Positions 1-48,120 of a stretch of 48,120 bases of DNA are shown piece after piece. Made by a program: the position numbers and the translations under genes. Every line of letters starts with the position of its first letter. Position 1 is the stretch's first letter. The notes below the pieces were generated by a model that was given only the letters and a program-made list of their open reading frames with translations, had not been told where the DNA came from and searched no databases. The stretch is from a virus. The DNA is taken from positions 1 to 48,120 of the IMG/VR virus record IMGVR_UViG_3300028008_001377. One strand, written 5' to 3'.

Positions 1-3000
1 ATTTAAAAGAATGTTCTTAGAATATGCAGAAGATTTACCTTTTAATGGAACAGTAAAACAACACGTAGATGAAATAATTTCTGAAATTACTAAAGATAAA
101 ATAAATTCAATGCCGTTCTACTTTTCAGATATGATAGGTTATGGTGCGTCTATTACAACTACTATAACAATTGAAGATGTAGGCACTAGATTTTATGCAC
201 TAACAACACCTTTTGTTTTAAATGAATTAAGTTCGCGTTCTGTAACAGTATATTTAAACGGCACACAGTTAATACATAATCAAGATTACGTATTTAATAC
301 TGAAGGTTACTTAGATGTTACAGCAACTAAGCAATTTGGTGATATATTAGAAATTAACGAATACGAAACAACCAATGGAACATATATACCATCTACGCCA
401 ACAAAGTTAGGATTGTATCCTAAATATGTTCCAGAAATATTCCAAGACGATACATATGGCTCATCGCCAATGATGATTAGGGGTCATGATGGTAGTTTAA
501 TAAAAGCATTTGATGACTACCGAGATGAGTTAATTTTAGATTTAGAAAAGAGAATCTTTAACAATATCAAAACAGAATACGATGCTAGTATGTTTGATAT
601 TAATGATTATCTACCAAGCACGTTTAGAAATACACAGTTTAGTAGAGTAGATGTATATCAACCAATGATTACAGACTTTATTCAATGGTTAGAATTAATT
701 GATGAAGATTATACTGTTCAAAAATACTATGATAGAGTAGATTCATATTCTTGGAATTATTCAAATATGAATTCGCCTACAGGTGAGCGTTTAGCAGGAT
801 GGTGGAGAGGTGTTTATAGACAGCTATTTGACACAGACCGTCCGCACACTAGTCCTTGGGAAATGTTAGGTTTTACAATAAAACCTACATGGTGGGAAAC
901 ACAATATGGTCCTGCTCCGTATACTAACGAAAACTTATTATTATGGGAAGATTTACAAGCAGGTATTATTAGATCTGCAACAACGAATTTTACAATTAAT
1001 AAAAAATATGCTCGTCCAGGACTGTTAAACTTTATACCTGTAGACGACAGTGGCAATTTATTAAGTCCTTCAGATTCAAATGCCGTACAGCGTTTTGCTT
1101 CTATTGGATTAGATGCTCCATTTAAGTTTGGTGACAATTCGCCTATTGAAAATGTATGGAGACAAAGTTCTGACTTTCCGTTTGCACTATTAACAAGCTG
1201 GATGATTAATTCACCAAGTTCATTACTAGCAACAGGATTTGACAGATCGAGACAAATTAGAAATACACTAGGACATATAGTTTATAAGCCTACAATGAAT
1301 CATCTAACACTTGCTGATTTAGTATTTCCAAATACTTCTAAGGAAGAAGTACAAGTACTAACGTCAGGTATAGTAAACTATATTTCAGCATACATGTCTA
1401 GTAGTGTAACAGCAAACTTTATTGATTATAAACGTAAACTAAAATCTATAAAAAATTGCCTAGCATTTAAATTAGGCGGATTTACTGATAAGTCTAAATT
1501 TAAATTAATTTTAGAATCTAGAACACCGCTAAACAGTGGTAATGTTTTTATTCCAGAAGAAAATTATAATATATTACTACATACTAGTTCACCGATAAAG
1601 ACAATTAACTATAGCGGTGTTATTGTAGAAAAGCGTTCTACAGGATTTGTTATAAGAGGATACAACAGAGAAAATCCAGTATTCAAATGGTATCGACCTT
1701 TTAGTTCAAATAAAGATATTGTAGTAAACATTGGCGGAGTATCAGAAAGTTTTAGTAGCTGGGATGCTGGCAAAATATATGTTAAAGGAAAAAATGTTCA
1801 GTACTTAAACAATTTTTATACAGTATTAGAAACTCATACATCAACAAGTGTTTTTGAAACAGCTAAGTTTTCAAAACTTCCTAAGTTGCCAACAACCGGT
1901 GGCGCTGACGCTATATTTAAAGAACGCTTTAATAAATTTGATACGGAAATTTTACCTTATGGATCTAGTCTAGATACAATACAAGATGTTGTAGACTTTT
2001 TATTAGGTTACGAGCAATGGTTAAAAGACCAAGGATTTAGATTTGAATATTACGACGGTGACGAAAAAGTACTTTCAGACTGGAAAAATAGTTGTAGAGA
2101 GTTTATGTTTTGGAGTACACAAAACTGGGACGAAGGCGCACTTATTGCACTAAGTCCAGTTGCTGACGAAATAAATTTTGAAACTGAATATTCAACAGTT
2201 GATAATATATTTGATAACTTTTATGGCTATAGTTTATTAAAAGCAGACGGTACAAAGTTTTCAGAAGAGTTTACAAGAATAAGTAGACAAGAACCAAATA
2301 AATTTAAAATACGTCCTAGACAAACAAGTGACGGTGTTTATGCTGTACAAATACCAATAATAAGAAAAGAACATATTGTATTATTAGATAATACAACAGT
2401 ATTTGGTGACGTAATATATCAACCGCCTACAGGCTATCGACAAGATAGAATACGTTCATTGGGATATAGAACTGTAGATTGGGACGGTAGTTTAAACATT
2501 CCTGGATTTATATACGATGAAGCTATTATTACAGAATGGGAACCTTGGGCAGATTACGACATTGGCTCTCTAGTTAAGCACAAGCAATTTTATTATAGTG
2601 CAAATGATAAAATATCAGGTACTGAATTATTTGATGCATCTTCTTGGACACGACTTTCTGATAAACCAGAAAGCAAGTTACTTACTAACTTTGAATACAA
2701 AACAAATCAGTTTGCAGACTTTTATGATCTAGACACAGACAACTTTGATGTTGAGCAACAAAAATATGCACAACATTTAATTGGATATCAAAATAGAGAT
2801 TATCTAGCAAACATTATTAATGACGATGTAAGTCAGTACAAATTCTATCAAGGAATGATTAAAGAAAAAGGTACACTAAACAGTCTTAATAAATTGTTTG
2901 ATGTACTTAGTTCAGCTGATAAAGAAAGTATTGACTTTTATGAAGAATGGGCAATTAAACAAAGCCAGTACGGAGCAAGTGAAGGATTTGACGAAGTTGA

Positions 3001-6000
3001 ATTTAGATTAGATGAATCTAAGATTAGATATAATCCACAGCCATTTATTCTTACTAATAATATTACAGGTGAAGAAACTGATTTAATTTATAGAATTTCA
3101 GATTTTGAAGTTTATAAAAAGCCTGCAAAATATAATAATAAGCCATTACCTATAACTGATGATTTACCACAGTTTACAAAGTCACCTGGATATACACATA
3201 TTGAAGATGTATCAATTATATTAAGCAAATACGAAGATCTTGTTTCTACAGATTTTTCTAAGATTAAAAATAATCAGTATGTTTGGATAGGCAATAGAAA
3301 TTCTCAATGGTCAGTATATCAGCATGTAAATTCTGCATATACAATTACAAGTATTAAAGGAAATGCTACAGCGGTTAGTGTTGGCGCAACAGATAAAGAT
3401 CAGTTTAAAATTACAATAGGCACTTCTGTATCAGATATTAACGTTGGTGATATTATTGGCATATATGATCTTATTGAAACAGATTATACTACATCAGATA
3501 GTACATACCCTATAGCAAATCAAACAACAGTAGATGTTGATGGATTTTTTAAAGTACTTAAAGTTAGTGTAAATGAAATTATTATTGAAACTGATAAAGT
3601 AATTTCAGATATTAATCAGTGTAGAGGAATTTTAACAAAATTTGTTCCTGTTAGAGCAGAATCTTATACACAAGCAAATGCTATTGCACAAGCAGGTATT
3701 GAGAAAGATAGTCTATTATGGATAGACAATGACGACAATGACAGTTGGAGAGTTATTAAAAATAATAAACCATTTAACTTACTACAGCGTGTTGAAGGAG
3801 AAGACAGAGTTCCTTTTAACAGCTTTGCAGAAACAATAGCAGTTGACAGTAGAAACGTTACAATGGCTGTATCAACACCGTTAAGCGGATCGTTAGATGA
3901 GTCGCTAAATCCTGTTGCAGGCGATGGTAAAGTTTTTGTTTATACTAGAGGCGGTAATAATCAAAACTTCCAATTTACACAAATTGTTGAACCAGTAAGT
4001 ACACTTGCAGATATAGAAAAAGGATTTGGAAAAGGCCTTGGAATTAGTTCAGACGGAAAATACTTAATTGTTGGATCGCCAAATAGCTCAAATGTAAAAA
4101 CTAAGTTTAAAGGTCTTTATGATCCTACAGCTGATTATCAAAACACAGAAATTGTTTCATATAATGAACAACTATGGGAAGCTGTAATTGATATTAACGG
4201 TGCTAATTTATCACAGCCATTTGGTAGCTTTACAGCAATCGTTGAAGTATTATTGGATAACAATATTACTGCCGGCGAAATACAATTTAACAATTTACTA
4301 GCAGGTAACTATCCGTTTGAAAATACTGAAACAGATCATATACTAGTAAGAGCAGGTAAAGATCAATATACAGCAACAGGTCCAGGAGATACTGTATTCT
4401 TAGATTGGTATGCTAATACAACAGCAAATCAAGGTCAAGCACCTGGTGATTTATATAGAGCACCATTTGGCGGACAAGTTCCGTCAGTTACTGAAGAGTT
4501 CCTAGAAAGCGGATTAGTAATACAAAAGAAAATTGACGTTGTGTTATATATTGATGCATTTTCATTATTGCCTAACGTAGGCGACCAAATAGAAGCTCAA
4601 GGAGTGTTTGGTTATGTAGAATACATATATCAAGATGGTCCAAGTGCTGTAATCTATGTAGGCGGAAGTGTAGGCATTTGGCAAGAAACTGAAGCATTGT
4701 ATAAAGAAACTGGCGAGTTTGTAGGACAATATGTTCGTAACGCTCCTAAGGAATTAACACAAGTAGACACTACAGAAGATTTAGGCGGTTATTGGTGGTT
4801 TAATCTTCCGGCACCCGTAACAACAACAAATGTTGTTGAGGATGAAGGTAGAGCATTAGCAATATATAATGTTGTTCCAGCTGGTAAAGCTCTAATACCG
4901 TCAGCTGGCGGAAATATTTACGATTATAACAATACTGAAATATTTGAAGGCGACAATAGTATTAACAGTTATATTAGAACACTTACGTCTGAAGGTGAAC
5001 CAGGAGCATACGGAAACTTTAATGTTATTAAGAGTGATTTGTTTGTGGCTAGAGCACCTAAAACACTTACTGATATTCTTAATAATGGTGACGATGTTAA
5101 CCTATTAGTATTAAATTTACCAAACTTAAATGATCAATCCTATGTCGATATTACACCAGCAGGAATAAGTTATACTCAAACAAATAAAACTCACACGTTA
5201 TATGATTTGTGGGACGGGTTTATTGAATTTTCTTTAGATGAGCCGGATGACTTTGGTAATTATTATGAGCCACTAGTTGGACAATTTGTAAGAGATACTA
5301 CAACAGGTGCAACAGCACAAGTTGCTTTCTATCAAAGAGATTCTAGAAACGCAACAATATTTGTTAAAGATGTTCAAGGTACAAATAGTTGGTCATTAGG
5401 TAGTAACAACGGCGAAACATCTACTATTGAGATGTTAAGAATTCCTACTAATCCATCTCCTGTATATAATGTTACAAGAGAATTAGGAAGTATTAAAACT
5501 ACCTCATTAGGTAGCGATAACCTAGGCATAGGTAAACTTTGCGTATTCCAGCTTGATGCTGAAATTGATACTGTTCCTGTAAACGATACTATCATAGGTG
5601 CAGAATATGTTATCTATAAAGATACTATAATTGCAGGGTTGCCTACAAGTGCAAATATTCCATCGTCTATAAACTTAGACTGGAAAAATGTATACAGAGT
5701 TCCTGTAAATGCCGATGGCGAAGCATTAGCGTTAAACAACTATGGTATGTACTCTGTTTATATTAGAGAAAATGTAAGCACATTTACTCCACAGGGTGCA
5801 TTTATATTCCCTGAACAACTTGATGGGTTACGTATAGGATCTAATATTAAAATAGCCAAACGTAATGATTTATATAAAGCATTTATTGGTTGTGCAGGCG
5901 ATGGTACAGAATCTAATCCAGGAAGAATTTACTTTGTAAATAACGGAACAGATGAAGAAGGAATAACATATAATTGGGACCTTGCTAAAGATAAGCGTTA

Positions 6001-9000
6001 CAAAGGTTCGTTTGGTGAAGACAGAGATTATTACTTAAATGATATTGTGTTTAATGATGGTAATTTTTATATTGCTCAAACTAACATAGCAAACGGAGAT
6101 AAGTTTGATATATTAGATTGGACACTAGCCACAGACGACAATATTAGAAGTATTGACTATATTGGTTATATTCCAAATGATACTGATAATGTATATGGTA
6201 ATGACTCTTCACTAAAACTTGATGCAACTGGATTAATATCATTTGGTAAAGACTTTGACATCAGCGACGACGGAGAAGTATTAGTTGTTACCGCTGAGTA
6301 TGATAATGCTCCAAACAAAGTTCTTGTTTATAGAAATGTAAATGACAATTATCAAAAATATCAAGAGTTTGAAGCAACACAAGTAAATGACGGATTTGGT
6401 ACACAAATAAGCGTAAGTCAAAACGGTTCAATGATTGCAATATCTGCTCCAAATGCTAATACGTTAGACGGTGACGAAAGAGGTACAGTATACATTTACA
6501 CTTACAATCCTAAAACTGACGTAAGAGAATTTGAACTAACACAAACACTAGTTAGTTCTAATCCAATTAGAGGCGAACAGTTTGGCGGCAATATTGACTT
6601 TGATGGAAATATGTTATATGTAAGTGCATTTGCTTCTCCTAGTGATGACGAAACAATGTTTGATACATATCAAGAAAGATTGTATCCTGAAAGTATTGTT
6701 AACGGGAAAAAATACGAGTTAGATCCTAACTCAATAGGAACAACAGCAACAACATTTGATAATGGATTTACATCCTTTAAGAACATTATAGCTACAAACG
6801 GTGTAGTGTATGCATACGACAGACTTGAAGATAGTTTGATATTTGGACAAACAATTGACCTTAATAGTCCTAACATAAGATACTTTGGTAGAAATATTAA
6901 AGCTAAAAATAATCACTTATATGTTGCATTACCTAGTTATGACAATGTAAATGGCGATGGAGTATCTACTAACAAAGCTGGATTAATACTTGATTACAGT
7001 CGTCCTGATAGCTCTAAAATTTGGGAAACATATAGATCTCCAAGTAACCCTGTTAACTTAGAAAAAATAAAACGTGTAATGTTGTACGACAAAGATAAAA
7101 ATGTTATCTTACAAAATTTAGACTATATTGATCCTGTGCAAGGAAAGATTGCAGGTCCAGCAGATGAAGAAATTCGTTACAAATCTAGCTTTGATCCAGC
7201 AACTTATGATGTAGGTACTTCGGACTTAGATGTTGATACTACAGAATCATGGGGACCAAATCATGTTGGTCAAGTATGGTGGGATCTAACAACTACTAAG
7301 TTTGTAAACACATACTTAGATGGTGGCACAACATATAAAAATAATAATTTCAATACACTATTTGAAGGATCAAGTGTTGATGTTTACGAATGGGTAGAAT
7401 CTAAACTTAAACCTCAAGACTGGGATAAACTATCATTACAGCCAGAAGGTGAGTCTAGGGGTGTAACTGGTATAACAAAATACGGAGCGTCAGTATATTC
7501 TGAAAAACGTGTTTATGATAAAATTGGAGAAAAGTTTACTTCATATTATTATTACTGGGTAAAAAACAAAACTACAGCACCTGATATAGAAGGCAGATCT
7601 ATTAGCGTAGCAACTATAGCTAAGTTAATTGAAGACCCGAACGGCGCAGGTTATAAGTTTATTAGTATGTTTGGTGATAACTCTTTTGCTTTACACAATT
7701 GTGATTCACTAATTAAGGGCCAGGATACAATACTAAACATTCAATACTGGACATTTAGTAACAAATATGATAACATACATAATCAATATCAAATTCTAGC
7801 TGAAGGACTCGATACAAGTAAGCCTAATGCAGAAATTGAACAAAAGTGGTTTGATAGTTTAGTAGGATATGACAAGCAAGTAAGACCAGTTCCAGATCCT
7901 AACTTAGCAGCTAACGAAAGATACGGAATGCTTAACAAGCCAAGACAGTCTTGGTTTATTAACAAGGTAGAAGCTGTAAAACAATTGATTGAGCGCACTA
8001 ACAAAGTTTTAAAAACTAATCTAGTTACTGATGAAAAAGATATTTCAAAGTTACAAGATTTTGATCCAGCGCCGTCGTTAATATCACGTCATTACGATGT
8101 ATCAGTTGACACTGAAATCGACCTACAGTTTGTAGGTGTTTCTAGACTAATACAATCAGATTTGCTACCAATTGTACAAGATGGTAAGATTGTACGTGTT
8201 GACATTATAAACTCTGGTAGAGGTTATAAAACAGCACCAACATACACTATTTCAGGACAAGGCACAGCTGCTGAATTTGAAATAGTAATAAACACAGCTG
8301 GACAAATAACAGAAGTAAAAATACTAAACACAGGATATAACTATAACGAAAATACAGAAATTAAAGTTCGTCCGTTCACAGTGTTAGTAAAAGCAGATAG
8401 TAATATTAGAGGTAACTGGGCATTATACCAAAGAGAATATACTTCTAGAACATGGGACAGAATTAACAGCCAAGCATATGATGTAACCAAGTATTGGTAT
8501 TATTGTGATTGGTATGCTCCTACCTACAGTACGTTTACTGAAATAGATCATGTTATTGATCAAAGTTACGGACTTCAAGGACTTGATGACCAATTTGGTG
8601 ATATTGTTAAAATTTTAAATGTTGGAACCGAAGGATGGTTGTTACTAGAAAAAATTGATAATCAAGATACTACAGATTATACTGTTAACTATAAAACAAT
8701 TGGTAAAGAAAACGGAACGTTGCAACTAAGTGAAAACTTATATAACTTTGATTTAAGCAGAGTTGGATTTGACACACAAACATTTGACACACAATTCTTT
8801 GATAGTCAGCCAATTGCAGAAACTCGAATTATACTAGAGGCACTAAGAGATAATATATTAGTTGACGATTTAGCAACAGAATATAATAAATTATTCTTTG
8901 CAAGTTTGCGTTATGTATTTGCAGAGCAAGGGTATGTTGACTGGGCATTCAAAACAAGTTTTGTAAAAGCACAACACAATGTTGGAAATTTAAGCAACCG

Positions 9001-12000
9001 TGTTACATATAAAAATGACAGTCTTGAAAGCTATGAAAAATATATTAACGAAGTTAAACCTTACAAGGCTAAAATTAGAGAATATGTTTCGGACTATTCA
9101 AATATTGAAAAATCAGAAAGTGTAGTAAGTGACTTTGACAATCCTCCAAAGTATAACAAAGATACACAAACAATTGGAGTTAGTGACATAAGAGTTGTTA
9201 ATGGTCTATTAGCAGGAACGTTTGATGGGTATGATACATATCCAAATAAGTTTTGGTTAGACAATGCTTCTTACAGTGTTATTGAAATATCAATTGCAGA
9301 AGCAGGATCAGGTTATTTAAGTGCTCCACAAATTATTATTGAAGGCAATGCAACAGCAAAGGCTTCTTTAGGACCAGGTGGCAAACTATCATCAGTTGTT
9401 ATTACTAATCCAGGTAGCGATTATATTGTTGCTCCTAAGATAACAATTAACGGTACATTAGCAGACGGCGGCACAGAAGCAAGAGTATCAGCTAAACTAG
9501 GTGACAGTCTAGTTAGATCAATGCATACTAAAGTTAAGTTTGATAGAGTTAGTGGAACATACTTTATTACACAATTAAATGAAACTGAAAATTTTGCAGG
9601 CACTGGAAGTAATACAGATTTTGATTTAAAATGGCCAATGGATATGAGAACTAACACTATTGAAATTACAGTCAATGGTGAGTTAGTATTAAACAGCCAG
9701 TATGAATATAAAAATTATGTTAATTCAGAATTAGGATTTGACAAGTATTTTGGAAAAATTGTATTTAATAATCCTCCAGCAAACAATTCAGAAGTTACTG
9801 TTAACTATAAAAAATCTATAGATTTACTAGATGCACAGGATAGAGTTAACTTATTCTATAATCCAACAAGTGGACAAATAGGAAAAGACATTACACAATT
9901 AATGGAAGGTGTTGACTATGGCGGCGCTCAAGTTAAGAGTTATGAATTTGCAGGTCCTACAGGATGGGACACAGATAATTGGTATGCAGGATCATGGGAT
10001 ATATTTGACGAAACCTTTGATGAAGAAACATTTGAAACAGATGGATCAACATTAGTATTTGATCTAAGTGCGCCATTACAAGCCGGTGTAAAATATAATG
10101 TTTACATTAACGGACAGCGTGTTGATGATGATGCTTGGGATGGAACTACAAGTGCTGATAGCTTAACAAACAAAAAAGCATTTATGGCACCAATAATAGG
10201 TGACGGAACAACTAACACATTTACATTTGAAAACGAAACAGGATACTATAATTACCTTACTGAAATTAATCCAACTTGGCAGGATAATCCTCCAAAAGAA
10301 ATAATAACAGTTAGAAGATCTACTTCAGATGGTTCTTTGGCACCAAATGAAGATAGTTTCGATACAGCATTACAAGGCGGCGACTTAGCATACACTACAG
10401 CACTTGGTATTAAAGCAGAAGAAATTAATGTTGATGGCGACGGATTTGTAACACCTACAACATCAAAAGGTCCAGAAGAAACTATTCCAGGGCAAGTACT
10501 TGATACATTAGATATTACGGTATACGAAAGACCAGTAAGCGGTTCTAGTTTAATGCAAAGTCACATATTTAAAGGTGATGGAAATAAAACAATATTTGAT
10601 CTAAGACAAAAACCTATTTCATATGAAAGTGTTATTGTTAAAATTAACTATGCTGTAGTTTACGGAAAAACTAATTATAGAATTGACTTTGATACTAATC
10701 AAATAGTATTTTATGAAGCTCCGGCAGTAGGTGACAACGTTGTAGTAATGACTATGGGCATTGCTGGAGAAAATATACTTGACTATGATGAATTTATAGC
10801 AGACGGTACTACACAAGAATTTTTAACTAATATTAGATTTGCTGACACAATAAAAGCATATGTAACAGTTAACGGCGATTATTTAGCATATGAATTAATT
10901 GAATCTGATGATAGTTACGAAGTACCAGGAAATTGTGTATTAAGATTTGTTCAGCCACCAGAAGCTAATAGATTAATACAATATGGATTGTTTGACAATG
11001 ATATACAGTCATTTAGTCAAGTTACAATTGATGAAATTACAGCAGATGGTTCTTCTACTAGTTACGAGTTATCAAAAGCACCGTTTAGTCAAGATCCATC
11101 ACAGTTCTATACTATTGTTACAGTTGGTAATGATTCAAATATGAAAGTTCTTAATGCAGGTTACAGTGAAGTGTTTACTGTTGAAGAAAATGTATTACAG
11201 TACAAAATGAAAGTATGGCAAACTCCAGTAGGGTCACTATCGGGTACACGTTTAAAAGTATTCCTAAATGATATAGAAATTAGATTCTTACAAGACTGGA
11301 CATTTGAAGGCGCTAGTTCTTTTAATCCAAACATTACTCCAGACGCACAGCCAGGAAGTACAGTAATACTTAATAGAGGTGTTGCAGCTGTAGGTGATAA
11401 ACTAAAAGTATATGTTATGGATGACGGCGATTATAGATTTGGCTATTGGACAGAAGATGATGAATTTGTTGATACTACCGGTGGCGACAGTTCTGCATCA
11501 ATAATACATTTTGATGAAACATATGAAGAAGGCGAACTTATAAGAGTTTACCAATTTAGTAATCACGATGGTCAAGGAATTGACAGAGAGCATTATGATG
11601 TAGTTCAGCGTACTGAAATGACATACCAGTCAAAAGGCTATTATGACTATAGACAACTTAAAAGAGGTTTAATCAAACTAAGAGAAGAGGCAGTAAGTGT
11701 TGACTATGTATGGGTATCACTAAATGGCCGTTGGTTAACTCCTACAGCAGATTATATATTACTAGAAAACAAACAGTATATTGAATTTACTAATACTGTT
11801 GATGATGGCGACAGCATTGACATAATTCACTTTAGTAATACTCCGATATCAAATAAGTTTGGTTGGAGACAATTTAAAGACATGCTAAACCGTACACACT
11901 ATAAGCGTCTAGCAAGAGAAGACCAGTATGTACTAGAGCAACCGCTAAATTGGTATGATAGATCAATTACTGTTGTTGACAAAGAAGGTAATTTACCTAG

Positions 12001-13009
12001 CCCAGATCCAAAGAGCAACATTCCAGGTGTTATCTTTATTGACGGCGAACGTATTGAATTCTTTAGGAAAGAAGAAAATGTACTTAAACAACTACGTAGA
12101 GGTACATTAGGTACAGGTGTTAAAGATATACATACTGCAGGCACTAGTTTTTACAACCAAAGTCAAGATAGTACTATACCGTATAGTGATAGTGAAGAAA
12201 ATGTAGTAGCACTTTCCGGTGAATACAAAGATATGTCAATTGCATATCCTAATGATAGTATTGAAATGAGTGTAGAAAATATTGCTTACAACTTTAACAA
12301 CAACACAGTATTTCCATTAGGTGGACAAGTAGCAACAGTTGACGGAGAAGGGTTCCGTCCAGGTGTTAAAGTATTAGTGCAAGACATAGAATGTGCAACA
12401 GAGTACGTTAATGCTAATCAGCTAACTTTTATAACTCCAGCGTTGTCAGTTGGATCATATGACTTAGTAATTATTAATCCAATAGAAACAGAGCCAGTAT
12501 ACAGACCTAGCTCTACACTAGTAGTACCTAAATACCTTCCTTATGTACAGATACTATTACCATATGCTCCTAAGCCAGTAACTTATTGGCCAGATGGATC
12601 AGTTAAGGTACAAAATCCAGCTGTATTAAATGATTGGTATACTAACGATTTTGATGAAGGTGGTATTCCAAGTGAAACATATTGGGAAGCACTAGATATT
12701 GAAGTATTTGCTAATGGACGTAGATTGCGTAAAAATCCAATTGAAGTATATTCAGTAGATGCAGGACAGTTTAGTCCTGCTGGTGATGTGTATTTAGAAG
12801 CAGAATATGCTGTTAACAAGAACGTTGGAGCATATGTGCGCCTAACTACGCCACCGCAACCAAATACTGTGCTAACTATAGTTAGAAAGCAAGGTTTAAT
12901 TTGGAATGAAGTAACTAACGAAACAACAGGCGACTATAAACCACTAGGTCAGTCTAATACAAAAGTAGCAACTTTCTTACGTGGAAAGAGTATTGATCTA
13001 CCGCGATAA
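1..13009 (+). CDS. Giant virion structural protein (tail/baseplate-associated), 5' end outside window
   Basis: This open frame encodes at least 4,332 residues. The first ATG is at 11, but the frame is open to base 2, there is no clear ribosome site, and the N-terminus looks internal, so the gene probably starts upstream. Visible parts, by residue counted from that ATG: a conserved-looking region at about 140-320; FG-GAP/beta-propeller-like blades near 1275-1360 and again near 2075-2315 (pattern FG..I..S.DG..L.V..P); two GSGY-type beta repeats near 2732-2790 and 3094-3170; a run of beta-sandwich repeats with the pattern DG.T..F.L...V.VNG...F..PP near 3197-3800; and an IPT/TIG Ig-like domain near 4092-4172. 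No enzymatic motif was seen. It precedes fibre genes, so a baseplate, tail or adhesin role in the virion is inferred. Comparable giant structural proteins are known from T4-like marine phages; the T4 counterpart is unclear. Confidence 0.85.
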   Translation, partial: FKRMFLEYAEDLPFNGTVKQHVDEIISEITKDKINSMPFYFSDMIGYGASITTTITIEDVGTRFYALTTPFVLNELSSRSVTVYLNGTQLIHNQDYVFNTEGYLDVTATKQFGDILEINEYETTNGTYIPSTPTKLGLYPKYVPEIFQDDTYGSSPMMIRGHDGSLIKAFDDYRDELILDLEKRIFNNIKTEYDASMFDINDYLPSTFRNTQFSRVDVYQPMITDFIQWLELIDEDYTVQKYYDRVDSYSWNYSNMNSPTGERLAGWWRGVYRQLFDTDRPHTSPWEMLGFTIKPTWWETQYGPAPYTNENLLLWEDLQAGIIRSATTNFTINKKYARPGLLNFIPVDDSGNLLSPSDSNAVQRFASIGLDAPFKFGDNSPIENVWRQSSDFPFALLTSWMINSPSSLLATGFDRSRQIRNTLGHIVYKPTMNHLTLADLVFPNTSKEEVQVLTSGIVNYISAYMSSSVTANFIDYKRKLKSIKNCLAFKLGGFTDKSKFKLILESRTPLNSGNVFIPEENYNILLHTSSPIKTINYSGVIVEKRSTGFVIRGYNRENPVFKWYRPFSSNKDIVVNIGGVSESFSSWDAGKIYVKGKNVQYLNNFYTVLETHTSTSVFETAKFSKLPKLPTTGGADAIFKERFNKFDTEILPYGSSLDTIQDVVDFLLGYEQWLKDQGFRFEYYDGDEKVLSDWKNSCREFMFWSTQNWDEGALIALSPVADEINFETEYSTVDNIFDNFYGYSLLKADGTKFSEEFTRISRQEPNKFKIRPRQTSDGVYAVQIPIIRKEHIVLLDNTTVFGDVIYQPPTGYRQDRIRSLGYRTVDWDGSLNIPGFIYDEAIITEWEPWADYDIGSLVKHKQFYYSANDKISGTELFDASSWTRLSDKPESKLLTNFEYKTNQFADFYDLDTDNFDVEQQKYAQHLIGYQNRDYLANIINDDVSQYKFYQGMIKEKGTLNSLNKLFDVLSSADKESIDFYEEWAIKQSQYGASEGFDEVEFRLDESKIRYNPQPFILTNNITGEETDLIYRISDFEVYKKPAKYNNKPLPITDDLPQFTKSPGYTHIEDVSIILSKYEDLVSTDFSKIKNNQYVWIGNRNSQWSVYQHVNSAYTITSIKGNATAVSVGATDKDQFKITIGTSVSDINVGDIIGIYDLIETDYTTSDSTYPIANQTTVDVDGFFKVLKVSVNEIIIETDKVISDINQCRGILTKFVPVRAESYTQANAIAQAGIEKDSLLWIDNDDNDSWRVIKNNKPFNLLQRVEGEDRVPFNSFAETIAVDSRNVTMAVSTPLSGSLDESLNPVAGDGKVFVYTRGGNNQNFQFTQIVEPVSTLADIEKGFGKGLGISSDGKYLIVGSPNSSNVKTKFKGLYDPTADYQNTEIVSYNEQLWEAVIDINGANLSQPFGSFTAIVEVLLDNNITAGEIQFNNLLAGNYPFENTETDHILVRAGKDQYTATGPGDTVFLDWYANTTANQGQAPGDLYRAPFGGQVPSVTEEFLESGLVIQKKIDVVLYIDAFSLLPNVGDQIEAQGVFGYVEYIYQDGPSAVIYVGGSVGIWQETEALYKETGEFVGQYVRNAPKELTQVDTTEDLGGYWWFNLPAPVTTTNVVEDEGRALAIYNVVPAGKALIPSAGGNIYDYNNTEIFEGDNSINSYIRTLTSEGEPGAYGNFNVIKSDLFVARAPKTLTDILNNGDDVNLLVLNLPNLNDQSYVDITPAGISYTQTNKTHTLYDLWDGFIEFSLDEPDDFGNYYEPLVGQFVRDTTTGATAQVAFYQRDSRNATIFVKDVQGTNSWSLGSNNGETSTIEMLRIPTNPSPVYNVTRELGSIKTTSLGSDNLGIGKLCVFQLDAEIDTVPVNDTIIGAEYVIYKDTIIAGLPTSANIPSSINLDWKNVYRVPVNADGEALALNNYGMYSVYIRENVSTFTPQGAFIFPEQLDGLRIGSNIKIAKRNDLYKAFIGCAGDGTESNPGRIYFVNNGTDEEGITYNWDLAKDKRYKGSFGEDRDYYLNDIVFNDGNFYIAQTNIANGDKFDILDWTLATDDNIRSIDYIGYIPNDTDNVYGNDSSLKLDATGLISFGKDFDISDDGEVLVVTAEYDNAPNKVLVYRNVNDNYQKYQEFEATQVNDGFGTQISVSQNGSMIAISAPNANTLDGDERGTVYIYTYNPKTDVREFELTQTLVSSNPIRGEQFGGNIDFDGNMLYVSAFASPSDDETMFDTYQERLYPESIVNGKKYELDPNSIGTTATTFDNGFTSFKNIIATNGVVYAYDRLEDSLIFGQTIDLNSPNIRYFGRNIKAKNNHLYVALPSYDNVNGDGVSTNKAGLILDYSRPDSSKIWETYRSPSNPVNLEKIKRVMLYDKDKNVILQNLDYIDPVQGKIAGPADEEIRYKSSFDPATYDVGTSDLDVDTTESWGPNHVGQVWWDLTTTKFVNTYLDGGTTYKNNNFNTLFEGSSVDVYEWVESKLKPQDWDKLSLQPEGESRGVTGITKYGASVYSEKRVYDKIGEKFTSYYYYWVKNKTTAPDIEGRSISVATIAKLIEDPNGAGYKFISMFGDNSFALHNCDSLIKGQDTILNIQYWTFSNKYDNIHNQYQILAEGLDTSKPNAEIEQKWFDSLVGYDKQVRPVPDPNLAANERYGMLNKPRQSWFINKVEAVKQLIERTNKVLKTNLVTDEKDISKLQDFDPAPSLISRHYDVSVDTEIDLQFVGVSRLIQSDLLPIVQDGKIVRVDIINSGRGYKTAPTYTISGQGTAAEFEIVINTAGQITEVKILNTGYNYNENTEIKVRPFTVLVKADSNIRGNWALYQREYTSRTWDRINSQAYDVTKYWYYCDWYAPTYSTFTEIDHVIDQSYGLQGLDDQFGDIVKILNVGTEGWLLLEKIDNQDTTDYTVNYKTIGKENGTLQLSENLYNFDLSRVGFDTQTFDTQFFDSQPIAETRIILEALRDNILVDDLATEYNKLFFASLRYVFAEQGYVDWAFKTSFVKAQHNVGNLSNRVTYKNDSLESYEKYINEVKPYKAKIREYVSDYSNIEKSESVVSDFDNPPKYNKDTQTIGVSDIRVVNGLLAGTFDGYDTYPNKFWLDNASYSVIEISIAEAGSGYLSAPQIIIEGNATAKASLGPGGKLSSVVITNPGSDYIVAPKITINGTLADGGTEARVSAKLGDSLVRSMHTKVKFDRVSGTYFITQLNETENFAGTGSNTDFDLKWPMDMRTNTIEITVNGELVLNSQYEYKNYVNSELGFDKYFGKIVFNNPPANNSEVTVNYKKSIDLLDAQDRVNLFYNPTSGQIGKDITQLMEGVDYGGAQVKSYEFAGPTGWDTDNWYAGSWDIFDETFDEETFETDGSTLVFDLSAPLQAGVKYNVYINGQRVDDDAWDGTTSADSLTNKKAFMAPIIGDGTTNTFTFENETGYYNYLTEINPTWQDNPPKEIITVRRSTSDGSLAPNEDSFDTALQGGDLAYTTALGIKAEEINVDGDGFVTPTTSKGPEETIPGQVLDTLDITVYERPVSGSSLMQSHIFKGDGNKTIFDLRQKPISYESVIVKINYAVVYGKTNYRIDFDTNQIVFYEAPAVGDNVVVMTMGIAGENILDYDEFIADGTTQEFLTNIRFADTIKAYVTVNGDYLAYELIESDDSYEVPGNCVLRFVQPPEANRLIQYGLFDNDIQSFSQVTIDEITADGSSTSYELSKAPFSQDPSQFYTIVTVGNDSNMKVLNAGYSEVFTVEENVLQYKMKVWQTPVGSLSGTRLKVFLNDIEIRFLQDWTFEGASSFNPNITPDAQPGSTVILNRGVAAVGDKLKVYVMDDGDYRFGYWTEDDEFVDTTGGDSSASIIHFDETYEEGELIRVYQFSNHDGQGIDREHYDVVQRTEMTYQSKGYYDYRQLKRGLIKLREEAVSVDYVWVSLNGRWLTPTADYILLENKQYIEFTNTVDDGDSIDIIHFSNTPISNKFGWRQFKDMLNRTHYKRLAREDQYVLEQPLNWYDRSITVVDKEGNLPSPDPKSNIPGVIFIDGERIEFFRKEENVLKQLRRGTLGTGVKDIHTAGTSFYNQSQDSTIPYSDSEENVVALSGEYKDMSIAYPNDSIEMSVENIAYNFNNNTVFPLGGQVATVDGEGFRPGVKVLVQDIECATEYVNANQLTFITPALSVGSYDLVIINPIETEPVYRPSSTLVVPKYLPYVQILLPYAPKPVTYWPDGSVKVQNPAVLNDWYTNDFDEGGIPSETYWEALDIEVFANGRRLRKNPIEVYSVDAGQFSPAGDVYLEAEYAVNKNVGAYVRLTTPPQPNTVLTIVRKQGLIWNEVTNETTGDYKPLGQSNTKVATFLRGKSIDLPR

Positions 13010-13013
13010 ATAC
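13005..13013 (+). promoter_or_regulatory. T4-type late promoter-like motif
   Basis: GATAAATAC overlaps the stop codon of the giant structural gene and lies about 18 bases before the ATG at 13031. It matches the core of the T4 late promoter (TATAAATA), which is read by the phage late sigma factor. The same ATAAATA core recurs at 17697, 19305 and 37753, each time in a true gene gap. Any leader would be very short, with AGGAAA at 13020-13025 as the ribosome site. Confidence 0.6.
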
Positions 13014-13030
13014 ATTGACAGGAAATAAAA

Positions 13031-13645
13031 ATGACAGATAAATTTTTAGATAAACAGGGTATATTCTTAGAAGGACATGTAAAGATACATGATCCAGAAT
13101 CTGGGGAAGTGCTTCTTAATAAGCGTAATGCAATACACTATGAGAATATGAGTATTGCCCTTGCAGAAAGTTTAAGTAATGCAGGCCAAGGTTGGGTGCA
13201 TGAAATGAGCTTCGGTAATGGCGGAACAAGTTTAGATCCAACTGGTATTATAACTTATCTTACTCCAAACTCAACAGGTACAAATGCAAGTTTGTATAAC
13301 CAAACATTTGCAAAAGTAGTTGATGATAGAAGTGTTAATAACATAGACCCTGCAAGAAACAAAATAGATATACGACATGTAAGCGGAACAAATTATACTG
13401 ATATTTTAGTTACATGTTTGTTAGATTATGGTGAGCCAGACGGCCAAGAGGCTTTTGATACAGCAAGTAGTACTGAAAGTTTATATGTATTTGACGAATT
13501 AGGATTAAGAGGCTATGATCCAGATGGAACTGGACGTTTGTTAACACACGTTATTTTCCATCCAATACAAAAGTCGTTAAACAGACTTGTACAAATCGAT
13601 TATACTGTAAGAGTACAAAGTTTAACAGGATTTAACGAGGGATAA
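13031..13645 (+). CDS. Virion structural protein, 204 aa
   Basis: This is a small beta-rich protein between the giant structural gene and the fibre genes. It has no signal peptide, membrane segment or catalytic motif. A stretch around residues 33-75 (with the cores AIHYENMS and SFGNGGTS) resembles conserved structural proteins of T4-like marine phages, as far as I recall. The start is supported by AGGAAA eight bases or so before the ATG and by the ATAAATA motif just ahead. It is followed after three bases by the first fibre gene, which suggests co-transcription. A tail or baseplate accessory role is inferred from position only. Confidence 0.7.
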   Translation: MTDKFLDKQGIFLEGHVKIHDPESGEVLLNKRNAIHYENMSIALAESLSNAGQGWVHEMSFGNGGTSLDPTGIITYLTPNSTGTNASLYNQTFAKVVDDRSVNNIDPARNKIDIRHVSGTNYTDILVTCLLDYGEPDGQEAFDTASSTESLYVFDELGLRGYDPDGTGRLLTHVIFHPIQKSLNRLVQIDYTVRVQSLTGFNEG

Positions 13646-13648
13646 TAA

Positions 13649-15757
13649 ATGGCATACACTATTAACTATACAGATGTTGCAAACAAAGGTACTATTACAG
13701 TTGAAGATAGTACTATTAATAGAGAAACAACATTAGGATTTCCAGGACGTAACTCTACAGCCTATGGCGCAACTATTGCAGAAAACTTTTTACATTTATT
13801 AGAAAGTTTTGCATCTAACATTCCTCCAAACAGTCCAGTTGAAGGACAACTTTGGTATGATAATACATTAACTGAAGAAAAGTTAATGGTGTATAACGAT
13901 ACTAACTGGGTTCCAGCTAGTGGTATTTCTAAGTCAATTAATACTCCGGCTATTGCACAACTTGGAGACCTATGGGTAGATACAGATAATCAGCAGCTAT
14001 ACTTGTTTACAGGCGGTGGTTGGGTATTAGTAGGGCCTAGTTTCTCAGATGGACTAGCAACTGGTGCAAAAGCAGACCAAATTGTTGGTCAAGATAACAT
14101 ACTATACAACATTTTAAGAATTGAAGTATCAGGACAAACTATTGGAATACTTAGTGGGTCTGAAGTGCCATTTATTCCAAAAGCTACTATTGCAGGATTT
14201 GCTACAATCAACCCTGGATTTAACTTAATTAATAAAGATACTGATAATGACGGGTTAAGTAACTATAAATTCTTTGGTACTGCAGAAAAAGCAGAAAACT
14301 TAATTGTAAATAACGAAATTGTTGCCGCTGGAAACTTCCTAAGAGGAAACACTACAAGTACAACAACATTTCCATTAAACATTCAAAACAACCAAGGTAT
14401 TAATTACGGTGTAAACGCAGAACTTACAGTTGGCGTTGAGGGCAACGCTGGTGTAATTCAACATAATATTGGTGGTTCAAACATTGATATGCGTGTTAGA
14501 AATAACGATGTAGCTAAAACAGTAGTACGTGTTGATTCAAACTTGCGTGTTGGCATAAACACTGAAGCACCGGAACAAGCACTTGATGTTATAGGTAACA
14601 TACAATCCAGTGGCAGTCTTACTGTTAATGATACTACACAAAGTACAACTATTAATAATGGTGCATTACAAGTACGTGGCGGCGCAGGCATTAGACAAAA
14701 TTTAAATGTAGGCGGCGAAACTAAACTTTCTAGTTTGCTTACTACAAATAGCATAGTTCCAGATGATAATAATATTAGAGATTTAGGTTCTTCAACAAGA
14801 TATTATAGAAATACATATTCAACTAACTTTATTGGAACACTAGACGGAACAGTAAACGGTAAAGTTAATGGCCCGTCAACATCATCAGCTAATTTAATTA
14901 ACAAAACTACGTTTGTTATGACAGGTGATGTAGCAACAGTAGTTCCGATTGAGTTTGATGGAGCATATCAAGACCCGCAATTTGACAATGGGTCGACTAC
15001 AGATGAAAACGGTGTAACAACTACGTTACCACCGGGCGAAACGCCATTAACAAAAACACTTAGAACAGAAATTTCAAACCAGTTTATATCAAAGAAGCCT
15101 CGTGAAAGTGATGTTTCAAATGCTGATTTAATATTATTTGATGATGTAAACGGATCATCACCGGGTCTTAAGAGTGTTACTAAAGAGAACTTCTTAAAAA
15201 CTATTCCAAGAACACCGGCAGGAGTACTAATGCCATATGGCGGCGATGTTGCTCCAAATGATGACTGGATTTTATGTGATGGTAGAGAGTTAGATAAAAC
15301 AGATTATCAAGATTTATTCCAAGTAATTGGATATAAGTTTAAACCAGAATCACAAGTAGGTAATAATAACTTTGCTGTACCAGATTTACGTGGTAGAATG
15401 CCAATGGGTGCTGACAACATGGGCGGCCAAAGTGCTAATACTGTAACAGCAACATCTGCAGATATTGTAGGTGCATTAGACGGTAGTGAAACAAAAGTAA
15501 TTGATGTTACAAACTTACCTGAGCACCAACACAATTTACAAGATCAAGATAGTAACCAATTTTATGCTACACAGGATAGACAAGATCCATCATCAGATAG
15601 TAATGTTACAGGCATAGATGGGCCTACAGCTACTAACGGCGGACAAAAACTATCAAATAGTGGTGACGTTATTAGTCAAAACCCTGTGGGTCAAGATTTT
15701 AATATTATGCCACCAACAGTAACAATGAATTACATTATATATTCTGGAAGAGGGTAA
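13649..15757 (+). CDS. Tail fibre protein with Phage Tail Collar tip
   Basis: This 702-residue fibre has three visible parts. The N-terminal head (about residues 1-75), with the core EGQLWYD, is shared with the next two genes and probably docks the fibre to the tail. The middle (about 250-420) has beta-repeats with phrases such as VGINTEAP and RDLGSSTRYYRNTYS, typical of trimeric fibre shafts. The C-terminal tip starts near residue 525 (PAGVLMPYGG, WILCDG, VPDLRGRMPMG) and matches the Phage Tail Collar domain of T4 gp12-type short tail fibres. The tip ends with HQHN-containing loops that may bind metal or receptor, as in gp12 (inference). It probably takes part in host recognition. It starts at an ATG with GAGG just upstream. 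Confidence 0.85.
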   Translation: MAYTINYTDVANKGTITVEDSTINRETTLGFPGRNSTAYGATIAENFLHLLESFASNIPPNSPVEGQLWYDNTLTEEKLMVYNDTNWVPASGISKSINTPAIAQLGDLWVDTDNQQLYLFTGGGWVLVGPSFSDGLATGAKADQIVGQDNILYNILRIEVSGQTIGILSGSEVPFIPKATIAGFATINPGFNLINKDTDNDGLSNYKFFGTAEKAENLIVNNEIVAAGNFLRGNTTSTTTFPLNIQNNQGINYGVNAELTVGVEGNAGVIQHNIGGSNIDMRVRNNDVAKTVVRVDSNLRVGINTEAPEQALDVIGNIQSSGSLTVNDTTQSTTINNGALQVRGGAGIRQNLNVGGETKLSSLLTTNSIVPDDNNIRDLGSSTRYYRNTYSTNFIGTLDGTVNGKVNGPSTSSANLINKTTFVMTGDVATVVPIEFDGAYQDPQFDNGSTTDENGVTTTLPPGETPLTKTLRTEISNQFISKKPRESDVSNADLILFDDVNGSSPGLKSVTKENFLKTIPRTPAGVLMPYGGDVAPNDDWILCDGRELDKTDYQDLFQVIGYKFKPESQVGNNNFAVPDLRGRMPMGADNMGGQSANTVTATSADIVGALDGSETKVIDVTNLPEHQHNLQDQDSNQFYATQDRQDPSSDSNVTGIDGPTATNGGQKLSNSGDVISQNPVGQDFNIMPPTVTMNYIIYSGRG

Positions 15758-15760
15758 CAG

Positions 15761-17689
15761 ATGAGTTATAAATTAAATAAAACTAATGGCGAATTATTAG
15801 TAGATCTTGTAGACGGGCAAATAGATTTAACTTCAACAGACATTGCATTAGTTGGAAGAAATTACAAAGGTTATGGTGAAGCATTTAATGAGAACTTAAT
15901 TAAGTTATTAGAAAATTTTGCTAAAACTAGCGCACCTGGCACCCCGCTTGTAGGACAACTTTGGTATGATACAGCTGAACAAAGATTAAAAGTATATACA
16001 GGTACTACTTTCCGTTCAGCAGCTGGCGCTGTTGTTAGTCAACAGCAACCAAACCTAGTAGCAGGCGACCTTTGGATTGACAGTTTAAATAATAAACTAT
16101 ATTTCTTTGACGGAACAGACATAGTTTTAGTAGGACCGCAATATACAGCAAGCCAAGGTAAAACAGGAACCGAAGCATTTACAATATTAGATGAAAACGG
16201 ACAAGACCAAACAGTTCTTGAACTATACATAAACGGTTCATTGACAGGAATTTACTCTAAAACAGAATTTAGACCAAAGGTTAATATTGTAGGATTTCCA
16301 ATAGATGAAAATGACAACAGAGTTCCAAAACGTCAAATAGTAAGGATTGGATTTAATCCGGCAAGTGCTAGTTTTTGGTGGCGCGGAACAGCACAAAGTT
16401 CAAGAGGATTAGTTAGTGACTCTGGCGAAGAGTTCCAAGAAACTAACTTTATGAAAACTGACAGAAACACTAGTACAACTGGTAGTCTTGCTGTTAAAAA
16501 TCCAGACGGGTTAACTGTTGGTGTTAGTGATACTGTATATGCAGCATTAAAAGTTGATACAGGATATGTTACTACATTAGAAACACAGCGTATTGGTAGA
16601 GATTTTACTATTAGAACTCGTAGAGGAAACTTATTTGATAATGCATTTTATGCAGATTCGGACTTAAAGCGTGTTGGAATTTATACAACAACTCCTCAAG
16701 TAGATTTTGATGTAGTAGGCGATGGTAGATTTTCCGGAGACTTAGAAGTTCAAGGAAATTTAACAATACAAGGTGATACAACTTATCTTAATGTGTCGTC
16801 ACTAAGAGTTGAAGATAAAAATATTGAACTAGGATTAATGAATGATAGTGCAATTGGTAACGATGCAGTTGTTGATGGCGCTGGAGTAATTATTCGTTCA
16901 ACAGACGGCAATAAGTCGTTAACATGGGAAAATGAAACAGGTAGTTGGACATCAAGTGAAGACTTTGACCTAGAAGCAGGTAAAGTATTTGCTATCAATA
17001 ACGTAACTACACTATCAGCAGATAGATTGCATGATTCGGTATTATATGCTACAGGACTTATACAAGTTGGTAGTTTAACAGACCTAACAGTAGTTGGTGA
17101 TGTTACAGTTAGTACTAATTTAATAGCAACTAATGCACTTACAATCACTAGTAACGGTACAATAACAGTTAATAATCAACTTATTACTGGAGTAAGCACG
17201 CCAACTAGTGCTAGAGTTGCTGATGCACTTGGAGGAACAGAAGATATAGATTCTAGTGTTGCTACCAAAGGCTATGTTGATCAAGAAATTAGTGCAGAAC
17301 CAGTAACACTAACATTAGATGCTACTGGACTGTCAAATCCATCACCTGTGTTTACAGATAATATTGGTCCACACAATGATATTAGAGATGCAGTAGAGTA
17401 TTTGTACCCAGCAGCACAAAAACAAGCTGGAACTTACGCAAGAGTATATGCAACATCATATGCTGATGCACCAGTAACAGGTATTGATGTAAATTCTGCA
17501 ATAACAAAAACTACAGTTAACGTATATGTTGATCCTGACGATAGTACAACTCCAGAGTTTGATAGTGTACTAAAGGATATTTCAGTTAGTCCAGTATCTG
17601 GTACTGCTAACTTAACACCGTCAAGAGCTAAGGTAGAGTTTCAAGTAGTAGGAGGAGTATGGACATGGCAACGAACCATACCAGTTTAA
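15761..17689 (+). CDS. Tail fibre-like protein, second paralogue
   Basis: This 642-residue protein opens with the same head as the gene before it (GRNYKGYGEAFNENLIKLLENF, then GQLWYDT), continues with a second short motif (GDLWIDS...LYFFDGTDIVLVGP), and then has fibre shaft repeats (VGDGRFSGDLEVQGNLTI near residues 325-340). It has no collar domain. The C-terminal 150 residues have a different, beta-rich composition and could be the receptor-facing or capping part. It starts three bases after the preceding stop. A role as an alternative or partner fibre is inferred from the shared head. Confidence 0.75.
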   Translation: MSYKLNKTNGELLVDLVDGQIDLTSTDIALVGRNYKGYGEAFNENLIKLLENFAKTSAPGTPLVGQLWYDTAEQRLKVYTGTTFRSAAGAVVSQQQPNLVAGDLWIDSLNNKLYFFDGTDIVLVGPQYTASQGKTGTEAFTILDENGQDQTVLELYINGSLTGIYSKTEFRPKVNIVGFPIDENDNRVPKRQIVRIGFNPASASFWWRGTAQSSRGLVSDSGEEFQETNFMKTDRNTSTTGSLAVKNPDGLTVGVSDTVYAALKVDTGYVTTLETQRIGRDFTIRTRRGNLFDNAFYADSDLKRVGIYTTTPQVDFDVVGDGRFSGDLEVQGNLTIQGDTTYLNVSSLRVEDKNIELGLMNDSAIGNDAVVDGAGVIIRSTDGNKSLTWENETGSWTSSEDFDLEAGKVFAINNVTTLSADRLHDSVLYATGLIQVGSLTDLTVVGDVTVSTNLIATNALTITSNGTITVNNQLITGVSTPTSARVADALGGTEDIDSSVATKGYVDQEISAEPVTLTLDATGLSNPSPVFTDNIGPHNDIRDAVEYLYPAAQKQAGTYARVYATSYADAPVTGIDVNSAITKTTVNVYVDPDDSTTPEFDSVLKDISVSPVSGTANLTPSRAKVEFQVVGGVWTWQRTIPV

Positions 17690-17696
17690 CAAATCA

Positions 17697-17705
17697 GATA
17701 AATAC
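17697..17705 (+). promoter_or_regulatory. T4-type late promoter-like motif
   Basis: GATAAATAC lies in the 39-base gap between two fibre genes, 24 bases before the ATG at 17729. It is identical over nine bases to the copy at 13005. AGGGG at 17717-17721 serves as the ribosome site of the downstream gene. The match to the T4 late promoter core and its repeated placement support the call. Confidence 0.6.
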
Positions 17706-17728
17706 TAAGTCGCAATAGGGGTTTATAA

Positions 17729-19309
17729 ATGGCATACACAATAGATACATACAGCAACGGAAGGTCTTGGAAAATTGAAGACGGCACCGTTGATCAAACT
17801 ACTGATTTAAAATTAGTAGGTAAAAATTACGCAGGTTACGGTGAAATACAAAATGAAAATATGGTATTTTTACTGGAAAACTTTGCAGGGCAAACTGAGC
17901 CACCGAGAAAGATATCAGGTCAAATATGGTTTGATACAGGTAACTCAAAACTAAAATTTTATGACGGAATTAAATGGCGCACAACAGGTGGCGCAGAAGT
18001 TAGTTCAACAGTTCCAACAGGCCTTAAAGAAGGTGACTTTTGGTGGGATCAAAATAATGAACAGCTTTATACATATAATGGCGGAGACTTTGTACTTATC
18101 GGACCCCAAAGTGCAGGCTCAGGTCAAACACAAATTGTAAGCCGTACAGTACGCGACACTACTGGATCAAGTAGAGGCATTATTACAGCAGTTGTAAATG
18201 ACGAAGTTATATTTACTGTAAGTTCGCAAGACTTTACAATTGATACTAATGACGTAGACTCCAATATTTTAGGCTTTGACAGAATACGCCAAGGTCTTAC
18301 ATTAAAGAATACACTAAACAGTAGCGGCGGCATTACATCAGGTGACTGGAGATTAGTAGGAACATCTACTAACTCAGAAAAACTTGGCGGCCTAGCATCT
18401 ACTTCGTATGTACTAAAAACTGATGCTAACTTTAGTCAACTAGCTAGATTTTCAGATCTAGGTATTGCTGTTGGTGATTCAAACGATTTAAAAATTAAAC
18501 AAGAAATTATTACTGGTAACGGCACTCAAGTAGAACGTCCAATAATTTCAAACGAAACTGGCGGCAGTATTGCGTTTAAAGCAAAAAATAATTCAGGTGT
18601 TGTAGTTAACTCAATACAGGTATTAGCAAATGCAGTTATTCCAGGATACGTCAACGGAACAGAAACACAAAACAAACCAACAGCAACACTTGCTACTATG
18701 GGTACAGCACAGTATCCTTGGCAGGAAATGTATGCAAAAGACTATATTGGTTTAGGAACAGCTGCAAAAGGACTTATCTTAGAAGATGATGTTGATGCAT
18801 ATGTATTTGATTTTACAAACGGAGCAGCACCGCCTGCTAACTTACTAAGAAAGCCAAGCAAAACAGCTTCTGCAAACACTGTAGTTGTAAGAGATCAAAA
18901 TGCTGATATCTATGCAAACTACTTCCAAGGTATTGCAACAGAAGCATTATATGCTGACTTAGCAGAAAAGTACACTACAGATAAAGAGTATCCAGTTGGC
19001 ACAGTAATGGCAATTAGTTTAGATGACGGAGCAGAAGCAACAAAAGCAATGCGTGATACTATTGCAATTGGTGTTATTTCGTTAGAACCAGCTTACTTAA
19101 TGAACAAAGACTGTGACGGACAAGCAATTGGCCTTAAAGGGCGAGTTCCTGTGCGTGTAATTGGACCTGTTAGAAAAGGACATGCTGTATATGTTGACGA
19201 AAACGGATGTGCAAGCACTGTTGTTAACGGCGGTTGCATGGTAGGCATAGCACTTGAAACTAATCTCGATGAAGATGAGAAATTAGTTGAGTGCGTTTTG
19301 AAAGTATAA
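17729..19309 (+). CDS. Tail fibre-like protein, third paralogue, with conserved C-terminal cap domain
   Basis: This 526-residue protein repeats the fibre head (KLVGKNYAGYGEI, LLENFAG, GQIWFDTG) and the second head motif (GDFWWD...LYTYNGGDFVLIGP). After the shaft, the last 125 residues or so begin with ADLAEKYTTDKEYPVGTVM and include GVISLEPAYLMN, GRVPVRVIGPV and KLVECVLKV. I recognise this C-terminal domain from marine T4-like phage fibres; it resembles the self-cleaving chaperone or cap domains at the ends of fibres, but cleavage cannot be shown here. Its own late-type motif and an AGGGG ribosome site precede it. Confidence 0.75.
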   Translation: MAYTIDTYSNGRSWKIEDGTVDQTTDLKLVGKNYAGYGEIQNENMVFLLENFAGQTEPPRKISGQIWFDTGNSKLKFYDGIKWRTTGGAEVSSTVPTGLKEGDFWWDQNNEQLYTYNGGDFVLIGPQSAGSGQTQIVSRTVRDTTGSSRGIITAVVNDEVIFTVSSQDFTIDTNDVDSNILGFDRIRQGLTLKNTLNSSGGITSGDWRLVGTSTNSEKLGGLASTSYVLKTDANFSQLARFSDLGIAVGDSNDLKIKQEIITGNGTQVERPIISNETGGSIAFKAKNNSGVVVNSIQVLANAVIPGYVNGTETQNKPTATLATMGTAQYPWQEMYAKDYIGLGTAAKGLILEDDVDAYVFDFTNGAAPPANLLRKPSKTASANTVVVRDQNADIYANYFQGIATEALYADLAEKYTTDKEYPVGTVMAISLDDGAEATKAMRDTIAIGVISLEPAYLMNKDCDGQAIGLKGRVPVRVIGPVRKGHAVYVDENGCASTVVNGGCMVGIALETNLDEDEKLVECVLKV

Positions 19310-19313
19310 ATAA
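19305..19313 (+). promoter_or_regulatory. T4-type late promoter-like motif
   Basis: TATAAATAA overlaps the stop codon of the third fibre gene and lies about 30 bases before the ATG at 19343. TATAAATA is the exact T4 late promoter consensus. A purine-rich AGGAAGAAGAG ribosome site follows. Confidence 0.65.
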
Positions 19314-19342
19314 TAGTAGCACTTAATTAGGAAGAAGAGAAC

Positions 19343-20272
19343 ATGCCAGATTTAGTAAGGGGAGCCAATAATCCGCAAGGCGCTTCTAAAATTACAGCAG
19401 CCAATTACAATGATTTACAATCATCTGTTGCAGACTTACTTGGCAGTGGTTTTGCTGACACTGGTTATGGACAAGAACCAGTAAGCTCACCGTTATTAGC
19501 TTCTGACAAAGTTAGAGCTGAACATATGAACTTGTTAAGAGATGATATTAATAGAATCCAAGTACACCAGACTGGAAGTCTTAGTTCGTTATTAGAACTT
19601 ACTCCGGGGGAAACAATTAGTGCTAATGACATTGACGGTATAGTTGATAAAGGATTTAATCAGTTTGTTGCTGTTGTTAATATTTTAACAGCTAACAAAG
19701 ACATAGTTGACGGAACACAAGTAACATTAGAAACAGCAACTACTAGTACAAGATTTGCAGCTTGGAACGGTGAAGTAGTACACAGTTTTACAGCAACATT
19801 TGACGATGCTGCACACAGACGTGCGTTCTTTAATGCTGGCGGACAAATACAAATGAGTGCAACTATAGAAGGTGATACTACACAAAAGGGCGCAGACTGG
19901 AATTCCATATTAACAAATATGGGAACAATTAAGTTTAGTGCTAACACAACTACAAAAACAGGATCAGCAGGATTATTGCAGCCTGTTGGTAACTACGACT
20001 TGACAACAAGTTATCAAAAAATATTTGAAAGAAGAGGGCAAGCCGATTACTATGCAGAAAATAGATTTTTCATGTATGCTAAAGAAGTAAGTAATCGAGC
20101 AATTCAATTTAGAATAGAATTTCAAGACAACGACCAGGGCGATCCAAATGATGATGAGTTAATCCGCGGTACAATAACTAGTATAGTTAAACAATTAAGA
20201 CCAACAGGGTCTTATGTATCCGTAGATTCACCAGCATACAGTACACAATCTGCATTATCTGAAGGAGATTAA
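19343..20272 (+). CDS. Virion structural protein, 309 aa
   Basis: It is a paralogue of the following gene. Both begin with a helical segment containing TGYG and a phrase of the type N.LR.DIN (about residues 60-75). Both also share a middle motif in which HRR.FFNAGG is followed by W...L.NMG, and later a GNY...T.YQ.IF...AEN.. pattern. Proteins with these phrases occur in the structural modules of T4-like marine phages. No enzyme motif or membrane segment is visible. A strong ribosome site precedes the ATG. A minor tail or capsid-surface role is possible, but the sequence does not say which. Confidence 0.7.
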   Translation: MPDLVRGANNPQGASKITAANYNDLQSSVADLLGSGFADTGYGQEPVSSPLLASDKVRAEHMNLLRDDINRIQVHQTGSLSSLLELTPGETISANDIDGIVDKGFNQFVAVVNILTANKDIVDGTQVTLETATTSTRFAAWNGEVVHSFTATFDDAAHRRAFFNAGGQIQMSATIEGDTTQKGADWNSILTNMGTIKFSANTTTKTGSAGLLQPVGNYDLTTSYQKIFERRGQADYYAENRFFMYAKEVSNRAIQFRIEFQDNDQGDPNDDELIRGTITSIVKQLRPTGSYVSVDSPAYSTQSALSEGD

Positions 20273-20274
20273 TA

Positions 20275-21378
20275 GTGGCTGTTTCAGTAGGTAGTTTAAT
20301 TGATGGCGATGACTACGTCGGTTTAGTAAATAGACTTAACGCTGTATTAGGTAACGGCTCTGGCCAGACAGGATATGGCGAGACTGTTACATCTGCAGAA
20401 GGTTATCTAGATCAAACAACTACTAGTAATGATATTGATAATGCTGCATGGAATGCGCTAAGAGTAGATATCAATAAGGCTTTTAATCATCAATCCGGAG
20501 GAAGCTCGGGTATAAGCACTATCAACCAAGGTCACATAATTGGTGCTAATGCAACAGGAACATCAGTTACTAGAATTTCAGGAGACACATTTTCTATTAA
20601 TTCTCCTGATAATGATGAAGGTGTTAACGATTTTGATAGCGCAATTGGTACTATTGAAACTAGTGCTAACAGTATTGCTGCAGGACAATTTTCTCTTACT
20701 TCAGGAAGACAAGGAGTTAACTCTTCGAGAACTACACAATGGGGCGTAAATGCTATTAACGTCATGGTGTATTCAGAACTTACTGTAGAGTTTGCAGGCG
20801 GTTATGACACAACAGATTCTAATGGTAATGTAGTACAAGCTAGTGCATTAGATCATCGTAGACATTTTTTTAATGCAGGTGGCGAAATTAGATTAAGTGC
20901 TGCACTTAGTGGTACAACAGCAAAAGACACAGACTGGGGCACAATGTTAGGTAACATGGGCCAAGTTATTTTTGGTAAAAATGCTACTACAAATGGCACA
21001 GGAACAGGCCGCGCAAGAGACGGATCAACTAACGTAGATAATGCCGGCGGCATTGAAAGTGCATTAGGTAATTATCAAGCAACAACCGGTTATCAATTAA
21101 TATTCCAAAAGAACGGTTCTCAAGCAGAATACGCCGAAAACCTTGTAGCTATATATGTAAAACGAAACGCCGGTGGCAGTATACTAACATTCTTGTTTGA
21201 ATTTTATGATTATGATTCGGGCGATAAAACAGGAACCGGACCTGGCGTCGACGAACCCGTATTAGCCAGCGGCGGAACACATACTTGTGGAATAGATTTA
21301 AAGCGTCCTAATGCCGCAAACGGAGTTAGTGTTCCAGAACCTGCAATGGCTGTCCAAACGGAATTACGCCTCACATAA
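20275..21378 (+). CDS. Virion structural protein, 367 aa, paralogue of the preceding gene
   Basis: It starts with GTG at 20275, two bases after the preceding stop, with AAGGAG at 20262-20267 as the ribosome site. It shares HRRHFFNAGGEIRLSA, W..MLGNMG and YQLIFQKNG-type motifs with its neighbour and is extended by glycine/asparagine-rich loops (for example around residues 240-265). It closes the structural module: the next gene has its own sigma-70 promoter immediately after the stop. The function is structural by association only. Confidence 0.7.
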   Translation: MAVSVGSLIDGDDYVGLVNRLNAVLGNGSGQTGYGETVTSAEGYLDQTTTSNDIDNAAWNALRVDINKAFNHQSGGSSGISTINQGHIIGANATGTSVTRISGDTFSINSPDNDEGVNDFDSAIGTIETSANSIAAGQFSLTSGRQGVNSSRTTQWGVNAINVMVYSELTVEFAGGYDTTDSNGNVVQASALDHRRHFFNAGGEIRLSAALSGTTAKDTDWGTMLGNMGQVIFGKNATTNGTGTGRARDGSTNVDNAGGIESALGNYQATTGYQLIFQKNGSQAEYAENLVAIYVKRNAGGSILTFLFEFYDYDSGDKTGTGPGVDEPVLASGGTHTCGIDLKRPNAANGVSVPEPAMAVQTELRLT

Positions 21379-21381
21379 CAC

Positions 21382-21410
21382 TTGACAAATACTTTTTCAG
21401 GCTATATAAT
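21382..21410 (+). promoter_or_regulatory. Perfect sigma-70 consensus promoter (early type)
   Basis: TTGACA at 21382-21387 and TATAAT at 21405-21410 are separated by exactly 17 bases. The site begins four bases after the stop of the last structural gene and would start transcription about 17 bases before the ATG at 21434. T4-like phages use strong host-type promoters for early genes, so this probably gives early expression to the glycosyltransferase/radical SAM operon. Confidence 0.85.
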
Positions 21411-21420
21411 ATATATTATA
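21405..21420 (+). repeat. 16-base perfect AT palindrome over the promoter -10 and start region
   Basis: TATAATATATATTATA equals its own reverse complement and covers the -10 box and the expected transcription start. It could bind a dimeric regulator or ease DNA melting, or it may be a by-product of AT-richness. The first 11 bases recur at the second promoter (33750-33760). Confidence 0.45.
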
Positions 21421-21433
21421 CCTGGAGAATTAT

Positions 21434-21781
21434 ATGGACGAAAGATTAGAACAAGCGTTAGACTTTTCAAACTACATGGTTACACTAAACAACCAGCGTA
21501 GAGTTATTCATGAACAATTTTTAGAAACTTGCGTACATTATTTAAATGGCGGCAAATTTTCTATAACTAGAGATTTGATTACTTTTTGTCAAACATTGCG
21601 AGACAATCAACAAGATAGTGCAATTTTAATTGATGACAATAATAGTCCTGTTGAAGTAGAAGATTTACAAAGTTTTTTAGATGAAATTTTAAACATCTAT
21701 TTTACTACGTCATACGAATATCTTGATGAGTATAATAAAATTAAAAAGAATAGAAAAGTAGAAGGTCTTGTTAATTTATGA
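21434..21781 (+). CDS. Small conserved phage protein of unknown function, 115 aa
   Basis: First gene after the early promoter. It starts at an ATG with GGAG six bases upstream. The protein is acidic, mostly helical and cytosolic, with phrases such as YLNGGKFSITRDLI and ILIDDNNSPVEVEDLQ. I recall similar small proteins near the structural/accessory border in T4-like marine phages, but no function is known to me. It overlaps the following glycosyltransferase gene by ATGA, so the two are translationally coupled. Confidence 0.65.
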   Translation: MDERLEQALDFSNYMVTLNNQRRVIHEQFLETCVHYLNGGKFSITRDLITFCQTLRDNQQDSAILIDDNNSPVEVEDLQSFLDEILNIYFTTSYEYLDEYNKIKKNRKVEGLVNL

Positions 21782-22638
21782 GCAAAGGTGTACTATTATT
21801 TGCACAAAACAATCATTCTATTGATTACATTAAACAAGCAATATTTTGTGCTAAAAAAATTAAAAAACACCTTGGCATACCTGTAGCACTTGCTACAGAC
21901 AATTCTGATTATCTAAAAGCTACATATCCTTATTACGAAAAATACATTAGTCATGTAATAGAGCTAGATTGGTATGATTGCACACAAAAGCGTACATACC
22001 GAGATGGTACTATGAGCAAAAGAGATTTAGAATGGAGAAACCATGATCGTGCAACAGCATATGATATAACACCATTTGATGAAACTATAGTAATGGATAC
22101 TGATTTTATTATTGGAAACAATAGTTTATTAAATGCATTTAATACAGATCAAGACTTTTTAATATTTCGACATATAACAGATCTTAACATGGATAGACCA
22201 GACGAATATAGGTTTAACAAAATTAGTGATCGAAGTATAGATATGTATTGGGCTACAGTATTTTATTTTAAGAAGTCAGAAAGCATGAAACGGTTCTTTG
22301 ATCTTATAACACACATTAAGGATAATTGGAATTTTTATAGACTTACATATCAGATTGTAAATAAAACCTATAGGAATGACTTTGCATTTAGTATTGCGAT
22401 ACACATACTAAATGGTTTCCAACGAACTAATTGGCCAAAAGTTTTACCAGGAAGACTATGGTTTACTAGTGATGCAGATGTACTAATTAAATTAGAAGAT
22501 GAAACTTATACTTTTTTATTAGACAAAAAACATTGGGTAGGACATTATCATGCAGGTTCTATAAAAGATGCAAACATTCATATTATGAATAAATTTGCAT
22601 TAGATAGATTCATTGACGAGGACTTAGTAAATGAGTAA
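21778..22638 (+). CDS. Glycosyltransferase-like protein (GT-A fold, DTD motif)
   Basis: The 286-residue protein begins with a beta strand (KGVLLFAQNN) and carries PFDETIVMDTDFIIG near residues 98-112. There the DTD triplet after a hydrophobic strand fits the metal/nucleotide-sugar binding motif of GT-A glycosyltransferases (GT8-like layout). Conserved aromatic and histidine residues near the C-terminus (WVGHYHAG) could be part of the active site. The next gene is a tandem paralogue. It has no signal peptide or membrane segment, so it should act in the cytosol on a soluble or membrane-face acceptor. The sugar donor and acceptor are unknown. Confidence 0.6.
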   Translation: MSKGVLLFAQNNHSIDYIKQAIFCAKKIKKHLGIPVALATDNSDYLKATYPYYEKYISHVIELDWYDCTQKRTYRDGTMSKRDLEWRNHDRATAYDITPFDETIVMDTDFIIGNNSLLNAFNTDQDFLIFRHITDLNMDRPDEYRFNKISDRSIDMYWATVFYFKKSESMKRFFDLITHIKDNWNFYRLTYQIVNKTYRNDFAFSIAIHILNGFQRTNWPKVLPGRLWFTSDADVLIKLEDETYTFLLDKKHWVGHYHAGSIKDANIHIMNKFALDRFIDEDLVNE

Positions 22639-23470
22639 AGGGTTTTGTTTATTAGCACAGAATAATTCTAACACAAACTATATTCGCCAAGCATATGCTC
22701 TTGCCCTTAGTTTACATCTATATAATAAAGATCAAAAAATTAGTTTAATAACTAATGACGATGTTCCTACTGAATGGCAAAGTGTATTTGACCAAATTAT
22801 TCCTATTCCTTGGGATGACAACGCTAACGATAGTGATTGGAAAATACAAAATCGTTGGAAAGTATATCACGCTAGTCCGTATGATGAAACTATTGTTTTA
22901 GAAGCTGATATGATGTTTACATCAGATATAACTCATTGGTGGAAAGAACTTGCAAAGCGTGAACTATTTGTTGTTAGTAATGTTAGAACATATAGAGACG
23001 AAGTTGTAACTAATAGATTTTATAGAAAAACGTTTGATGCAAATGAATTACCTAACTTATATAGTGCTTTACACTACTTTAAAAAAGGTGATACAGCAAA
23101 AGAGTTTTATAATCTATTAGAAATTATTGTAAACAATTGGGCTTTGTTTTATTCTAAGTACGCACCAAACGAATATCAAAAATGGTGTAGCATTGATGTG
23201 TCAATGGCAATTGCTAGTAAAATATTAGGTAACGAGAAAGATATTACTGATCCTAATAGTTTTATTACATTTACACATATGAAACCACTTGTACAAGGAT
23301 GGTATAATAAACCTGAAAAATGGACAAAGGTTACTGGGAAGTATTTTACTGAAGGTAAACTATTTTTAGGAAATTATCTGCAAAGTAGAGTACTACACTA
23401 TGTAGAAGATGAATTCCTAACAGATGAACTATTAGAGAAGATGGAAAATGGAACTACACTTTTACCTTAA
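22631..23470 (+). CDS. Glycosyltransferase-like protein, tandem paralogue (EAD motif)
   Basis: This 279-residue protein starts MSKGFCLLAQNN, nearly the same as its neighbour, and keeps PYDETIVLEADMMF where the neighbour has PFDETIVMDTDF. The first metal-binding Asp is therefore Glu (EAD). A second conserved block (WCSIDVSMAIA) matches the neighbour's NDFAFSIAIH region and may hold the catalytic acidic residue. The gene overlaps the upstream one by eight bases, with GAGGA upstream of the ATG. The pair could make successive linkages or form a heterodimer. Altered donor choice or loss of activity cannot be excluded. Confidence 0.55.
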   Translation: MSKGFCLLAQNNSNTNYIRQAYALALSLHLYNKDQKISLITNDDVPTEWQSVFDQIIPIPWDDNANDSDWKIQNRWKVYHASPYDETIVLEADMMFTSDITHWWKELAKRELFVVSNVRTYRDEVVTNRFYRKTFDANELPNLYSALHYFKKGDTAKEFYNLLEIIVNNWALFYSKYAPNEYQKWCSIDVSMAIASKILGNEKDITDPNSFITFTHMKPLVQGWYNKPEKWTKVTGKYFTEGKLFLGNYLQSRVLHYVEDEFLTDELLEKMENGTTLLP

Positions 23471-24026
23471 TTTTAAGGATGAGACAGGCGAAATTTGGAA
23501 ACTAACAAATGAGTTAGATACCTCTACGCAATACATTGAGATTGATAGAGAAACAATGTTAGCATTTGCCAATGAAGATAAGAAGATGGAAGACTATATG
23601 GTTATTCCGTCTAGTGACAAAACATTAAAATATGAAATTGTTCTTAAACATAAAGACTTAGATGCGTTTGATGTAGATAAGAGTGTTCATCATCTTCCAA
23701 AGGTAACTAGTATAGATACTAATAATGCATTTGTAATACAACAAAATTTAAACAGTGCAACTTGGACAATTAGTTTAACTAATGAACTTAGAGAATTGTT
23801 GTCAAGTACTACGTACTACAAAGATAAAAACCAATACATATATGTTACGCAAAAAGATAATCCAACAGTATTGTTAGATACTCTTGATATAAAAATGTAT
23901 AATGTATTATATACAGAAAGTTTTGACATGATAGAACAAAATAAAAAGGTTGCTCAAAACCCTAATGTGAGTTTATACTGTGGTAAAGTTTTTGAAAACT
24001 ATTTCCATATTCAGGAGACAGCATGA
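23448..24026 (+). CDS. Unknown protein, 192 aa
   Basis: I do not recognise this family. The protein looks like a soluble mixed alpha/beta protein without Cys clusters, membrane segments or a signal peptide. It overlaps the upstream glycosyltransferase gene by 23 bases and the downstream one by ATGA, so it is embedded in the operon and probably made in step with both. A role as a binding partner or scaffold of the glycosyltransferases is only a guess from position. Confidence 0.6.
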   Translation: MELHFYLNFKDETGEIWKLTNELDTSTQYIEIDRETMLAFANEDKKMEDYMVIPSSDKTLKYEIVLKHKDLDAFDVDKSVHHLPKVTSIDTNNAFVIQQNLNSATWTISLTNELRELLSSTTYYKDKNQYIYVTQKDNPTVLLDTLDIKMYNVLYTESFDMIEQNKKVAQNPNVSLYCGKVFENYFHIQETA

Positions 24027-24916
24027 GTACCATAAAAGTAGTTGATCAAGATATTATCTTTTTGTCATATGACGAACCTAACGCCGAAAAAAATTATGCA
24101 GACCTATGTAGCAAAGTGCCATGGGCAAAACGTGTACATGGTGTAGAAGGTTCAGATGCTGCACACAAAGCATGTGCTGATTTAAGTGAAACAGAATACT
24201 TTGTTACTGTGGATGCAGATAATATTGTTGATCCAGAGTTTTTAAATCAAGAAGTTGATTACGAAGCATTAGGGTTGTCAGCAGAACATGTGTTTAGTTG
24301 GTGTGGCAAGTTGCATGTTAACGGACTAATGTACGGCAACGGCGGATTAAAGATGTGGACACGTAAGTTTGTACACAATATGAAAACACACGAACACTCG
24401 GAAGAAGGTGACGATCGTGGAAAAGTTGAATTCTGTTTTGACGACAAGTACTATCAGTTCAACGAAAACTTTAGTTTGTCTTATACAAATGCAACACCTT
24501 GGCAGGCTTGGCGAGCTGGCTTTAGAGAAGGTGTTAAGATGAGTTTGGATCAAGGATCTAAAGTAGACGACTTGCGTAAAGTATGGTGGCAAAACTATCA
24601 GCGTTTACTTGTTTGGAGCCAAGTAGGTGCAGATGTTAGACATGGTATATGGAGTATCTTAGGTGCAAGGCAAGGATGTTACTTAACAAACTGTACGCCT
24701 TGGGATTATGCTAATGTGCGTGATTTTGAATGGCTAAACAACTTTTGGGAAACAGAAGTAAAAGATGTAGATCCACTTGAAACATCTATTCACTTAGGAA
24801 CTGAGATACTAAAAGGCACTGGTGCCGATATATCTACTACACCTCTTGATGAGCAACAAAGTAAGTTTTTTAAAAGTGTATATCAAAACACTCCAAGGAT
24901 AATTAGGACTAGATGA
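24023..24916 (+). CDS. Glycosyltransferase-like protein (family with FLSYDEPNAE start)
   Basis: This 297-residue protein has an N-terminal strand with IIFLSYDEPNAEKNY (about residues 10-25) and the DAD motif in YFVTVDADNIV (about 54-64), as in GT2-like GT-A enzymes. The phrase LMYGNGGLKMWTRKFVHNM (about 100-118) is shared with the gene at 33762 (LLYGYGGVKLLPRKLTLNM), so the two are paralogues. It ends by overlapping a radical SAM gene by ATGA, and the paralogue is also followed by a radical SAM gene with the same overlap. Sugar and acceptor are unknown. Confidence 0.6.
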   Translation: MSTIKVVDQDIIFLSYDEPNAEKNYADLCSKVPWAKRVHGVEGSDAAHKACADLSETEYFVTVDADNIVDPEFLNQEVDYEALGLSAEHVFSWCGKLHVNGLMYGNGGLKMWTRKFVHNMKTHEHSEEGDDRGKVEFCFDDKYYQFNENFSLSYTNATPWQAWRAGFREGVKMSLDQGSKVDDLRKVWWQNYQRLLVWSQVGADVRHGIWSILGARQGCYLTNCTPWDYANVRDFEWLNNFWETEVKDVDPLETSIHLGTEILKGTGADISTTPLDEQQSKFFKSVYQNTPRIIRTR

Positions 24917-26286
24917 GTAACGAACAGCGTATACAAATACTAGAAGAAAAACGTGAAAAGATAAACAACGTAAGTTGTTCATTCTGTACGGCTAAGTGGT
25001 TACAAACTACGCTACTATTACAAAACGGTTACAATCACAGTTGCCATCATCCTGCTCCACATAAGATTCCGTTGCATGAAATTAAAGCAAATCCAGCGGC
25101 ATTGCACAATAGTAAATTTAAAAAAGAACAACGTGCTAAAATGCTTAACGGAGAACGTCCTAGTGAATGCGGTTACTGTTGGAAGATTGAAGACCTAGGT
25201 AAAGATTACTTTAGTGATAGACATTATAAAACAAGTGATACTTGGGCTTGGGATAGATTTGAAGATATTGCTAAAAGTAATCCACAAGACGATGTGTATC
25301 CAAGTTACTTAGAAGTATCATTTAGCAATGCTTGCAACTTTGCGTGTGCATATTGTTCACCTGAGATTAGTAGTAAGTGGATGGAAGACGTAAAGCAAAA
25401 CGGTCCTTACCCAACTAAACATGGGGCACACAATTTAGATTATTTAGAACAAACAGGAAAAATGCCAATACCTAATAGAGAACATAATCCTTATGTAGAA
25501 GCATTTTGGAAATGGTTTCCTGATGCATTGCCGCATTTAAAAGTATTGCGTATTACAGGCGGCGAGCCTACTATGTCAAAAGACACTTGGAAGTTGTTAG
25601 ATTACTTAGTAGAACATCCACGCAAAGGTTTAGACATTGCAATCAATACAAATGGATGTGTAGAAGATGTGTTAATTGACAAACTAATTTTAAAAGTTAA
25701 CAAACTTGCAGAAGTAGGAGTTAAGGTTGACATTTACACTAGTTTGGAAAGTACAGGCGCACAAGCTGAATATGCCCGCGATGGCCTTGACTATTTTAAG
25801 TGGCTTGTTAATATAGATAAAATACTTAAAGAAACTAAAAGCACAGTTGCAATGATGACAACTATTAATATATTAAGTATTCCTAGCTTTCTTGATTTTG
25901 TAATGACAGTAATGGACTTCCGTAAGGAATACAATACTAGTTTTGATGTTAATAGAATACCACTAAGCATTAATATAATGCATTGGCCACCGCATCTACA
26001 GTGTACACTACTTGATGTTGATTATCGTACAAAGACAGCAAACACTATTGAAAAGGTATGCGAACAATGGTTGAAGTATTATACTAAAGAAAAATATGCT
26101 AGATTATATTTAGAAGAGTTTGATCAGATAAAACGATTGTGTGATTACTTGCGTAACACAGAACCAGCAATAGAACACAGAGCCGACTTTGTAAGATACA
26201 TACATGCATACGATAAGAGAAGAGATAAAAACTTTGTGGAAGTATTTCCGCAATATGAACAGTTATTAGAGGAATGGAATGCCTAA
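24913..26286 (+). CDS. Radical SAM protein, subfamily A (N-terminal CHH domain)
   Basis: The 457-residue protein has two Cys-rich parts. The N-terminal part (about residues 15-90) carries CSFC, HSCHHPAPHKIP, a short ALHN motif and ECGYCWKIED; this probably binds an auxiliary Fe-S cluster or zinc. The radical SAM core starts with CNFACAYC at about 141-148, which binds the catalytic 4Fe-4S cluster, and contains ITGGEP for AdoMet. The C-terminal DKRRDKNFVEVFP motif is shared with the A and B subfamilies here. The layout agrees with the phage 'twitch-domain' radical SAM families. AdoMet cleavage is expected; the substrate is unknown. Close paralogues lie at 26279 and 36464. Confidence 0.85.
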   Translation: MSNEQRIQILEEKREKINNVSCSFCTAKWLQTTLLLQNGYNHSCHHPAPHKIPLHEIKANPAALHNSKFKKEQRAKMLNGERPSECGYCWKIEDLGKDYFSDRHYKTSDTWAWDRFEDIAKSNPQDDVYPSYLEVSFSNACNFACAYCSPEISSKWMEDVKQNGPYPTKHGAHNLDYLEQTGKMPIPNREHNPYVEAFWKWFPDALPHLKVLRITGGEPTMSKDTWKLLDYLVEHPRKGLDIAINTNGCVEDVLIDKLILKVNKLAEVGVKVDIYTSLESTGAQAEYARDGLDYFKWLVNIDKILKETKSTVAMMTTINILSIPSFLDFVMTVMDFRKEYNTSFDVNRIPLSINIMHWPPHLQCTLLDVDYRTKTANTIEKVCEQWLKYYTKEKYARLYLEEFDQIKRLCDYLRNTEPAIEHRADFVRYIHAYDKRRDKNFVEVFPQYEQLLEEWNA

Positions 26287-27727
26287 AAAGCCTGAAGAAA
26301 ATCTTCAACAATATAGAGATAGAGTTTTAGATAGCAAAAGTAAAAGTTTTTGCGGAGCAAAATGGTATAACGCTACTACATGGTTAGGTAGTGGAACAAC
26401 AGCTAGTTGTCATCATCCGCCTGCACATCAAATTCCATTAGTTGAAATACAAGACAATCCGTCTGCAATTCATAATACTAAGCATAAGAAAGAAATGCGC
26501 CGTATGATGCAAAATGGCGAACGTCCTAGCGAATGTGAATATTGCTGGAAAATGGAAGATATGAAAAAAGATGCTGTTAGCGACAGGACTTTTAAAAGCA
26601 TTATCTATTCAGATGAACAATTACAACAAGCATATGAAGCAGATGCAAATGATAACACTAATCTTAAAACGTTTGAAATTGCGTTTGACAGAACGTGTAA
26701 CTTAGCATGTAGTTATTGTAATGCAAGTTTCTCAACTACGTGGGCTAAAGATATTAAGAAGAATGGCGAGTATACAAACTTAGTTAGTGACGGTGCTGGC
26801 GCATTTAAGCAAGACGGTAGTTGGACACAGCCTTACAAAAATGATGAAGACAATCCATACATACAAGCATTTTGGAAATGGTGGGAAAGCGGTCTAGCAG
26901 ATAGTTTAGAAGAACTACGTGTTACAGGTGGCGAACCTTTAATGAGTGGAAACACATGGAAGTTGTTTGATTGGTTTAACGCACAAGATACTGATATGCG
27001 TTTTGCTATTAACAGTAATCTAATTGCTAAAGATGATATTATTGATAAGTTAATTCAAAAAACTCAAGGTATGAAACATTTTGACTTGTATACTAGTTGT
27101 GAAGCAACAGGCGCACAAGCTGAATACATTCGTGATGGGTTAGATTACGAACAGTGGCTTACTAATATTAAGCGTATGCTAACAGAAGGTAATTGTAATA
27201 ATATTAATATTATGATGACTATTAACAGTTTGTGCTTGTTTAGTATTACTGACTTTTTAGACGAAGTATACAAACTAAAAGAACTTACACAAAGTAGAAC
27301 ACCAACTGTAAGTCTAAATCTATTACGTTTTCCGAGCTTTCAAAGCCCATTAGCACTACCTAATCATATTAAAGATTATTTACATAATCAATTTAGTACA
27401 TGGTGGGAAGCACATAAAGATGATATTGGATGGCACGAATTTGAAAAAGCAAGTATTGAACGTTTGATAGATTACTTGGTAACTGTAGATGCTCCACATA
27501 GACGCACAAGTAACCCTACTACATTATGGCGTGATTTTAAAACATTTTATCAACAGTATGATGTACGCAGAAACAAAAGTTTAAGTGTATTTCCTAAAAT
27601 ACTAACAGATTGGGTTGATAGTATTCCAGATACTGATGCAAGCATTATGGAACTTGCTGAAAAAGAAGGCTGGATACTAAAACCCAGCTCGAGGAATATT
27701 GATGATCCCCTTGCGTCCTACGATTAA
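26279..27727 (+). CDS. Radical SAM protein, subfamily A
   Basis: Paralogue of the preceding gene, 482 residues. The N-terminal domain has FCGAKWYN, SCHHPPAHQIPL, AIHN and ECEYCWKMED. The catalytic motif CNLACSYC is at about 140-147 and RVTGGEPLM follows. The C-terminal motif reads YDVRRNKSLSVFP, followed by a unique tail of roughly 45 residues. The start overlaps the previous gene by eight bases, and AGAGGA lies five bases upstream. The tandem arrangement with the first A protein suggests that they act on related substrates or as a pair. Confidence 0.85.
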   Translation: MPKKPEENLQQYRDRVLDSKSKSFCGAKWYNATTWLGSGTTASCHHPPAHQIPLVEIQDNPSAIHNTKHKKEMRRMMQNGERPSECEYCWKMEDMKKDAVSDRTFKSIIYSDEQLQQAYEADANDNTNLKTFEIAFDRTCNLACSYCNASFSTTWAKDIKKNGEYTNLVSDGAGAFKQDGSWTQPYKNDEDNPYIQAFWKWWESGLADSLEELRVTGGEPLMSGNTWKLFDWFNAQDTDMRFAINSNLIAKDDIIDKLIQKTQGMKHFDLYTSCEATGAQAEYIRDGLDYEQWLTNIKRMLTEGNCNNINIMMTINSLCLFSITDFLDEVYKLKELTQSRTPTVSLNLLRFPSFQSPLALPNHIKDYLHNQFSTWWEAHKDDIGWHEFEKASIERLIDYLVTVDAPHRRTSNPTTLWRDFKTFYQQYDVRRNKSLSVFPKILTDWVDSIPDTDASIMELAEKEGWILKPSSRNIDDPLASYD

Positions 27728-29057
27728 TCTGTATTACGATAAAATTATAGATGAAATGCCAGTACCTAATGGCGTAACTGACTACAAGTTTAGTGGTGAC
27801 ACTTACAGAATTCCTATGAATAGGTCTAGAGTGTCACCGATTAATTTTATTACAATATTATTTAATACACTACGGGTACTAAACGTAGAACGAGTTAACT
27901 TATTCTCCGGCAATGAAACAGCAAAGAACTTATTTTATCCTTTAGAATTAAATGCAGGCACCTCTTGGTATGATGCTGAATTTGAAGACTATATTCCTAT
28001 TAAGTCTATTAATAAAATTAGAAAAGGAAAAATGAAGTTATTGATATTTGCTCCAAGATTAGCACACGACTATAGCGTTATGTGGAAACTACGTACAAAG
28101 TTAGATATGCTAGGTAGCAAAGGTATTACACGAGATAAGATTTATATTGTATTAGGAGATATAAGTAGGTCGTATAGAAAATGTTTTGATAATCCAAATG
28201 TATACGGAATTGACTGGTGGCAAATATATGCACAATTAGCTTATAAAAGTAGATACGGTCAAGAAGATTATTTCTGGGCTTTTAGAGACCCAACATTTCA
28301 TGCCTTATTACCAGAGGAATATGAAAAAGAAGATTTTAAATTTGAAAATTGGCAACCTAAGCGTATATTTACAGCACTTACTGGTAATAGAGCAATACAT
28401 AACACAGCATTGATAAGTGAACTAATATATACAGGCCTTGATGCACATGGTGAATATAGTTACAATTTAAATGGCGACTTGACTCCTAAAGATTATGATA
28501 ATTTTAGAATAATTGATAAAACTCGTAGTGACGATTACATTGCAAAAAAGAAAGAAATAATTAATAGTTTAACATATGTAAAGAAACTTGATAGAACTTT
28601 AACCCAAATTAGTACTCGTCCGCTAAACATTGACAAGTCGTACTACGAAGATAGTCTTATTACTATTGTTAGCGGTTCTTTTTCTCCTATGTTTGATCAA
28701 CACTACTTAGATGAAATTGATGTATGTGCGCCCGGCTTAGGAATATGGAGACAAATAGCCAAAGGGCACCCACTCATGGCTCTTGGTTGTTTAAATACTA
28801 TGGGATACCTAAGTGGCGAAGGATACTATCTTCCTAACCCAATTACAAACCAATTTTATGATAGAGTTTCAAAAACTCCTCAAAAAGTTAAGTTAATGTG
28901 TGAAAATATTAGTAGAATGGCAGAATATAGCGAACACGAAATAAAAGATAAGGTTGAAACATTAATACCTTACATGGACAAGAATAAACAGAAGTTTTTC
29001 AATATGAAACATCAACGCAAATTTGAAAAACTATTTGGAGAAATGAATTATGAATGA
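27702..29057 (+). CDS. Putative glycosyltransferase (GT10/exostosin-like layout), 451 aa
   Basis: The ATG at 27702 is preferred over the TTG at 27699 because GAGGAA sits at the right distance (27691-27696). I do not recognise the family with certainty. The middle part has RIFTALTGNRAIHNTALISEL, and the late part IWRQIAKGHPLMALG followed by GYLSGEGYY. The gene at 40464 has the same order (FLFYNGKLRPHR, then IYKPMLNLHPFIIIG, then EKGYY), which resembles the acceptor and nucleotide-sugar ends of fucosyltransferase/exostosin-type GT-B enzymes. It lies between two radical SAM genes. The function is inferred. Confidence 0.45.
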   Translation: MIPLRPTINLYYDKIIDEMPVPNGVTDYKFSGDTYRIPMNRSRVSPINFITILFNTLRVLNVERVNLFSGNETAKNLFYPLELNAGTSWYDAEFEDYIPIKSINKIRKGKMKLLIFAPRLAHDYSVMWKLRTKLDMLGSKGITRDKIYIVLGDISRSYRKCFDNPNVYGIDWWQIYAQLAYKSRYGQEDYFWAFRDPTFHALLPEEYEKEDFKFENWQPKRIFTALTGNRAIHNTALISELIYTGLDAHGEYSYNLNGDLTPKDYDNFRIIDKTRSDDYIAKKKEIINSLTYVKKLDRTLTQISTRPLNIDKSYYEDSLITIVSGSFSPMFDQHYLDEIDVCAPGLGIWRQIAKGHPLMALGCLNTMGYLSGEGYYLPNPITNQFYDRVSKTPQKVKLMCENISRMAEYSEHEIKDKVETLIPYMDKNKQKFFNMKHQRKFEKLFGEMNYE

Positions 29058-30315
29058 TGATTTAAAAAATAGCCCAGGATTTTGTGTTGCACCTTGGATG
29101 CATTTACATGTTATTAATGATGGTAGATCGTTTGCATGTTGTCAAACACCGTTACGTGAAGAAAATAGTTTTGGTAATGTTAAGCATGAAAAACTAATCG
29201 ACATTGTAAATAGCCCTCGTGCTAAAAAAATGCGTAAAGATATGCTAGACGGAAAGCCGTTGCCTAGTGCATGTGAACGTTGTGTTTCAAAACAGCAGAA
29301 TAACCTAAATACTATGCGTACTGGATTAAATTCTAAATGGTTTGACGAAACAAAAGACCTAATCGCAAGTACAGCAGAAGATGGTACGCTGTCAGAACTA
29401 CAACTAAAATACTGGGACTTTAGATTCAGTAACTATTGTAACCTTGCATGTACAACTTGCTCGCCTTTGTTTAGTACACAGTGGTCAAAAGACTTTCAAA
29501 AGTTACATCCTGGAGCAGACAAATATAGTGACACACAATTAATTGATCTTAAAGAAGCTAATGTATTCTGGGATGATATCGAAGAACATCTTGATACTAT
29601 GAAAGAAATACACTTTGCTGGAGGCGAGCCGTTAATTATGCCTGAGCACTGGCGTATACTTAAAATGCTTGAAGAAAAAGAAAAATTTGATATTGACTTA
29701 CGTTACAGTACTAATGGCACAACATTAGGAACTAAAAAACAAGACGTAATGGAAATGTGGAAGAAATTTAATTATGTACATCTAAGTATAAGTATTGACG
29801 GAGAAGGTGATGCATTTGAACATATACGATATAAAGGCAAGTGGGATCAAACACTAGTTAATCTTAAAAAGATTAGAGCTAGTCGTGCTGTTGATTACTG
29901 GTTCCATCCTACTGTCAGTATTCTTAATATATTTAGACTTACTGAACTGCATCACGAACTACACATAAATGATCTAATGCCATTAGAGTCAGTACATCCA
30001 TTACGAGGGTTCCATATGGAAAATTATTGGGTTGATAGATTCCATATTAATCCTTTGTTTACGCCTGAGTATTATAGTATTACTGTGTTGCCAGAATTAT
30101 TAAAAGAACAAGCTGCTGACAAGATTACAAAATATGGTAAAAAGTTAGAAGCTAATACAGGTATTCCATTTAGTGGCTGGCAAAATATTATAGACTTTAT
30201 GTATCAACATGATAACAGTCATTTATGGAAACAGTTTAAGTGGAAGTCAAAGCAAATAGACGATATAAGAAATACAGATGTATTTGAATTAAATCCAGAG
30301 TTACGAAATGGCTAG
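29050..30315 (+). CDS. Radical SAM protein, subfamily B (N-terminal twitch-like domain)
   Basis: The 421-residue protein starts with FCVAPWMHLHV, then SFACCQT, SFGNVKHEKLIDIVNSPRA and ACERC: an N-terminal Cys domain of the kind named 'N-terminal twitch' in radical SAM families. The core has CNLACTTC at about 130-137 and FAGGEPLIM. The C-terminus has IDDIRNTDVFELNPEL, the motif shared with subfamily A. It overlaps the upstream gene by eight bases, with GGAG ahead of the ATG. Paralogues lie at 42265 and 46357. Substrate unknown. Next to it are an SGNH hydrolase and an orphan whose paralogue also sits beside a subfamily B gene. Confidence 0.85.
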   Translation: MNDDLKNSPGFCVAPWMHLHVINDGRSFACCQTPLREENSFGNVKHEKLIDIVNSPRAKKMRKDMLDGKPLPSACERCVSKQQNNLNTMRTGLNSKWFDETKDLIASTAEDGTLSELQLKYWDFRFSNYCNLACTTCSPLFSTQWSKDFQKLHPGADKYSDTQLIDLKEANVFWDDIEEHLDTMKEIHFAGGEPLIMPEHWRILKMLEEKEKFDIDLRYSTNGTTLGTKKQDVMEMWKKFNYVHLSISIDGEGDAFEHIRYKGKWDQTLVNLKKIRASRAVDYWFHPTVSILNIFRLTELHHELHINDLMPLESVHPLRGFHMENYWVDRFHINPLFTPEYYSITVLPELLKEQAADKITKYGKKLEANTGIPFSGWQNIIDFMYQHDNSHLWKQFKWKSKQIDDIRNTDVFELNPELRNG

Positions 30316-31135
30316 GGGTTTTGAATTTACACCATATCTTAAAACCTCACCTGCTAACATAAAGACAGTTAGTGACCTTCGAGTGTTTGGCAAAGCACAT
30401 CAAGTTTCTAAACAGCGACTTCCTTTTGTTAAACAAGGGTATGAGTTATTAGCATGTAACCAGGCAGAAGAAGAATTGTTAAATCCTAAAACTGATTGGA
30501 AGTATTATATTAATGAATATAATTTTAGAAATGAATGGAATTTAAATTCTAAGAAAGAAACAATAGGATTTTTTGGATGTAGTTTTACATTTGGAGAAGG
30601 CATTCATAATGATGATATGTTTGTTAGCATTGTTAGTGAAGCACTAGACATGAATCCCATAAACGTTGGTGTAGGTGGTGCTGGGTTAGAAAGAACTGCT
30701 AGAACATTTGCGTCAGCAGCTAATGTAATAAAGTTTGACTATGCGGTGTTAACACTTCCGGCTTGGACTCGACAAATGCATGTAACTAAAGAAGGAAAGT
30801 TAATTAATATTATTCCTTATTATCCTCATAACGATTTTGAAAAGTTAAATGAAATATATTCATCATTTGATGAAGACTTTTTTGTTAATCAAGCAATATC
30901 GTATGTTAACTGGATAGGCGATATTGCAACAGCAAATAATATAAAATTAATTTTATGCTCCTGGGATCATCCCTTAAATGAATTGTGTAAATTTATCTTT
31001 CCTAAAGATACAATTAAACCTTTTCCTAATATCGATGACAAGTGTGCAAGAGATAAAATGCACCCTGGTCCAAAGTCTCAAGCGGCACATGCGGAGCAGA
31101 TTATAAAGGCATTTCATGATAGAGCTTGGGTTTAG
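30308..31135 (+). CDS. SGNH/GDSL-type hydrolase
   Basis: This 275-residue protein has the blocks of the SGNH esterase superfamily. Block I is IGFFGCSFTFGEGI (nucleophile Ser near residue 91), a Gly-rich block follows (NVGVGGAGLERT), and the C-terminal block is DKMHPGPKSQAAHAE (Asp/His dyad near 250-256). The family removes or transfers acyl groups on sugars, lipids and peptidoglycan. There is no signal peptide, so it should act in the cytosol. In this neighbourhood, de-acylation or O-acyl transfer on a glycan intermediate is a reasonable guess. It overlaps both neighbours (8 and 20 bases). Confidence 0.7.
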   Translation: MARGFEFTPYLKTSPANIKTVSDLRVFGKAHQVSKQRLPFVKQGYELLACNQAEEELLNPKTDWKYYINEYNFRNEWNLNSKKETIGFFGCSFTFGEGIHNDDMFVSIVSEALDMNPINVGVGGAGLERTARTFASAANVIKFDYAVLTLPAWTRQMHVTKEGKLINIIPYYPHNDFEKLNEIYSSFDEDFFVNQAISYVNWIGDIATANNIKLILCSWDHPLNELCKFIFPKDTIKPFPNIDDKCARDKMHPGPKSQAAHAEQIIKAFHDRAWV

Positions 31136-32081
31136 AAATATCAATAACGATATTAAGTATATAAAAATTAAACCAGACAATACTGAATTAGCAAACGTAT
31201 GGCTGAGCCAACTTGATAGGTTATTAGAAACACACCAACGAAAAATATTTCAAAAGAATTTTAGTTTGTTAGGAGTTCATAATAATAATAGAACAGTAGA
31301 TCATATATGTAATGATTTAGATAGAAGTATTGCAACGATTAATTACTATAGTGATTACAAAATAGTAAACAACTTTGGTGCATTGCGTAATGAAAATAAT
31401 CAACAATTACTAAATGACTTACATCATCATTTTGAAACAATGCAAGGACAACTTTGGAACCCCGGAAATGAATTAACAAAAGCAAATGGACATACTAGGT
31501 TAGCAATTTGTTATCTAAATCATTGCTGTCACGAGCTTGAAGCCTGGTACGAAACAACAGAGATTGCTGCTGACGGATATCGCAATGGTTATTTTTATTA
31601 CAATCTACTAGGTATACAAGAGCGCATTGAATTAGAACCAAAGTTTAAAAAACAATTTACTAAAAATATTGAAGATGGAATGGTGTATCTGCACTATGCA
31701 CAAACTGGCAAAACTTGGTACGAAGCATATCTCGATAATGATGATGTAGTTACAGCTGATGGTATTTCAGAACATCGTGTAATTAGTGGTGAATTTAATT
31801 GTTACTTTGGTACAGGGTATGAACTGCCATCAGACGATAAGTTTACAAGTTGGTTAGAGTCAAAAGGTGTTGATCCTAAAGATGAACAACTAGCACTAGG
31901 ATATGCACCAGTTGGCAAAATACAAAATCTACCTGACTTAGAAGCCCAAGAATTTTTTAAAGAGTATACAGACTTTTATAGTATTGAATTTAATCGTAAG
32001 CGTATTGAGTATGACTTTAGACACAATGATGATCATTATGTTAATCTTCTAACAGAAATTTGGAACAAGTGGGGACAATGA
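31116..32081 (+). CDS. Unknown protein of a cassette-specific family (copy 1), 321 aa
   Basis: The family is not known to me. It has a clear paralogue on the minus strand at 45555. Shared landmarks are a WLSQL/WFIQL segment near residue 30, a D.L...IA.(I/V)N helix, a block of the type LHHHFETMQG/LHKFFEELRG, and the strongest block VYLHYAQTGKTWYEAY versus VYINYCQVGKTVLDVF, which is followed by a conserved acidic loop. The protein is soluble, with many His and acidic residues that could bind metal, but no named motif. Both copies lie close to subfamily B radical SAM genes, so partnership with them is inferred. Confidence 0.6.
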   Translation: MIELGFRNINNDIKYIKIKPDNTELANVWLSQLDRLLETHQRKIFQKNFSLLGVHNNNRTVDHICNDLDRSIATINYYSDYKIVNNFGALRNENNQQLLNDLHHHFETMQGQLWNPGNELTKANGHTRLAICYLNHCCHELEAWYETTEIAADGYRNGYFYYNLLGIQERIELEPKFKKQFTKNIEDGMVYLHYAQTGKTWYEAYLDNDDVVTADGISEHRVISGEFNCYFGTGYELPSDDKFTSWLESKGVDPKDEQLALGYAPVGKIQNLPDLEAQEFFKEYTDFYSIEFNRKRIEYDFRHNDDHYVNLLTEIWNKWGQ

Positions 32082-32782
32082 AATCATATTTAATTGACGT
32101 TGAACCTAGTAGTTTAATTTACTGGCAGCGAACCTATGAGCTTCCATCTCTTATTAAAAACTTTTTTTCTAAAGGCATGCATAAACACTTTCCTTATTTT
32201 AAACATTTTGAAAATACTAAACGGTATTTGAATTACCAATCTCAACTAGGAGTATATACAAAGTGTGTATGGTTAACTAACGAGTATATTACTAACAACA
32301 GTCAATTTAAAAATCCTTTATCTTTAACTTGGAACAAAGACAAACAGTTATGGATTGTACATCCAGGCGGACATAGGTCAGTAGTACAATATTATTTTCC
32401 TACTAAAACACTATTAGGAATTACTAAAGAAAAAGTAAACGAATACAAAGAAAAATTTTCAAACATTGAACAACTGCAAAAATTTGTCAATGCAGAAGTA
32501 ACTGATACTAAAAACGGTTTATTTTTTGATACACACGATCAATACGATCAAATAAATAAAATGAGAAAGCAAATAATAAAGTTTTATAGAAATACTAAAA
32601 TTACTTCTAATTTTGATTTGACAGAGTTTGGATACAATCGCAATATAGTTGATGATCCTAAACAAAATGTACATGTTACTATAGAAAATAGTACTACAAA
32701 CTTACAAGCTATTAGAGCTTTACTACTGTTACCTACATTTAAAACTTTTAACAATTATGGAGTTAAAATTGAGCGTACCTGA
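32078..32782 (+). CDS. Unknown protein, 234 aa
   Basis: The ATG at 32078 is chosen over a TTG 18 bases upstream. It overlaps the previous stop as ATGA and has GGGGA just upstream. I do not recognise the family. The middle carries LWIVHPGGHRSVVQYYF (about residues 105-121), a conserved-looking loop with His and Arg that could bind phosphate or sulfate groups. There is no signal peptide or membrane segment. It overlaps the next radical SAM gene by 26 bases, so it belongs to the same operon. Confidence 0.55.
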   Translation: MKSYLIDVEPSSLIYWQRTYELPSLIKNFFSKGMHKHFPYFKHFENTKRYLNYQSQLGVYTKCVWLTNEYITNNSQFKNPLSLTWNKDKQLWIVHPGGHRSVVQYYFPTKTLLGITKEKVNEYKEKFSNIEQLQKFVNAEVTDTKNGLFFDTHDQYDQINKMRKQIIKFYRNTKITSNFDLTEFGYNRNIVDDPKQNVHVTIENSTTNLQAIRALLLLPTFKTFNNYGVKIERT

Positions 32783-33740
32783 TTTAGAACGTGCAGTAGT
32801 TGAAGTATTCGGCGGCTGTAATTACAAATGTCAAATGTGTCCACAGACTACCGGAAGAGGTAAAGAATGGACTCGCAAGATGCCGTTTGAAATGTTTGAA
32901 AACATTTTAGATCAATTGCCAGGTAAACCTGTAATTAACTTAGAAGGTTCAGGCGAACCAACAATGGCAAAGGATTTACCACGTTACATTGAAGCATGTA
33001 CTAAGCGTGGCTTGCCTAGTTTTATGTACAGCAACGGAAGTTTCTTTAGCGGACACTTTATGCAGGACTGTATTGATGCAGGACTGAGTTTTGCAAGATT
33101 TAGTTGTATAGGCTACGACAAAGACAAGTATAAAGAATGGATGTCTATTGATAATTTTGAACTACTGAAAACAAATGTTATAAAGGCAAAACAGTATATT
33201 AAAGAAACTAACAGTAAGTGCGAAATCAGTAGTTATCATTTAATACTAGATAATAATCAAATAGAATATGAAGTTGATCAATATAGGAATAACTTCATAG
33301 GTCCTACAGGTACAATAGGATACATATGGAAAATGCACAATTGGAGTGGTAATTATCAGCCATTGTATGTGCGTGATCCTAGTAAGCGTAGAACATGCGG
33401 TAGGCCGTTTGCTCCAGAGATTACAATACGTTCAGGTGGAATTGCAGGATTAAAAGGTGCTGTTACTCCTTGCTGTCAAACAATGGGACCACCTAATGAA
33501 AGTAAAAGTGTACTAGGGCATATTGAAACCACTAGCATAGAAGATATTTGGTATGGTGATGCATATAATAAGTTACGTAAAGATCACGAAATGGGAGACT
33601 TTCCGGACTACTGTCAAGGATGTGATTTCTTATATGAAGATCCTGAAGTATTAGTTTGGTCAAATGACAAAACAGCAAGTACAGATCATATGTTAGGTAC
33701 AAACTTTAGTTTGCGTGACTTTATGATTGACAAGAAATAG
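32757..33740 (+). CDS. Radical SAM protein with SPASM-type C-terminus (subfamily D)
   Basis: The 327-residue protein has the catalytic motif CNYKCQMC at about 21-28 near the N-terminus, GSGEPTM as the GGEP-type motif, and a C-terminal Cys set (CGRPF, TPCCQTMG, then YCQGC) with the typical phrase LGHI...IEDIWYG of SPASM domains. SPASM proteins carry auxiliary Fe-S clusters and often modify peptides, proteins or sugars. The substrate here is unknown. It is the last gene before the second sigma-70 promoter, whose -35 box lies inside its final codons. Confidence 0.85.
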   Translation: MELKLSVPDLERAVVEVFGGCNYKCQMCPQTTGRGKEWTRKMPFEMFENILDQLPGKPVINLEGSGEPTMAKDLPRYIEACTKRGLPSFMYSNGSFFSGHFMQDCIDAGLSFARFSCIGYDKDKYKEWMSIDNFELLKTNVIKAKQYIKETNSKCEISSYHLILDNNQIEYEVDQYRNNFIGPTGTIGYIWKMHNWSGNYQPLYVRDPSKRRTCGRPFAPEITIRSGGIAGLKGAVTPCCQTMGPPNESKSVLGHIETTSIEDIWYGDAYNKLRKDHEMGDFPDYCQGCDFLYEDPEVLVWSNDKTASTDHMLGTNFSLRDFMIDKK

Positions 33741-33755
33741 AAAAGATTGTATAAT
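33727..33755 (+). promoter_or_regulatory. Second perfect sigma-70 consensus promoter
   Basis: TTGACA at 33727-33732 and TATAAT at 33750-33755 are again exactly 17 bases apart. The -35 box overlaps the end of the radical SAM gene. The expected start point falls at about the A of the ATG at 33762, so the transcript would have almost no leader. The region from the -10 box on (TATAATATATA) is identical over 11 bases to the promoter at 21405. Confidence 0.8.
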
Positions 33756-33761
33756 ATATAG

Positions 33762-34430
33762 ATGTATGATATCGTATTCATAAGTTATAATGAGCCTAAT
33801 GCAGATGCAAATTGGGAACTAGTAAAATATAGGTTTCCAAGAGCAAAGCGTGTTGATGGCGTAAAAGGAATTCACCAAGCGCATATTGCCGCCGCCAAGA
33901 AATGTTTTACTAAAATGTTTTGGGTTGTAGATGCAGATGCAAAAATATTAGATAGTTTTAAATTTGATCACAAAGTTGATGAGTACGATTTAGAAACTGT
34001 ACATGTGTGGCGCAGTCGTAATCCAGTAAATGATTTACTATACGGATATGGCGGAGTGAAGTTGTTACCACGTAAACTTACACTAAACATGGATACAACA
34101 AAGCCAGATATGACTACAAGTATTAGTGAGTATTTTAAAGCAATGCCTGAAACATCTAATGTTACAGCATTTAATACAAATGAGTTTGAAGCATGGAAGG
34201 GTGCATTTAGAGAATGTACTAAACTAGCAAGTAAAACTATAGACAGACAAAACGAGGATGAGACAAATGAAAGATTACGAGTTTGGACAACAGTGGGAGA
34301 AGACCGTCCCTTCGGCGAGTACGCTATTAAAGGTGCTATTGCTGGCCGGGAGTATGGGCTTTCTAGCGGCGTTGATATTCGCTTAATAAACGACTTTGAT
34401 TGGTTACATGAACAATTTAAACAGTTATGA
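33762..34430 (+). CDS. Glycosyltransferase-like protein, paralogue of the gene at 24023
   Basis: This 222-residue protein begins MYDIVFISYNEPNAD, aligned with the first strand of its longer paralogue. It has FWVVDADAKI with the DAD motif (about residues 54-63) and LLYGYGGVKLLPRKL. It is about 75 residues shorter, mainly lacking the tail. The first residues form the beta strand of the fold, so the start at 33762 is probably right even though the promoter leaves no room for a ribosome site. It overlaps the following radical SAM gene by ATGA, as its paralogue does. Confidence 0.6.
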   Translation: MYDIVFISYNEPNADANWELVKYRFPRAKRVDGVKGIHQAHIAAAKKCFTKMFWVVDADAKILDSFKFDHKVDEYDLETVHVWRSRNPVNDLLYGYGGVKLLPRKLTLNMDTTKPDMTTSISEYFKAMPETSNVTAFNTNEFEAWKGAFRECTKLASKTIDRQNEDETNERLRVWTTVGEDRPFGEYAIKGAIAGREYGLSSGVDIRLINDFDWLHEQFKQL

Positions 34431-35491
34431 TTAGAGAATACTTAGATAACATAACAGCATTACACATTGAGCTTACAGATAAATGTCAAGCAGCCTGTCC
34501 TATGTGTGCTAGAAATATACATGGCGGAGCAGACAGGCCATTTATAAAAAATGCTGACATTACTGTTGAACAATTTAAACAGTGGTTTACTCCTGCCTTT
34601 TTATCCCGTCTAGGAAATTTTTATAGTTGTGGCAACTATGGTGATCCTGCGTTTGCAAAAGATTGCTTAGAAATATACACATATGTTAGAGAATGTAATC
34701 CGCAGGTAAGACTAGCATTGCATACTAATGGAAGTTTAAGGACAACAGATTGGTGGCAATCACTTGCAAAAATAATACAACCTAATGGACAAGTTATATT
34801 TGCTGTAGACGGCTTTGCTGGTAAGCATGAACTATACAGACGTAATACTAAGTTTGAAAAAGTAATTGAAAGTATTAAAGCATTTGTCCAGGCTGGCGGC
34901 GATGCAAGAGTAGATAGTTTGGTATTTGCACATAATGAACATGAAACAGAAGAATTAGAAAAGTACCTATTAGACTTAGGTGTTACTGAAGTAAACTTTA
35001 AATCTACAAAAAGATTTTATAACCTGGGCAACTTTCCAGTGCAGAACAAAGATGGAAGTCATGCATACGATTTACACCCAGCAACTTTGCCAGAATGGAA
35101 CAATGGATTTAAAGGTGATATGGCAAGATTTTTATCTCCTGACGCTGTAGAACATATAGTTAATACTTCAACTGTAAAACCACAGTGTGTTAGTAAGAAT
35201 GAACTGTATGTTGATCCGTACGGCAACCTATTACCGTGTTGTTGGATAGGAAGCGACTGGATAGAAGAACCTATTAATGGAGATATGGTATTACAAAAGT
35301 TACGTGATATAACAGTTAAAAACAGTCAAACAATAATGACAGATGTAGGTGTACCAAATTTAAACAATGCTAATATAGACAATACACTTGCAAATCAAAG
35401 CATGTGGGAAAAGTTAGAATCGTATTGGGTAGGAGAAAATAAGTGTATTACTTGTGTGAAAAACTGTTCTGGTGCATTGTATGAACAATAG
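34427..35491 (+). CDS. Radical SAM protein with SPASM-like C-terminus (subfamily D)
   Basis: This 354-residue protein has CQAACPMC at about 20-27 (catalytic cluster). Instead of a canonical GGEP it has CGNYGDPAF, in which GDP takes the GEP place. The C-terminal cysteines (PQCVSK, LLPCCWIG, then CITCVKNC) form a SPASM-like set with the phrase YVDPYGNLLPCC. AdoMet cleavage is expected; the substrate is unknown. It follows the glycosyltransferase-like gene with a four-base overlap. Confidence 0.82.
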   Translation: MIREYLDNITALHIELTDKCQAACPMCARNIHGGADRPFIKNADITVEQFKQWFTPAFLSRLGNFYSCGNYGDPAFAKDCLEIYTYVRECNPQVRLALHTNGSLRTTDWWQSLAKIIQPNGQVIFAVDGFAGKHELYRRNTKFEKVIESIKAFVQAGGDARVDSLVFAHNEHETEELEKYLLDLGVTEVNFKSTKRFYNLGNFPVQNKDGSHAYDLHPATLPEWNNGFKGDMARFLSPDAVEHIVNTSTVKPQCVSKNELYVDPYGNLLPCCWIGSDWIEEPINGDMVLQKLRDITVKNSQTIMTDVGVPNLNNANIDNTLANQSMWEKLESYWVGENKCITCVKNCSGALYEQ

Positions 35492-36464
35492 CTACAATCA
35501 AATACCATGGCAAGATATTACCGAGTTTGGCCAAAAAACCCTCCTAAAGGGCCATCTTTTCACAGTTTCGTGGATCCTGGCTAGATTTTGTAATTATTCA
35601 TGCAGTTATTGCTGGCCATACGCTAGATCTAGTACCCCTGACCACCAAGATCTAGAATTGTACTTAAAGACCCTAGATAGTATCAAAGCACAGGCTCGTG
35701 CAAATGGCTTTACAGACTTCCATTTTAGTTTCTCAGGAGGCGAACCTACAGCATATAAATACTTTAATAAAGTAGTTGAGTATTATGCTAATGATGAGCT
35801 ACCGGAATATCAAAGCATACACATGACAACAAATTTAAGTCCAGGACAAAAATGGTGGGCTAATTTTATTGACAATACTCGGCATCTAAAACGCAGAAGT
35901 ATAACAGCAAGTTATCATGCAGAGTTTGCAGATGAACAAGAGTTTGGAGATAAATGTCTCCAACTAATAGAAGGAGGAGTATATGTTACAATCAATCAAG
36001 TTATGGTTCCGGAAATGTTCGAAGAGCTTTACGAGCGTCTGGAACGATTTGCCGCCAGAGGTATTAACGTCACTCTCAAGCCCCAGTCCGATCCTACCGC
36101 CTCCTACGTGGTACATGGATATAGTGAAGACCAAATCGCAAGAATGCAAACCGGATTCCCACAACAAATCAAAGGACAAACGATTGCACAAATTGAACTC
36201 AAAGATGCTCAAGGAGTAACTTACGAGTTAGATCAGGCAGAACGCTTTAATGCATTTGGATTTAATAAGTTCAAAGGCTGGACTTGTAATGCAGGCTATC
36301 AAGGATGCGTTATACGTGAGAACGAAGTTAAACGAAGCTATAGTTGCCATGATGAACCCTTAGGCACGTTAGACGGCGGATTTGAGCTGTTTAAAGCACC
36401 ATCTAAATGTATTACTAATAGTTGTGTTAGTTCAGCAGATTCAAAGTTGCCTAAGAAAAAATAA
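35481..36464 (+). CDS. Radical SAM protein, subfamily C (C-terminal WxCNxx motif)
   Basis: The ATG at 35481 is preferred over an upstream GTG at 35472, giving 327 residues. The catalytic motif CNYSCSYC is at about 37-44 and FSGGEPTAY follows. The C-terminus has GWTCNAGYQGC, YSCHDEPLG, then KCITNSC and an AD...PKK ending. The genes at 43650 and 44662 share this W.CN...C...C pattern, probably for one auxiliary cluster. Part of the gene (about 36001-36120) is roughly 52% GC, against about 30% nearby, with codons ending in C or G. The reading frame is intact, so recent acquisition or recombination is likelier than decay. Confidence 0.82.
   Translation: MNNSYNQIPWQDITEFGQKTLLKGHLFTVSWILARFCNYSCSYCWPYARSSTPDHQDLELYLKTLDSIKAQARANGFTDFHFSFSGGEPTAYKYFNKVVEYYANDELPEYQSIHMTTNLSPGQKWWANFIDNTRHLKRRSITASYHAEFADEQEFGDKCLQLIEGGVYVTINQVMVPEMFEELYERLERFAARGINVTLKPQSDPTASYVVHGYSEDQIARMQTGFPQQIKGQTIAQIELKDAQGVTYELDQAERFNAFGFNKFKGWTCNAGYQGCVIRENEVKRSYSCHDEPLGTLDGGFELFKAPSKCITNSCVSSADSKLPKKK
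36001..36120 (+). other. GC-rich patch inside a radical SAM gene
   Basis: Counting by hand, 62 of 120 bases are G or C, while a 60-base line at 36481 in the next gene has 18 of 60. Codons such as CTC, CCC, TCC, GCC and GTG appear in series, which is unlike the rest of the window. The parent frame stays open. Confidence 0.6.
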
Positions 36465-37720
36465 TGTGGACATTTTTTAGAAAGAGATATAAAAAGAAAT
36501 TAGGTGATACACTTTGTTTAGCAAAGTGGACACAGTCTAACATTTATCTTGCGGCTGGTACAACACATAGTTGCCACCATCCGTTACCGCATAAAATACC
36601 ACTAGAAGAAATACAAGCAGATCCTAGTGCATTACACAATACTTGCTATAAGAAAAAGCAACAACAACTAATGTTAGACGGCAAACGTCCTAAAGAGTGT
36701 GACTACTGTTGGCGTGTTGAAGACACAGGTGGTATTAGTGATAGGCTAACAAAAAGTTTTACTAGCTGGAGCCGCCCATTTTACAATCAAATAAAAGAAA
36801 ATAATTTAGATGCTCCTAGGTATCTTGAAGTAAGTTTTGATAATACTTGTAATTTAAAATGTAGTTACTGTGGACCTACATATAGTAGCAAATGGGCAGA
36901 AGAATTAAAACAGTTTGGTTCTTGGCCTAATCATCATCAAGGTAATAATAGTAATATTCTTGCTAGAGAACACAATCCTTACGTAGAAGCGTTTTGGAAA
37001 TGGTGGCCGGATTTATACAAACAGTTACACACATTTAGAATTACCGGCGGTGAACCTTTACTAAGCAAACACACATATAAAGTTTTAGACAAACTAATAG
37101 AAGAACCTAATAAAAACCTAACATTAGGTATTAATACAAATCTTTGTGTGCCTGACGATATACTAGATAAATTCTTTGAAAAAATAAAACGTGTAAAAGT
37201 TAAGAAGTTAGTTATTCATACAAGTTGCGATACGTTTGGTCCAGCTGCTGAATATGCAAGGCACGGATTTGATTATCACAAATGGTATCAAAACTGTGAA
37301 AGAATTAAACGTGAGTTACCACATGCAGAAATAGATATTATGGTAACTTATAATATATTCAGTGTTACAACATTTGATACGTTTTTATATGATGTACTAA
37401 GACTAAAACAAACATCCTGGCATAAAAGAAACAAAGTAAAAATAAGTATAGGATATTTAAGAAACCCAGAACAACTTTCTATTTGGGTGTTACCAGAAGA
37501 GTTCTCTGCTTATATACACAAGCAACTTGAAATTATGCGTAATCATAATTTTACTAGTACAGAAGTAAATCAGTTAGAACGATTATTGCCATTAATGTCC
37601 ACAGGAAATAAAAAGTTACAACAACAGTTTAAGGCATTTGTAGACGAACACGACAAGCGGCGAGGTACAAATTTTCTTAAAAGTATTCCTACTATGCATT
37701 TATTTTATAATAGTATATAG
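36464..37720 (+). CDS. Radical SAM protein, subfamily A
   Basis: Third A-type paralogue, 418 residues. The N-terminal domain has LCLAKW, SCHHPLPHKIPL, ALHN and ECDYCWRVED. The catalytic motif CNLKCSYC is at about 129-136 with RITGGEPLL. The C-terminal motif is DKRRGTNFLKSIP. The stop of the previous gene and this ATG share one base (TAATG). It is the last gene before a true gap and a change of promoter type, so it closes the early-type block. The substrate is unknown. Confidence 0.85.
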   Translation: MWTFFRKRYKKKLGDTLCLAKWTQSNIYLAAGTTHSCHHPLPHKIPLEEIQADPSALHNTCYKKKQQQLMLDGKRPKECDYCWRVEDTGGISDRLTKSFTSWSRPFYNQIKENNLDAPRYLEVSFDNTCNLKCSYCGPTYSSKWAEELKQFGSWPNHHQGNNSNILAREHNPYVEAFWKWWPDLYKQLHTFRITGGEPLLSKHTYKVLDKLIEEPNKNLTLGINTNLCVPDDILDKFFEKIKRVKVKKLVIHTSCDTFGPAAEYARHGFDYHKWYQNCERIKRELPHAEIDIMVTYNIFSVTTFDTFLYDVLRLKQTSWHKRNKVKISIGYLRNPEQLSIWVLPEEFSAYIHKQLEIMRNHNFTSTEVNQLERLLPLMSTGNKKLQQQFKAFVDEHDKRRGTNFLKSIPTMHLFYNSI

Positions 37721-37752
37721 AATCTAAACTACTAAAATCAAAATATCTATCT

Positions 37753-37761
37753 AATAAATAC
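37753..37761 (+). promoter_or_regulatory. T4-type late promoter-like motif before the desaturase operon
   Basis: AATAAATAC lies in the 61-base gap before the first desaturase gene, 20 bases ahead of its ATG, with AGAGGA at 37769-37774 as the ribosome site. It shares ATAAATAC with the copies at 13005 and 17697. It suggests that the genes from 37782 on follow late timing, unlike the block before them. Confidence 0.5.
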
Positions 37762-37781
37762 TTACTACAGAGGATTCACTT

Positions 37782-38567
37782 ATGAAAAAATTGTCCTGGA
37801 ATCATAAAATAAAATTTTTCCAAGCATTATGTTATATTGGCGGCCCATTAGTTCTTATTTTTAATTGGAATGCTCAATATTTTTTATCTAGCGTACTAGG
37901 ATTTTGGCTAATTGTACATTTAGGCATTTCTGTCGGTATGCACAGATGGGCGGCCCACAAGTCTTTTCAGCCACGTAATAAACTAATTGAACTTATTTTA
38001 CATTTTCTTATTGTAATTAATACAGTAGGCTCTACTATTACATGGGCAGGTACTCATAGATTACATCATAGAACCGCTGATACTGATGACGATCCTCATC
38101 GCATTGTAGGACAATCGTTTTTTACTAAATTAAAATATTGGTTTAATTATTGGCCTGCGCATTATGTTCCATTAAAATCAATTTCAGATTTAACTAGAGA
38201 TCCAATGCATAAGTGGTTCCATAGACACTATTTTAAAATTCTTATCACTTACATGGCTGTACTAGCTCTTATTGATATTAACTTATTTTTATACGGATAC
38301 ATTGTTGTTACTATGTTTAATATACACTGGATTTCTTGGATAACAGTAGGCGCTCATATTTTTGGTCATAAACAAAATGATACTAAAGATAATTCTAAAA
38401 ATACTTTTATTATGGGATTGCTTATGTGGGGAGAAGGATGGCATAATAACCATCATCACAGACCAGGATCGTATGCGTTTGGATGGAACTGGAAGCAACC
38501 TGATATTGGCAAACATATTATTAAACTAATAGCCAAACCAGAATCACTGAGGCATGCAAAACAATGA
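37782..38567 (+). CDS. Fatty acid desaturase (delta-9 type), copy 1
   Basis: The 261-residue protein has the three histidine boxes of membrane di-iron desaturases: HRWAAH (about residues 52-57), HRLHH (about 89-93, followed by TADTDDDPH) and HNNHH after GEGW (about 220-230). Hydrophobic stretches before box 1 and between boxes 2 and 3 form the membrane anchors. The length is near the short acyl-lipid/acyl-CoA delta-9 type. It should add a double bond to membrane lipid acyl chains using O2 and reduced ferredoxin. Lipid desaturases are known from marine cyanophages. It overlaps the next gene by ATGA. Confidence 0.88.
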   Translation: MKKLSWNHKIKFFQALCYIGGPLVLIFNWNAQYFLSSVLGFWLIVHLGISVGMHRWAAHKSFQPRNKLIELILHFLIVINTVGSTITWAGTHRLHHRTADTDDDPHRIVGQSFFTKLKYWFNYWPAHYVPLKSISDLTRDPMHKWFHRHYFKILITYMAVLALIDINLFLYGYIVVTMFNIHWISWITVGAHIFGHKQNDTKDNSKNTFIMGLLMWGEGWHNNHHHRPGSYAFGWNWKQPDIGKHIIKLIAKPESLRHAKQ

Positions 38568-39328
38568 CACACGCAAGACAAGTACAGTTTACAGCATTAG
38601 CAAATCACATAATTGCAATAGCAGGTATTGCATATGTAATATATACTGGCCAACTACATTGGTTACTAATAGGATTAGCTATGTTTGGTGTTGTTATGAT
38701 TATGAGTGTTAACATAGCATTGCACAGATTTATTAGTCATAGGAGTTTTAAAACAGGCCCTATACGAGAAAAATTCTTAAAATACATATCAATTATTTCA
38801 GCATTTGGATCTCCAATATCTTGGTCAGCAATGCACCGATATCATCATATGCATTCTGGATCACATGAAGACAACCAGTCTCCAAAAAATATTGGTTATA
38901 TCAAAGCCTGGCTTACACTATACGACAACGTTCGTATTCCGCCAAGAATTTTGAGAGATGTAATTAAAGACAAAGATGCTCAATATATTCACAAACATTA
39001 TTTTAGAATACTTTATACATATGCAATTATTTTATTTTTAATTAATCCATTGTTAATGGTATTCGTATTCAGTCTTCCAGCAGCATGTTGTTATCAAGCC
39101 GCTGGAGCGTTTGCTGTTATACCACATTCAGATAAATTTGGTTATAAAGTATTAGATTCATTAAAAGATGATGATTCAGTTAATAGTCCACTTGCTTCTA
39201 TTTTAAGTTGGGGCGAAGGTTGGCATAACTATCATCATACACGCCCTAGTGATCACAGACACGGTCATTACTGGTGGGAAATAGATCCCCCGGCTTGGAT
39301 TATCGAAAAGGTATTTAAGGTCTCGTGA
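38564..39328 (+). CDS. Fatty acid desaturase, copy 2
   Basis: This 254-residue paralogue carries the same three boxes: HRFISH, HRYHH (followed by MHSGSHEDNQSP) and HNYHH after GEGW. The sequence between the boxes has diverged widely from copy 1, so the pair may differ in position or acyl-chain preference or act one after the other. Membrane segments flank the boxes (ALANHIIAIAGIAYVIYTG near the N-terminus). The all-His di-iron site is complete, so it should be active. It overlaps its neighbours by four bases on each side. Confidence 0.87.
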   Translation: MTHARQVQFTALANHIIAIAGIAYVIYTGQLHWLLIGLAMFGVVMIMSVNIALHRFISHRSFKTGPIREKFLKYISIISAFGSPISWSAMHRYHHMHSGSHEDNQSPKNIGYIKAWLTLYDNVRIPPRILRDVIKDKDAQYIHKHYFRILYTYAIILFLINPLLMVFVFSLPAACCYQAAGAFAVIPHSDKFGYKVLDSLKDDDSVNSPLASILSWGEGWHNYHHTRPSDHRHGHYWWEIDPPAWIIEKVFKVS

Positions 39329-39942
39329 TAGATGCTACTTTAGAAACAAACGAAATTAAATTATGGATTTTTGATTACGATAATGACGAATGGGAACGTG
39401 TTAGAAATTTATGTCTTGAAGAAGATAATTGGTTAAGAGAAAACTATCTTCCGCATCGTTGTAAAGTATCAGATCACAAAGTATTTTTTATAGCATACTA
39501 TCTTGACGGAAGGCCTATGATGTTCGGCGGCATTAAAGAATATACTAATAATGTTGCTAGAGCGTTTAATAGAATGTATGCATTTCCTTATGTACGGTCA
39601 GTTAGAAAATTTAAACATCATCATGGTATAATGATTAATACAATATTGCCTGCAATGGAAAATGCAATTGACAAAGAGTATGGGTTGCTATTTGTAAGTA
39701 TGCAAATGAGAGAACGTTCATATAAAGGCAATCAAAAATGGTGGGAGTTTTGGAAAAAAAGTTGGTTTACATGGGCACCTAATTGGAAAGACTTTAATGG
39801 ATTAGTGCAAACATATCCAGCTGATAATGCAACATGCTATCAAAATATTGTGTATAGAGAATCAAGCACATTCTCTTTCAACGACTGGGACTCTAATACT
39901 ATTTCATATGATGAATATGATAGGAAGTTTACAGATGTATAA
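39325..39942 (+). CDS. Unknown protein, possibly GNAT-fold acyltransferase, 205 aa
   Basis: It starts with GTG inside the GTGA overlap with the desaturase stop. A central strand pair (FFIAYYLDGRPMMFGG, about residues 52-67), followed by a helix with HHHGIMINTILPAMENA, resembles the order of a GNAT acetyltransferase core, but the AdoMet-like or acetyl-CoA loop is not clear. The tail is rich in Trp and Tyr. The link to the desaturases is position only. An acyl- or acetyl-transfer role would fit a lipid or glycan pathway but is not shown. Confidence 0.45.
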   Translation: MIDATLETNEIKLWIFDYDNDEWERVRNLCLEEDNWLRENYLPHRCKVSDHKVFFIAYYLDGRPMMFGGIKEYTNNVARAFNRMYAFPYVRSVRKFKHHHGIMINTILPAMENAIDKEYGLLFVSMQMRERSYKGNQKWWEFWKKSWFTWAPNWKDFNGLVQTYPADNATCYQNIVYRESSTFSFNDWDSNTISYDEYDRKFTDV

Positions 39943-40474
39943 CATCAAACTAGATTATGATTTTGATATATTCTTAGCCGCAGATTATAGTATCCATGAA
40001 GGTAGTTGTATTGCACATCAAGTACACGAGCTAACTGATATTCATGCAGACTATGGAGGCTTCCCGGATAGTTACGATAGCGAAAATACAAAAATACGTC
40101 AACTATGGTGGGATAATACACAAGTAAATTTTGATACTCTTGCTCAACAACTAAGCATGGAAGTTATTACTGTTAGCTCGATACTACAGCCACCAGGTAA
40201 TACTATTCCAATACATCGAGATACATTTTTTCAAATCAACAAACAGTATCCTAACGATCCAAGATTAAAAGTACGTGCTAATATATATTTAGAAGATTGG
40301 AAAGTAGGCCATTTCCTACAATATCAACAAGAAGATAAAAGTTGGCATAATAGTACACATTGGAAGCAAGGTGAAGGATGGATGTGGGATAGTAAACATT
40401 TACACCTTAGTGCTAATGCAGGAATGTCTCCTAAATATACTTTACAAGTTAGTGGGTTCTTAAATGAGTGGTGA
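39935..40474 (+). CDS. 2OG-Fe(II) oxygenase-like (Asp/Asn hydroxylase-type cupin) protein
   Basis: The start at 39935 is chosen because AGGAAG lies at 39922-39927 and an upstream frame extension would overlap the previous gene by over 100 bases. The 179-residue protein has HRD (His94, Asp96) after SILQPPGNTIPI, then the strand ANIYLEDW, and a distal His (155 or 157) in WMWDSKHLHLSANAG, close to the arrangement of aspartyl/asparaginyl hydroxylase-like oxygenases. It would use Fe(II), O2 and 2-oxoglutarate to hydroxylate an unknown target. The neighbours suggest lipid or glycan decoration. Confidence 0.6.
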   Translation: MYNIKLDYDFDIFLAADYSIHEGSCIAHQVHELTDIHADYGGFPDSYDSENTKIRQLWWDNTQVNFDTLAQQLSMEVITVSSILQPPGNTIPIHRDTFFQINKQYPNDPRLKVRANIYLEDWKVGHFLQYQQEDKSWHNSTHWKQGEGWMWDSKHLHLSANAGMSPKYTLQVSGFLNEW

Positions 40475-41666
40475 TATAGTTCTATGGTATGATGATTTAG
40501 AAGAAAATAACTGTGTAATTGAAAACGCTGTTTATTTAAATAGATCTATTTTAAAAAAGCTAACACATAACAATATTAAGTTTTCTGTAAGACAAACATC
40601 TGAAGAATTAGATAATTCAAAAACTAATGTTTATGTAATTGAACTACACAATGTACACGCAGGTGTAGATATATTTTCTAAAATACCTCAACATACTAAA
40701 AACTTGTTTAAAGCAGGACTTTCTGTTATGTTATATTATCCTAGAGAAGGTCACTCATTAGAAGAGTGGTTCGTAAATATACATAACAACTTACAAAAAA
40801 ATAATTTACTAGATGCTAATATATTATTTGTATTCGGTGACTATGATATAGAAGTTAATTATGCGTTGTTCTTAAACAAATATAAACTTGATAGTTTTGT
40901 TACTCCAATCGCAATAGATTATTTTGCAGGTGATTATTTTGAAAATGTATCAGCATATAATACTTTTGATAATGTTGACGCAGACAAAAAATATGATTTT
41001 TTATTTTATAATGGTAAACTTAGACCACACAGATTATATGCTGTAGCAGAACTTGCTCGTTTGCGTATTTTAAAAAGGAACTTAGTTAGTTTAACAGCAA
41101 CAACTCATACCTCTGGTTTATCTTCATTAGATGATTGTTTAAGAGTTTTAAAACAAGTTGGCTTAAAAACAAAATATATAACTAACTTTGCAAGGTCATT
41201 TAAGCCAATTATTTTAGATATGCCTTCTGATAAGTTTTCTCAAGATAGTATACATAATACAGAGCTATGGCACTATACTGATACATTTTTCAGTATAATA
41301 AGCGAAACTACAATAGACAATCGATTTATTACAGAAAAAATATATAAGCCTATGTTAAATTTACATCCTTTTATAATTATTGGTGCACCTAGGATACTTG
41401 AATTACTAAAAGAAAAAGGATATTATACTTTTGAAGAAATGTTTGATGAAAGTTATGATACCGAATTAGACCCAGTAGTGCGTATTAATAAAGTTATTAG
41501 TAATGTTAATAATTTTTCAAAAAAGACATACAAAGAAAAACATAAAATTTACAAATCAATTATTCCTAAATTGCTACATAATAGGAATCATTATTATAGT
41601 ACAGCAACTACGTCAAGCGTAAATGAATTTTCAAAGATTTTTAAAACATTAGAGGAAAGCACATGA
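40464..41666 (+). CDS. Putative glycosyltransferase (exostosin/GT10-like), 400 aa
   Basis: The C-terminal half contains FSIISET, FITEKIYKPMLNLHPFIIIG and ILELLKEKGYYTFEEMFDESYD (about residues 275-335), a pattern of nucleotide-sugar binding ends in GT10 fucosyltransferases and exostosin-like GT-B enzymes (F.TEK....L...P.I..G). FLFYNGKLRPHRLYAVAEL in the middle fits the conserved arginine block of these families. The gene at 27702 has a similar order of elements. It lies between an oxygenase-like gene and a methyltransferase gene, with 11- and 4-base overlaps. Sugar and acceptor are unknown. Confidence 0.6.
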   Translation: MSGDIVLWYDDLEENNCVIENAVYLNRSILKKLTHNNIKFSVRQTSEELDNSKTNVYVIELHNVHAGVDIFSKIPQHTKNLFKAGLSVMLYYPREGHSLEEWFVNIHNNLQKNNLLDANILFVFGDYDIEVNYALFLNKYKLDSFVTPIAIDYFAGDYFENVSAYNTFDNVDADKKYDFLFYNGKLRPHRLYAVAELARLRILKRNLVSLTATTHTSGLSSLDDCLRVLKQVGLKTKYITNFARSFKPIILDMPSDKFSQDSIHNTELWHYTDTFFSIISETTIDNRFITEKIYKPMLNLHPFIIIGAPRILELLKEKGYYTFEEMFDESYDTELDPVVRINKVISNVNNFSKKTYKEKHKIYKSIIPKLLHNRNHYYSTATTSSVNEFSKIFKTLEEST

Positions 41667-42265
41667 AGGTAGATATACAAGATGTATTGTTCTGGATGGA
41701 TGCAATTCGAAACAGCGAAGACAAATACCGTACACTTGAAAGCTTCTGGAAAGGTCAAGTTAATAGTAAAGTTTGGTTAGCAACAGAGTTATACAGTGTA
41801 ATATCTAAAACAAAACAGAATAGCATAGTCATATACGGTGGTTGGAACGGAGTGCTGGCAAGTATACTCTTTAACAGTCGCCTACCGTTAAACAGCATTA
41901 CAAGCGTGGATATAGACCCTGTGTGCGAAGATATAGCAAACACAGTAAACAAGCGTCAAGAGATGCAAGGTAAGTTTAGTGCTGTAACAGCAGATATGTG
42001 CGAATACACTACTAATGCTGATGTAGTTATAAACACTAGTTGCGAACACATTACACAAGAACAGTACGAACAATGGTTAAACAATCAACCAGATGATGCA
42101 CTAATTGTACTACAAAGTAATAACTATTTTAAACATGAAGAACATGTTCGATGCTCAACAGATTTAGATGATTTTATAAAAATGTCTAACATCCAGGTCC
42201 TGTATAGTGGAGAGTTAGAAACGCCTAAATACAATAGATATATGGTAATAGGAAAGAAAAATTAA
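41663..42265 (+). CDS. Class I SAM-dependent methyltransferase
   Basis: This 200-residue protein has IVIYGGWNGVLASILF (about residues 55-70), a variant glycine-rich motif I. SVDIDPVCEDIAN follows, where the Asp holds the AdoMet ribose. VTADMCEY and DVVINTSCEHI come next as motifs II/IV. There is no DNA-methyltransferase DPPY motif, so the acceptor is probably a small molecule, glycan or protein. The stop shares one base with the start of the next radical SAM gene (TAATG). Confidence 0.72.
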   Translation: MKVDIQDVLFWMDAIRNSEDKYRTLESFWKGQVNSKVWLATELYSVISKTKQNSIVIYGGWNGVLASILFNSRLPLNSITSVDIDPVCEDIANTVNKRQEMQGKFSAVTADMCEYTTNADVVINTSCEHITQEQYEQWLNNQPDDALIVLQSNNYFKHEEHVRCSTDLDDFIKMSNIQVLYSGELETPKYNRYMVIGKKN

Positions 42266-43653
42266 TGTCTGACTTAGAAAAATACCAAGCTGAAATAGCA
42301 AAAGTAAGTGGCACTGAAACATTTTGTATACTGCCTTGGATACACTTTGCTACTAGACCTAATGGCGATATGCGTTTATGTTGTTCGTCTAATGCAAGTG
42401 GCGCTGGCGGAGATCACACGGTTGGACTTGTTAAAATGGAAGATGGCAAGCCAGCAAACTTTGGTAGAGAAACACCAATGGAAGCATGGAATAACGACTA
42501 CATGAAAAGTGTACGTACAACTATGCTTGATGGTAAAATACCTGCAAGTTGTACAAAATGTTTCCAAGAAGAAAAACAAGGTGTTGTAAGTAAACGTGTT
42601 TGGGAAACAGGAACTTGGCACCAAGACGACAATGGTGTAGACATACCTGAACTTATTCGTCAAACAAAAGAAGATGGTACAGTACCAGAAAATTTAAAAT
42701 ATTTGGATCTAAGATTAGGACATACATGCAACATTAAGTGTGTAATGTGTAGCCCGCATGATTCAAGTAAGTGGGTTGCAGACCATAAAAAACTTATTCC
42801 TGTACTACAAGATCCTGAAGTTAAAAGACAAATGCAATGGGATCGTAAAACTTTTAATAATAAGTGGCACGAGAAAGATACCTTCTGGGAAGAAATGTAT
42901 GCACAAATTCCTAACCTAAGACAAGTGTACTTTGCTGGAGGCGAGCCTCTAATGATTAAAGAACACAAGATGTTTATTGAAGAAATATTACGTCAAGGAT
43001 ATCAAGATAAAATACTTCTACGTTATAACTCTAATGGATTATTAGTTGACGATGATCTAATTGAAATGTGGAGCAAGTTTAAAAAAGTTAAGTTTGCTAT
43101 TAGTATGGATGCTAGTCACGAACGTGATGAATACATACGCTTTCCTACAGACTTTGAAACTGTAGAAAAAACTCTACATATGCTTGACAACACTCCTGAC
43201 AATATACAAACAAGTTTAGCAACAGCAATACAAATATTTAATGTGAAGCACTTGCCCGACTTTATGAAGTGGAAATTAGAAAGCGGATTTAAAAAGCTAA
43301 ACAGCGGAACACTACCAGGTGGCGTACAAATGGGCGGCGGTCTAGTTAATATGCATTTACTATATATTCCTACTTTTCTTAGTATACAAATACTACCGGA
43401 AGAAGATAAACAAGAAGTTAAAGAACGTTTTATGGATTTTAAAGACTACTTGTGGAACAACTATAGACAAGATGACGAATATTGGAAACATAATCCTTAT
43501 GGCTGGAAACGTTGGGAAGCTGTTCTTAATCACATGAATGCACAAGACAATAGTCATTTACTTCCGGGCTTTAAAGAATATACAAATAAACTTGATAAAA
43601 TTCGCAACTTAAATGCTGCAAAAGTATTTCCAGAGTTAGCACATTTACTATGA
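42265..43653 (+). CDS. Radical SAM protein, subfamily B
   Basis: The 462-residue protein opens with the N-terminal twitch-like domain (FCILPWIHFA, MRLCCSS, MEAWNNDYMKSVRTTML, SCTKCFQEE). The catalytic motif CNIKCVMC is at about 155-162 and FAGGEPLMI follows. The C-terminal LDKIRNLNAAKVFPEL motif is shared with the A and B families. Compared with its paralogues it has an insertion of about 20 residues in the N-terminal domain (SGAGGDHTVG). It is coupled to the upstream methyltransferase by a one-base overlap. The substrate is unknown. Confidence 0.85.
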   Translation: MSDLEKYQAEIAKVSGTETFCILPWIHFATRPNGDMRLCCSSNASGAGGDHTVGLVKMEDGKPANFGRETPMEAWNNDYMKSVRTTMLDGKIPASCTKCFQEEKQGVVSKRVWETGTWHQDDNGVDIPELIRQTKEDGTVPENLKYLDLRLGHTCNIKCVMCSPHDSSKWVADHKKLIPVLQDPEVKRQMQWDRKTFNNKWHEKDTFWEEMYAQIPNLRQVYFAGGEPLMIKEHKMFIEEILRQGYQDKILLRYNSNGLLVDDDLIEMWSKFKKVKFAISMDASHERDEYIRFPTDFETVEKTLHMLDNTPDNIQTSLATAIQIFNVKHLPDFMKWKLESGFKKLNSGTLPGGVQMGGGLVNMHLLYIPTFLSIQILPEEDKQEVKERFMDFKDYLWNNYRQDDEYWKHNPYGWKRWEAVLNHMNAQDNSHLLPGFKEYTNKLDKIRNLNAAKVFPELAHLL

Positions 43654-44678
43654 CAGATCCTATAAACATAATAAACTTAGATGCACAGCCTACAAAAATA
43701 GTAAGTCTGCAGCCTAAAGAAGTATTAGATATAAGATTCTGGCCTACAGATATATGTAATTTTAATTGTACCTATTGTTTTCCAGGAAGTAAAGACGCTG
43801 TTTATAGATATCCTAAAAATATTGAAACTGTAATAAAAAACTTTAACTTACTTTTTGATTTGTATAAAGATAAGCACAATAAGCAAAAGTTTAATATTAA
43901 TCTTGTTGGAGGCGGCGAGCCAACAATGTGGCCTCATTTTAAAAAGTTTTGTGATGGAATTAGACAACATCACGATGTAGAACTTAAAGTTACTACTAAT
44001 GGTAGTAGATCCTTAAGATGGTGGGAGCAAAACGGATTATCAGTTGATAAAGTTACACTAAGTGTTCATCATGAGTTTGCAGACATTGATCATACTATTA
44101 AAGTTTTAGATTTTCTTCATAGTTCAGGTACAATTTGTACAGCACTGGTACTTATGGATGCAGAGTATTTTGATAAATGTAAAGGTATAATAGATAGATT
44201 CCAAGAAAGTAAATATCCTTGGTTTATTGAAGCAAAGCCAATTGTAGACTTTGAAGGTAAAGATAGTTTAAGTTATACCGAAGAACAAAAGCAGTATATG
44301 AAACAAGATTTAAAGAGAATACCAGACTCGGATTTTGTATTAAACAATATGCATTTGTTTAGATCACATGATAGTATTGCTGTTTACAAAGATGAAACTA
44401 TAGAGCCTAAGCGTACTAGTGATTATATAAACTCTGATACTAATTATTATAAAGACTGGAATTGTAATGTTGCTTTAGAGAATTTAGTTATTATATTTGA
44501 TGGCACAGTAACTGGTAGTTGTAACGCTGAATTATTTAAAGACTATAACATAAATTTATTTGCAGAAGATTTTGAAGAAAAATTTAATAAGGCATCATTT
44601 AATTTATCAACAATAAAGTGTCCATTTGGAAAATGTTCTTGCCAGCCAGATACACATATTACTAAGTGGAAGTTTTAG
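43650..44678 (+). CDS. Radical SAM protein, subfamily C
   Basis: The 342-residue protein has CNFNCTYC at about 36-43, VGGGEPTMW as the GGEP motif, and the C-terminal W.CN pattern (DWNCNVALENLVIIFDG), then GSCN and KCPFGKCSCQPDTHITK. The last part aligns with the minus-strand gene at 44662 (ICTRKWCTCVADIPLTK). It is the last plus-strand gene: its 3' end overlaps that gene tail to tail by 17 bases. One auxiliary cluster in addition to the catalytic one is inferred. The substrate is unknown. Confidence 0.83.
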   Translation: MTDPINIINLDAQPTKIVSLQPKEVLDIRFWPTDICNFNCTYCFPGSKDAVYRYPKNIETVIKNFNLLFDLYKDKHNKQKFNINLVGGGEPTMWPHFKKFCDGIRQHHDVELKVTTNGSRSLRWWEQNGLSVDKVTLSVHHEFADIDHTIKVLDFLHSSGTICTALVLMDAEYFDKCKGIIDRFQESKYPWFIEAKPIVDFEGKDSLSYTEEQKQYMKQDLKRIPDSDFVLNNMHLFRSHDSIAVYKDETIEPKRTSDYINSDTNYYKDWNCNVALENLVIIFDGTVTGSCNAELFKDYNINLFAEDFEEKFNKASFNLSTIKCPFGKCSCQPDTHITKWKF

Positions 44679-45567
44679 TTAGGGGAATATCTGCAACACA
44701 CGTACACCATTTACGTGTACATATAATAGGAGCAACGGGTGATTCAAAAGTTCCATTATAAATGTTACCAAGACTACCGCCTACTCGACATGTAGCACGA
44801 TGTACATCACCATCCCAATTTATCATTAAACTTTCTATACCAGCATTACACTTCCAGCCTTCGAATTGATTTAATTTGTGTTTGATAATATCGTTGGCAT
44901 GTATTTTAGTTTCTTGGTCCACTACACAGTTTGCCTTCACTGTTGCAGTTTTACTCAGTACCCATTCTAAATCTTTTTCTTTGTAGCGCATATCATCAAA
45001 ATAATCACGTTCTTCTGCAGAAGTCCATCTTATACGTCTACACACATAAGGAATATTATGTCCTTCCAGCAAAGATGCTGATTCTCTAACTTGGTCCATA
45101 TGTTTGTGATGCGCCATAAGATTGACTTGATACAGTGTATCTTTACTTTCCATATCAAGTAATTGAGAATACCTAACAATGTTTTCAGCAGCTCGACGAG
45201 TATGTTCATTGTCAAAGTGCAAACTAAACACCCATTGATCAACAGGCTGTTTGATATACCATTCTGCACTACGCAAGCCATTAGTTGTAACACTAAGCCA
45301 CTGTAACCTTGCTCTAGCACATTCTAATATATCATTAATCTTAGGATGTACAGTAGGTTCACCGCCAGTTAAACTTAGGCGTATAGGCTTGCCAATTTTT
45401 TCTAATTCGTAAATGGTATTAACCATAACGTCTAAGTCAGTATGCGGACTAAAGTTATCGTGTATTTCCGCAGGACAATATGCACAATCTAAGTTACAGC
45501 GTTTGCCTATATTCCATTCTACATGTATAGAGTTTTGATGTCCCCATCTGCTTTCTATTGAGTGCAT
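44662..45567 (-). CDS. Radical SAM protein, subfamily C (minus strand)
   Basis: The 301-residue protein has CNLDCAYC at residues 24-31, SLTGGEPTVHP as the GGEP motif, and the C-terminal pattern GWKCNAGIESLMINWDGDV, ATCRVGGSLGNI and ICTRKWCTC. The Cys layout and the LGNI phrase resemble SPASM/twitch-type auxiliary cluster domains. It is the last gene of the minus-strand operon and converges on its own paralogue. It starts at an ATG 13 bases inside the upstream gene. The CxxxCxxC spacing is normal, so the QueE type is unlikely. Confidence 0.83.
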   Translation of the reverse strand: MHSIESRWGHQNSIHVEWNIGKRCNLDCAYCPAEIHDNFSPHTDLDVMVNTIYELEKIGKPIRLSLTGGEPTVHPKINDILECARARLQWLSVTTNGLRSAEWYIKQPVDQWVFSLHFDNEHTRRAAENIVRYSQLLDMESKDTLYQVNLMAHHKHMDQVRESASLLEGHNIPYVCRRIRWTSAEERDYFDDMRYKEKDLEWVLSKTATVKANCVVDQETKIHANDIIKHKLNQFEGWKCNAGIESLMINWDGDVHRATCRVGGSLGNIYNGTFESPVAPIICTRKWCTCVADIPLTKTST

Positions 45568-46364
45568 ACTACACCTTTAACTGTCTTAAACATTTTTAGT
45601 TTTTCTATATCTACTTTATTTGCTAAATCTGCAACAGGAATCATACCTAGATTTAAATTTTTAAATTTAAAAGTTTGTTGTTTGATCCAAGAATTTAAAT
45701 ATAATTTTCTTAATAGGTAGGTTGCGTAAGGAGTAGTAGGTCCAAACTTAACCATGAAATCTGCACTATAGTATTCTTGTGGACGTACTCCTTCTGCAAT
45801 ACTGTCTTTGTCTTTAAAAACATCTAATACAGTTTTTCCTACTTGACAGTAGTTAATATAAACAGTACCATGTGTCCATCTAAAAGTAAAGTGAGTCATG
45901 TCTTTTTCAGTAAGATTAATTATAGGCCTATCTTTAAATGTAACAACTACTGTAGGATGATTTTTTGTTCTAGTTTCTGATTCTAATTTATGTATTAACA
46001 CATTAAAACGTTGAACACATTCTTGTATTTCTAACGGAGCACAATTAAACCATTCTGTGCCTTTGTTAACATCTCCACGAAGTTCTTCAAAAAACTTATG
46101 CAAGTAGTTTAAATCTCCTTGAATATCAGTACTACTAGTACTAATACAACGGTCAATACAAACTTCATACTCGTTTACTTTAGCAATACACTCGTTAAGT
46201 TCAGATATAAGGTCGTGTGCGCCCCAGTTAGTAAACCTATCTGTTTCGTATAATTCGTAGTTTTGTAATAATTGAATAAACCATTTTTTAGCAATATCTG
46301 TACTTCTTACAGTAAATGGTATACTAACGTCTTCTTTGCCGTTTGTTAATATAAGGTTAAACAT
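45555..46364 (-). CDS. Unknown protein of a cassette-specific family (copy 2), 269 aa
   Basis: Paralogue of the gene at 31116 with the same order of landmarks, including VYINYCQVGKTVLDVF (VYLHYAQTGKTWYEAY there) and LHKFFEELRG. The ATG at 46364 is preferred, since it gives an eight-base overlap with the upstream stop; a GTG at 46388 would add eight residues. It lies directly between a subfamily B and a subfamily C radical SAM gene. No named motif, signal peptide or membrane segment was seen. It may be a partner or substrate-binding protein of the radical SAM enzymes (inference). Confidence 0.6.
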   Translation of the reverse strand: MFNLILTNGKEDVSIPFTVRSTDIAKKWFIQLLQNYELYETDRFTNWGAHDLISELNECIAKVNEYEVCIDRCISTSSTDIQGDLNYLHKFFEELRGDVNKGTEWFNCAPLEIQECVQRFNVLIHKLESETRTKNHPTVVVTFKDRPIINLTEKDMTHFTFRWTHGTVYINYCQVGKTVLDVFKDKDSIAEGVRPQEYYSADFMVKFGPTTPYATYLLRKLYLNSWIKQQTFKFKNLNLGMIPVADLANKVDIEKLKMFKTVKGVVCTQ

Positions 46365-47622
46365 ACGGCTTAAACTCTGGATTGGCACTAAGGAAATCTT
46401 GGTTACGAGTTTTGTCTAATCTCTTGTTGAATTCTATGCAATCGCCCCAGTGTGTCTTATGCATATCTTTTGCTTCGATAAAATTAATATTATCTTGTAT
46501 CTGTTGTAAAGTTATTTGTTTAACAATGTCATGTTCTTTGACTAGTTTATAATCAAGTACTTTAGACTTCATTTGCTCTAGTTCGTTAACAACTTTTGTT
46601 TTTAACATTTGAGGTATAACTTGAGCACTTAGTGACATTGGATAATTTACTCTGTGTGAATAGAATACAATTTCCATTTCTTGTAAGAAGTATTCCATAA
46701 CATCGCAAATTTGTAAAATGTTATTTGCTTGTACAGTAAATGCACCTACTACTCTACTTACATTAGGAAAGCTCTTAAATACTTTTACATTCTCTTCTAT
46801 TTCACTAAACTTGCCATTGCCTCTGATATATTCATATACATCGTGTATACCGTCTATACTTACATTTACAGCAACACTTTTAAACTTAGGCCAATAGTCA
46901 TGTATAGTGCGCCCGCCTTTTATGCCTAGTGTAGTACCGTTTGTAGCATATTTTATTTCTATGTTTTTACCATATGGCGCAAGCATGTCTAGTATCTTAT
47001 AATGGTAAGGGTCCATTAACGGTTCGCCGCCTGCAAACTCTACACGTCTAAAGTAAGGTAACAGCTTTTCAAAACTTGCCCACCAGTTATCTGAGTTATC
47101 AAACGGACCAATATACTGTCCTGGTTTGTCTACTAGTGCATCAACAGTTGGTATAAGATAATTGTTTTCTTTCTTGTAAAATTCTGTTACTTGATCCCAA
47201 TCTTTCCAACTTGTACTGTCCAAAGGATTGCACATACGGCACTTTAAGTTACATAAGTTATTGAGCTTAATTTCCATTGTAGGAAGTTCAAAAGGCATGC
47301 TGTAATCGTCGTCTAAAGCGTCTAATGCATCAGGGTATAAGTTGACCCTAGCTTCAGGTATTACCCCCGCTATATGACGCTGTCGTAAGCTCTGTACACC
47401 CTGATCTTCAAGGTCAAAGCACGGTTTACATACATCCGGACGTTCGTTGTTAAGTACTTGTTTACGTACTTCACGCATCTTATCGCCATTCCAAACTTCT
47501 TCTAAAGTTTCATTTTGAATCCATCCAATAGGCTGACTACGACAGCATACTTTGATAGCACCGTCTTCTCGTGTAGCTAATCCTGTAAAAGGATGCATAC
47601 AAAATGTACAACTCTTATGCAT
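46357..47622 (-). CDS. Radical SAM protein, subfamily B (minus strand)
   Basis: The 421-residue protein starts at an ATG within an eight-base overlap with the QueC-like gene. The N-terminal domain has CTFCMHPF, IKVCCRSQ, LEEVWNGDKMREVRKQVL and VCKPCFDLED. The catalytic motif CNLKCRMC is at residues 124-131 with FAGGEPLMD. The C-terminal motif is LDKTRNQDFLSANPEF. The extra CxxC at residues 5-8 gives more cysteines than the other B members have. The substrate is unknown. Confidence 0.85.
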   Translation of the reverse strand: MHKSCTFCMHPFTGLATREDGAIKVCCRSQPIGWIQNETLEEVWNGDKMREVRKQVLNNERPDVCKPCFDLEDQGVQSLRQRHIAGVIPEARVNLYPDALDALDDDYSMPFELPTMEIKLNNLCNLKCRMCNPLDSTSWKDWDQVTEFYKKENNYLIPTVDALVDKPGQYIGPFDNSDNWWASFEKLLPYFRRVEFAGGEPLMDPYHYKILDMLAPYGKNIEIKYATNGTTLGIKGGRTIHDYWPKFKSVAVNVSIDGIHDVYEYIRGNGKFSEIEENVKVFKSFPNVSRVVGAFTVQANNILQICDVMEYFLQEMEIVFYSHRVNYPMSLSAQVIPQMLKTKVVNELEQMKSKVLDYKLVKEHDIVKQITLQQIQDNINFIEAKDMHKTHWGDCIEFNKRLDKTRNQDFLSANPEFKPYV

Positions 47623-48120
47623 TATCTATTCCCCATTGACGTTCTTTACACCAAAAGCAATCACCACATAGTGGCACAACCATGCCTGGCTTATATGTAG
47701 TATAATCCAAACCTTCAAACTCTCCTTCACAACTACGAGTAACATTCAATAACGATTCGATATTGTTGTTGTAATATTGTCTTATGATCCAGTTCTTTTT
47801 AGTATACACGAAAGGATGACAAATGTCAACTCCATTATGAACAAAATGTGGAGCAATATGTCCATGATCACGTTCTGCAACCTTGCCCGGAAAATCAACA
47901 TCAGGATTCATATTTACTCCTGCATACAGAGCATCTAGGTTATGTTTGTGTGCAATATACTCGTTGTGTGAACGTAGTATAATTCTATTGCCCGGTTTCA
48001 TTTTTCCGTATTCGTCTTTGATAAGGTATTCTGTAGGTTCTTCTAATTCAGGTGGGACTAAATTTTTATGTACATAAAACTTATGATCAAAGTTATCTTT
48101 AAACCATGCAACTACATTAT
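47615..48120 (-). CDS. QueC-like PP-loop family protein, C-terminal part (5' end beyond window)
   Basis: The frame is open through the right edge. An ATG at 48001 would give 128 residues, but open codons continue beyond it, so the gene is partial. Visible features are YAGVNMNPD, a PFVYTKKNWII segment, then TRSCEGEF, followed by PLCGDCFWCKERQWG. This Cys arrangement (C, then CxxCxxC with an Arg just after) and the order of segments match the zinc site and end of QueC, the ATP-dependent 7-cyano-7-deazaguanine synthase. Phage QueC homologues can supply precursors for modified DNA guanine. Other PP-loop enzymes with similar ends are possible. The PP-loop itself would lie outside the window. Confidence 0.6.
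   Translation of the reverse strand, partial: NVVAWFKDNFDHKFYVHKNLVPPELEEPTEYLIKDEYGKMKPGNRIILRSHNEYIAHKHNLDALYAGVNMNPDVDFPGKVAERDHGHIAPHFVHNGVDICHPFVYTKKNWIIRQYYNNNIESLLNVTRSCEGEFEGLDYTTYKPGMVVPLCGDCFWCKERQWGIDNA

Follow-up and report, generated by a model that had tools for sequence, protein, structure and literature searches.

The window analysed here is a stretch of 48,120 nucleotides, a 48 kb fragment of the viral record IMGVR_UViG_3300028008_001377. It opens with an ORF of 4332 amino acids (11-13009) that precedes the tail genes; we take it, by position only, to resemble the large VrlC bordering the host recognition region of pelagimyophages. The tail proteins (13031-21378) are followed by a dense island of enzyme genes (21434-48120), with a coding density of 99.7% across 21434-47622 (Table 1). 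ORFs were called mechanically. The 29 genes counted in a preliminary description of this DNA are accounted for, 28 being complete and one truncated by the end of the window.

A T4-like host recognition cluster is marked by gp23 together with a tail-fibre island, and both are found on relatives of the window, itself a 48 kb fragment. T4 gp23 is encoded on five of the larger viral relatives, including G031, G015, G020 and G004, and G031 (159.6 kb) carries the tail proteins and the first island genes in the order of the window. With gp23 seen on these relatives, we take the region for the host-recognition cluster of a T4-like marine phage not yet in culture. The tail module of Pseudomonas phage PA5oct has the same order (large protein, 13031-like protein, fibres, FFNAGG protein), and in the PA5oct record EST35_0123 and its neighbours are annotated as detected by ESI-MS/MS. 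Unlike the window, PA5oct has no annotated glycosyltransferase (GT) or radical SAM gene after this module.

Table 1 Features of the window. Fractions give the fibre loci that carry the family.
Position	Strand	Feature	Evidence
13031..13645	+	Tail protein; homologue of PA5oct EST35_0126 (42%, MS-detected)	
13649..15757	+	Tail protein (Phage Tail Collar domain); its first 80 aa resemble those of 15761 and 17729	
15761..17689	+	Tail fibre-type protein	
17729..19309	+	Tail fibre-type protein, homologous to MS-detected PA5oct EST35_0124; C-terminus resembles PHROG tail fibre families	
19343..20272	+	Fibre protein, R-x-FFNAGG motif; homologue of MS-detected PA5oct EST35_0123; starts the fixed unit	
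20275..21378	+	FFNAGG fibre protein, second copy	
21434..21781	+	115-aa protein, unit member, 83/83	
21778..22638	+	Putative GT8 (glycogenin-like) glycosyltransferase, 81/83	Profile
22631..23470	+	Putative GT8 (glycogenin-like) glycosyltransferase, 83/83	Profile
23448..24026	+	~190-aa protein, fast-evolving, conserved slot	
24023..24916	+	Predicted GT-A-fold glycosyltransferase (family GTx), 74/83	Fold modelled on paralogue 33762
24913..26286	+	Radical SAM, N-twitch NF033640, clade A	PF04055, NF033640, cysteines
26279..27727	+	Radical SAM, N-twitch NF033640, clade A; under Pfam cut-off	
27699..29057	+	Unassigned; shares 19% identity with 40464 (alignment of 3 rows)	
29050..30315	+	Radical SAM, N-twitch NF033640, clade B	Profiles, tree
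30308..31135	+	SGNH-hydrolase-like, read from sequence; no Pfam match	
32757..33740	+	Radical SAM with C-terminal SPASM domain	Pfam
33762..34430	+	Predicted GT-A-fold glycosyltransferase (GTx), core cassette	Model, alignment
34427..35491	+	Radical SAM (core D); among solved structures nearest to BlsE, a cytosylglucuronate decarboxylase	
35472..36464	+	Radical SAM (core C) with 3 + 4 conserved cysteines; present too in 22/369 Bdellovibrionota genomes	
36464..37720	+	Radical SAM, N-twitch NF033640, clade A	Profiles
37782..38567	+	Fatty-acid desaturase PF00487	Pfam
38564..39328	+	Fatty-acid desaturase PF00487	Pfam
39827..40474	+	Oxygenase-like (2-oxoglutarate/Fe type by sequence reading; no Pfam match)	
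40464..41666	+	Protein without profile or PDB match	
41663..42265	+	Methyltransferase-like, often in core cassette; named by eye	
42265..43653	+	Radical SAM, N-twitch, core B	NF033640
43650..44678	+	Radical SAM, lineage of its own	Pfam, tree
44662..45567	-	Radical SAM, lineage of its own	Pfam, tree
46357..47622	-	Radical SAM, N-twitch NF033640, clade B	Profiles, tree
47615..48118	-	PP-loop ATPase, QueC-like, cut by window end	

The unit that begins with the fibre gene at 19343 and runs to the N-twitch radical SAM gene at 24913 has, behind the fibre, the gene for the 115-aa protein, a pair of putative GT8 (glycogenin-like) genes, the gene for the 190-aa protein and that for the predicted GT-A enzyme, in this order. 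To examine its conservation we fetched uncultured viral loci with two different FFNAGG fibre queries; 83 of them (fibres 36-100% identical to the queries) extend 6 kb or more past the fibre. The 21434 and 22631 families follow the fibre in all 83 loci, the 21778 family in 81, the GT-A family (24023) in 74 and at least one radical SAM gene in 77. These loci were ranked and picked by similarity to window genes or sister genes, so they are related rather than independent and describe relatives of the window phage, not phages at large. The slot between 22631 and 24023 is filled by a fast-evolving family of ~190 aa, and BLAST joins 41 of its 59 distinct sequences, including that of the window and that of one bacterium. 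On one Bdellovibrionota contig, L261, the fibre, 21434, both GT8, slot, GT-A and radical SAM genes keep the same order. The unit lies at the end of this 140 kb contig, which also holds core genes (see below); the 40 kb before the unit look bacterial, and their combination with it could conceivably be an assembly error.

The assignment of the transferases is based on profiles and on a structural model. Glycogenin is a match of the 21778/22631 profile, with E 1.5e-5; of 16 members, one matches Pfam GT8 (E 0.002). In the GT-A family D59 is invariant and D57 nearly so, giving an acidic D-x-D. The model of 33762 has a pLDDT of 93.7, and its fold hits in the PDB are mostly glycosyltransferases at modest TM scores of 0.3-0.44. 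We classify 24023 and 33762 as predicted glycosyltransferases of GT-A fold with an acidic D-x-D. One viral relative encodes a 1057-aa ORF with repeated GTx matches, apparently several domains in tandem (L110:4224-7397).

CxxxCxxC occurs in eleven ORFs at the coordinates first reported, with one start corrected: the gene listed as 35481 starts at a GTG at 35472. All eleven match Pfam Radical_SAM PF04055 (E 1e-12 to 4e-5), ten of them above the family cut-off, and a search of all six frames of the record yields these eleven and no others. The protein below the cut-off, 26279, matches NF033640 with E 1e-90. Such profile E-values rule out chance matches, and by CxxxCxxC and PF04055 the eleven ORFs are assigned to the radical SAM superfamily. 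The number claimed in the preliminary description thus stands, and so does its CxxxCxxC motif; in place of the GGEP-type motif that it gave for all eleven, 32757 has GSGEP and 34427 has CGNYGDP.

Its four groups, A to D, do not survive as families. Those termed A (24913, 26279, 36464) and B (29050, 42265, 46357) had been described as distinct kinds, A with a "CHH domain". All six proteins match NF033640, the NCBIfam model of twitch domain-containing radical SAM proteins, over their full length (E 1e-90 to 1e-118; 304 to 397 bits, curated cut-off 170 bits). The N-terminal auxiliary cluster cysteines expected of this N-twitch family are present, four being invariant across the six (C25, C44, C86 and C89 of 24913). 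Since both groups share these four residues, what was called the "CHH domain" is a variant of the twitch domain, and in a tree with proteins of other phages A and B form two separate clades of one family. NF033640 is named from its domains, not from a reaction, and the window holds six divergent members in one viral island. The remaining five proteins are separate lineages in the tree, at least five in all, among them the three (35472, 43650, 44662) that had been joined as group C. The SPASM-like character given to group D holds for 32757, which has a SPASM match in Pfam; 34427 has none, and the two separate in the tree.

Three of the radical SAM genes, 42265 (core B), 35472 (core C) and 34427 (core D), form with a GT-A gene, and often with the 41663 methyltransferase-like family, a core cassette shared with bacteria; in the chromosomes of some bacteria of predatory type the three make up a small operon. 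A search for the N-twitch family among 84,980 genomes, mostly metagenome-assembled (MAGs), gave 80 kept hits (73 loci), and most carriers were Bdellovibrionota MAGs. Among Bdellovibrionota, 22 of 369 genomes carry core C, with scores mostly of 600-655 bits (other radical SAM proteins reached at most 84 bits in a first test); Pseudomonadota were rejected as carriers, with 0 of 399 genomes. Among 17 Bdellovibrionota-type loci with at least 12 kb of context, core B is present in 16 and a strong core D match in 13, by our own count. Core B is 84-93% identical in 80 viral loci (one identical contig set apart) and ~45% identical in Bdellovibrionota. One fully supported branch of the core C tree parts phage from bacterial sequences; in the core B tree, the bacterial side includes a clade made up of one phage, L068, and the contigs L222, L214 and L261.

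Several apparent cellular carriers were discarded. L214, filed under "Acidimicrobiaceae", is a misbinned contig with phage gene content, and L161, L164, L206 and L208 have phage gene content or tail genes; all five are phage or phage-like contigs filed in bacterial MAGs. Insertion of the core guided by tRNA genes was also dismissed, a tRNA directly adjoining it in a single locus (L217). In two loci (L220:13684-15186 and L231:13964-15469) a GT2 glycosyltransferase with an N-terminal CxxxCxxC adjoins the core cassette, possibly a radical SAM remnant fused to a glycosyltransferase.

Other island genes are less well defined. The names of 30308, 39827, 40464 and 41663 were given by eye, for 41663 because it has no Pfam or PDB match, and a PDB sequence search of the GT-A, core B, methyltransferase-like and 40464-like proteins gave no meaningful match. 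A C-terminal motif of 40464 is reminiscent of GT10/fucosyltransferases. The desaturase pair (37782-39328) is rare in related islands, with hits in one viral locus only. Two further ORFs, 31116-32081 and 45555-46388, are matched in 17 viral loci each and may be paralogues. Relatives of the island carry an alternative oxidase gene (L138:14012-14590; PF01786, E 6e-67) and a radical SAM gene with an HMPTM zinc ribbon (L095:13657-14709; PF23545). One T4-like phage contig that is rich in radical SAM genes and was binned as Acidimicrobiaceae carries a gene resembling tryptophan halogenases (Pfam E 6e-62) and another such gene recognised by eye (L273:8593-9600 and 10273-11532; G050:C81).

The preliminary description proposed an undescribed multi-step modification system. 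A multi-gene modification system is supported, and it recurs in marine phages with conserved order: 27 of 48 viral records, chosen for homology, carry 8 to 17 radical SAM genes, and 36464 matches at least 599 stretches in IMG/VR. Among cultured phages 24913, 33762, 35472 and 21778 have no match and 42265 has three remote hits (22-24%). As to number, "undescribed" does not hold, since earlier reports had made the abundance of radical SAM genes in marine phages known. Like the window, the T4-like marine phage genome TARA_ERS488813_N000010 is rich in them, with 12 (Nishimura 2017, PMC5332604); the accessible part of that paper frames them as Fe-S cluster metabolism and does not treat gene order, fibre linkage, the GT set or bacterial relatives. 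The pelagimyophage host recognition cluster is likewise hypervariable, with tail fibres, glycosyltransferases (GT8 the commonest) and radical SAM cassettes (Zaragoza-Solas 2020, PMC7029224). The accessible part of this study only touches on the cassettes and proposes O-chain modification, without the fixed unit or a link to Bdellovibrionota. A Tasman Sea study found radical SAM, RmlD and glycosyltransferase genes enriched in viruses (PMC7150976). Compared with the open-access literature, what appears new is the structure, a fixed fibre-GT-radical SAM unit and a core shared with bacteria; no prior description of either was found there, which does not prove absence. The fibre-linked unit, its two GT8 genes and the shared core were also missing from the preliminary description.

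Tentatively, and with less than even confidence, we read the island as a system for glycan assembly and radical tailoring, whose acceptor would most likely be the adjoining FFNAGG fibre, with the cell envelope as a close rival. The GT8 enzymes 21778 and 22631 and the GT-A enzymes 24023 and 33762, which we infer to be active, would attach a sugar chain to the acceptor, the FFNAGG protein encoded just upstream (19343/20275). The radical SAM proteins would act on the same product, altering sugars or sugar-bearing residues via the 5'-deoxyadenosyl radical, assisted by the methyltransferase-like, oxygenase-like and other enzymes, to give a chemically diversified virion adhesin. This reading draws on the fixed unit, the MS-detected PA5oct homologue of the fibre, the same gene order on L261, the glycogenin and GT-A matches, the dense coding without a precursor gene and, like its rival, the enrichment of sugar genes in viral loci with the core and around core C in Bdellovibrionota. 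Carbohydrate-acting radical SAM enzymes (BlsE, DesII, AprD4) are among the closest solved relatives, at low identity; the match of core D to BlsE, a sugar-nucleoside enzyme, is weak.

It is also possible, and we consider this a serious alternative, that the island remodels the envelope glycan (O-chain or capsule) of the infected cell, for example to block superinfection, with the radical SAM enzymes tailoring nucleotide sugars or the polymer. Sugar-nucleotide enzymes are common in the islands: 41 of 84 viral loci that bear the core have UDP-sugar dehydrogenases or epimerases, against 12 of 75 others, sets that were fetched differently. In several Bdellovibrionota the core cassette lies in polysaccharide-type loci (families assigned by eye), and GT2 genes are close by: in 8 of 17 genomes one is no more than ~10 kb away from core C, where 1.4 are expected (P=2.7e-5; P=0.003 after dropping close relatives; neighbours counted by hand from tables). 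The FFNAGG fibre was found in 1 of 359 Bdellovibrionota genomes (search A8), and nearly all core C carriers lack it at the threshold used. The core can therefore act without the fibre, which is not supported as its sole substrate. These fibre-less operons favour an envelope glycan, as does the published reading of the GT8 genes as O-chain modification by Zaragoza-Solas et al. (PMC7029224). Against it stands that the unit is almost always tied to the gene of a virion fibre and not to other loci; this tie favours the fibre as acceptor, and one bacterium has fibre and unit together.

SPASM and twitch architectures are common among peptide-modifying radical SAM enzymes, and the best structural match for core B is SkfB, in a fold search that does not tell sugar from peptide substrates. 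Together with the fibre linkage, this would fit direct, RiPP-like modification of the fibre or another protein (cross-links, epimerisation, methylation), the sugars being a separate matter. We regard this as improbable. At its coding density the island has no space for the gene of a short precursor peptide; none lies beside the radical SAM genes or within L217, the minimal operon on a chromosome, and L217 and L268 share no small ORF, so a RiPP precursor/maturation cluster was rejected. The rarity of the fibre among core C bacteria and the strong GT association also speak against it. Least probable, and in our view very unlikely, is that the enzymes make or alter a small molecule or nucleotide for counter-defence (viperin-like, or of the queuosine/DNA-base type). 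The island has a QueC-like PP-loop gene and weak viperin, MoaA and QueE hits, but the latter reach at most 48 bits against NCBIfam equivalog cut-offs of at least 180 in the ten radical SAM proteins scanned (all except 34427). No curated viperin, MoaA, QueE or QueC cut-off is reached among the window proteins scanned, and the linkage is to fibres and glycosyltransferases. It is mainly the missing precursor gene and family matches that make peptide-only and small-molecule roles less likely.

The fixed gene order singles out the FFNAGG fibre as the first acceptor candidate. A wider form of the fibre reading, which we hold as rather doubtful, is a new kind of virion maturation: fibre glycans built by dedicated GT8 and GT-A enzymes would be rewritten by N-twitch radical SAM proteins, and the three-gene radical SAM core would be exchanged between marine phages and Bdellovibrionota, which both live by attachment to other cells. 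If the proposed reading of the island is right, abundant ocean viruses would alter their attachment proteins or host surfaces by a radical chemistry met chiefly in the pathways to antibiotics and cofactors. The NF033640 family would gain its first function, the pile-up of radical SAM genes in marine phages would be explained, and phage host recognition would have a testable tie to Bdellovibrionota.
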